A DNA stretch of 36,540 nt from a virus, in the IMG/VR virus record IMGVR_UViG_3300030098_006124, positions 1 to 36,540 of that record; one strand, 5' to 3'. A program made the translations under genes and the position numbers. How positions within the stretch are numbered: position 1 is the first letter of the stretch; every line of letters starts with the position of its first letter. The notes under the pieces were generated by a model, which had not been told where the DNA came from, ran no database searches, and saw only the letters and a program-made list of their open reading frames with translations. Below, one piece after another: positions 1 to 36,540 of the stretch.

Positions 1-1
1 C

Positions 2-334
2 CCCGGCAGCACAGAAATCGATGGTGTTGAAATGCCAATGGATAGAAATAATTATGCTGAAAAAGGTTTTTACTTTGTCCTACCAGAAGATAGTCCATTG
101 TTAGCTGATGAAAAGTCCGAAGAAGAGAGACTTTATACTGATAATTGGAAGAATGCTCTTGAAGATGAAGATGATAAAGAAAAACTTAACCCAAACGAGA
201 ATCCATACGGAAAAGAGATACAGTTTGCTCACTCTCAATTAAGAAGTCTGTTAAATAAAAACAAAAACCCCAGTGAAGATGAAATTATAAAAGCAATTCA
301 AGATGGCTGGGACGAAGCTAGATACGAGGCATAA
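2..334 (+). CDS. Hypothetical acidic protein, 5' end outside window
   Basis: The reading frame is open back to the left edge, so the visible ATG at 32 is probably internal and the gene probably begins upstream of the window. The visible part ends EARYEA. It is rich in Asp, Glu, Lys and Asn, with no signal peptide, membrane segment or enzyme motif. Its TAA overlaps the next ATG by one base, as for most genes here, which indicates one operon. I do not recognise the family. Its place before two membrane genes and the packaging genes gives no firm clue to its job. Confidence 0.7.
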   Translation, partial: PGSTEIDGVEMPMDRNNYAEKGFYFVLPEDSPLLADEKSEEERLYTDNWKNALEDEDDKEKLNPNENPYGKEIQFAHSQLRSLLNKNKNPSEDEIIKAIQDGWDEARYEA

Positions 335-738
335 TGAACTGGTTAATAGCTAAACAAATCCTACAAAAAGCTTGGTTTTACATTAAAAATTATTGGTGGG
401 TTGGAGCACTAATCGCATTAGGTTTTGTGCTCCACAAGTTTTTTCTATTTGATAAAGATGTTTTAGGTGGTCTTTACGAAGAGAAGGCAAAACAAAACGA
501 AAAAGAACTAAAAGTTATAAACGAAACTCACAAGCAGGAAAGAGTAGAGAAAGAAAGAGCAACTGAAGATTTTAAGGTTGCTGTAGAAACACTTGAAGAA
601 GAGCGAAAACAAGCAGGCGAAAAAGTCAAGAAAGAAGAAAAGAAAAGAATAAAAGAGATCGTTGCTATGCCCGAAGAAGAAAGGTTACATACTTTAGCCG
701 ATGAGTTTGGCTTGGAGATCGTTGAGGTTGAAGAATGA
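334..738 (+). CDS. Membrane-anchored coiled-coil protein, i-spanin-like topology
   Basis: The 134-residue product has one N-terminal transmembrane segment (about residues 17-38, rich in Trp, Leu and Gly). A long charged helical region follows (about 50-115, heptad-like Glu/Lys/Leu), and the tail is acidic. A single anchor followed by a coiled coil is the architecture of inner-membrane spanins (Rz-like), which help disrupt the outer membrane at lysis. It overlaps the next gene by 4 bases, and that gene also encodes a signal-bearing membrane protein, as in spanin pairs. Topology is the only evidence. It could equally be an unrelated membrane protein, and no endolysin is visible in the window. 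Confidence 0.75.
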   Translation: MNWLIAKQILQKAWFYIKNYWWVGALIALGFVLHKFFLFDKDVLGGLYEEKAKQNEKELKVINETHKQERVEKERATEDFKVAVETLEEERKQAGEKVKKEEKKRIKEIVAMPEEERLHTLADEFGLEIVEVEE

Positions 739-1172
739 GACCTACAGCAATTGTCTTATTAATAACTTTATTTCCAATAACTTGCTTTGCTAATGGTAAA
801 ATTGCCGCTATAAAGAAAGGTCAAAGAGCCCCATTCAGTGGTATGTTGTTAGATAAAAGAGCAGAAGCAACAATAACAGCGAAGAGAGAGAGTGCTGTTA
901 AGATTTGCGAGATGAATAAAGACTTCTCAATAAAAAAGATTACAGCCGAATGTAATTTTGAAAAAAGATTAATCACCATTGAGAGGGACACAGGTAAGAA
1001 AAAGTTCGATGAGCTTATGAGGCTCAAGAACGCCGAAGTAAAAAGATTAGAAGAAGTTGTTAAAAAGTCGCAAAAACCAGATTATACTAAGTTATGGTTT
1101 GTTGGCGGTTTTGTTGCTGGTGTGGGATTATCCATCGGAATCTTCTATGCCGCCGCTCAGGCAAGTAAATGA
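735..1172 (+). CDS. Secreted protein with signal peptide and C-terminal membrane segment
   Basis: The 145-residue protein starts with a signal peptide (about residues 1-19, hydrophobic core then Cys-Phe-Ala before Asn). It has a lysine/glutamate-rich helical middle and ends with a glycine-rich transmembrane helix (about 119-141). A short GQRAPFSGMLL stretch (29-39) follows the signal. A signal at the front and a membrane helix at the back is the layout of unimolecular spanins such as phage T1 gp11, but those are lipoproteins. Here Cys17 is preceded by Pro-Ile-Thr, which is not a good lipobox. The gene overlaps its neighbours by ATGA-type junctions. Function is inferred from topology only. Confidence 0.75.
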   Translation: MRPTAIVLLITLFPITCFANGKIAAIKKGQRAPFSGMLLDKRAEATITAKRESAVKICEMNKDFSIKKITAECNFEKRLITIERDTGKKKFDELMRLKNAEVKRLEEVVKKSQKPDYTKLWFVGGFVAGVGLSIGIFYAAAQASK

Positions 1173-1537
1173 AAAAAGATTTAAATTATATTGCGGGACT
1201 TGAAAAAGCAATTTCTAAAAAGTACGGCAAAGAGGCAGTTCAGAACCCTTCTTCTAATTGGACGCCGGAAAAAGAAAAAGAATATTTAAAACAATTAAAA
1301 GAAAATAAAGCAAAAGAAATGACCAAAGATCGGGTTGAAGAACGTGATGGCTTTTTATTCTCTGCAAAACTAATTAAGAAGGATAGTAAGAATAATTGTA
1401 GTGTATGCTCAAATATTCTAAAACAGCAAGACATGCTGTACGAAACAAAATACGAATGTTGTCGGAACTGCTATATTCAATTTGTAGAGGATAGAGAGGA
1501 AAGATGGCTAAAGGGATGGAGACCAGATAATGTCTAA
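1169..1537 (+). CDS. Small protein with possible zinc ribbon
   Basis: The 122-residue protein has a charged, helical N-terminal half. A C-terminal cysteine cluster follows: Cys77-x-x-Cys80, then 17 residues, then Cys98-x-x-Cys101, with an extra Cys97. Two CxxC knuckles at this spacing are typical of a structural zinc ribbon. The start codon overlaps the upstream stop (ATGA), and the 3' end overlaps the next gene by 8 bases. I do not recognise the family. Nucleic-acid or protein binding would be a guess. Confidence 0.72.
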   Translation: MKKDLNYIAGLEKAISKKYGKEAVQNPSSNWTPEKEKEYLKQLKENKAKEMTKDRVEERDGFLFSAKLIKKDSKNNCSVCSNILKQQDMLYETKYECCRNCYIQFVEDREERWLKGWRPDNV

Positions 1538-2042
1538 ACAAGCACTTGAAGTTTACAGAGGGATTAGCCAAGCGATGGGCTATGCCTACGATGGAGCCAT
1601 TGATGAAGATGGCAAACCAATTGAAATTGGTCTAAAAAGAGACGAAAAGGATATGATGCTCCAATCCAGAGATGGTTGCATGGATGGCTTTGGTGTCAAA
1701 ATGTATGGCAATAAATTGATTGTCAATTACCAGTCTGAGGCTCCGATGCCAGAGGTTCATAGAAAGGGACCAAACGCATTCGAAGCTGAAGTTGAAATGC
1801 GCTTCGGAAACATTGTAAAGTTCCTCAAAGACAGATATAAAAAGGCTACTGGCAAAGCTCTTTCTTTAAATCCTGATGGTGACGCAGACATTCTTTTACA
1901 GTACATGAATCGTAAAAGAAGTTGGATTCAAGCAACAAAATGCTACACAATTGGTGGTCTCGGCTCTGGTGTTGTTGAGCCAGAGAAAAAGCCATTTGAT
2001 GTTGTAAAGGACTTTCTACAGACACACAAATATGGTAAGTAA
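1530..2042 (+). CDS. Hypothetical protein next to terminase large subunit
   Basis: The 170-residue soluble protein has no obvious catalytic motif, signal or membrane segment. It contains Cys55 and a basic helical region around residues 95-130. Its stop overlaps the terminase large-subunit start by one base, the position held by the small terminase gene 16 in T4. The sequence does not show the expected small-terminase features (an N-terminal helix-turn-helix and a central coiled coil) clearly enough to call it one. Best described as a conserved-looking unknown of the packaging region. Confidence 0.72.
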   Translation: MSKQALEVYRGISQAMGYAYDGAIDEDGKPIEIGLKRDEKDMMLQSRDGCMDGFGVKMYGNKLIVNYQSEAPMPEVHRKGPNAFEAEVEMRFGNIVKFLKDRYKKATGKALSLNPDGDADILLQYMNRKRSWIQATKCYTIGGLGSGVVEPEKKPFDVVKDFLQTHKYGK

Positions 2043-3631
2043 TGGCGCGTGGTTTAACCAAAACGCAGATAAAAAAAGAAATTATTGCCTGCGGTAAAGA
2101 TCCAACATACTTTATTAACAATTATGGAAAAATAGCACATCCTATGAAGGGGACAATTCCCTTTATAATGTACCCTTTTCAGAAAGATGTTGTAAAGGAT
2201 TTTCAAGATAATCGTTTTAATATTATTCTAAAAGCAAGACAGTTAGGGCTTTCAACTGTTTCTGCTGTTTATATTGCATGGTTTGTCCTTTTTCATAAAA
2301 ATAAAAACGTTGTTGTGATGGCAACTAAATTATCAACTGCTGCTAACTTGGTTAGAAAGGTAAAATTTGCCTTGAAGGCAATTCCTGAATGGATGAAGTT
2401 GACAGAGTTAGTTATTGACAATAAAAACTCTTTTGAATTGTCTAATGGCTCACAAGTAAAAGCAATTTCAACATCTGGCGATGCTGGTCGTTCTGAAGCC
2501 CTTTCTTTGTTGGTTATTGATGAGGCGGCGATTATTGAAGGACTTGATGACTTGTGGGCTGGCTTGTACCCCACACTGTCAACTGGTGGTGATTGTATTA
2601 TCATTTCAACTCCAAAAGGTGTAGGTAATTTATATCACAAGCTATATTCAGAGGCAGAACAGGGACTGAATGATTTTAATCCAATTAAATTACCATGGCA
2701 TATCCATCCTGACAGAGATCAAAAATGGTTTGATAAAGAAACTAAAAACATGTCAGCAAGGGAAATCGCGCAGGAGTTAGAGTGCAACTTTAATATGTCT
2801 GGTGATACACTAATTCATGGCAAAGATTTGGTTAGGGTTGAGCAGGAAGAGTTGTCAGAGCCAGAATATAAAACAGGATTTGATAGAAATCTTTGGATTT
2901 GGAAAACTGCTGAAGAAAACAAAAAATATTTTATGGTTGCCGACGTGGCTCGCGGTGATGGAAAGGACAATTCAACTTTCTACATTTTTGAGTCTGATAC
3001 GATGGAAATGTGTTGTGAATATCAGGGGAAATTGCCTCTTGATAGTTTTGCAAGACTAATTTATGACACATCAAAAAGTTATGGTATGTGTATGACCGTT
3101 GTTGAAAACAACTCAGTTGGTATGACAGTTTTAACAAAGCTTAAAGATTACGGTCACCCCAACATTTACCACTCCAGAAAATCAACTCACGAATATGTTG
3201 AAGCATCGTATACTGAACAAACTTCAATCATAGCTGGATTTTCAACAACAGTTAAAACCAGACCTATGATCATTGCCAAGCTTGAAGAATTTATCCGCAA
3301 TAAAGTATTAAAGATTAGATCACGGAGATTATTTAACGAATTAAAAACTTTTATTTGGAACAATGGCAAGGCAGAGGCAATGCGTTCTTATAATGACGAC
3401 TTAGTTATGGCTTGTGCGATCGGGTGCTGGGTTAGAGACACTGCATTGACTGTAAATCAACAGGAAATAGAGTATAAAAAATCAATGCTTTCTGCTATAA
3501 TGACAAGTAATAAAACATTAGATACAAGAATTCTTGGGATGGAAAGGAATCAGCAAGATAATTATATCTACAGCGATGGCAGAAAAAAAGAGACGGTGAA
3601 ACTAAATAAGTTGCCGTTCTTTATGAAATAG
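2042..3631 (+). CDS. terL: Terminase large subunit (gp17-like)
   Basis: This is the motor ATPase and nuclease that packages phage DNA into the prohead through the portal. In the N-terminal ATPase domain the P-loop reads KARQLGLST (64-72), Walker B is LLVIDEAA (Asp160, Glu161), and the coupling motif is IISTP (about 188-192). The C-terminal RNase H-fold nuclease shows Asp301 in VADVARGD, Glu355 in VVENNS and the Asp pair 452-453 in YNDDLVMA. The P-loop lacks the usual Lys before Ser/Thr and has a lysine at its front instead (Lys64), a known deviant form in terminases such as lambda gpA. At 529 residues it is shorter than T4 gp17 (610). It starts by a one-base overlap and is followed by the portal gene. 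Confidence 0.97.
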   Translation: MARGLTKTQIKKEIIACGKDPTYFINNYGKIAHPMKGTIPFIMYPFQKDVVKDFQDNRFNIILKARQLGLSTVSAVYIAWFVLFHKNKNVVVMATKLSTAANLVRKVKFALKAIPEWMKLTELVIDNKNSFELSNGSQVKAISTSGDAGRSEALSLLVIDEAAIIEGLDDLWAGLYPTLSTGGDCIIISTPKGVGNLYHKLYSEAEQGLNDFNPIKLPWHIHPDRDQKWFDKETKNMSAREIAQELECNFNMSGDTLIHGKDLVRVEQEELSEPEYKTGFDRNLWIWKTAEENKKYFMVADVARGDGKDNSTFYIFESDTMEMCCEYQGKLPLDSFARLIYDTSKSYGMCMTVVENNSVGMTVLTKLKDYGHPNIYHSRKSTHEYVEASYTEQTSIIAGFSTTVKTRPMIIAKLEEFIRNKVLKIRSRRLFNELKTFIWNNGKAEAMRSYNDDLVMACAIGCWVRDTALTVNQQEIEYKKSMLSAIMTSNKTLDTRILGMERNQQDNYIYSDGRKKETVKLNKLPFFMK

Positions 3632-3641
3632 GAATTGATAA

Positions 3642-5621
3642 ATGGCAGACAACAAGAACAATCCAAGAAATCCAAACAGCCCTTTGTTCCAAAGATTAAC
3701 TCGATTATTTTCAGGACCAATTGTAAACTATAAAGCACAACAAGTTAGAAATAATCGTAAATATTCAGTAGATAAATACGCGCCTAAGTTTAGATCTATC
3801 GGTGGTCAATCATTCAAAAGAAAGTCTTATAACCCTTACGAGTCAATTTCATCAGCGATGATGAACAATTATAATCGCGCTGAAAGGTACGCCGATTTTG
3901 ATCAAATGGAATTTATGCCTGAATTGGCATCGGCTTTAGACATATACGCAGATGAAATCACAACTCATTCTGAATTCCATAAATCGCTTATGATTGACTG
4001 TCAGAACGAAGAAATAAAAGAGATTCTTGACACTTTATTTCACAAAGTCTTAAACATTGATGCTAATCTTTTTGGTTGGGTGCGTTCTATGTGTAAGTAT
4101 GGCGATTTCTTTGGCTATTTAGACCTTGATGAACAAGTAGGAATTAAATCCTTTATTGGATTGCCAGTGAGCGAAATAGAGAGAATGGAAGGAACTGACC
4201 AATCTAATCCAAACTATGTCCAATATCAATGGAATACCGGTGGCTTAACTTTTGAAAATTGGCAACTTGCGCATTTTAGAGTTTTGGGTAATGATAAATA
4301 TGCGCCGTATGGCACATCGGTGTTGGACCCCGGTCGTAGAATTTGGAGGCAGTTGACTCTTCTTGAGGATGCGATGATCGCGTACAGAGTTGTTCGATCC
4401 CCACAAAGAAAACAGTTTAAGATTGATGTTGGCGGGATCCCACCAGAAGAGGTCGAACAATATATGCAAAAAATCATCACCATGATGAAACGCCACCAAG
4501 TTGTTGATGAGAATAATGGTAGAGTTGATTTGCGCTACAATCCCTTATCAATCGAAGAAGATTATTACATTCCAACAAGAAATGGACAGTCTTCAGTTGA
4601 TATTTCAACAGTCCAAGGAGACACATGGGGAACTGCGATTGAAGATATTAAATACCTTCAAAACAAGCTATTTGCGGCTATTAAAATTCCAATGTCTTAT
4701 TTAATACGCGGTGAAGGGGCTACGGAAGAGCAGGCAGCGCTTTCACAAAAGGACATTAGGTTCGCCAGAACAATTCAGAGGGTACAAAGAGCAGTAGTCG
4801 CAGAGTTAGATAAAATGGCGACAATCCACCTTTATACTCTTGGCTATAGAGGAAATGATTTAATTAACTTTAATTTAAAATTGCACAACCCCTCAAGAGT
4901 GTCGATGCTTCAAGAAATGGAAATGTTAAATTCAAGACTGGATGCCGCATCAAAAGCGAGAGGAGATGTATATAGCAACCGCTGGATCTCAAAAAATATT
5001 TTAGGATTGTCAGAAGAAGAGTTGATAAGAAACACAAGAGAAAAATTTTATGATAAACAAATAGAAACTGCTTTAGCAAAGGTCGCAGAGCAACAAGGTG
5101 AGGGTCTCGCCTCAGAGGCATTAACAGGTACAGGCTTTGGTGGAGTTGGCGACCTTGGACTTGGTGTTACACCAGAGACAGCACCCGCTGCTGATCTTGA
5201 CATTGAAACACCCGACACTCCAGAAGCCGAGCCAACCCCAGCAGCAGGACCAGCAGAGACACCAGAACCAGCGACTCCAGAAGCAGGCGGCGGTGAAGAT
5301 GTTCTTTTAGCAACTCCTGAAGGCGGCGGCAAAAAGCGTGACAAGCCAGCCGCCATTTACGCTGAATATGAAGATGGATCTCATACAACAAAGGGATCTA
5401 AGGGTAAAAGATATTTTTCAGTGAAACACGATAAGCGAAGAGAGGCTGGTCGAAAAGAGTCGTGGGGAGTGGGAATGCCAAGAAAACCAAGAAACATTTT
5501 TGGTGCAATGGCAAAAGGTACGTTTATTAAAGAAAACAAATCTAATTATAGTGAGGATTTTGAAAATAAAATGTCTTCATTAAATGAGGAAATGGATAGA
5601 ATATTATCAGAGGATTTATAG
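3642..5621 (+). CDS. 20: Portal protein (gp20-like) with extended C-terminus
   Basis: The dodecameric portal forms the DNA entry vertex, nucleates prohead assembly and joins the neck. Residues about 60-480 match the T4 gp20 pattern, including the FMPELASALDIYADE helix near 91 and the RSPQRKQFKIDVGGIP wing region near 252. The protein is 659 residues against 524 for T4 gp20. The extra length is a Pro/Ala/Glu-rich linker (about 505-565) followed by a basic patch (about 575-615) and a short acidic tail. The linker is encoded by more GC-rich DNA than its surroundings. It lies 10 bases after the terminase gene, the usual functional pairing. Confidence 0.95.
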   Translation: MADNKNNPRNPNSPLFQRLTRLFSGPIVNYKAQQVRNNRKYSVDKYAPKFRSIGGQSFKRKSYNPYESISSAMMNNYNRAERYADFDQMEFMPELASALDIYADEITTHSEFHKSLMIDCQNEEIKEILDTLFHKVLNIDANLFGWVRSMCKYGDFFGYLDLDEQVGIKSFIGLPVSEIERMEGTDQSNPNYVQYQWNTGGLTFENWQLAHFRVLGNDKYAPYGTSVLDPGRRIWRQLTLLEDAMIAYRVVRSPQRKQFKIDVGGIPPEEVEQYMQKIITMMKRHQVVDENNGRVDLRYNPLSIEEDYYIPTRNGQSSVDISTVQGDTWGTAIEDIKYLQNKLFAAIKIPMSYLIRGEGATEEQAALSQKDIRFARTIQRVQRAVVAELDKMATIHLYTLGYRGNDLINFNLKLHNPSRVSMLQEMEMLNSRLDAASKARGDVYSNRWISKNILGLSEEELIRNTREKFYDKQIETALAKVAEQQGEGLASEALTGTGFGGVGDLGLGVTPETAPAADLDIETPDTPEAEPTPAAGPAETPEPATPEAGGGEDVLLATPEGGGKKRDKPAAIYAEYEDGSHTTKGSKGKRYFSVKHDKRREAGRKESWGVGMPRKPRNIFGAMAKGTFIKENKSNYSEDFENKMSSLNEEMDRILSEDL

Positions 5622-5622
5622 A

Positions 5623-6420
5623 ATGAATCACAACAAGAGAAGAAATACTGCTTTTTTATATGAGGCTTTAGTTAGAGAATTAACTAAAAGTGTTGTCAAT
5701 AAAGATGAGCAAAGAAAGACTGCTGTAATGGCAGTAATGAAAGAGTTTTTCAACAATCAAACAACTTTGAAGAAAGACCTAAATCTTTACACAGAAATTA
5801 TTGAAACACGCGGGGTTAATAAAAAAGCGGCAGAAAAAATTATTGGCTATGTTCGTAAAGAGCGCGATGCATTAAATTCAAAAAAACTTTTTGAAGAGCA
5901 GACTCGCCTTATTAATAAGATACACAATACTTTAAGTGAGGAGGTCCTCTCTAATTTTGTTCCAAACTATAAAGCACTTGCAAGTATTTATCAGATGTTT
6001 TCCCCAAATACGAAAATTAAAAATAAAGTTTTAATGGAAAACATCGTGATTCAATACATGTCGTCGCAGCCACAGCAAGTTACAGAACAAAAAAGAATTA
6101 ATAATGCAACAATGAGAATATTCTCTTCCAAATTCAACAATCAATATAATGGGCTTTTAGAAGAGCAAAGAATTCTATTATCAAAATACATTTCATCTTT
6201 TACAGATAATGGACTTGAACTAAAAATATATTTAAATGATGAATTGAGTAGAATTAAGGAAACTGTATCAAAAGCAAACTTTGAAGGAGATATTGGAGAA
6301 AAAATTAATAAAGTCACATCAATTATCGACAACTTCAAAGATGAATTAATTAATGAGGAAATGCTCAAACAAATTATGAAAATGCAACAGCTTGTTAGTG
6401 AGATTGGTACCGATGATTAA
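5623..6420 (+). CDS. Helical protein between portal and prohead protease
   Basis: The 265-residue protein starts at ATG 5623, chosen because AGAGGA lies 8 bases upstream and the portal stop is at 5619-5621. A longer frame from ATG 5584 has no ribosome binding site and would overlap the portal gene. The protein is predicted to be mostly helical, with many Lys, Glu, Asn and Gln and no cysteine. I do not recognise it. In T4 the genes between portal and protease encode prohead core proteins gp67 and gp68, so a core or assembly role is possible by position only. Confidence 0.8.
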   Translation: MNHNKRRNTAFLYEALVRELTKSVVNKDEQRKTAVMAVMKEFFNNQTTLKKDLNLYTEIIETRGVNKKAAEKIIGYVRKERDALNSKKLFEEQTRLINKIHNTLSEEVLSNFVPNYKALASIYQMFSPNTKIKNKVLMENIVIQYMSSQPQQVTEQKRINNATMRIFSSKFNNQYNGLLEEQRILLSKYISSFTDNGLELKIYLNDELSRIKETVSKANFEGDIGEKINKVTSIIDNFKDELINEEMLKQIMKMQQLVSEIGTDD

Positions 6421-7012
6421 AATTGATGAAATTAAAATCAACATAGATGACCAGCAGAAAGATAAGATCACTATATCTATTGCAGAGCCAGTGCCAGCAG
6501 AAATTGGGATTGATGTTGAGCCAGTGCCATCACAACGTATTTCATTAGATGTCCGCCGCACTTTGGATAATAATTACATCATTCACGATCACCCTTTGTT
6601 TGATATTGTAATAAACCCTGATAAGAAAAAAATATCAACATTCGTTAAGGACTTTATTAAAACTGAAGCTTATCCTCACCAAGATGTCTTTTTTAATTTC
6701 TTGAAGAAAAGAGGGGTCATTTTACCAGACACAATTAAAGGTGGGAATATTTTTGGTAGCATTGAAGCGACTTATCCAGCAAATAAAAAAATGGATGTTG
6801 TTAAAATTATTTTGTTAAATGTGTTTGTGTTTCTCAGGGAGGAGCTACCGCATCTTCAAAAAGCTTTGGATTACGATTTTGAAGCAGAAAAAATGTTAGT
6901 GGACCCATCTACAGAAGATAGTACAGAATATGGCGAAGTTCCACAGCAGAAAAAGAAAGGCACGATGGATCCATTCTATACCCAATATTATGGGCTACTT
7001 TACAGGATATAG
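6413..7012 (+). CDS. Hypothetical protein of head module
   Basis: The 199-residue product uses ATG 6413, which overlaps the upstream stop by 8 bases. An upstream in-frame TTG at 6392 is less likely. Residues 1-50 are short beta-type stretches with Ile/Asp alternation and two EPVP motifs. The middle is mixed alpha/beta and the C-terminus is basic then aromatic. No enzyme motif is visible and I do not recognise the family. Its tight coupling with neighbours suggests co-expression with prohead genes. Confidence 0.75.
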   Translation: MIKIDEIKINIDDQQKDKITISIAEPVPAEIGIDVEPVPSQRISLDVRRTLDNNYIIHDHPLFDIVINPDKKKISTFVKDFIKTEAYPHQDVFFNFLKKRGVILPDTIKGGNIFGSIEATYPANKKMDVVKIILLNVFVFLREELPHLQKALDYDFEAEKMLVDPSTEDSTEYGEVPQQKKKGTMDPFYTQYYGLLYRI

Positions 7013-7297
7013 ATGTCTTTATTATGGTTTATACTGACGTGTTATGGCTTAACACAAATTTTAACTTATGGTTCAATTTTTAATAAAATAAGACCTAAGC
7101 ATCATTTCTTTCATTGTTCTATGTGTATGGGATTTTGGTCAGGTGTATTGGTTTTTTTAATTTCCCCTTGGACGGAACTATTTACTTTTGAAACAAATAT
7201 AATCAATTTACTTTTATGTGGTTGGTTAAGTTCAGGAACATCCTATGTTTTCTGTACGCTTTTTGGAGACGAGGGAATAAATGTCAAAAGGAACTAA
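7013..7297 (+). CDS. Small membrane protein, DUF1360-like CxxC-GFW motif
   Basis: The 94-residue protein has about three hydrophobic segments (3-20, 40-52 and 62-82). A Cys35-Ser-Met-Cys38-Met-Gly-Phe-Trp motif sits at the start of the second. The family-level resemblance is to small membrane proteins of the DUF1360 type, which carry a similar CpxC-GxW motif and have no settled function. It begins one base after the previous stop, and its end overlaps a very small gene by 17 bases. A membrane protein inside the head module is unusual, and a role at the host membrane is inference. Confidence 0.78.
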   Translation: MSLLWFILTCYGLTQILTYGSIFNKIRPKHHFFHCSMCMGFWSGVLVFLISPWTELFTFETNIINLLLCGWLSSGTSYVFCTLFGDEGINVKRN

Positions 7298-7382
7298 TAA
7301 TTTTGTAGAAACTAAATGGATGCTTCAGCCTCCAAGGCTTTGTAAGAAGGGCTGCTGTATCGAGCGGGTTACGCCCGCTTAG
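7281..7382 (+). CDS. Very small cysteine-containing protein (33 aa)
   Basis: A 33-codon frame starts at ATG 7281, preceded by a good GAGGG site at about 7271-7275. It overlaps the end of the membrane-protein gene by 17 bases. Its TAG at 7380-7382 joins directly to the AGGAG site of the next gene. The peptide begins MSKGTNNF and contains a CKKGCC cluster near its end. It fills what would otherwise be a 94-base gap in a region where gaps are short, which supports it being real. Function unknown; the Cys cluster could bind a metal or pair with the CxxC membrane protein upstream. Confidence 0.6.
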   Translation: MSKGTNNFVETKWMLQPPRLCKKGCCIERVTPA

Positions 7383-7391
7383 GAGAAAACA

Positions 7392-7775
7392 ATGAACCTA
7401 AAAAAAATTAAAAAAATGGTAATCACTTCCCTTATTCAAGAGAGGGTTGGCTATTCAAATGCCGCAATGGACGGTGACGCAGGCGGTGAAGCGGACCCAC
7501 CAGATATTCAAGGGATTGTTGATGATGCGGAGAAAGAAATACAACAGATGATTGCTGCACAAGGGAACATCATTGATGCAGTTGCCACAGAAATTGCCGA
7601 AATGGCAGCACCTTGTTTAGTTCAGGCGGGAGTTCCCGGCGACGAAGTTGTTAAACTCGTTTCTGACTTTTTAACTCAAATGCATGATGCTGTCAACAAT
7701 GCCAAAGAAAAAAGAAAACAATTGGGTGCAGGTTCTTCAACTCCAGAGTTAAATACAAAAGTGGGGGCTGAATAA
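7392..7775 (+). CDS. Small helical acidic protein before prohead protease
   Basis: The 127-residue protein has a basic N-terminal end (NLKKIKKMV), a Gly/Asp-rich turn near 26-38, and then helices rich in Ala, Glu and Val. The start at 7392 has an AGGAG site 6 bases upstream. It sits directly before the gp21-like protease, the position of T4 core protein gene 68. No sequence match to gp67 or gp68 can be claimed by eye, so a core role is positional inference. Confidence 0.75.
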   Translation: MNLKKIKKMVITSLIQERVGYSNAAMDGDAGGEADPPDIQGIVDDAEKEIQQMIAAQGNIIDAVATEIAEMAAPCLVQAGVPGDEVVKLVSDFLTQMHDAVNNAKEKRKQLGAGSSTPELNTKVGAE

Positions 7776-7776
7776 C

Positions 7777-8397
7777 ATGTCAGATAAAGTATTATTACAG
7801 GAATATTATGCTCTTTGTGAAGGTGGTGTTTGTAAAGATCTTCTAACAGAAGGTGAAAAAACAGCAATGTCGGAAGGCAGAGCCTTTTATCTAACTGGTA
7901 TTTTACAAAAAGGAAATACAGAGAATGGCAATAGAAGGAAATACCCAACTCACGTTCTTGAAAGAGAGATGAAAAACTATGAAATGCTTATCAAACAGCG
8001 AAGAGCATATGGTGAATTAGACCACCCTGACACATCAGTCGTTGATTTGAAGAACGCTTCTCACATGGTCACTCGCTACTGGATGGAAGGCGAAAAAGTT
8101 ATGGGTGTTATTAAACTTTTAGAGACGCCAGCAGGTGAAATTGTAAAAGGAATTATTAGATCTGGTGGTCAAATTGGAATCTCTTCAAGAGGTCTTGGGT
8201 CAGTTGTCAATGAATCGAATGGCGTAAGCATGGTTCAGGAAGACTTTCAGCTAATCTGTTTTGACATTGTTGCGGACCCATCAACGCCCGGTGCCTTTAT
8301 GAACCCAAAAAGAATTAGTGAATCAAAACAAGTTAAAATCCATGATAAAGAATATCGTGTTAATTCACTACTAAACTCAATTATAGATGAAAAATGA
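7777..8397 (+). CDS. 21: Prohead protease (gp21-like, S77 family)
   Basis: This serine protease resides in the prohead core and cleaves scaffold, core and capsid proteins during maturation. The 206-residue length fits T4 gp21 (212). The catalytic His lies in GELDHP (His83) and the nucleophile in GISSRG (Ser136 or Ser137). FQLICFDIVADPS (157-169) is the conserved strand that follows. The N-terminal LTGILQKGNTENGNRRKYP also matches family members. It is followed by an overlapping gene and lies upstream of scaffold and capsid, its substrates. Confidence 0.95.
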   Translation: MSDKVLLQEYYALCEGGVCKDLLTEGEKTAMSEGRAFYLTGILQKGNTENGNRRKYPTHVLEREMKNYEMLIKQRRAYGELDHPDTSVVDLKNASHMVTRYWMEGEKVMGVIKLLETPAGEIVKGIIRSGGQIGISSRGLGSVVNESNGVSMVQEDFQLICFDIVADPSTPGAFMNPKRISESKQVKIHDKEYRVNSLLNSIIDEK

Positions 8398-8813
8398 AGA
8401 AAGAACAATTTAGAAAATTAATTAAACCAATTATTAAAGAGTGTATTCAAGAAGCTCTTGTAGAATCAAATCTAATTTCAGGTATTATTTCTGAGGTTGT
8501 TAAGGGCATAGGAACTCAGCCACAACAAGCACAAATCACAGAACAGCAAAAGAAATATGAAAGTGATGAAGAGGCAAAGAAAAGACGCCAAGAAAGAGAA
8601 GATAAATTAAATCAAACAAGAAAATCTCTTTTAGAGTCGATTAATAAAGATGCTTATGGCGGCGTCGATATCTTTGAAGGAACGACACCGATGCAGGAGT
8701 CTAATTCTTCAGGTCCCGGCAGCGCTTTATCTGGTACAGATCCAAACGATGCAGGTGTTGATATTTCAGGAATTCTAAATATCGGCGGCGATAAATGGTC
8801 AAAATTGGTATGA
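8394..8813 (+). CDS. Hypothetical head-module protein
   Basis: The 139-residue protein starts in an ATGA overlap with the protease stop. The N-terminal 40 residues look like an amphipathic helix (basic and acidic residues around Leu/Ile). A Gln/Glu/Lys/Arg-rich helix spans about 45-80, and the C-terminal part is Gly/Ser-rich and flexible. It has no catalytic motif. I do not recognise it. Position suggests a minor prohead or core component. Confidence 0.75.
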   Translation: MKKEQFRKLIKPIIKECIQEALVESNLISGIISEVVKGIGTQPQQAQITEQQKKYESDEEAKKRRQEREDKLNQTRKSLLESINKDAYGGVDIFEGTTPMQESNSSGPGSALSGTDPNDAGVDISGILNIGGDKWSKLV

Positions 8814-8820
8814 GGTTAAA

Positions 8821-9051
8821 ATGAGTGCAGTTAATATTTATGTCAAGGCACGAAGAAATGAAAGTGCCGAGGCTTTAATTAAAAGATTTAGTAGGAAGGC
8901 AAAACGAGAGGGCATCGTTGAAGAGTGCAAGAAAAGAATGTATTACGAAAAGCCTTCTGTTAAGAGAAGAAGAGATAAATTAAAGAGAAAAAGAGTTTTA
9001 AAGAAACTATTTATGAAACAGAACGGAGAAAAAGATGTCAACCCCAAATGA
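8821..9051 (+). CDS. rpsU: Phage-encoded ribosomal protein bS21
   Basis: bS21 is a small basic protein of the 30S subunit that sits near the anti-Shine-Dalgarno end of 16S rRNA and aids initiation. The 76-residue product matches bacterial bS21 along its length. ARRNESAEALIKRFSR aligns with the N-terminal VRENE..ALRRFKR block, and YYEKPSVKRRRDK aligns with the FYEKP..ERKRAK block, followed by the usual Arg/Lys tail. Start at 8821 has GAGG 6 bases upstream. Phage-borne bS21 genes are known from marine and other environmental phages. Here it lies inside the head module and overlaps the next structural gene by 17 bases, implying expression with virion genes. Confidence 0.93.
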   Translation: MSAVNIYVKARRNESAEALIKRFSRKAKREGIVEECKKRMYYEKPSVKRRRDKLKRKRVLKKLFMKQNGEKDVNPK

Positions 9052-9493
9052 AAAATTTGCAGATCATAGATTTCAATTTAGTAGCCCCGGCTTAGGAAAG
9101 ACCGGACAATATCAGATGAGTGGTATACCGTTCACATCGGCATCAATCGTTGTTCCCAACGTAGAATCTCCATTTGTCGCCCCGGCAGCCGAAATTAAAT
9201 TTCCGTATGTTACAAAATTTATTACAATTGTTAATGAACATAGCGGCTCGTCAGCCAAACTCAGAGTTGGATTCAGCGCCCTCGGCATTACTGGTTCAGC
9301 TGGTGGCAATGATACTGGTGAAAATTACCTTATTTTAGATAATGGAGAGTCATACACAGGCGAATTTAGAGTTTCAAGCGTGTTCCTTGTTGGGCATGAA
9401 TCGCCAACAACTGCTTCAGTCATTGCTGGCATGACAGGGATTAACGCCTCATCCCTTCTAACCAACTGGTCAGGAACCTCTGGAGTAGGTTAA
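9035..9493 (+). CDS. Putative virion surface protein (beta-rich)
   Basis: The 152-residue protein is rich in Ser, Gly, Thr and Val with short alternating hydrophobic stretches, typical of a beta-sandwich. It has no cysteine and no signal peptide. It begins within the bS21 gene with GGAG upstream and overlaps the LamG-like gene by one base. Lying between protease and scaffold/capsid genes and beside a lectin-like protein, it may be a head decoration protein. The family is not recognised and the role is inferred. Confidence 0.75.
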   Translation: MSTPNEKFADHRFQFSSPGLGKTGQYQMSGIPFTSASIVVPNVESPFVAPAAEIKFPYVTKFITIVNEHSGSSAKLRVGFSALGITGSAGGNDTGENYLILDNGESYTGEFRVSSVFLVGHESPTTASVIAGMTGINASSLLTNWSGTSGVG

Positions 9494-10371
9494 TGAGAAG
9501 TGGATTCGGTGGTCGTCACGGAAGTCTTTCATCTCGATCAACCGGTCAAGTCCGCGTTGAAGACAAAAGTAGTAATTTTTTAAATTTAGTTAAGCATATT
9601 GCTGGCGACGACTTATTATTTTGTTTAGACTCGCTGTCTATTAACGACATCGCAGTCGGCGGCACAATAACAAATTGGTTTGATGCTTGGGATGTTTTTA
9701 ACACCAACTTTACTTCAACCGATAAGCCCACTCTCGATTTATACAATGGCAAGCCGGTTGTTTCATTTAATGGCTCAAGTAATTTTATGAGCACTGCTGC
9801 TAATGCCACTCAATTGAATTCAAAGACAGCCCTTTCGCTTGTATACTTTTCAAAAAATGAAAGTTCTTCAGACGGATTTCAAACGGTACTGGAATACGGC
9901 ACCTATTGGTACAGCTTGAATGGTTTCGCTGTCGCTTTTCAACTCGGCGCCTCCGACTTCGCAGTATACAATGGTCAAGATCAACACCCAGATGGTACAG
10001 CAGTCGGCGGCATCGCTGGCGCTGACGGAACAAATGTTACAGTAAATAATCCTTTAGCACTTGGGGTGGTCTTTAATCGAAATGCCCCCGGCGCTGGTGC
10101 TGGTTTAGCCACGAAACCCTATGTTAATGGCTCGCCAGTTGCCACATCAAATATTTACACTGGCGGTTCAACATTTAACATCGATAGTGCTTGGGCGTCT
10201 AATGACAAGCTTTACATGGGTCGGCGTCAAGGTGGTACAACTTTACATATGAATGGATCAATTGGTTGTTTCATTGCGGTTACAAGAGTGCTTGCTGATG
10301 GAGAAATGAGCCGATTACAAAATGCCGTGCTTAATAGATACAATGTAGGTGCGGGGGCATCTCCCACATAA
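9493..10371 (+). CDS. LamG / concanavalin-like lectin-domain protein
   Basis: The 292-residue protein has the pattern of a laminin-G/concanavalin A-like jelly roll over about residues 30-285. It shows TITNWFDAW near 58, then DLYNGKPVVSFNGSSNFM near 81, a central WYSLNG strand region, and a terminal block in which DGEMSRLQNAVLNRYN (about 269-284) resembles the closing helix of such domains in phage proteins. These folds bind glycans or proteins on virion surfaces. The gene overlaps the preceding beta-rich gene and precedes scaffold and capsid, so a head fibre or capsid-surface adhesin is plausible. The domain call is by pattern, not alignment. Confidence 0.78.
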   Translation: MRSGFGGRHGSLSSRSTGQVRVEDKSSNFLNLVKHIAGDDLLFCLDSLSINDIAVGGTITNWFDAWDVFNTNFTSTDKPTLDLYNGKPVVSFNGSSNFMSTAANATQLNSKTALSLVYFSKNESSSDGFQTVLEYGTYWYSLNGFAVAFQLGASDFAVYNGQDQHPDGTAVGGIAGADGTNVTVNNPLALGVVFNRNAPGAGAGLATKPYVNGSPVATSNIYTGGSTFNIDSAWASNDKLYMGRRQGGTTLHMNGSIGCFIAVTRVLADGEMSRLQNAVLNRYNVGAGASPT

Positions 10372-10382
10372 GGAATAATTAA

Positions 10383-10616
10383 ATGTCCACAAAACCATTA
10401 CCAATAACTTATTACATTGTAACTGAAGCCAACTCTGGCGGCAACGGCACACCAGTAAAGAAAGGCTTTAGCAAATACAGAGTTCTTGGAGATTGGGGAC
10501 ACACGACTCCTCCAAATGCTATTATTTCAATACAAACCACTTGGACAGAATTCAATCTTCAAGAATGGATAATCAACGCTGGTTATACTATTCCAGTTAC
10601 GCCCATTCGCCCCTAA
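10383..10616 (+). CDS. Small hypothetical protein
   Basis: The 77-residue protein starts at 10383 with AAGGA upstream. It contains several Pro, Thr, Ile and Trp residues and no cysteine, compatible with a small beta domain. It is the last gene before a 54-base gap holding a CTATTTAT element. I do not recognise it. Following the lectin-like gene, it may belong to the same virion-surface set. Confidence 0.7.
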   Translation: MSTKPLPITYYIVTEANSGGNGTPVKKGFSKYRVLGDWGHTTPPNAIISIQTTWTEFNLQEWIINAGYTIPVTPIRP

Positions 10617-10637
10617 GTCATTTTACCTTTTTTACAA

Positions 10638-10645
10638 CTATTTAT
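10638..10645 (+). promoter_or_regulatory. CTATTTAT element before scaffold gene
   Basis: CTATTTAT lies 25 bases before the scaffold ATG and is followed by TGTAGCGTAATTTAGGAG. The same 7-mer CTATTTA occurs in five other gaps of this window. The copy before the sheath gene shares nearly the whole downstream stretch as well. A late-promoter core or a leader RNA signal is inferred. Confidence 0.6.
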
Positions 10646-10670
10646 TGTAGCGTAATTTAGGAGTAAACTT

Positions 10671-11801
10671 ATGTCATCAATGTTAGATCAAGCAATTATC
10701 GATGCAACAGCCTTAAGAGAAGCTGCAATTAAAAGTGCAGAACAGGCGGTTGTCGAAAAGTATTCAACAGAAATTAAAGAAGCCGTTGAACAATTAATGG
10801 AAGAAAACGATTTCGAAGAGAATAAGACTGTTGATGAGCAGATTGTTGAGGCAGATGATAAAGGCAAAGGTTACGCTTTTGTTGAGGACACCGAACTTAG
10901 CGATTTAGAACAAAACGATCTTGTAGACATTGATGTTAAAGCTTTATTTGAGGAAGTTCAGCAAGAACAGCTTCAAGAAGAAGTAGAGATTGATGATGAG
11001 TTATTAGAAGAAGACGTTGAAATTTCAGATGAACTTATTGATCAGTTGGTTGAAGAGATTATGACAGAGGGATCAGAAGACTCCACAACAGAAGAAAAAG
11101 AAGTTGTTGAAGAGGAGAAGGAAAACTTAGAAGAGATGGAGATGCCAGCAGACTTAAGCCCCTCTGAGACTGAGGGGACTACTGGCGAGGCACCAATGCC
11201 CGCTACCGTGGAAGAAGAAGCACTTGAAGAAGAAATCAAGATGGATTACAAGCCAGTTCCAGAAGGACAAACAACTGCTTACGGTGCAACAAGAGCACAG
11301 CAGGCAGAGCAAGCTATGTTAATGGACGTAATGCTCGCCATCGAAGAAGAAAACGCTAAATTAGAAAAGAAAAACGAAACTTTGGTTAAGACCGGCGCAA
11401 GCTTAAAAGAGTCTAACCAAAAATTAAAAGAAACCGTGAAGAATATTGCTGAGAAGTTTGAGGAAATCAAATTAATGAACAGCAAGTTATTCTACACAAA
11501 CCAAACTTTAATGGACGACTCCCTGAATGAGCGACAAAAGGGTAACCTTGTCGAGTCTATTAATAATGCTCAGACATCTGAGCAAGCGAAGATTGTCTAT
11601 GAAACTCTTAAAAGCACAGTGGGCAATGCTATTATGAATAAGCAACCGGAATCTCTGAGTGAGGCAGTAGGCAAGCGATCTTCAACATCTTTATTGCTAA
11701 AAGCACAAAAAAGCGACGATAAGCCAAAGGTAAACGAAAGTAACATCTTAGCTAATCGTATGCAAATTTTAGCAGGCATTAAACATCATAAGGAGGATTA
11801 A
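10671..11801 (+). CDS. 22: Prohead scaffold / core protein (gp22-like)
   Basis: The scaffold forms the inner core of the prohead and is degraded by the gp21 protease. The 376-residue protein is strongly acidic: residues about 40-200 are dominated by Glu and Asp. A long coiled-coil-like helical region follows (about 205-300). The C-terminus NRMQILAGIKHHKED fits the short conserved tail of gp22-type scaffolds. It is longer than T4 gp22 (269). Many Leu/Ile-x-Glu sites for the protease are present. It lies four bases before the capsid gene, as in T4, and has its own CTATTTAT element and AGGAG site. Confidence 0.9.
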   Translation: MSSMLDQAIIDATALREAAIKSAEQAVVEKYSTEIKEAVEQLMEENDFEENKTVDEQIVEADDKGKGYAFVEDTELSDLEQNDLVDIDVKALFEEVQQEQLQEEVEIDDELLEEDVEISDELIDQLVEEIMTEGSEDSTTEEKEVVEEEKENLEEMEMPADLSPSETEGTTGEAPMPATVEEEALEEEIKMDYKPVPEGQTTAYGATRAQQAEQAMLMDVMLAIEEENAKLEKKNETLVKTGASLKESNQKLKETVKNIAEKFEEIKLMNSKLFYTNQTLMDDSLNERQKGNLVESINNAQTSEQAKIVYETLKSTVGNAIMNKQPESLSEAVGKRSSTSLLLKAQKSDDKPKVNESNILANRMQILAGIKHHKED

Positions 11802-11805
11802 AACA

Positions 11806-13665
11806 ATGTCAAACATAGTCGAAAGATTAACAGAAAACATCGTTGCTCGTGATCTCTCCAAGGAAGGCGCTGCCCTAGTTTCCAAATGGGAAAAAACAGG
11901 TCTACTTGAAGGACTCGGTAATGATAGAATGAGGGACAACATGTCTCGACTCTTAGAAAACCAAGCCAAGGAACTTCTTCGTGAAGCTTCCACAATGGCT
12001 GCTGGTGATGTAGAGGGCTTCGCAGCCGTCGCATTCCCAATCGTCCGTCGTGTATTCGGCGGTCTACTCGCTAACGATCTTGTTAGTGTACAACCAATGA
12101 GCCTACCATCAGGTCTCATCTTCTTCTTGGACTTCAAGAAGGCAACTGAAGTAGGCGGCGGTCGCCTTGGTAGCAATGCTGATGATTCCGTTTACGGTGG
12201 CGGCGTTCTTGGTGCTCAGTTGACAGGCGGTGTTGACCTCAGCGGAAATAACGCTGAGAAGTCTTTCTACAGCTTGAATAACGGCTACTCATCACCAGTT
12301 TCATCATCTGCAATCGCTTCTGCTTTTACAATTGTTCAGTCTGGTGCAATTGGTGAAGGTGGAGAGTTCTTCCAGTACCCAGAGAGTGTTATGAGAAGTG
12401 TTCAAGTTACTGAGGCTGCGGTTAACCAAGATATTACTAAGTATGACCCAGATCTTACATCTGGTTCTGCGGTTCTTATTATGAAAGCCAGCACTACAGA
12501 TCACCACCTATCACAGCTTAACAAGGATGACCTTATTACTATCGCCCTTCAAGGCGATGCTAATGGTACACCTTTGGCTCAAGGTACTACTAAAGCAGCC
12601 CGTCAGGAAAGAAGACTAACATCTTACCTTTCATCTGATGCTGCTCGTTCAGAAGTTTACATTGTTGTTGTACACGCTTCTGGTACAACGGCAAACTTCG
12701 GGTCAAATGCAGATCAAAACTTAATTGATTTGGAGACTTCTGTACTCCGTGATGCTACTCACTACGAGTACGCCACTGCTGATAATTTCAATGCTGCTAG
12801 TGCTGAAGGTGCCGTTGTAGGTGCTACTAACTGGCTCTTAGAGTCCGACATGACTGCATTCGCAGGTGTTTTTAAGGATGGTTCCGCTGAAATCCCAGAG
12901 ATTGACATCAAGGTTGATTCAATCGCTGTTACAGCTAACACCAAGAAGCTCCGCGCTAAGTGGTCACCAGAGTTGGGTCAAGACCTAAACGCTTACCACA
13001 ACTTGGACGCTGAAGTTGAGTTAACTGGCATTCTTTCTGAGCAGGTTGCTTTGGAGATCGATCGTGAAATCCTAAACGACCTCATCAAGAGAGCAACTGC
13101 TGGCACTCTACACTGGTCACGCAATCCCGGTCAATTCTTGAACCGTGAGACCGGTGCTGAGGTTGGTGCTGCTTCTGCTGCTCCTGACTTCACAGGTACC
13201 GTTTCTGAGTGGTACGAGACTCTTCTTGAGACAATCAATGACGTTTCCGCTCGTATTCACAGAAAGACACTTCGCGGTGGTGCTAACTTCGTAGTTTGTT
13301 CACCAGAAGTTGCCAGCATTCTTGAGTTCACTGCTGGTTTCCGCGCTGCTGTCAGCGTTGATTCCAATGGCACAGCCGGTGCTGTAAACGTTGGTTCAAT
13401 CTCCAAGAAGTTTGACGTTCACGTCGATCCTTACTTCCCACGCAACATCGTGTTGGTTGGTCGCAAGGGCAACAGCTTCTTAGAGAGCGGCTACGTTTAC
13501 GCTCCATATGTCCCACTACAGGTCACTCCTACCATCTTTGGTACTGAGGACTTTGCACCACGCAAGGGTGTAATGACTCGCTACGCTAAGAAGATGGTTC
13601 GCCCTGACATGTACGGCTTGGTTATTTGCCATGGCTTGATTGGTTCAAGTGGTGCAACTGCTTAA
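11806..13665 (+). CDS. 23: Major capsid protein (gp23-like)
   Basis: This HK97-fold protein builds the head shell. The core signature ANDLVSVQPMSLPSGLIFFL (89-108) matches T4-type gp23 (CGVQPMNSPTGQVFAL). The C-terminal GTEDFAPRKGVMTRYAKKMVRP region is also typical. Length is 619 residues against 521 in T4. The T4 cleavage site precedes an Ala; here Leu58-Arg-Glu60 before Ala61 is a good candidate for gp21 processing, with mature protein starting ASTMAAG. The gene looks to use more C-ending codons than its neighbours, as expected for very high expression. A strong terminator follows directly. Confidence 0.97.
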   Translation: MSNIVERLTENIVARDLSKEGAALVSKWEKTGLLEGLGNDRMRDNMSRLLENQAKELLREASTMAAGDVEGFAAVAFPIVRRVFGGLLANDLVSVQPMSLPSGLIFFLDFKKATEVGGGRLGSNADDSVYGGGVLGAQLTGGVDLSGNNAEKSFYSLNNGYSSPVSSSAIASAFTIVQSGAIGEGGEFFQYPESVMRSVQVTEAAVNQDITKYDPDLTSGSAVLIMKASTTDHHLSQLNKDDLITIALQGDANGTPLAQGTTKAARQERRLTSYLSSDAARSEVYIVVVHASGTTANFGSNADQNLIDLETSVLRDATHYEYATADNFNAASAEGAVVGATNWLLESDMTAFAGVFKDGSAEIPEIDIKVDSIAVTANTKKLRAKWSPELGQDLNAYHNLDAEVELTGILSEQVALEIDREILNDLIKRATAGTLHWSRNPGQFLNRETGAEVGAASAAPDFTGTVSEWYETLLETINDVSARIHRKTLRGGANFVVCSPEVASILEFTAGFRAAVSVDSNGTAGAVNVGSISKKFDVHVDPYFPRNIVLVGRKGNSFLESGYVYAPYVPLQVTPTIFGTEDFAPRKGVMTRYAKKMVRPDMYGLVICHGLIGSSGATA

Positions 13666-13697
13666 TGTAGTTAAATAAATTAAATGGATTTATCCAG

Positions 13698-13730
13698 CCC
13701 CCGGTTCGCAAGAACCGGGGGTTTTATTTT
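13698..13730 (+). terminator. Rho-independent terminator after capsid gene
   Basis: A perfect 10-base-pair stem (CCCCCGGTTC with GAACCGGGGG) closes on a GCAA tetraloop of the GNRA class and is followed by TTTTATTTT. It lies 32 bases after the capsid stop. It should end most head-module transcripts and also stabilise their 3' ends. Confidence 0.95.
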
Positions 13731-13737
13731 ATCAACA

Positions 13738-13745
13738 CTATTTAT
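13738..13745 (+). promoter_or_regulatory. CTATTTAT element before lysine-rich gene
   Basis: CTATTTAT begins 8 bases after the terminator T-run and ends 27 bases before ATG 13773. Because a perfect terminator stands just upstream, the following gene needs either read-through or its own promoter. This placement supports a promoter role for the element. Confidence 0.6.
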
Positions 13746-13772
13746 TAGACAAACATTAAACAGGAGTTTATC

Positions 13773-14012
13773 ATGGGCAAAAAAAGAAAAATGATTTCAC
13801 ACCCACAATTTTGGAAAAAGCACGCCAATCACCCAGCAGTTAAAGCAAGACAGGTCGAAGAGTCAGTTAAAGAAGCTGCTGCACCACAACCAAAACCTGA
13901 ACCAAAAAAGGTTGAGGTAAAGCCTGCTCCAAAACCAGTTGTGAAGAAAGAGGCTGTCAAGCCCAAAGCAACTAAAAAAGTTGTTAAGAAAGTTGTTAAA
14001 AAAACAAAGTAA
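13773..14012 (+). CDS. Small lysine/proline/alanine-rich basic protein
   Basis: The 79-residue product has 23 lysines. Residues 1-30 contain an aromatic, His-containing segment (HPQFWKKHANHP). Residues 35-79 are a low-complexity Pro/Ala/Lys/Val tail similar in composition to histone H1 tails, ending in KKVVKKVVKKTK. AGGAG lies upstream of the ATG. The gene stands alone between two perfect terminators and has its own CTATTTAT element, so it is probably a separate, abundant late transcript. A DNA-condensing internal head protein is one possibility. The family is not recognised. Confidence 0.8.
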   Translation: MGKKRKMISHPQFWKKHANHPAVKARQVEESVKEAAAPQPKPEPKKVEVKPAPKPVVKKEAVKPKATKKVVKKVVKKTK

Positions 14013-14035
14013 TTAAAACAATAAATTAACAATTG

Positions 14036-14070
14036 CCCTCCGATGTTTTCATCGGAGGGTTTCTTTTTTC
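14036..14070 (+). terminator. Rho-independent terminator after lysine-rich gene
   Basis: A perfect 10-base-pair stem (CCCTCCGATG with CATCGGAGGG) with a TTTT loop is followed by TTTCTTTTTTC. It ends 23 bases after the lysine-rich gene and insulates it from the neck genes. Confidence 0.95.
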
Positions 14071-14075
14071 AAAAA

Positions 14076-14083
14076 CTATTTAG
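14076..14083 (+). promoter_or_regulatory. CTATTTAG element before gp13-like gene
   Basis: CTATTTAG follows the terminator T-run by 5 bases and lies 19 bases before ATG 14103, with TAGGAG between. It shares the 7-mer CTATTTA with the other gaps and again stands immediately after a terminator. Confidence 0.55.
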
Positions 14084-14102
14084 ATAGTAGGAGAATATAT
14101 GA

Positions 14103-15389
14103 ATGTCTGTACCAGTTTTAACACCATCAAGTAATTCAAGCAAAGTAATTTTGCCAATTACAGGAACCCCAGATAATGTAAATGCTGCAAGTAATCCACT
14201 ACCATTTGGTTTTTACATGCAAGGACCGGATCACCAAGCTTTTGCTTCAGGCGCATCAGATCAGGTTGGTTTTGTTTATAAAAAATTGGGTGGAGATGTC
14301 TTAGACATTGAATTAACTCAGTTTAATGTTTATGCAGCTTATGAAGAGGCTGTTTTAGAATATTCATACTTAGTAAATATTCATCAAGCAAAAAACTCAT
14401 TAAACAACCTACTTGGGGCTACAACGGCTTCTTTTGATGAAGACGGGCAGATTGTTGAAGGTCATGCTTTAAGCGGCTCTAACGTCGAAATGGCGCTTCC
14501 AAGATATACTTTTGATTATACAAGAAGGGTGGCTGAAGGAATCGCTTCGGAAGCTGGAGTTGGTGGTGGTTTAAGTTACTATACGGCTTCTTTTGCTCCA
14601 ACTGCAAGTGTCCAAGACTACGATTTACAACAAATTGTTAGTTCATCTGTTGAAAATGGCGAATTAACTTTGAACGATGGCGATACGGTTGGTAACAATA
14701 AAATTATTATTCGTGATATGTATTATAAAACACCAAGATCGATGTGGAGGTTTTTTGCTTATTACGGAGGCTTAAACGTAATTGGTAACATGTCAACGTA
14801 TGGACAATACGCAGATGATTCGCAATTTGAGGTGGTCCCAACTTGGCAAAATAAGCTTCAGGCAATAATGTATGAGGATTCAATTAGAACCAGAACATCA
14901 AATTATTCATATGAAATCATCAATAATAAGTTAAGATTGTATCCAACACCATCGACCCACTCACCAGATCGTTTCTATTTTAGATTCACTGTAAAAAAAG
15001 ATTCATTTGAAGAATATCCAGATCGACAGTCAGGAACAAAGGGTGTTAATAATATGAACAATTTACCATTTCAAAACATCCCGTATTCATCAATTAACTC
15101 AATTGGCAAGCAGTGGATTCGCAGATTTGCTTTGGCACTTTGCAAAGAAATGCTTGGACAAATCAGAGGAAAGCTGGGTAATGTTGTTCCACTTCCAGGC
15201 GGCAATGTTTCACTTAATGCAACCTCTCTTTTATCAGAGGCAACAAAAGAGATGGGCGATTTAAGAACAGAACTCAAGACAGTATTGGACGAGTTAACTT
15301 ATGAGAAGTTATTAACAAAAGACGCCAATATGACTAAAACAACTGCGGACACATTAAGCAAAGTTCCAGTTCCATTATTTGTAGGATAA
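14103..15389 (+). CDS. 13: Neck protein (gp13-like head completion)
   Basis: gp13 joins the portal vertex to the tail after DNA packaging. The 428-residue protein includes QFNVYAAYEEAVLEYSYLVNIHQAK (about 79-103, split here by position), a helical block seen in T4-like head-completion proteins, and a helical C-terminal part around LCKEMLGQIRGKLGNV (about 347-362). It is longer than T4 gp13 (309). The assignment rests strongly on order: it is followed by gp14-like and gp15-like genes as in T4. ATG 14103 is used; an overlapping ATG at 14099 is out of frame and ends after 11 codons. Confidence 0.75.
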   Translation: MSVPVLTPSSNSSKVILPITGTPDNVNAASNPLPFGFYMQGPDHQAFASGASDQVGFVYKKLGGDVLDIELTQFNVYAAYEEAVLEYSYLVNIHQAKNSLNNLLGATTASFDEDGQIVEGHALSGSNVEMALPRYTFDYTRRVAEGIASEAGVGGGLSYYTASFAPTASVQDYDLQQIVSSSVENGELTLNDGDTVGNNKIIIRDMYYKTPRSMWRFFAYYGGLNVIGNMSTYGQYADDSQFEVVPTWQNKLQAIMYEDSIRTRTSNYSYEIINNKLRLYPTPSTHSPDRFYFRFTVKKDSFEEYPDRQSGTKGVNNMNNLPFQNIPYSSINSIGKQWIRRFALALCKEMLGQIRGKLGNVVPLPGGNVSLNATSLLSEATKEMGDLRTELKTVLDELTYEKLLTKDANMTKTTADTLSKVPVPLFVG

Positions 15390-15395
15390 TAAAGA

Positions 15396-15881
15396 ATGGC
15401 AGATGATAAATGGACAAGACCTGATGCACCGCCGCCACCGCTTTTTACGGGGCAAAAGGAAGCTGATTTTGTTAAACAGATTAATGACGAAGTTATTGAG
15501 AGAGTTGTGGGACAACAAATTCTTTACTTTCCAATTTCCAGACAGCATTCCAATTATCATCCGTTATACGGCGAATCAATAGAAAAGACCTACTTGCCAC
15601 CAATTAGAGTTTATAGTCGTGTAAGCTGGAAAGGAACTAAAACAGAGTTTACAAAATATGGCATTGATAGAAGACCGCAAATTGTAGTTGATTTTCAGAA
15701 AAGGCGCCTGACGGAAGATCAGAATTTATATGTCCGCGTAGGAGATTTTGTTCGTTATGGGGATTTTGATTACGAAATTGTAGAACTCAGCGAGCCAAAA
15801 TTGCTTTTTGATCAGACTGATAAAAGCTTTGAAATTAGCGCAACTTGCATTTTGGCAAGAGAAGGAAAATTTAACCCATAG
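15396..15881 (+). CDS. 14: Neck protein (gp14-like)
   Basis: gp14 works with gp13 in the neck that seals the packaged head. The 161-residue product keeps the gp14 core. YFPISRQHSNYHPLYGESIE (about 48-67) corresponds to T4 YVPREYVSPDLIFGEDL, and GDFVRYGDFDYEIVELSEP (about 112-130) corresponds to T4 [20 protein letters not shown]. It is shorter than T4 gp14 (256) and lacks its C-terminal third. It begins with a proline-rich segment (PDAPPPP). It sits 6 bases after the gp13-like gene and 9 before the gp15-like gene. Confidence 0.85.
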   Translation: MADDKWTRPDAPPPPLFTGQKEADFVKQINDEVIERVVGQQILYFPISRQHSNYHPLYGESIEKTYLPPIRVYSRVSWKGTKTEFTKYGIDRRPQIVVDFQKRRLTEDQNLYVRVGDFVRYGDFDYEIVELSEPKLLFDQTDKSFEISATCILAREGKFNP

Positions 15882-15890
15882 GAACAATAA

Positions 15891-16859
15891 ATGCTACCAA
15901 AGTATATCGAAGAAAACTATAAATTTAACAACTATAGAGACGCTTTAAAGAAAGCTGAAGATCTTGATTGTGTAGGCACCCATACTGAGAATGGACATTT
16001 TTATCCTTGCAAAAATGCTGACGATCTTTTTAAGTCGGCTTATTCAGTACAATATGATACACTTATTCCATCATCTTTTGAAACTATTGATATGGCTTTA
16101 TACGGTTGGTTGGACGAAACAATTGATATTTTTGCCACAAGAAACGATGGCTGGCGCAAAGTTCCAATAATTTGGCTAACACAGGAAAGAGCTTTTCAGA
16201 TTAAAGATGATAGAGAAATGCGGGAATTGGGAACAGAATCACTTAAATTCCCCATGATTTCGGTGGAGAGGACATCAATTAAACAAACCGCTGTTAATGA
16301 TTGCCCAATACCAGCGAGATTGTTTGCAGGGAGTGATGGGACTACATTAACAATCGCAAAAAAGATAAAACAATCAAAAACAAAAAACTTTGCAAATGCT
16401 ACAAGTTTAAGATTGTATAAGCAAAATAATTTTAAATTTGAAAACAAAAAGGTTGTATATGAAATGGCAACAGTTCCGCTCCCCATCTATCATGATTTAA
16501 ACTATACAATAAATTTAAGAGCAGAATATCAACAACAGATAAATGACATGCTTCAGCCATTCGCTGCTTTTAACAACAACATAAATCAGTTTATGATTAG
16601 TGATAGCGGACACAGTTATGAGGCATTCTTACAAACTGATTTTGGTATTGCCAACAATATAGGCAATCTTGCTAATAACGAAAAAGTTTATGAATCAAAA
16701 ATTCAAGTTCGCGTTATTGGTTACATCATGGGCGGCGGTCCAAATCAAAAAGGACCACAGGTTGCAAGAAAAGAAAATTTTGTTGAAGTGCGCTTCCCAA
16801 GAGAACATGTCATGCTTGGCGATATTAACGATTTCTCAGATGATGGATACAGACCGTAG
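15891..16859 (+). CDS. 15: Tail terminator / sheath stabiliser (gp15-like)
   Basis: gp15 caps the tail tube and sheath and binds the neck. The 322-residue protein shows the family pattern. VPIIWLTQERAFQIKDD (about 88-104) matches T4 VPITYASKEHFMMK, and FPMISVERTSIK (about 116-127) matches T4 LPRINLHLVDFSYN. YTINLRAEYQQQINDMLQPF (about 205-224) matches T4 YELSIFTRYEDDMFQIVEQILPYF. It is slightly longer than T4 gp15 (272), partly through an N-terminal cysteine/His-bearing extension (about 20-45). It is the last gene before the sheath gene. Confidence 0.87.
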   Translation: MLPKYIEENYKFNNYRDALKKAEDLDCVGTHTENGHFYPCKNADDLFKSAYSVQYDTLIPSSFETIDMALYGWLDETIDIFATRNDGWRKVPIIWLTQERAFQIKDDREMRELGTESLKFPMISVERTSIKQTAVNDCPIPARLFAGSDGTTLTIAKKIKQSKTKNFANATSLRLYKQNNFKFENKKVVYEMATVPLPIYHDLNYTINLRAEYQQQINDMLQPFAAFNNNINQFMISDSGHSYEAFLQTDFGIANNIGNLANNEKVYESKIQVRVIGYIMGGGPNQKGPQVARKENFVEVRFPREHVMLGDINDFSDDGYRP

Positions 16860-16878
16860 TTTTTAGGCTAATTCAAAA

Positions 16879-16886
16879 CTATTTAC
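16879..16886 (+). promoter_or_regulatory. CTATTTAC element before sheath gene
   Basis: CTATTTAC ends 24 bases before ATG 16911 and is followed by TGTAGCATATTTGGGAG. Compared with the element before the scaffold gene, about 20 of the 24 bases following the 7-mer agree. This is far more than expected for unrelated leaders. Confidence 0.6.
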
Positions 16887-16910
16887 TGTAGCATATTTGG
16901 GAGACGATTT

Positions 16911-19871
16911 ATGAGTGCGAGAAAATTTAAGTTTATTTCACCCGGTGTTTTTCTAAACGAAATTGACAATTCACAATTACCAAACGAACCAAGAGAGATT
17001 GGTCCGCTTTTTATTGGTAGGGCAAAATACGGTCCAGCAATGAGACCAGTTACTGTTGACTCATTCGCTGAGTTTGTTCAGCTTTATGGTGAGCCAATCC
17101 CCGGTGGTAAGTCAGGTGATGTTTGGAGAAATGGCAACGAGCAAACTCCAACTTATGGCGCTTACGCTGCCCAATCTTGGTTAAGGAACTCCTCAACTTG
17201 TACTTATGTTCGTCTTTTAGGTTCAGAAAACGTCGGTGCTGAAACTTCTGGAAAGGCTGGTTGGAAGCTTAGTGGTGATTCTCCATTTGGTACTAGCATG
17301 AAGCCAACCCCGGTGTTTAATACGTCCCATGGCAACACCACAGGATCCGCTTATGGATTGTTTGTTTTCCCAAATGCAATGAGTGGAACTACAAGTCAGC
17401 ACGGTACTGGTTCTTTAGTAGCAACTTGGTATGTTGAAGATGGCGTTGCGGCATTGGTTGGCAAAGACACCGATGGTAATACGATTAAGGCAACCAACGC
17501 AGGTAGTGGTTCTGCCCGCTTAATTGAATCTGATGGTGACAATTTCACGGTTGTAATTACAGGGTCTACAGGATATGATAAAAGTCCTGTTGTTAGTTTT
17601 TCACTGGCTGAGAATAACAAAGATTACCTCAGAAATGTATTTAATACCAATCCAGCCTTAGTAAATAAGACAATTACCAAAACAGGACAAAGAGAACGGT
17701 ACTGGCTTGGCGAGACATACGCGAGAGAATTTTTACAAAAAGTTGATAGAAACATTGTTAAAGGCTCGGGTGGAAAAGCATCTGGTACAACTGGAACCTA
17801 CTTGGGTGTTATTTTGCCGCTGGCAACTGGCTCAGGAGATCGACACAGCGATAGACAGATCGCTTTTGAGAATGGCGCAACAAGAAATAACCCAGCGACT
17901 GGACTTGTCTTTGGTCAAGATTTGGGTGGAGCCGCCGCAAAGGATTCATATGCTTATGCAAACATGAAAAACTTGTTTAGAATCCACGCTCTTGACCATG
18001 CAGAGTGGGCGCAAAACAATATTAAAATTTCAATTTCAAATATTAATTATTCAGAAGATCAGTTCAATCAATTTGGAACTTTTGATGTATTGGTCCGCCG
18101 AGCGAACGATACCGATGCTGCTCCAATCATCATTGAAACATTTAGTAATTGTAATTTGGATGCAAATTCTTTAGACTATGTTGCAAGAAAAATTGGTGAC
18201 CAATTTGTGCAATTTGATTCAACAACAAGAAGATTGGAAACCAGAGGAGAGTACCCAAACAACTCTAAGTACATTAGAATTGAAATGGAAGCTGATGACT
18301 ACGATTCGCAGCTTCTACCATTTGGCTTTTATGGTCCACTCAAATACAAGGACTTTGAGATTAATCAAGCAACAAACTTAACGCAGTTAGGATTTGGATC
18401 AGGAATTTTTGCACTTGGCGCAAAAAATATTTTAGATGACACCATCGGTCATAAAAACGAAGGAGACATGTTAATTGTTACCGGTTCTAACATGGGTCAT
18501 GTCATGGAAGGTCCAGAACTTAAGTTCCTTTTCCCATCACACGAACTAAGAACCTCTGGTAGTCAAGATGGTTTATCCGATCAAACAGACGCATTCTGGG
18601 GTGTTTGGACTGGCATTACAAAAGCCAGCAACAAATTTAATCGTGATTACGCAGATTTAAATAGAAACAGGTCAGACTCAGTTAGCAACTTGTTGGGAGA
18701 CACAACTTACTCTGAGCCACAATTTGTATTTACTCTTGATGAGATTACAACAGGAAGCACCTCTACTGCTCTTACTTGGACATCAGGCTCAAGAGTTGCA
18801 GGCAACGCTATTTCTGCTCAAGCTGGTCACACATACAAAAATGTTATTGATCAGGGAGCAGACCGCTTTACTATGCCTATGTACGGTGGGTCTGATGGTC
18901 TTGATATTACAGAAAGAGACCCATTCAGAAACAGCTTGTTATCTGGCAAGACAGAGACAACAAATTATGCTTACAACTCTGTAAAGGAATCGATTGATAT
19001 TGTCAGAGACCCAGAGTTTGTACCTTATAATTTGGTTTCGGTCCCCGGTATCACAAATGAAGAATTAACAACCCACTTGATCAACACAGCCGAAGCAAGA
19101 GCAGACGCATTAGCGGTTATTGATTTGAAGGGCGACTTTCAACCTTCACACGAAGATGCTAACGGTAAGGTATACCCCAACTTAAGCACAACAATCACCA
19201 ACTTAAAGAATCGTCAGATTAATTCAAGTTATGGCTGTGCTTACTACCCCTTTGTTCAGATCAGGGACACGTTACAGGGGAAACTTGTCTTTATGCCCTC
19301 ATCTGTTGTCGCGATTGGCGCGATGTCATACACAGATAGGGTTAGAGCACCATGGTTTGCCCCAGCAGGATTTAACCGTGGCGGTCTTTCAAGCGGCATA
19401 ACTGGTCTTCCAGTTGTTAACGTAACACAGAAGCTTACATCGCAAGATAGAGACCTTCTTTATGACGCCAACATCAACCCAATCGCCTCATTCCCAAATG
19501 AAGGAATCGTGATCTTTGGTCAGAAAACACTACAGGTTACAAGAAGCGCTTTGGATAGAATTAATGTTCGTAGATTATTAATCTTTATCAAGAAGGGAAT
19601 TTCAAATATTGCTTCAGGTATATTGTTTGAACCAAATGTTCGTGCCACATGGGCAAGATTCATCGGGCAAGCCAACCCTTTCCTTTCGGATGTACAAGCA
19701 AGATTTGGCTTAGATGAATTTAAGTTGGTGCTTGATGAGACAACCACAACACCAGACCTTATCGATAGAAACATTCTATATGCAAAGGTTTACTTGAAGC
19801 CAACAAGAGCAATTGAATTTGTAGCAGTTGATTTCATTATTAGTAATACGGGTGCATCTTTTGAGGATTAA
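16911..19871 (+). CDS. 18: Contractile tail sheath protein (gp18-like), enlarged
   Basis: The sheath polymer surrounds the tube and contracts at infection. The N-terminal FISPGVFLNEIDNSQLP (8-24) and PLFIGRAKYGPA (32-43) fit the gp18 family. The C-terminal domain holds LVFMPSSVVAIGAMSYTDR (about 783-801), APWFAPAGFNRG (about 804-815) and the tail AKVYLKPTRAIEFVAVDFII. This C-terminal part is the conserved sheath core. The protein has 986 residues against 659 in T4; the additional length is in the middle (roughly 100-650), the surface-exposed part. It has its own CTATTTAC element and GGGAG site. Confidence 0.95.
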   Translation: MSARKFKFISPGVFLNEIDNSQLPNEPREIGPLFIGRAKYGPAMRPVTVDSFAEFVQLYGEPIPGGKSGDVWRNGNEQTPTYGAYAAQSWLRNSSTCTYVRLLGSENVGAETSGKAGWKLSGDSPFGTSMKPTPVFNTSHGNTTGSAYGLFVFPNAMSGTTSQHGTGSLVATWYVEDGVAALVGKDTDGNTIKATNAGSGSARLIESDGDNFTVVITGSTGYDKSPVVSFSLAENNKDYLRNVFNTNPALVNKTITKTGQRERYWLGETYAREFLQKVDRNIVKGSGGKASGTTGTYLGVILPLATGSGDRHSDRQIAFENGATRNNPATGLVFGQDLGGAAAKDSYAYANMKNLFRIHALDHAEWAQNNIKISISNINYSEDQFNQFGTFDVLVRRANDTDAAPIIIETFSNCNLDANSLDYVARKIGDQFVQFDSTTRRLETRGEYPNNSKYIRIEMEADDYDSQLLPFGFYGPLKYKDFEINQATNLTQLGFGSGIFALGAKNILDDTIGHKNEGDMLIVTGSNMGHVMEGPELKFLFPSHELRTSGSQDGLSDQTDAFWGVWTGITKASNKFNRDYADLNRNRSDSVSNLLGDTTYSEPQFVFTLDEITTGSTSTALTWTSGSRVAGNAISAQAGHTYKNVIDQGADRFTMPMYGGSDGLDITERDPFRNSLLSGKTETTNYAYNSVKESIDIVRDPEFVPYNLVSVPGITNEELTTHLINTAEARADALAVIDLKGDFQPSHEDANGKVYPNLSTTITNLKNRQINSSYGCAYYPFVQIRDTLQGKLVFMPSSVVAIGAMSYTDRVRAPWFAPAGFNRGGLSSGITGLPVVNVTQKLTSQDRDLLYDANINPIASFPNEGIVIFGQKTLQVTRSALDRINVRRLLIFIKKGISNIASGILFEPNVRATWARFIGQANPFLSDVQARFGLDEFKLVLDETTTTPDLIDRNILYAKVYLKPTRAIEFVAVDFIISNTGASFED

Positions 19872-19902
19872 ACTAATTAATAGGAAAGCAGGAGTATAAA
19901 TA

Positions 19903-20472
19903 ATGGCTGTAAATAAAGCATCACCAATTCCACCATGGGCATCAGTAAAGATTGAGCCAAAAAGAGCGTTTAAGTTTGTATTAACCCTTGGAGACATTCC
20001 AGCTTGGGTTGTAACCGATGCAACTCGACCAAGCCCAAAATTCCAAGGTGGAGCAACTCATGACTTTTTAGGTCATCAATTTAAGTTTCCCGGCAAAGTT
20101 CAGTGGAATGATGTATCTGTGACTCTTGTTGAACCAATCGACCCTGATGTATCGGGCTTGGTGTTGGAATCCATCAAGAAAGCTGGATACAACCCACCCT
20201 CAACTTGGACTGTTGATAACGAGGGATGGAGAACAACTTTATCTAAAGAGAAGTTTGTTGACGGAAACTTAGGCAACATCGCAATTAAAGTATTGGATTC
20301 CAATGGCTCTGTTGTTGAAAAGTGGACTCTTTTTAATCCCTTTGTAAATTCAGTAACTTACTCTAAGTTGCAGTATGGACAGGGCGGCATTAATACGGTT
20401 GGTGTTGGCTTCTCTTACGATTATGCAGATGTTGAAATTTTTGAAGTAGATCAAAATACAACAGTGGCATAA
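19903..20472 (+). CDS. 19: Tail tube protein 1 (gp19-like)
   Basis: gp19 rings stack into the inner tube. The 189-residue protein has the tube fold pattern: an N-terminal strand AFKFVLTLGDIPAWVVTDATR (split at 24-44), the GHQFKFPGKVQWNDVSVTL block (about 57-75), and the terminal IKVLDSNGSVVEKWTLFNPF and SYDYADVEI strands. T4 gp19 is 163 residues. AGCAGGAG precedes ATG 19903. It directly follows the sheath gene as in T4 and is followed by a second, related gene. Confidence 0.93.
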   Translation: MAVNKASPIPPWASVKIEPKRAFKFVLTLGDIPAWVVTDATRPSPKFQGGATHDFLGHQFKFPGKVQWNDVSVTLVEPIDPDVSGLVLESIKKAGYNPPSTWTVDNEGWRTTLSKEKFVDGNLGNIAIKVLDSNGSVVEKWTLFNPFVNSVTYSKLQYGQGGINTVGVGFSYDYADVEIFEVDQNTTVA

Positions 20473-20480
20473 TTACTTAG

Positions 20481-21038
20481 ATGGCAGAGTTAATTGAACA
20501 ATCTATCTATGAGCAAAGCTTACAGAGCGGTTTTCGCTTTTTATTGCGGATTCAAGACGTGCCTTTCGCACTTGTCTCAGACGTTAATAGACCAAACCCA
20601 GTCTTTGACACCCCGCGACAATATCAATTATTAAATTGGAAATTTAAATATCCCGGCGCGGTTGTAAGCTGGTCAGATGTTTCTTTCACAATTAGAGAAA
20701 CATTTGATAACGGGATAGTTGATTCAGTATCAGGCATAATATTAAATAAGTATAAAAAATTGGGCTATGACAATCCCAATCAAGTTTCCGCTGCAAATTT
20801 AAAAAATATGAGCAAATCATCCTTAATGGAATCCCTTGGAGATGTTATGATACAAATAATTAATCCAGAGGGAAATGTATATGAGCAATGGACTCTGTAC
20901 GGAGCTTTTATTTCAGGCATAAACTTTAGTAAGCTCTCCTACACAAGCACAGGTCTTATTGGCACAACAATGAAAATTAGTTATGATTGGGCTGCTCTAA
21001 CTTATGCAAATGAAGCTGGTTTTGAAAAAACTTATTAA
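20481..21038 (+). CDS. Second tail tube-like protein (gp19 paralogue)
   Basis: The 185-residue protein shares the same series of blocks as the upstream tube protein. FRFLLRIQDVPFALVSDVNR (18-37) parallels its first strand, WKFKYPGAVVSWSDVSFTI parallels the FKFPG block, and IINPEGNVYEQWTLYGAFI parallels the closing strands. Identity between the two is clearly partial. It lies 8 bases after the first copy, with a weak ribosome binding site. It may form a distinct tube section, such as the baseplate-proximal initiator ring or the terminal ring, or may mix with gp19. The fold call is secure by pattern; the specific role is open. Confidence 0.87.
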   Translation: MAELIEQSIYEQSLQSGFRFLLRIQDVPFALVSDVNRPNPVFDTPRQYQLLNWKFKYPGAVVSWSDVSFTIRETFDNGIVDSVSGIILNKYKKLGYDNPNQVSAANLKNMSKSSLMESLGDVMIQIINPEGNVYEQWTLYGAFISGINFSKLSYTSTGLIGTTMKISYDWAALTYANEAGFEKTY

Positions 21039-21052
21039 CTTAAGAGGTATAA

Positions 21053-21841
21053 ATGAAACAATTTAATATGGAAGATAATCCTTCTTCCAATCAATACGGG
21101 GGTATGACCCACTATGTTGATTTACCAACATGCGGCGCTTTTTATCCTCAAGCTCATCCACTGCACAATATTCCACAAGTAGAAATCAAAATGATGACCA
21201 CCAGAGAAGAGGATATTTTAACAAATCAGTCTTATGTTGAAAATGGTATTGCTGTGGATAAATTGCTGGAAAGCATAATGTTAATTAAAGTAGATCCAAA
21301 AGATATACACGAAACAGACAAGATGGCTATGTTGTTGGCTGCAAGAATTGAGGCGTATGGTCCAGAATACGAAGTTGCTTCTGTTTGCCCTTTCTGTTCC
21401 AAAACCCAAGAAGAAATAATCAATTTAAGTGCGGTGTTGGCAGATGTTATTGATAGCGAATACGAAAAAACAGAAGCGGGCACAACAATATTTGAATTGC
21501 CAAAATCAAATAAAGTTGTTGAGTTTAGGAATCTTTTACCAAAAGATTTAGAATCAATTAATAAGTCTGTTGAAAAAATGAAGAAACTTAATATTAATAC
21601 AAATTTTAATATTGAGTTTTTTAAAAGAATTATTGTTTCAATTGATGGGGTTGAGGATAAAGAGGAGATTTCAAAATTTGTTGATGGTATACGGATTATG
21701 GATTCCAGAGCTTTATCAAAGGCATATAATGGTTCAATGCCGTCCATCAACACGGAGAGAAAAACTGTGTGTGGCTCTTGTGGCAAAGAGAGTCAAGGGG
21801 GTCTGCCAATTCAGGCGAACTTTTTTTTCCCTGAACTCTAA
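21053..21841 (+). CDS. Baseplate hub / tail assembly protein (gp26-like)
   Basis: The 262-residue protein fits the T4 baseplate-protein family that includes gp26. It has an N-terminal GGMTHYVDLPTCGAFYP (16-32), then EVEIKMMTTREEDIL-type residues (about 44-58), a helical DKLLESIMLIKVDP block, and two CxxC pairs. One pair is CPFC (about 117-120) and the other CGSC (near 242-245), possibly one zinc site. It ends in a run of eight T bases just before its stop, with an open downstream frame (21842-21992) lacking a good start. That pattern is known from tail-assembly chaperone genes upstream of tape-measure genes, and the next full gene is the tape-measure candidate. Confidence 0.75.
   Translation: MKQFNMEDNPSSNQYGGMTHYVDLPTCGAFYPQAHPLHNIPQVEIKMMTTREEDILTNQSYVENGIAVDKLLESIMLIKVDPKDIHETDKMAMLLAARIEAYGPEYEVASVCPFCSKTQEEIINLSAVLADVIDSEYEKTEAGTTIFELPKSNKVVEFRNLLPKDLESINKSVEKMKKLNINTNFNIEFFKRIIVSIDGVEDKEEISKFVDGIRIMDSRALSKAYNGSMPSINTERKTVCGSCGKESQGGLPIQANFFFPEL
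21821..21828 (+). promoter_or_regulatory. T8 run, candidate programmed frameshift site
   Basis: Eight consecutive T bases encode Phe-Phe-Phe of the gp26-like protein, 10 bases before its TAA. In zero frame the codons are AAC TTT TTT TTC CCT. Slipping by -2 or +1 keeps Phe tRNAs paired on TTT codons and enters the frame that is open to 21992. Whether it is used cannot be decided from sequence alone. Confidence 0.45.
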
Positions 21842-21851
21842 TTATTTGGAG

Positions 21852-21992
21852 ATGGTTTACTCTAACATTATGACATTAATTTCATCTGGGGGTTGGACAT
21901 ATAAAGATATTTGTGACCTCGCTGTATCAAAAAGGGATTGGATATTTAATAAATTTATTGAGTTAAATACACCAAAGGAAGAGGATCAATAA
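21852..21992 (+). CDS. Small downstream frame: frameshift extension or separate 46-aa protein
   Basis: The frame encodes a 46-residue peptide from ATG 21852, containing GGWTYKDICDLAVSKRDW, a compact helical sequence. The only GGAG (21848-21851) touches the ATG with no spacing, which is poor for independent initiation. The frame is open back to 21612, so it can be joined to the gp26-like protein by a -2 or +1 shift at the T8 run. The fusion would resemble the gpG/gpGT pair of lambda. It stops directly before the ATG of the tape-measure candidate. It could also be a coupled separate gene. Confidence 0.6.
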   Translation: MVYSNIMTLISSGGWTYKDICDLAVSKRDWIFNKFIELNTPKEEDQ

Positions 21993-23369
21993 ATGCCGCC
22001 AAAGACAGGTTTGGAAAAAATTGCAGAGTTTAATCAGGGGTTGCGAGCCGCCCTTCCTGATACAATTAAATTTAGGGCTGAAGTACAATTAATAACAAAA
22101 AGCTTTGATTTTTTAAATAGACGGGTTGGCGAAGGCATTCAGGCATTAAATCAACTGGAAACAATGCAAGTCGCCCTTAATAAGACTTTGGGAAAAGATG
22201 GTCTTGACGCAGTAAACAATATTAGCGATGCATTTGTAAACTTGAATAAAGCCATGCTTGGTATTGAGGAAACAAATATTCAAGGCGCTTTTGCAGGAAT
22301 CGGACAATCGTTTGCCTTGGTTAATAAAGAGGTTGCCCTTGCATCTGGCGGATTCAATAGGTTTAAGGATGCTGCAAAATTAGTCTCTTTGGAGATTGCA
22401 AAAAATTCGAACGTTATTGATCAATCAAAATTAGTTGGTTTTACACAAAAGTTTACATTTCAGACTGATAGAGCAATTGATACGTCTGCAAAATTTGGCG
22501 ATCGTCTTGTTGGGCTGGCTTACAGGCTTGGGTTGCCAAATGATGCATTGCTAAACTTGGGTCAGAGTTTGTTGACAACCGGCAATTATTTTGGTGAATC
22601 GAACGACAAAATCGAAAAAGCTACTTTAAATTCTGAAGCTTTTGGTCGCGCTTTAGGGGCAACAGGCGATATCATTAATAAACAGTTGGGAAGTATGCAA
22701 ACGATTACAGGCAGGCAACAACTTGCTGCGCGATTATCCCAAATTGGAACAATGGTCGGTGTTGGTATCGACGTATCAAAGTTGATGAGTGCAGACCCAG
22801 ATGTGCAAAGACAAGGTTTGCAAGAAGCTTTGAGAAAGTTCAGCAGTGCTTCAAAAACTTTAACCCCAGCACAACAGAGAGGGTTGTCTCTTACCCTGAG
22901 TAGGGCATTACCGCAATTTGGTAGAGAGGCAATACAGACAGCACTTGTGAGAGGGGTTGATATCTCTGAAGCACAAAGACAACTGCGTGACGCCAGAGCA
23001 GCCGGTGGTGGAATAACGGATGAAATGCGAAAGCGTGCTGCGACTTTTGAAGCTAAACGCGCACAATTTATTGCTGCACAACGCAGAATTGTTGCTAAAC
23101 AACAGCTTGCTGCGGTTGCAGGAATTAATTCAGCAGGCACGAAGTTTAATGGTGCTTCAGATAAATTTACAGACGCGGTAAAAAGTTTCTCTAAAACAGC
23201 CGACGACCTTCAAAAAGCCGTCTCTGATCCTAACCCAGCGAGAATCAAAGAAATTGCCAAGCCAATTACCCCCAGTCCAGAAGATCTTACCAACGCAGCA
23301 GCTTTAAAGGCGTTAGAAGCTATCGGGCTGAACCTTGGTTTTCAAGCGATCAAACCCCAAACAAAATAA
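21993..23369 (+). CDS. Tape-measure / hub protein candidate (gp29-like)
   Basis: The 458-residue protein is nearly all helical, rich in Ala, Leu, Lys, Gln and Asn, with no cysteine and a basic C-terminal half (repeated Ala/Arg/Gln helices about 310-390). This composition and its place after tube and gp26-like genes and before baseplate genes fit a tape-measure protein, which sets tail length and in T4 is gp29 (590 residues). At about 0.15 nm per residue it would set a tail of roughly 70 nm. AGAGGA precedes the start. No direct sequence signature was recognised, so the call rests on composition and order. Confidence 0.68.
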   Translation: MPPKTGLEKIAEFNQGLRAALPDTIKFRAEVQLITKSFDFLNRRVGEGIQALNQLETMQVALNKTLGKDGLDAVNNISDAFVNLNKAMLGIEETNIQGAFAGIGQSFALVNKEVALASGGFNRFKDAAKLVSLEIAKNSNVIDQSKLVGFTQKFTFQTDRAIDTSAKFGDRLVGLAYRLGLPNDALLNLGQSLLTTGNYFGESNDKIEKATLNSEAFGRALGATGDIINKQLGSMQTITGRQQLAARLSQIGTMVGVGIDVSKLMSADPDVQRQGLQEALRKFSSASKTLTPAQQRGLSLTLSRALPQFGREAIQTALVRGVDISEAQRQLRDARAAGGGITDEMRKRAATFEAKRAQFIAAQRRIVAKQQLAAVAGINSAGTKFNGASDKFTDAVKSFSKTADDLQKAVSDPNPARIKEIAKPITPSPEDLTNAAALKALEAIGLNLGFQAIKPQTK

Positions 23370-23387
23370 AATAATTTTTTATTTAAT

Positions 23388-23395
23388 CTATTTAT
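23388..23395 (+). promoter_or_regulatory. CTATTTAT element directly before gp48/54-like gene
   Basis: CTATTTAT is followed by TGT and then ATG 23399, so only three bases separate the element from the start codon and there is no ribosome binding site between. TTGTATGGCATTAT after it resembles the TTGTAGCGTAATTT seen before the scaffold gene. It sits in the only gap of this part of the tail module. Confidence 0.5.
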
Positions 23396-23398
23396 TGT

Positions 23399-24247
23399 AT
23401 GGCATTATCAGTAAAAAACCCCTTTACACTTGGCAACACGCTTGAAGGACTTCTTGGCGGCGGCGCAGGTCTCGGGGATGAGTTGTTTGGTGGACCAATA
23501 AATGATCCAACTTTAAGAACCGCACTACCAGCAGAAGCTTCTTTAAGAAATAGGTTAAACTTTGCGAATATAAGAATTTCATTTCCAACCACTGCTGGCT
23601 CAACAGCTTTGACAAACTTGTTTTCGTCAACAGCCTTAAGTTTCCCAGCCTACATAACAAGCTTGAACCAAAACTTCAACCCAAGTTTTAGTGCAACGCC
23701 TGTTTATGGTAGAAATGATCCGATCCCAACTTACAGAGGGACATCAAGAACAATAAGGGTCACGTTAAAAATTCCGTGTTTTGATGAAGTTGATGCAAAC
23801 GAAAACATGAAAAAGGTCAATCAATTTATTAAAAATATTTATCCATCTTATAACGAGTTTAAAGGTGACTTAATTATTGCGTCCCCACCACTTGTTAGAG
23901 TCAAGTTTGCCAATTTGATCGTAGACCCAAAGTTTTCTTTTAGAGGGCTGCTTGGATATATCAATAACTTTACTTATAGCTTTAATCCAGCAGATGGATT
24001 TTTTATGGATAGATCTGAGGGTGGCACAAGCAACTTGTTTTTTAGAGAATATACAATTGGCTTTACAATGAACGTACTTCATGAAAAAGTTATCGGAACA
24101 ATTAATGGCAGACCAAACAATCCAACAGATTATCCATATAGAACAAGACACAATATTTTTAGCCCGATTCAACAAAGAAGTTCGGAAGATCTAAGCAAGA
24201 CTTTTGGATTATCAGGAGATTTAAGTGAGGCAAAAATCTTACGGTAG
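23399..24247 (+). CDS. Tail tube-associated baseplate protein (gp48/gp54-like)
   Basis: The 282-residue protein begins with a Gly/Leu-rich segment, then a mixed region with many Ser, Thr and Asn. The C-terminal half is beta-rich: SPPLVRVKFANLIVDPKFSFRG-type strands (about 161-183), GYINNFTYSFNPADGFF (about 184-201) and FREYTIGFTMNVLHE. This follows the layout of T4 gp48/gp54, whose C-termini read as a tube-like domain (gp48: ...IQSIRFDKTPNGNF...TFTLEITMREI). These proteins cap the baseplate hub and start tube polymerisation. The start has no Shine-Dalgarno; translation may be leaderless or coupled. Confidence 0.68.
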   Translation: MALSVKNPFTLGNTLEGLLGGGAGLGDELFGGPINDPTLRTALPAEASLRNRLNFANIRISFPTTAGSTALTNLFSSTALSFPAYITSLNQNFNPSFSATPVYGRNDPIPTYRGTSRTIRVTLKIPCFDEVDANENMKKVNQFIKNIYPSYNEFKGDLIIASPPLVRVKFANLIVDPKFSFRGLLGYINNFTYSFNPADGFFMDRSEGGTSNLFFREYTIGFTMNVLHEKVIGTINGRPNNPTDYPYRTRHNIFSPIQQRSSEDLSKTFGLSGDLSEAKILR

Positions 24248-24255
24248 ATAGTAAA

Positions 24256-24606
24256 ATGGCATCAAGATACGATAGAACTGGTACAAATAGCTTAAACGAT
24301 ATAGATTATAAAAGAGTCTATTTGGATAAATTTGATAATGGCAGAAGGCAATACATCCCAATAATCGAGACTCTGAATATATCTTACCCATCTTTTGATG
24401 AGATTTTACAGCTTGATTATACGGACCATGTTTGGTCGTTGGGTGATAGGTATTACAAACTCGCGGACTCTTATTATGGTGATTCAAGATATTGGTGGAT
24501 TATTGCGTGGTTTAACAAAAAGCCAACAGAATCTCACATCAAAGTCGGAGATATTATAAGAGTTCCCAGTTCTTTAGGGGACATATTGTCTGCCACGGGG
24601 TATTAA
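24256..24606 (+). CDS. 53: Baseplate wedge protein (gp53-like, LysM-type)
   Basis: The 116-residue protein carries the gp53 signature. YTDHVWSLGDRYYKLADSYY (about 55-74) and RYWWIIAWFNKKPTESHIKVGD (split, about 78-99) form a LysM-like fold that in T4 gp53 links wedges in the baseplate. PIIETLNISYPSFDEIL precedes it, as in the family. It is shorter than T4 gp53 (196). It sits 8 bases after the gp48/54-like gene and 3 bases before a large unknown, within the baseplate cluster. Confidence 0.88.
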   Translation: MASRYDRTGTNSLNDIDYKRVYLDKFDNGRRQYIPIIETLNISYPSFDEILQLDYTDHVWSLGDRYYKLADSYYGDSRYWWIIAWFNKKPTESHIKVGDIIRVPSSLGDILSATGY

Positions 24607-24609
24607 AGT

Positions 24610-27381
24610 ATGTCTGGCAAAATTGAATATTTCAAACCAAAATTAACTACTGACTTGGACTTGGAGCAGGCTTTCTTAAATCAAATACTTGTTCCAAAAA
24701 TAAGCAATAATAATCATGCACTTTCCTTTTTTTTCAAAAAACAACAAGAGGCTTTGGATGTAGAGACAAAAAGAAGTGAAATCGCGGCGGATAAAATTAT
24801 TCAATTGAACGCCAAATATGGTTGTGATTTTGAATCTTATATGAGAAATTCAAAACTGGAAAACAGAAAAGAACATATAAAATTTATGCAAACAATCAAG
24901 CCTCACCAATTAGCAGCGATGTCCCCATACGCCAGATTTTATGTTGTTGATTCAACCAACCTTAAAAAATCAACCTTTAAAAAAACTGCAATCCCAATAT
25001 CTTTTAGCAAGTCCTTTGATTTAGATTTCTTTCTAAAGAATCGTAAATCAACAGCCCGAGGTGAGGGGGCGGGGATTATCTCCATTAACGCAAACCGCAT
25101 TTATAATATTACTGGAGATTATGATCCAATTACTTTGAATGCTCAATTCTTTTTCTCATCTTATGAAGTGCTCATAAATAAGCCTGCAATTGAGCAAGGC
25201 ACTCTGTCTGGCTTGAGTTATGGCGGCAATAATTTTGGAGCTTTCACTGGATTTTTTAACAAGGTCCAAAACATTACTTACAAAGAATTAATTAAAAGAA
25301 GTACAGAGTTTAGGCTGGTATTAGAATATGGCTGGACTTATTCTGACGGCGTATCTGATGATATTTTAAGCAGAAAAGAGAAAGAAATTATTGATAAGTT
25401 TGAAAAAGTTTATTATAAAATAACTCCCATAACTCACAAAATAAACTTTAATCAAGATGGAAGTTTTACTTTAAATGTTGAGTATATCCCATCTCCATTA
25501 GCAGACTTAGAAAACAAACCGGGTCTTGGAGAGGCAATCGTTGATAAAATCTTGTCAGAAAAAGCAGTGATTAAAAAAACTAAACTGGGAAGAGACATAC
25601 TTGATATGCGAAAGCGAGTTATAAGGCTTAAACAAGCAATCAAGAGATATAAACAAACCCTTAAGACCGCAGACGCAGAGAAAGTTGAAAAAGCTTTTAG
25701 AGAGAAAGGAAAAATTAATCCTTTTAAAAAGGGCACACTCCAAAGACGACTCTTCGCCAGTTTTAAAAGATTAAAAAAACTTTCCCAAAACTTACAAAGT
25801 CTTTTGAAAGATAGTGGACCATTGTTTGCCAATTATATTATTGAAGATTTTAAAAATCTTAATCTTTTTAATTCTTACAGTTTAAAAACAGAAATAAAAA
25901 GAAGCAACGATGTAAAGAAGATTAATAACACCCTAAAGGTTAAAATAGGGCTTGCTCCCGGCAATCCCACACGAACTTATTTTGAAAGTGGCACGAGCAG
26001 TTCTGATGCAGAGGGCTCAATTGAAGATCAGGCATTGGATATTTTAATTAACGTTGAAACCTATGAGCAAGCAGATGACAAGGCGGCTCTAAGAGACGAG
26101 GCAGAAAACATTAGAAAGTCCTCTGAAAAAATAATAGAGGCAACTTTAAAAAATCACAAGAAAAATCAAAAAGAAACAAGCACTACTTTTATTTTCTTTA
26201 AAGACATCCTCCGAGGCATATATAATCTATCAGAAAGTTATGATAAAAACAACACTATTTTGTATTCAACAAATAATCCTCGTTATGAATTACCATACTA
26301 TATTTTAGGTAATGTGGCATACCCGCTACCTACGGGAGATAAATATTGGTGTAATATTGGTGATCTTGCATTGACTGAGGGCACTTTAAGACAAATACTT
26401 ATTGACTTTTTTAAGAATTTTCCAAATGCAAATTTTAAAAAATTTATTAACTTTTTTGTTCAAAAAGCTTTGCCAACAGCCGTTATAAATAAAAACAATA
26501 TCGCTGCTTTTCCATCTCTTTCTTATCCATACTATCACTTTGATATTAGAAAATTTGAAAAAGACTTTTTACAAAAAACACCAGCAGTTGATAAAAAATA
26601 TAATAAACTTTTTCAAGGAGACGAAAAGGTGTTTGATGATTTTTGCAAAGGGTATTTTGATTCCGCTGACATTAAATCATCCACTGGGTGTTTTTTCATA
26701 GGTCAAAGCAGCAACCTTTTATATGAAAATTCAGGAATATTTTTGGGCAAAAGAGTAGCTCGTTTTAGAGAGACTTTTTTTAAAAAAGATGGGGACCTCT
26801 TGGACACGGGCATAAGTAAATTAGTTATAGGTTCTTCTAATGGATTGTTAAAAAACTTATCTTTTAATTCCAACTCTGATGATACGTTGACAAACTTATC
26901 TCATGTTTTAAATGAGAAAAAACCCGGTGTCCCAGATGATATTATCTCAACTAATTTTCAATATACAATTAGTGCTGAATTGTTTGGTAATCGCGTGTAT
27001 GAGTTTAGTAACTTGATTTATGTGCCAAGCTATACTTTGGGCAAAGGAGTGGCTTCAATACCGGACAATCCAACCCCACAGCAACTACAAAGGTTAAGAG
27101 AACAAAACCGCTCAAACGATTTTGAAATTGGCGGTTTGTACACCATAAATAATGTTTCTGACAATCTGCAATTGGCTAATGGTGTTTATACAAAAACAAT
27201 AAATGCCTCAACTTTAATTCGTGATTCTCAATTGTTGCTGGCAAGATTAAAAGATCTACAGGATAACAAAGTATTGTTCCCATCTGATAAGTTTAATCAG
27301 GATTTATCAACTTATATTGCAAGCAATTATGATAAATTATCTACAAAAATTGCAAAAAAAGCTGACAAGGTAAAAAAATAA
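24610..27381 (+). CDS. Large virion protein of baseplate region, unrecognised
   Basis: The 923-residue protein has at least three parts. Residues about 90-320 are beta-rich, including LAAMSPYARFYVVD (about 98-111), an AQFFFSSYEVLI strand pair, and EFRLVLEYGWTYSDGVSDD. About 325-415 is a Lys/Arg/Leu helical stretch likely to form a coiled coil. About 500-923 is mixed alpha/beta with many Phe, Tyr and Asn. It has no signal peptide or enzyme motif. Position after gp53 and before another large gene implies a baseplate or hub component. The beta-rich domain may be a conserved virion module, but I cannot name the family. Confidence 0.8.
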   Translation: MSGKIEYFKPKLTTDLDLEQAFLNQILVPKISNNNHALSFFFKKQQEALDVETKRSEIAADKIIQLNAKYGCDFESYMRNSKLENRKEHIKFMQTIKPHQLAAMSPYARFYVVDSTNLKKSTFKKTAIPISFSKSFDLDFFLKNRKSTARGEGAGIISINANRIYNITGDYDPITLNAQFFFSSYEVLINKPAIEQGTLSGLSYGGNNFGAFTGFFNKVQNITYKELIKRSTEFRLVLEYGWTYSDGVSDDILSRKEKEIIDKFEKVYYKITPITHKINFNQDGSFTLNVEYIPSPLADLENKPGLGEAIVDKILSEKAVIKKTKLGRDILDMRKRVIRLKQAIKRYKQTLKTADAEKVEKAFREKGKINPFKKGTLQRRLFASFKRLKKLSQNLQSLLKDSGPLFANYIIEDFKNLNLFNSYSLKTEIKRSNDVKKINNTLKVKIGLAPGNPTRTYFESGTSSSDAEGSIEDQALDILINVETYEQADDKAALRDEAENIRKSSEKIIEATLKNHKKNQKETSTTFIFFKDILRGIYNLSESYDKNNTILYSTNNPRYELPYYILGNVAYPLPTGDKYWCNIGDLALTEGTLRQILIDFFKNFPNANFKKFINFFVQKALPTAVINKNNIAAFPSLSYPYYHFDIRKFEKDFLQKTPAVDKKYNKLFQGDEKVFDDFCKGYFDSADIKSSTGCFFIGQSSNLLYENSGIFLGKRVARFRETFFKKDGDLLDTGISKLVIGSSNGLLKNLSFNSNSDDTLTNLSHVLNEKKPGVPDDIISTNFQYTISAELFGNRVYEFSNLIYVPSYTLGKGVASIPDNPTPQQLQRLREQNRSNDFEIGGLYTINNVSDNLQLANGVYTKTINASTLIRDSQLLLARLKDLQDNKVLFPSDKFNQDLSTYIASNYDKLSTKIAKKADKVKK

Positions 27382-27388
27382 GAGGGTG
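27381..27388 (+). promoter_or_regulatory. Ribosome binding site that decides a TTG start
   Basis: AGAGGGTG lies 5 to 8 bases before TTG 27394 and immediately after the upstream TAA. No in-frame ATG or GTG occurs near the front of the following gene, so this strong site supports initiation at TTG. Confidence 0.7.
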
Positions 27389-27393
27389 ATAAG

Positions 27394-28839
27394 TTGAAGA
27401 TTAATATTCAAGAATTATTTAAAGTTAAGAAAGAAATACAAGATAAAGAAAGCACTCTTGTTACCTTTGATGATGTTTCAAATCAAAGCAATACAGCGGA
27501 AATTTATAAAGCAAGGAAATCTTACAAAGAGCAAATAAATGACAACAATTTGCCGATTGGTGAGAAAAATTCTGCTGGGCAAAATTTAAACAATCAACTG
27601 GACACTTGGTACAAAGAAAAAAATTATTTAAAATACGATTATCAGCATAGACTCATTGCACCCTTTTTCGGACCTGAAAAATTAAAACAGCTTCAAGGCG
27701 ATTTTCAGCTATTGGATTTTGCTGCTGATGCCGCAGAAAATTTTTTCGACCAATTTAACAATCAGCGACCGGGACATCCAAAAAGCTCCTTAAATAATTT
27801 AAGAATAGTAAAAGCTTATCAGCCAATAAAGTCGTATTCTGCGCACGTTGAAGAAGTCTATATTGAATTTTTTAATGACGTACTTAATGAAATAAAAAAC
27901 ACCAATAAGGTGAAAAATTTTGACGACTTTTTAAATTTGTTCTACTCTTGGTTCATTGGAAAAAACGTTGCAATTAGTAAAGCTGGCTACTACGAAGCCG
28001 CGAATTATAGCATTTACAATACAGGTTTGGCATTTGATTTTTTTAAAGTAGAAAGTGAGATAGATAAGCAGACAATTTTAAATGATGTTAGATTTCCTGT
28101 TTTAAATTATGTGGCAAAGGTTAATGGATTAAGAATAGACCCAAATAATCCAAATACTCTGATAGCAGACATACAATCAGAAAAATTATTGGAACTATAT
28201 GTAAAAAATTATTTTAAAGAAAAAGACTTATCAGAGTTGCCAACAATGATTTTAGATGAATATTTTGTAAAGCAAAACTTTTTTCTGAGTTCTGATAAGG
28301 TAATAACTGAATTGTTTGTTTTTCTGTCGTCAGCTTACAAAAGGTTTACAAACAAATATCCAACTTATATTGACTATGCTGCATCAGCTAATATTAGTCA
28401 ACTCTATAAAAAGAAATTTCAAACGTCAAAGATTAAAAGACAAGAACCTCAGTTGTTGTTAAACAAAGATAGAATAAAATATTATATTAAAATAAGGGCA
28501 AAAGAAAACAATTTTAATTTAAAAAGCACGGCTTTGGATACCATAGCTAAAAATGTGTTGTCCCTAATAGATGTATCAAACTCTATAATTTTTAAAAATA
28601 AAGCTTCCTTTGCAGAGCGATTAGCAATTTCTGGACAAGCAATAAATTATTTAGAGTTGTTTCTGAGAAATCAAGGATCTAAGAACAACACAGACAAGAG
28701 AGAATTAGTATTTTTTTGGAACAGGGGAGTTAGAAAACTCTTGACAGGGACCGAAGAATCTGCTACATTAGTACAAGAAGACGAGGAAGGATTGTTATTT
28801 TCTGTTAATCCAACCGATCAAACCACAGACTTTTCTTAA
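27394..28839 (+). CDS. Large hypothetical baseplate-region protein with TTG start
   Basis: The 481-residue protein begins at TTG 27394, supported by AGAGGGTG just upstream; no near alternative start fits. It is rich in Lys, Asn, Phe, Tyr and Leu and is predicted to be mostly helical. Recognisable segments include WYKEKNYLKYDYQHRLIAPF (about 70-89), but no known motif. The C-terminus is acidic. It follows the 923-residue virion protein and is the last structural gene before replication. The polymerase promoter lies inside its 3' end. Function unknown; a structural role is inferred from position. Confidence 0.78.
   Translation: MKINIQELFKVKKEIQDKESTLVTFDDVSNQSNTAEIYKARKSYKEQINDNNLPIGEKNSAGQNLNNQLDTWYKEKNYLKYDYQHRLIAPFFGPEKLKQLQGDFQLLDFAADAAENFFDQFNNQRPGHPKSSLNNLRIVKAYQPIKSYSAHVEEVYIEFFNDVLNEIKNTNKVKNFDDFLNLFYSWFIGKNVAISKAGYYEAANYSIYNTGLAFDFFKVESEIDKQTILNDVRFPVLNYVAKVNGLRIDPNNPNTLIADIQSEKLLELYVKNYFKEKDLSELPTMILDEYFVKQNFFLSSDKVITELFVFLSSAYKRFTNKYPTYIDYAASANISQLYKKKFQTSKIKRQEPQLLLNKDRIKYYIKIRAKENNFNLKSTALDTIAKNVLSLIDVSNSIIFKNKASFAERLAISGQAINYLELFLRNQGSKNNTDKRELVFFWNRGVRKLLTGTEESATLVQEDEEGLLFSVNPTDQTTDFS
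28741..28769 (+). promoter_or_regulatory. Sigma70-type promoter for DNA polymerase
   Basis: TTGACA (28741-28746), a 17-base spacer ending in TGC, then TACATT (28764-28769). The -35 is perfect, the -10 matches at 4 of 6 bases, and TGn gives an extended -10. It lies within the previous coding region, about 77 bases before ATG 28847. Confidence 0.65.
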
Positions 28840-28846
28840 GGACTAA

Positions 28847-30034
28847 ATGTTTTTCTCAAAAATTGATACAAAAAATAATTGCAAAAGCATCTTTGCAGAC
28901 GATAAAGTATTCTCTGATTACGAGGATACAATGAAATATACTTGGACATATCAAGATGACTTACCACCAGATGTGAAGTTTGTTAAGTTGTTTTGTGGTG
29001 GTGAAGATTATGTTAAGCTGCTTCCAAAGCACGATGCAGAAGAATACAAGATGCTGGAAAACAAAATCAAGAACACACTTAAATCATATAGCGTGTGCGG
29101 GTATGACCCTCGCAAGTTTTGTTTGGACGAATTGATTGAAAAAACTTTTATTGAAGATTTCTTTAACTTAAAAAATAAAGCTATGGAACTTGCGGTAAAG
29201 AATTATCAAGAACCAAAAAACTATGCTCAGTTGGAAAAAATTGAGCGTATGGTTCATTCAATCTCAAAGCGTTCGTTAAACTTGGATCTTACAAATGTGT
29301 ATACAGCAGCAAATGATAACCGTATCAGGAAGATTATTAAGAGATATTCATCCAGCCCTGCCTTTATCCAGTACAACACCTTCGGGACTGTGACGGGGCG
29401 GTTATCTACTACCCCCTCTTCGTTTCCCCTGCTTACCCTAAACAAAGAATATCGCACAATGATCAAACCAAACAATGGCGTTTTCATTGAGTTTGATTAC
29501 AATGCTTTTGAATTGCGTGTTTTAACGGCTCTGCTTGGTCGTGAGCAGCCGAAAGGCGACATCCACGACTGGAACATCAAGAATATATTTAAGGACGGCA
29601 CAGAGCGATCTGAGGCGAAAAAGAGAATATTTGCGTGGCTTTACAATCCAAATTCTGATGACGCTCTTTTATCTCGCGAGTATGATAGGGATGGTTTGCT
29701 GAAAAAATATTTTTCTGATGGTAAAATTACAACTGATTTTGATAGAGAAATTGAGGCAGATGATTATCACGCACTTAATTATCTAATCCAAAGCACTGCG
29801 TCTGATTTGTTTTTGGAGCAGGCTTATAAAGTATTTAAGATTTTGCAAGACAATAATAGTAAATCTTATGTTTCTATGCTTATCCACGACAGTATGATCT
29901 TAGATTTTGATAGGAAAGATTATAAATTGCTTAATCAGATCAGGGATACATTTAAGCAGACAAGATATGGTGAAATGAAACTAAATATTCAGGTTGGAAG
30001 AACATTGGGAGATCTAAGCACAGAATGGATGTAA
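28847..30034 (+). CDS. Family A DNA polymerase, polymerase domain only
   Basis: This 395-residue protein should copy phage DNA. TFGTVTGRLST (about 178-188) precedes motif A FIEFDYNAFELRVL (catalytic Asp217). Motif B is RSEAKKRIFAWLYN, with Arg254, Lys258, Phe262 and Tyr266 at the exact Pol I spacing. NYLIQSTASDLF (311-322) follows, and motif C is MLIHDSMILD (His347, Asp348, Ser349). The residue after the catalytic Asp is Ser, where Pol I has Glu. No 3'-5' exonuclease motifs appear in the first 170 residues, and the protein is much shorter than Klenow (about 600). True T4 relatives use a family B polymerase, so this is a mosaic replisome. It overlaps the next gene by 10 bases. Confidence 0.93.
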   Translation: MFFSKIDTKNNCKSIFADDKVFSDYEDTMKYTWTYQDDLPPDVKFVKLFCGGEDYVKLLPKHDAEEYKMLENKIKNTLKSYSVCGYDPRKFCLDELIEKTFIEDFFNLKNKAMELAVKNYQEPKNYAQLEKIERMVHSISKRSLNLDLTNVYTAANDNRIRKIIKRYSSSPAFIQYNTFGTVTGRLSTTPSSFPLLTLNKEYRTMIKPNNGVFIEFDYNAFELRVLTALLGREQPKGDIHDWNIKNIFKDGTERSEAKKRIFAWLYNPNSDDALLSREYDRDGLLKKYFSDGKITTDFDREIEADDYHALNYLIQSTASDLFLEQAYKVFKILQDNNSKSYVSMLIHDSMILDFDRKDYKLLNQIRDTFKQTRYGEMKLNIQVGRTLGDLSTEWM

Positions 30035-30870
30035 TTGGTATTGGAAACGCTGGGCGTGAAATATGTAAGTTGTTTGAGGAAAAGGGTTATAAAGCATACT
30101 CTATTGATACACACACTGACGCTTATGTAAAGTTCCCTAAAGTAAAGACGATTGAAGAAGCAGAAAAGGTTGAAATTGATCTTGATAAACTTAAAAACAA
30201 TGTTAAATCGGATCAGATCCTCTGTGTTATGGCAGGATCTGGACTTATAACAGGCGCTTGTCTTAGAATATTGGAGAACTTCAAGGATAAACAGATTGAT
30301 TTTCTTTATATTCAGCCTGACACTTCGTTTATGAATAACAATGGCAAGACAAGAGAGCGAGTTGTAAGGAATATCTTACAAGAATTTGCACGGTCAGGGT
30401 TGTTCAACAAAATGTGGCTGATCTCCAATAAAAGTATCTCTAACTTGGCGTCTGATATATCTATTGGCAACTATTTTCAGAAGGTAAACGAGAAAATTGT
30501 TGACATGTGGTGTCTAATGGAGTATTATGGTCAGGCATCTGCGTTGATGGGGAACTTAGAAGAGCCAGAGGAGCAGAATAGGATCGCAACTTTTGGGCTG
30601 TATAGTCTTAATGATGAGGCAGAACAAAAGTTTTATGAACTGGAAGGAGTAAGAGAGAAACACTTTTACTTTACTTTTAGCGAAGAAACATTAGCAGAGA
30701 CAGGCAATGTTTTGGATTTAGTATCTCGCAAGTTAAAGAAGGCGGAAGAAAATGAATTTCAGCAAGTATCTTACGGCTTTTTCCCATCGGGATATTCTGT
30801 TGACAAAGTGTACATAATGTACTATACTAATCATATACAAAGCGAGGCAGGGAAATCACCTGCCTTATAA
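30025..30870 (+). CDS. Diverged FtsZ/tubulin-like protein
   Basis: The 281-residue protein follows the order of FtsZ/tubulin GTPase landmarks in altered form. An N-terminal strand-loop reads DVIGIGNAGREI (2-13) with a following SIDTHTDA (26-33). LCVMAGSGLITGACLRILE (66-84) stands where the GGGTGTG loop lies. A Rossmann-type IDFLYIQPDT (91-100) and MWLISNKSISNLA (130-142) parallel the P-ND loop, then a helix leads into a second domain. The GTP signature is degenerate and no clear T7 loop is seen, so it may not hydrolyse GTP. It is coupled to the polymerase and followed by gp32. Phage tubulins that centre DNA are known in other large phages; this role is inference. Confidence 0.6.
   Translation: MDVIGIGNAGREICKLFEEKGYKAYSIDTHTDAYVKFPKVKTIEEAEKVEIDLDKLKNNVKSDQILCVMAGSGLITGACLRILENFKDKQIDFLYIQPDTSFMNNNGKTRERVVRNILQEFARSGLFNKMWLISNKSISNLASDISIGNYFQKVNEKIVDMWCLMEYYGQASALMGNLEEPEEQNRIATFGLYSLNDEAEQKFYELEGVREKHFYFTFSEETLAETGNVLDLVSRKLKKAEENEFQQVSYGFFPSGYSVDKVYIMYYTNHIQSEAGKSPAL
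30800..30828 (+). promoter_or_regulatory. Sigma70-type promoter for gp32
   Basis: TTGACA (30800-30805), a 17-base spacer, TATACT (30823-30828). The -35 is perfect and the -10 matches 5 of 6 bases. The predicted start near 30835 gives a leader of about 50 bases before ATG 30886 that contains a stem-loop. The promoter lies inside the end of the tubulin-like gene. Confidence 0.75.
30846..30864 (+). promoter_or_regulatory. Stem-loop in gp32 leader
   Basis: GGCAGG (30846-30851) pairs with CCTGCC (30859-30864) around a 7-base loop, ending 8 bases before the AAGGAG ribosome site of gp32. It has no T-run, so it is not a terminator. T4 gp32 represses its own translation through a leader structure, so an autoregulatory or RNA-stability role is reasonable inference. 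Confidence 0.5.
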
Positions 30871-30885
30871 CAAGGAGTAAATAAC

Positions 30886-31626
30886 ATGGCTATTGATTTG
30901 AAAAAAATGCGAGCAAAGCTCGCTTCTACTGAGAACAAGGGTGGAGGTTCTAACAAGAATCTATTTTGGAAGCCACAAGATGGCGAGTCCGTAATTCGTA
31001 TTGTTCCAGATCCAGATGGAGATCCCTTCAAGGAGTACTGGTTTCACTACAATGTAGCAAACAACCCCGGTTTTCTTTCACCAAAGAAGAATTTTGGAGA
31101 GGACGATGTGCTTGACGCATATGTTCGCAAGTTGTTCAATGATGGCACAGAGGAAAGCCGCGAGGAAGCAAAGAAGCTTATGGCAAAGCAGCGCTTCTTT
31201 TCCCCTGTAATTGTTCGTGGTGAAGAGGAAAAGGGTGTTCGTCTTTGGGGTTATTCCAAGACTGTATACCAAAAGCTTCTTCAGTTGGTTCTAAACCCAG
31301 AGTATGGCGATATTACTGACCTACAGGAAGGCACAGACCTTACTATTAATTATGGTAAGAAGGCTGGTCAGATGTTCCCAAGCACTGACATTTTCCCAGC
31401 CCGTCGCACTTCCCCATTGCATAAGGATAAGGGACTGGCAAAAGAGTTGGCTGAGACTGAGATTCAGTATGATAATGTCTTTTCTAAGAAGACAACTGAT
31501 GAGGTTCAGCAGATGTTGGAGCAGCACTTGTCAGGCGATACTGATGATAGTGCTGGTACAGTTCAGTATGCTAAGACCACTGACGATGCAGCAGACCAAG
31601 CATTTAAGTCCTTGCTTTCTGCTTAA
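30886..31626 (+). CDS. 32: Single-stranded DNA-binding protein (gp32-like)
   Basis: gp32 coats single-stranded DNA in replication and recombination and recruits UvsX and the helicase machinery. The 246-residue protein starts with the basic LKKMRAKLAST segment (cooperativity region). The family core follows: NLFWKPQDGESVIRIVPDPD (about 25-44), PFKEYWFHYNV, then FFSPVIVRGEEEKGVRLWGYSKTVYQKLLQL (split, about 105-135). It ends in an acidic tail containing SGDTDDSAG. It contains no cysteine, so the structural zinc site of T4 gp32 is absent. It is shorter than T4 gp32 (301). AAGGAG precedes the ATG, and a perfect terminator follows. Confidence 0.92.
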   Translation: MAIDLKKMRAKLASTENKGGGSNKNLFWKPQDGESVIRIVPDPDGDPFKEYWFHYNVANNPGFLSPKKNFGEDDVLDAYVRKLFNDGTEESREEAKKLMAKQRFFSPVIVRGEEEKGVRLWGYSKTVYQKLLQLVLNPEYGDITDLQEGTDLTINYGKKAGQMFPSTDIFPARRTSPLHKDKGLAKELAETEIQYDNVFSKKTTDEVQQMLEQHLSGDTDDSAGTVQYAKTTDDAADQAFKSLLSA

Positions 31627-31640
31627 ATAAGTGTTATAAT
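31612..31640 (+). promoter_or_regulatory. Sigma70-type extended -10 promoter for uvsX
   Basis: TTGCTT (31612-31617), a 17-base spacer ending in TGT, then a perfect TATAAT (31635-31640). The -35 matches 3 of 6 bases, but the TGnTATAAT extended -10 is complete. Predicted start is near 31647, inside the gp32 terminator stem. Confidence 0.75.
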
Positions 31641-31641
31641 G

Positions 31642-31674
31642 GGCGAGGGGGAAAAATCCCCCTCGCCTTCTTTT
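31642..31674 (+). terminator. Rho-independent terminator after gp32
   Basis: A perfect 10-base-pair stem (GGCGAGGGGG with CCCCCTCGCC) with an AAAAAT loop is followed by TTCTTTT. It ends gp32 transcripts. A start at about 31647 for uvsX would leave a GGGGG/CCCCC hairpin at the 5' end of the new RNA. Confidence 0.93.
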
Positions 31675-31685
31675 ATGGAGACAAA

Positions 31686-32795
31686 ATGGCAAAAACAAAA
31701 ACAGGCAAGCTTTCTATTGCCGATATGAAGAAATTAATTAATAAAAAGGCGGGTACTGATGTCGCCTTTTCTTTGTCTGACGACAACCCAACACAAGTTT
31801 TACAATTTATTCCAACTGGTTGTAAATGGCTTGATGGTATTATTAAACGTGGAGATTGGGGTGGTATTCCCGTTGGCAAAGTTAGTGAGATCGCTGGTTT
31901 AGAAGCAACCGGTAAATCTTATATGGCTGCACAGATTGCAGGCAATGCACAGAAGATGGGCATTGATGTCATCTACTTTGATTCAGAAAATTCTATTGAC
32001 CCAAACTTTTTGGCAATGGCGGGATGCGATGTTGAAAAGCTGCTTTATGTTCAGGCAAACTCAGTTGAGTTTGTGCTGGAAACTATTGAAAGTTTGCTTG
32101 GCAACAACGACAGTCAGATGCTTTTTATCTGGGATAGTATGGCGTTGACACCATCAGTATCAGACATTGAATCAGACTTCAACCCTTTGTCTACGATGGC
32201 AGTTAAACCTCGTATTCTTTCTAAGGGCTTGTCAAAACTAATTCAGCCAATTGCTAATACAAAGTCAACTCTATTAATTCTTAATCAGTTAAAGACTAAT
32301 ATTACAAGAAACACAGCAGAGGCTCTTACAACTCCCTACTTTACACCGGGCGGTAAAGCACTTGCATATTCATATTCATTGAGAATTTGGTTGACTGCAC
32401 GCAAAGGCAAGTCATCTTTCATCTTTGATGACAAGGGATTTAGAATTGGTACGGAGGTTAAGGCTAAGATTGAGAAGTCGCGCTTTGGAACCCAAGGTCG
32501 CCAATGCAACTTTAAGATTTTGTGGGCTGGCGAAGAAGTTAAGATTATGGATAAGGAAAGCTGGCTTGAAGCAATCAAGTCCTCAGATAGTCTAACAAAC
32601 GCGGGTGCTTGGTTTACCTTGCACTACGAAGATGGCAAGACAGATAAGTTCCAGACAAAGCAGTGGATGGACAAGCTTAATGACGAAAAGTTCTACAACA
32701 GAGTTATTAAGTTGTTGGAAGAAGAAGTGGTTATGAAGTTTGACAAGAGGATTGGTAAGTCCAGCGACTTCTACGAGGATGGTGAAAATGACTGA
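31686..32795 (+). CDS. uvsX: RecA-like recombinase UvsX
   Basis: UvsX catalyses strand exchange in recombination-dependent replication and repair. The 369-residue protein has the RecA core. Walker A is GLEATGKS (71-78), DVIYFDSENSID (94-105) carries the catalytic Glu101, and Walker B MLFIWDS (145-151) carries Asp150. LLILNQLKTNI and the GGKALAYSYSLRIWL strand follow. Length is close to T4 UvsX (391), and the spacing fits UvsX better than bacterial RecA. GGAG lies upstream of the ATG, with a dedicated sigma70 promoter. The stop overlaps the nuclease gene by 8 bases. Confidence 0.95.
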   Translation: MAKTKTGKLSIADMKKLINKKAGTDVAFSLSDDNPTQVLQFIPTGCKWLDGIIKRGDWGGIPVGKVSEIAGLEATGKSYMAAQIAGNAQKMGIDVIYFDSENSIDPNFLAMAGCDVEKLLYVQANSVEFVLETIESLLGNNDSQMLFIWDSMALTPSVSDIESDFNPLSTMAVKPRILSKGLSKLIQPIANTKSTLLILNQLKTNITRNTAEALTTPYFTPGGKALAYSYSLRIWLTARKGKSSFIFDDKGFRIGTEVKAKIEKSRFGTQGRQCNFKILWAGEEVKIMDKESWLEAIKSSDSLTNAGAWFTLHYEDGKTDKFQTKQWMDKLNDEKFYNRVIKLLEEEVVMKFDKRIGKSSDFYEDGEND

Positions 32796-33738
32796 GAGGT
32801 CTCTAATCATTGACGGCACAAATATATTTTATCGTGCTTATGTTGTAAATCCATCTTTGTCAACCAGCGGAGAGCCTGTTGGTGGATTGGTTGGCTTTCT
32901 TAAAACACTTCAGAAACTTACCAGAGAAATGAAGCCAGACAAGGTTTACATTTGTTGGGACGGTGCAGGAGGCTCTGCCCGTCGCAGATCAGTGGTGTCC
33001 TCTTACAAAGAAGGGCGAAAGGCAATTAGGCTAAACAGGTCTGATGGTGTTAGTATGTCTCTTGAAGAAGAAAACAAAAGCAAGATAGAACAAATGTTGA
33101 GGTTGTTAGAGTATATTGACAACTTGCCAATGGTCCAACTAATCCACGATGGCGTGGAAGCTGATGATATGATTTCAATTTTATGCCGTCAGATAGAAGG
33201 ACAAAAGATAATTGTTTCAAGCGATAAAGATTTTTATCAGTTGTTGGATGACGAAACAATTATTTACCGACCAGTACAAGCCGTTTTTAAAACAAGGAAC
33301 GACATACTGGAAGAGTTTAAAATTCATCCAAACAATTTTGCCCTAGCAAGAGCGGTTAGTGGTGATAAAAGCGACAACTTAGAAGGTGTCAAAGGTGCAG
33401 GACTAAAAACTTTAGCCAAGCGTTTTCCTTTCTTAGTAGAAGAAAAAGATTATAGTTTAACTGATTTATCAGATGTGTGCGAAGCAACAGAGAATAAATT
33501 AAAAATTCACGAGGGTATTCTTGACAACTACGACAAGATCTTAAAGAATTATAAAATTATGCAGTTGTATATTCCAAATGTCTCTTTTCAAGTAAGAGAT
33601 ATGGTTAAGAACTCAGTGGAAAACTATCCAAAGTATTATAATAAAACAGAAATTGTTAAGATGATGTTTCAGGATGGCTTTCCAGAAATCAGGTGGACAG
33701 ACCTTTTTGCAAGTTCTAATAGAATAGCAAAAACTTAG
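32788..33738 (+). CDS. rnh: 5'-3' nuclease (T4 RNase H / FEN-like)
   Basis: This FEN-type nuclease removes RNA primers and flaps on the lagging strand. The 316-residue protein starts at ATG 32788, chosen because GAGG lies 9 bases upstream; an in-frame ATG at 32779 sits on that site. Metal-binding acidic residues are Asp9 (IIDGTN), Asp58 (CWDG), Glu124/Asp126/Asp127 (EADD), Asp146/Asp148 (SSDKDF) and Asp193/Asp196 (SGDKSDN). The H3TH motif GVKGAGLKTLAKRF follows. The basic RRRSVVSSYKEGRK bridge is present. Length matches T4 RNase H (305). It overlaps uvsX, so the two are co-translated. Confidence 0.95.
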   Translation: MTERSLIIDGTNIFYRAYVVNPSLSTSGEPVGGLVGFLKTLQKLTREMKPDKVYICWDGAGGSARRRSVVSSYKEGRKAIRLNRSDGVSMSLEEENKSKIEQMLRLLEYIDNLPMVQLIHDGVEADDMISILCRQIEGQKIIVSSDKDFYQLLDDETIIYRPVQAVFKTRNDILEEFKIHPNNFALARAVSGDKSDNLEGVKGAGLKTLAKRFPFLVEEKDYSLTDLSDVCEATENKLKIHEGILDNYDKILKNYKIMQLYIPNVSFQVRDMVKNSVENYPKYYNKTEIVKMMFQDGFPEIRWTDLFASSNRIAKT

Positions 33739-33739
33739 A

Positions 33740-33747
33740 CTATTTAT
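33740..33747 (+). promoter_or_regulatory. CTATTTAT element before EF-hand-like gene
   Basis: CTATTTAT lies only 4 bases before the CGGAGG ribosome site and 16 before ATG 33764. It is the only copy within the replication module, which suggests that this gene is expressed with late genes. Confidence 0.5.
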
Positions 33748-33763
33748 ATTCGGAGGTTTTAAG

Positions 33764-34156
33764 ATGAAAAACTTTAAAGAAATGGTATACGGTAATCTTT
33801 TTGAGGCGAAAATGGCAAAAAAGGATTATGATGGTGATGGAAAAATTGAAACATCCACCGAAGAATACTTAGGTTCCCGAGATAAAGCAATCAAAAAAGC
33901 AACAGGAAAGCTTGAGGAAGAGGAAAAAAAGCCATCCTTAGAAGAGGAAGTTAAAACTATTCTTGATGAAGAAGGCGGCGCAGCCGACTTAAAGAAAGTC
34001 AAAGAAAAACTCAGAGATAAGAATATGGAAGTCCCAATGGATTTAGAGGAAAAGTTAAAAGATATGAAAAATGTAATGAAGCACATAAAAGGCGATTACA
34101 TTGAAATGTCTGGACTAAAAGAAGAAAATCCTGATCTGATGCTTCCCGCAGAATAG
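33764..34156 (+). CDS. Acidic protein with EF-hand-like DxDxDG motif
   Basis: The 130-residue protein carries KKDYDGDGKIET (19-30). Asp21, Asp23 and Asp25 followed by Gly form the start of a calcium-binding EF-hand or dockerin-type loop, although an acidic residue falls at position 13 rather than 12. EEYLGSRDKAIKKA (33-46) follows. The remainder is Lys/Glu-rich and helical. CGGAGG precedes the ATG. It is flanked by replication genes but carries the CTATTTAT element of the structural genes, so a virion or late role is possible. The family is not recognised with certainty. Confidence 0.78.
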   Translation: MKNFKEMVYGNLFEAKMAKKDYDGDGKIETSTEEYLGSRDKAIKKATGKLEEEEKKPSLEEEVKTILDEEGGAADLKKVKEKLRDKNMEVPMDLEEKLKDMKNVMKHIKGDYIEMSGLKEENPDLMLPAE

Positions 34157-34162
34157 TTTCGC

Positions 34163-34191
34163 TTGACAATCACAGCCAATCTTGTTATGAT
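34163..34191 (+). promoter_or_regulatory. Sigma70-type promoter for gp41 helicase
   Basis: TTGACA (34163-34168), a 17-base spacer ending in TGT, then TATGAT (34186-34191). The -35 is perfect, the -10 matches 5 of 6 bases, and the extended -10 TGn is present. Predicted start near 34198, about 18 bases before ATG 34216. This is the strongest promoter in the window by match. Confidence 0.88.
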
Positions 34192-34215
34192 GGTAGACCC
34201 AACAAAAGGTAAACT

Positions 34216-35592
34216 ATGCGTACAAGCGAGAAGGTTGATTTCTCAAAATTCGGTAATATGTTCCAAGAGAACCTCGCCAAGCTCATCCTTATGGATAGAG
34301 CATATTCTGACCAGATTGGCGAGGTTCTCATCACTGAGTACTTTGAGACAAAATACCTACAAAAATTTTCAAATTTAATATATCAATATAAAGAAAAGTA
34401 TGAGGTTCATCCGTCAATGAACCTTATGGCTTCTCTAATCAATACGGAGATGGAGAAGGAAGACGACTTAGTTATTAAACAAGTTCGTGATTTTCTTATT
34501 CGTATTCACTCAGACCCAGTTGTTCAAGGAGAGCAGTACATTAAAGATACTGCCTTGGACTTCTGTAAAAAACAAAAATTAAAAGAAGCAATTGTTAAGT
34601 CAGTTCGTCTTTTGGAAAAATCTTCATTTGATGAAATTAGTGATCTTATCAATGAAGCACTTAAGTTGGGGCAATCAAATGATTTTGGCTATCATTATCT
34701 TAAAGACTTTGAGAAGCGTTTTGAGATTAAAGTACGCAGTCCGTTGACAACAGGTTGGAAAACCTTTGATGACTTGATGCAAGGTGGTCTTGGAGCAGGT
34801 GAACTCGGTGTTGCGATGGCAGGCACTGGCGCTGGTAAAAGTCATATCCTTGCTCACTTAGGATGTCAAGCACTAAAAGAAGATAAGACGGTTGTACATT
34901 ACACATTAGAGCTTTCAGAAACGGTGGTTGCACGCAGATATGATTCGTGTATTACAGGCGTAAAACTAAAAGATCTAAATGTGTTCAAGGACAACATCTT
35001 AGAAAAGATTAAAGATATTAAGGGAACTTTAATTGTAAAAGAGTATCCAACAAAGTCAATTACAACCACGGCAATCAAAAACCATTTATCAAAATTGAAG
35101 ATGCGAGGAATTGAACCTGACATTATTATTGTTGATTATGCAGATTTGATTAGCCCAAAGAAAAGTTATGGCGAAAAAAGACACGACTTAGAATCAATTT
35201 ATGAAGAACTTCGTGGCATTGCACAAGAAAATCATTGTCCGATTTGGACGGTCTCTCAAACGAATAGAACAGGGTATAACGCAGAACTTGTGACAATGGA
35301 GTCAATTTCTGAAGCTTTTTCCAAGTGTTTTGTTGCCGACTTCATATTTACTCTATCCCGTACCACCGAGGATAAAAATAATAACACTGGCAGGTTCTTT
35401 GTGGCTAAAAATCGATTCGGTCCCGATGGCTTGATTTATCCGATTCATATGGATACAAGCAATGTAAAAATTAAAGTAGAAAAGAATTCAGTCGATCCAG
35501 CGGCTGTTAGTAAAAATGCTGCGAAAGAACAAAAAGATATGTTAAGAGAAAAATATAAAGAATTGCAACGCGAACTAAAAGGAGACAAATAA
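34216..35592 (+). CDS. 41: Replicative DnaB-type helicase (gp41-like)
   Basis: The hexameric helicase unwinds the fork and works with primase. The 458-residue protein has an N-terminal helical domain (1-150), a linker, and a RecA-fold motor. Walker A is MAGTGAGKS (201-209), the catalytic Glu lies in YTLELSE (Glu232), and Walker B is DIIIVDYADL (302-311). IWTVSQTNRTGYN (the sensor Gln/Asn strand) and FFVAKNRFGPDG (arginine-finger strand) follow. Length matches T4 gp41 (475). AAAGG precedes the ATG, and a strong sigma70 promoter lies directly upstream. The stop overlaps the reductase start by one base. Confidence 0.95.
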   Translation: MRTSEKVDFSKFGNMFQENLAKLILMDRAYSDQIGEVLITEYFETKYLQKFSNLIYQYKEKYEVHPSMNLMASLINTEMEKEDDLVIKQVRDFLIRIHSDPVVQGEQYIKDTALDFCKKQKLKEAIVKSVRLLEKSSFDEISDLINEALKLGQSNDFGYHYLKDFEKRFEIKVRSPLTTGWKTFDDLMQGGLGAGELGVAMAGTGAGKSHILAHLGCQALKEDKTVVHYTLELSETVVARRYDSCITGVKLKDLNVFKDNILEKIKDIKGTLIVKEYPTKSITTTAIKNHLSKLKMRGIEPDIIIVDYADLISPKKSYGEKRHDLESIYEELRGIAQENHCPIWTVSQTNRTGYNAELVTMESISEAFSKCFVADFIFTLSRTTEDKNNNTGRFFVAKNRFGPDGLIYPIHMDTSNVKIKVEKNSVDPAAVSKNAAKEQKDMLREKYKELQRELKGDK

Positions 35593-36540
35593 TGGAAATA
35601 GCATCAGAAATTTTATCAGACATCACCGTACATATGAAGTACGCCAAGTACGTTCCTAAAAAAGAACGTAGGGAAAATTGGGTAGAACTTTGTACTCGTA
35701 ATATGAACATGCATATTAAGAAGTACCCAGAGTTGAAGAAAGAAATTAAGAAACTGTATAACAACTATGTTATACCAAAGAAGGTTTTGCCGTCTATGCG
35801 CTCAATGCAGTTCGCTGGCAAACCAATTGAAGTTGCTCCAAACCGCGTATATAATTGTGCTTATATGCCAATTGATCATGCTGATGCTTTTTCCGAATGT
35901 ATGTTTTTGTTATTGGGTGGAACTGGTGTTGGGTTCTCCGTTCAGCAGCACCACGTTGAAAAGCTGCCAGAAATCCGAAAACCGAACACTAAAAGAACAA
36001 GACGCTTTTTAATCTCAGACTCAATCGAAGGCTGGGCTGATGCAGTAAAGGCTCTCATCCACTCCTATTTTAAGGGAACCTCCAGACTACGATTTGATTT
36101 TAGTGATATTAGACCAAAAGGCGCAAGACTTGTAACCACTGGCGGCAAGGCACCGGGACCACAACCTCTTCGTGAGTGTTTGGTAAAAGTTGAAGGTGTG
36201 CTGAGAGAAAAAGATGATGGTGACAAGTTAGAGCCAATTGAGGTTCATGATATTATTTGCTATATCGCTGACGCAGTTTTGGCTGGCGGTATTCGTAGAG
36301 CAGCACTTATCTCTTTGTTCTCAGCCGACGATGACGAAATGATTGCCTCAAAGGCTGGCAGTTGGTGGGAAGCCAACCCACAAAGGGGTCGAGCCAACAA
36401 TTCAGCGGTTATTTTGCGCCACAAGGTTGATAAAGAATACTTTATGAAACTTTGGGATCGTATTAAGAAATCAGGTTCAGGTGAACCGGGCATTTATTTA
36501 TCTAATGATAAAGATTGGGGCACAAATCCTTGTTGCGAGA
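35592..36540 (+). CDS. nrdJ: Class II (B12-dependent) ribonucleotide reductase, 3' truncated by window
   Basis: The open frame starts at ATG 35592 (GGAGA upstream) and runs off the right edge without a stop; 316 residues are visible. VLPSMRSMQFAG (65-76), RVYNCAYMPID (85-95) with the redox-active cysteine position Cys89, and LLGGTGVGFSV (107-117) match monomeric adenosylcobalamin ribonucleotide reductases of the Lactobacillus leichmannii type. The last visible residues include NPCCE, the start of the radical-site loop. The enzyme makes deoxynucleotides from ribonucleotides without oxygen, using B12. It is co-translated with the helicase, tying nucleotide supply to replication. Confidence 0.92.
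   Translation, partial: MEIASEILSDITVHMKYAKYVPKKERRENWVELCTRNMNMHIKKYPELKKEIKKLYNNYVIPKKVLPSMRSMQFAGKPIEVAPNRVYNCAYMPIDHADAFSECMFLLLGGTGVGFSVQQHHVEKLPEIRKPNTKRTRRFLISDSIEGWADAVKALIHSYFKGTSRLRFDFSDIRPKGARLVTTGGKAPGPQPLRECLVKVEGVLREKDDGDKLEPIEVHDIICYIADAVLAGGIRRAALISLFSADDDEMIASKAGSWWEANPQRGRANNSAVILRHKVDKEYFMKLWDRIKKSGSGEPGIYLSNDKDWGTNPCCE

Follow-up and report, generated by a model that had tools for sequence, protein, structure and literature searches.

CTATTTA as the core of a candidate late promoter in a phage fragment near the far-T4 group, with a second, upstream box at some sites and a possible two-domain late sigma in relatives

The heptamer CTATTTA lies close upstream of several virion genes in IMG/VR virus record IMGVR_UViG_3300030098_006124, of which we call positions 1–36,540 the window. 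Is it a late promoter, and what would read it? A sequence-only reading of this DNA had reported six copies in gaps between genes and suggested a late promoter, which is right as far as the sequence tells, given the enrichment, the gene class, the terminators and, in relatives, the purine at the predicted start. We are highly confident of this late-promoter part by itself. To the whole mechanism, a late promoter with an upstream box that is read by a two-domain sigma without gp33, we give a probability of about 60%. The box and a sigma with an extra C-terminal domain go beyond the sequence-only reading.

Judging by its gp23, the phage probably sits near the far-T4 group: in the phage collection this protein is best matched by those of an uncultured phage, Flavobacterium immuto, Mel-JY01 and RM378, with 42–51% identity over 56–61% of its length. 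Far-T4 phages are known mainly from metagenomes. In its passages on transcription, the paper on their genome fragments (PMC4360716) reports that T4 core transcription-regulation genes were undetected, and offers that far-T4 transcription might differ or that the genes are missing since the contigs are fragments. In one library of open papers we found no mention of far-T4 promoters or of Mel-JY01, which does not make either unpublished.

The gap set, delimited by 40 selected open reading frames of the window, holds 1,056 bases in 23 gaps of at least 7 bases. CTATTTA is its most frequent 7-mer and occurs 6 times on the + strand, where a first-order Markov model fitted to the gaps expects 0.20; none of 20,000 simulations from such a model reached 6 (the maximum was 4). 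The count of gaps against coding DNA was a check that had been proposed for the element, and it came out clearly on the side of enrichment. All six copies were found where they had been reported. They end 4–28 bases before the ATG (10638, 26 bases; 13738, 28; 14076, 20; 16879, 25; 23388, 4; 33740, 17), against an earlier range of 3–27. The estimate of about two further + strand copies, both coding and making about eight in total, fell short, as there are 9 and the one at 9007 had been overlooked; it lies within the 3' end of gene 8821–9051, 21 bases 5' of the ATG at 9035. Of the 2 copies on the - strand (18664 and 22120), neither is in a gap. The raw total for both strands, 11 against 7.9 expected, is ordinary, and the unusual part is position, with 6 of the 9 + strand copies in gaps.

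The heptamer also stands out in relatives. In the window plus 80 IMG/VR relatives (591 upstream stretches from 81 sequences), CTATTTA ranks first among the 7-mers occurring at least 10 times 5' of genes, with 209 copies against 14.2 expected from a Markov model and 1.8 from the coding rate. Among six long far-T4 contigs it ranks first in four, fourth in a fifth and 29th in the sixth, where the variant CTACTTA holds first rank. T4 itself has 3 copies before genes against 0.3 expected. Following the element, +6 is A or G in 82% and +7 is A in 57% of 239 sites of the relatives; in a later test set of 41 new sites from four contigs, +6 is A or G in 73% and +7 in 76%. The full -10 element is best read as ACTA(T/A/C)TTA at -13 to -6 with a purine 6–7 bases downstream, and transcription would start at that purine.

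The heptamer had been linked to T4 through its opposite strand (TAAATAG against TATAAATA), which turned out to be unnecessary, since the coding-strand ACTATTTA aligns with T4 TATAAATA at -13 to -6. A reverse-strand reading of the element is likewise unnecessary with 6 gap copies on the + strand and 0 on the - strand. That the clade uses the T4-type TATAAATA as its late signal was rejected: the six long far-T4 contigs show no enrichment of TATAAAT 5' of genes, and TATAAATA was found within 110 bases 5' of only 3 of 522 ortholog starts (a summed number in which some are counted twice). The window has a T4-type copy at 19895, between the Shine-Dalgarno sequence and the ATG of the tube gene.

We scored the window with a promoter model that gives an identical core score to every exact ACTATTTA, so the ranking among these copies rests on their flanks. 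At a threshold of 12 it marks 8 places, compared with a mean of 1.6 and a maximum of 6 in shuffles. Orthologs were searched for ACTAHTTA within 110 bases 5' of their starts. The sites and hairpins around the main virion genes are:

10617..10623, + strand: -35-like box GTCATTT of the candidate scaffold-capsid promoter, a strict G[GT]CNTTT at -21, counted from the C in CTATTTA
10637..10644, + strand: putative -10 element ACTATTTA before gene 10671–11801, score 27.6, top of the window
13696..13723, + strand: terminator-like hairpin 3' of the capsid gene, 12-pair stem
13737..13744, + strand: putative -10 element ACTATTTA before the 79-aa lysine-rich gene 13773–14012, score 21.6, 2 of 3 orthologs
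14035..14060, + strand: terminator-like hairpin ahead of the candidate gp13 promoter, 11-pair stem
14075..14082, + strand: putative -10 element ACTATTTA before the gp13-like gene 14103–15389, score 21.4, ACTAHTTA in 55 of 72 orthologs
16878..16885, + strand: putative -10 element ACTATTTA before the sheath gene 16911–19871, score 22.3, ACTAHTTA in 48 of 48 orthologs
19872..19879, + strand: variant -10 element ACTAATTA before the tube gene 19903–20472, score 10.4, without an upstream box

We named gene 10671–11801 scaffold because it is placed between the protease and the capsid genes, and a family search gave no match for it. ACTAHTTA precedes all 11 of its orthologs with an alignable start. 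The promoter there would also serve the capsid gene 11806–13665, with a predicted start at about 10650. Gene 14103–15389 is a head-tail adaptor (gp13-like; phrog_211, E 4.5e-8) and gene 16911–19871 the sheath (phrog_23, E 1.3e-64), whose element has TTT at -17 to -15. For the tube gene, 29 of 37 orthologs have ACTAHTTA. None was found before the orthologs of the capsid gene (0/79), the gene at 15396 (0/58), the protease gene (0/28), the S21-like gene (0/28) or the hub gene (0/15). Terminators had been reported directly 5' of two copies, and both are there, each stem running into a T tract; at 13696..13723 the G run and T tract lie close to where the following promoter would have its upstream box.

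Five further places on the + strand received scores from 8.6 to 22.8:

1369..1376, + strand: candidate promoter within gene 1169–1537, ACTAATTA plus a GGCTTTT box, score 22.8
7177..7184, + strand: candidate promoter inside gene 7013–7297, score 22.3, with A at -13 and TTT at -17 to -15
9006..9013, + strand: ACTATTTA ahead of gene 9035–9493 and within the 3' end of the S21-like gene, score 12.9, without an upstream box
23388..23394, + strand: CTATTTA before gene 23399–24247, score 8.6, T at -13, without a box
33740..33746, + strand: CTATTTA before gene 33764–34156, score 11.9, without an upstream box

The copy at 7178 had been set aside as coding, which we do not follow, as it has A before the element and TTT at -17 to -15, and scores among the window's best. 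This site could serve the gene at 7392 and the protease gene at 7777. The site at 1369..1376 is 5' of gene 1530 and the terminase gene, and ACTAHTTA precedes 16 of 21 orthologs of the gene at 9035. We list 1370, 7178, 9007 and 19873 as candidates to join the promoter list; missing from the earlier reading were 9007, two variants of the form CTAATTA (1370 and 19873), the upstream box and the two-domain sigma. Doubts about 23388 and 33740 were raised early. For 23388 they were justified: T takes the place of A before the element, the ATG is 4 bases away, an upstream box is lacking and the score is near the shuffled background, so that this copy is probably not a promoter. As a promoter, 33740 looks weak and uncertain, and no ortholog of its gene was found among the compared loci. 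The statement that the element is absent from replication-gene promoters is true of the gaps ahead of SSB, uvsX and dnaB, but the copy at 33740 is itself inside the replication block, flanked by the exonuclease and dnaB genes. The dnaB-exonuclease-uvsX-SSB block of G001 and G002 contains no listed site. On the - strand of the window, the place at 22685 (CTGTTTA) scores 13.4, above 9007 and 33740.

With offsets counted from the C of CTATTTA, 37 of 345 sites have the strict box G[GT]CNTTT exactly at -21, and every other offset has 3 or fewer. All 37 have A at -1, and seven control heptamers gave 0 boxes at -21. Among sites that have A at -1, those of scaffold, sheath and gp13 carry 0.6–1.9 bits in the TTT columns (-17 to -15), and the columns between box and core mostly have less than 0.5 bit; the box keeps one register in these three gene contexts. 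TTT is present in 1 of 15 tube sites and 0 of 10 sites before the gene at 9035. Of 244 sites, 81 follow a predicted hairpin (a folding energy below -6 for the 40 upstream bases), and there the G run and T tract of the terminator tail fall on the box. We rejected terminator tails as the whole cause of the box because it is equally clear in the 163 sites without a predicted hairpin. In the later test set (G009–G012) only a minority of sites speak for the box: its strict form is at -21 in 3 of 41 sites and also in 1 of 91 coding copies, and TTT occurs 10 times at -17 but almost as often, 7 times, at -25. Loci around the sigma gene (L106–L185), intended as a box test set, hold no late promoters and became a negative control; their 945 kb have 155 CTATTTA sites, A at -1 in 30 and a box at -21 in 0, which is chance-like. 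By analogy, the box looks like a -35 element that only some of the sites have.

The window does not include the sigma gene, and all sigma results come from relatives. Of 29 aligned members, 28 match the late sigma family phrog_234 at E 0.01 or better (best E 4e-9), and a relative is also found in the cultured phages immuto and Mel-JY01. Sigma and motif co-occur, with the limit that 8 of the 12 IMG/VR records tested were picked for carrying the sigma; of the 4 picked by capsid gene, 2 carry it (the two longest). The sigma profile matches gp55 of cyanophage P-SSM2 at E 5.6e-5, and T4 gp55 at E 1.5, which is not significant. An AF2 model of the whole sigma (pLDDT 84, pTM 0.46) has T4 gp55 as its best VIA match (7d7c_F, Z 11.0, model residues 14–139), with bacterial sigma factors within 1 Z; the best Foldseek match has E 1.4e-2, with none at E 0.001 or below. 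The C-terminal domain modeled alone (pLDDT 90) has sigma factors or region 4 as its first six VIA matches (Z 5.8–7.9), followed by unrelated SRP proteins (Z 5.2–5.4), and the tool warns about such Z values for helical folds. Foldseek with this domain gave a best E of 2.2 and none at 0.001 or below, and a Pfam search of the sigma matched no region 4 family. Going by these models, the extra C-terminal domain of the relatives' gp55-family sigma may be a sigma region 4. The RM378 sigma was rejected as a relative, as it falls in phrog_1740 and is missed by sigma profile A1.

In the mechanism we favor, host core RNA polymerase with a phage-encoded gp55-family late sigma would read the promoter, and the phage of the window would carry the sigma gene beyond the fragment. 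Recognition of ACTATTTA would fall to sigma domain 2. The C-terminal domain would occupy the beta flap and read the box, which keeps a fixed spacing, at about -33 to -27, at many of the candidate promoters that belong to the main virion operons (scaffold-capsid, neck, sheath). With that domain on the flap and the box, we propose that gp33 would be unnecessary. A further step is tentative, and we put it well short of even odds: that the one-chain sigma reads -35 and -10 with neither gp33 nor a replication clamp. If this is true, late genes would not be tied to ongoing DNA replication, unlike in T4, and either the split gp55/gp33 with a -35-less promoter is the derived state, or the one-chain form is a return to a normal sigma.

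The most serious alternative, which we consider rather unlikely, is a T4-type late promoter with only its -10 changed, a divergent clamp and an unrecognised gp33, the box being a remnant of terminator tails, or else a UP-like or bending element, and no sigma contact. Many sites have no box, tail and box coincide after hairpins, the T4 relative Aeh1, an Aeromonas phage, has already altered its late -10 to CTAAATA according to the promoter passages of PMC1524935, and Mel-JY01 has annotated clamp-loader genes, so some clamp should be expected. Against it stand the clarity of the box in one register in hairpin-less sites and three gene contexts, and the conserved extra sigma domain with sigma factors or region 4 as its first six structures. 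In addition, gp33 was found in 0 of 14 far-T4 records (controls T4 and P-SSM2, 2 of 2), although divergence or missing sequence could hide it, and the sliding clamp gp45 (phrog_223, PF09116) also in 0 of 14 (controls 2 of 2), where it may be too divergent.

An activator site comparable to the Mot box of T4 is an improbable reading of the upstream box. The Mot box has GCTT in a similar place (-30 to -27) and its letters are partly similar, TGCTTTA as given in PMC1524935 against G[GT]CNTTT. However, Mot boxes go with middle promoters that have a TATAAT-type -10, and the MotA family matched 0 of 14 far-T4 records (T4 positive, P-SSM2 negative), leaving room for a diverged activator. We think it very improbable that CTATTTA is an RNA element, a processing or translation signal in the leader, which the sequence-only reading had named as the alternative: all gap copies in the window are on the coding strand near start codons, but two come directly 3' of terminator-like hairpins, where few upstream transcripts should reach them, and a box at fixed upstream spacing and a purine at the expected start are also at odds with it. 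Chance in AT-rich gaps, for which the ordinary both-strand count would speak, is refuted by the gap simulations, the 7-mer ranking in the clade and the per-gene table.

The T4 late promoter (TATAAATA at -13 to -6, read with gp55, gp33 and gp45) likewise serves late virion genes. The two -10-like octamers share their register, T at -11, A at -10, T at -7 and A at -6, and the relatives' sigma is of the same family. Unlike T4, the clade has A C at -13/-12, T, A or C at -9 and T at -8, its sigma has the extra C-terminal domain with gp33 undetected, and a subset of sites has the upstream box, where T4 lacks sequence conservation in the account of its promoters in PMC7892883. The Aeh1 late promoter, CTAAATA from -12 in the same passages of PMC1524935, is nearer to ACTATTTA than T4 TATAAATA is, with C replacing A at -12 and A or G at -13 (PMC2988020, its Aeh1 passage). 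The window's clade differs in having NT where Aeh1 has AA at -9/-8, and in its box, none being reported for Aeh1 there.

The sections of the 2010 T4 late transcription review (Geiduschek and Kassavetis, PMC2988020) that concern fusions state that a fused late sigma has not been found in nature, ask why, and describe laboratory gp55-gp33 fusion proteins (section 9). Those likewise put domain 2 and domain 4 functions on one chain, but they are engineered and their gp33 has no DNA sequence recognition, whereas the far-T4 one-chain form appears to be natural and its promoters have a box. The far-T4 sigma family would be a direct candidate for the fused sigma asked about there, and cultured carriers of a relative (immuto and Mel-JY01) make the question testable. 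A late promoter with a likely sigma would also let late operons be read off the sequence. Elsewhere, late promoter prediction failed for pelagimyophages (PMC7029224, promoter passages), and Ma-LMM01, without gp55 and gp33, uses host-like promoters (PMC5780444, transcription passages). Passages of PMC3037559, PMC10504331 and PMC9004378 have nothing on a CTATTTA element, and those of PMC3185647 have the heptamer only in a terminator table.

A two-domain layout with bipartite promoters would be shared with sigmaE-type factors, and sigmaE region 4 on -35 DNA (2h27_D, Z 5.9 over 68 residues) is among the top VIA matches of the C-terminal domain. Some bacterial sigma factors, such as sigmaE, have domains 2 and 4 only. 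Unlike these, the far-T4 sigma matches a phage late sigma profile and no Pfam region 4 family.

Host-type TTGACA/TATAAT promoters would drive some of the early and replication genes. Two consensus matches in the window stand before such genes:

30800..30828, + strand: TTGACA-17-TATACT before the SSB gene at 30886, 11 of 12 consensus bases, a consensus match only
34163..34191, + strand: TTGACA-17-TATGAT before the dnaB-like helicase gene at 34216, 11 of 12 consensus bases, a consensus match only

A scan for host-type sequences gave 53 in 24001–36540 (40.2 expected) and 25 in 10000–24000 (32.8 expected). No 11/12 match was noted just 5' of the uvsX or exonuclease genes, and a further one is on the - strand at 11812, inside the capsid region. 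In the G001 and G002 pieces, TTGAC-17-TA...T precedes 1 of 2 SSB and 1 of 2 dnaB starts, 0 of 2 uvsX starts, 0 of 1 exonuclease start and none of the other tabled genes.

Upstream 7-mers of the cultured phages are TATTTAA in RM378 (14 against 1.1), TATTTAT in Mel-JY01 (19 against 3.6) and ATATTTA in immuto (29 against 4.5). Much of the immuto total is a TTG...TATATTTAGGTATCAATAA element, which resembles a Bacteroidota host promoter, and the motif was left out of the late promoter evidence for this reason. The method gave no clear motif in P-SSM2, and in the late part of T4 it recovered TTATAAA and ATAAATA.

We compared the window with relatives, namely 80 IMG/VR loci that carry a related capsid gene (57–71% identity; the best 80 among the matches listed). 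In 591 upstream stretches from 81 sequences, CTATTTA was the most enriched 7-mer, more so than Shine-Dalgarno words, with 209 copies against 14.2 expected; the relatives are not independent, and the per-gene zero counts and the diverged spacers answer the question of kinship only partly. The same stretches held the variants CTAATTA (63) and CTACTTA (24). Across 239 gap sites the base before the C was A in 88%, position +6 was a purine in 82% and position +7 was A in 57%. We read the full element as ACTAHTTA (H is T, A or C) because of the preceding A and the two variants. Placed at -13 to -6, where T4 has its late octamer, it points to a start at a purine 6–7 bases downstream, and we treat its sites as probable late promoters with putative starts. 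When six long contigs of these far-T4 phages were taken singly, CTATTTA took first rank in four and fourth rank in another; in the sixth it was 29th, and CTACTTA, a variant at -9, led the list. Tandem copies 10 bases apart precede one gene in two relatives (L021 around 11932–11949, L025 around 11246–11263), and similar pairs, 16–17 bases apart, occur in contigs G009 and G012.

In the window, CTATTTA is found nine times on the + strand and twice on the - strand. The sequence-only reading had named positions for it, all of which hold a copy; it had put the + strand copies besides the six in gaps at about two, and this part gives way to the full count of nine. Over the whole window the count is not above chance. 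Of the nine + copies, six lie in gaps that together make 1,056 bases; a Markov model fitted to these gaps predicts 0.20 copies on average, and none of its 20,000 trials yielded six. We then scored sites with a model trained on 215 sites from relatives only.

Scored sites in the window
10638, + strand: score 27.6, top rank in the window
1370, + strand: score 22.8, second rank
7178, + strand: score 22.3
16879, + strand: score 22.3
13738, + strand: score 21.6
14076, + strand: score 21.4
9007, + strand: score 12.9, weaker site
33740, + strand: score 11.9, weaker site
19873, + strand: score 10.4, weaker site
23388, + strand: score 8.6, near or at background
4115, + strand: score 0.3, near or at background

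Six places scored at least 14; in 30 simulated sequences the mean was 0.47 and no sequence had more than 2. Despite their low scores, the sites at 9007 and 19873 are supported, on sequence comparison, because their place before orthologs is conserved. The first tube gene has a perfect T4 late octamer, TATAAATA, at 19895–19902, after its Shine-Dalgarno sequence and before its ATG.

The window is a virus record 36,540 bases long, in which simple selection rules left 40 open frames of at least 60 codons, all on the + strand. PHROG families matched were terminase, portal, protease, major head protein and a gp13-like head-tail adaptor; sheath, two tube proteins, hub and baseplate wedge protein among the tail genes; and SSB, UvsX, exonuclease and a DnaB-like helicase for replication. 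The PHROG search gave no family match for gene 23399 or for gene 10671, which we call scaffold from its place. For orthologs with an alignable start in the relatives' loci L001–L098, we searched the 110 bases before the start.

Genes preceded by ACTAHTTA, by ortholog group (loci L019 and L053 belong to the long contigs G001 and G002, pieces of which are in the set too; two starts per gene at most are thus counted twice)
sheath: 48 of 48
scaffold: 11 of 11
gp13: 55 of 72
tube: 29 of 37
g9035: 16 of 21
g5584: 10 of 16
g1530: 2 of 7
lysine-rich: 2 of 3

Within the same 110 bases in L001–L098, the element was found before none of the 79 capsid and 58 g15396 genes, none of the protease, S21 and g8394 genes (28 each), and none of the 20 g7013, 15 hub, 14 portal and 11 terminase genes. 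For genes 23399 and 33764, which follow the sites at 23388 and 33740, these loci offered no ortholog whose start could be aligned. In G001 and G002, the dnaB-exonuclease-uvsX-SSB block contains none of the listed ACTAHTTA sites; in the window, the SSB and DnaB genes have upstream 11/12 matches to the host promoter consensus, at 30800 and 34163.

A subset of sites also carries a -35-like upstream box. Both the 163 sites without and the 81 sites with a predicted hairpin show G, G or T, and C as well as TTT at about -21 to -15, counted from the C of CTATTTA. Of 345 sites, 37 had the strict form, G[GT]CNTTT, at precisely -21; no other offset had more than three, and seven control heptamers had no such box at -21. 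Every one of the 37 has A at -1, a base found in 262 of the sites; the 83 sites that lack it gave no strict box. TTT at -17 or -16 was present in 52/55 scaffold, 36/52 sheath and 34/45 gp13 sites, in 36/72 sites before genes without a counterpart in the window, and in only 1/15 tube and 0/10 g9035 sites; the TTT columns are prominent at one register in three gene contexts. Four contigs fetched later (742 kb) had A at -1 in 34 of 41 gap sites, T at -17 to -15 in 51–63% of them, and the strict box at -21 in three, at -26 in one and at -25 in one, with the box at -21 also in one of 91 coding copies. We judge the box to be real but, because of the gene-context and later-contig counts, limited to a subset of sites, mostly putative promoters of the main virion operons. 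The terminators that the sequence-only reading had described before two copies are indeed just upstream of those at 13738 and 14076, and there the G run and T tract are on or adjoin the box position.

A search with P-SSM2 gp55 brought up a protein of weak similarity in both G001 and G002, here called the far-T4 sigma. Its relatives in IMG/VR are many (we took the best 80 among the matches listed), and 28 of 29 aligned members matched the late sigma profile phrog_234. A far-T4 sigma profile matched proteins of immuto and Mel-JY01 almost from end to end (E 2e-35 and 6e-28, respectively) and the domain 2 part only of P-SSM2 gp55 (5.6e-5), with no significant match to T4 gp55. The C-terminal third of the alignment is conserved. 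AF2 gave pLDDT 84 and pTM 0.46 for the whole protein, and 90 and 0.76 for the C-terminal part alone. VIA-align placed T4 gp55 first for the whole model (7d7c_F, Z 11.0, rmsd 4.7, 115 residues), with bacterial sigma factors at most 1 Z away. With the C-terminal part as query, sigma factors or their region 4 filled the top six rows (Z 5.8–7.9), including sigmaE region 4 on its -35 DNA and two rows titled RPSH and RPSD, which we take to be SigH and SigD; SRP proteins came next (Z 5.4). Foldseek alone reached no E of 0.001 for either model. From these models it is plausible that the C-terminal domain is a sigma region 4.

The sigma was found in 10 of 12 IMG/VR records tested, eight of which had been chosen for it; among the four chosen by capsid gene it was in two, the longest. 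In none of 29 loci did a late promoter stand within 150 bases of the sigma gene itself, and in 80 other loci around the sigma gene (945 kb) CTATTTA was chance-like, with 155 copies and the preceding A in 30. We believe that the far-T4 sigma is the likely reader of ACTAHTTA; the link is co-occurrence, and the sigma gene is outside the window.

The T4 late promoter is given as TATAAATA at -13 to -6 and that of Aeh1 as CTAAATA from -12 (PMC1524935), and T4 late promoters are described as having no conserved -35 sequence (PMC7892883). A review allows gp33 to be seen as mimicking sigma domain 4, and it raises the question of why a fused late sigma is not found in nature (PMC2988020). What the far-T4 system has in common with that of T4 is the family of its sigma and the register in which the -10 element sits; it is set apart by another -10 sequence, an upstream box, an additional domain on the sigma and a gp33 that went undetected. 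On sequence grounds, we call this a putative new variant of T4-type late transcription. Profiles for gp33, gp45 (two profiles) and MotA matched nothing in 14 far-T4 records (12 from IMG/VR, immuto and Mel-JY01); the two controls, T4 and P-SSM2, were each positive for gp33 and gp45, and T4 for MotA as well. Mel-JY01 has annotated clamp-loader genes, and we therefore expect a divergent clamp.

The nearest matches to the window's capsid protein in the phage collection were an uncultured phage, Flavobacterium phage immuto, Microcystis phage Mel-JY01 and Rhodothermus phage RM378. In immuto, an element TTG...TATATTTAGGTATCAATAA is repeated before genes and resembles a Bacteroidota host promoter. RM378 has TATTTAA 14 times before genes (1.1 expected), several copies being followed by AGAAAAA and the ATG; close to its capsid gene it encodes a sigma of its own (phrog_1740). 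An S21-like ribosomal protein gene is located at 8821–9051 of the window, between the protease and scaffold genes (Pfam PF01165, E 4.3e-14), and Mel-JY01 likewise has an annotated S21 gene between its protease and capsid genes. The 151-base gap at 21842–21992 can be read as a 46-codon open frame with its ATG at 21852, which shares its reading frame with the 126-codon open frame listed at 21612–21992. Between the SSB and uvsX genes there is a terminator-like hairpin of 12 pairs at 31641–31668.
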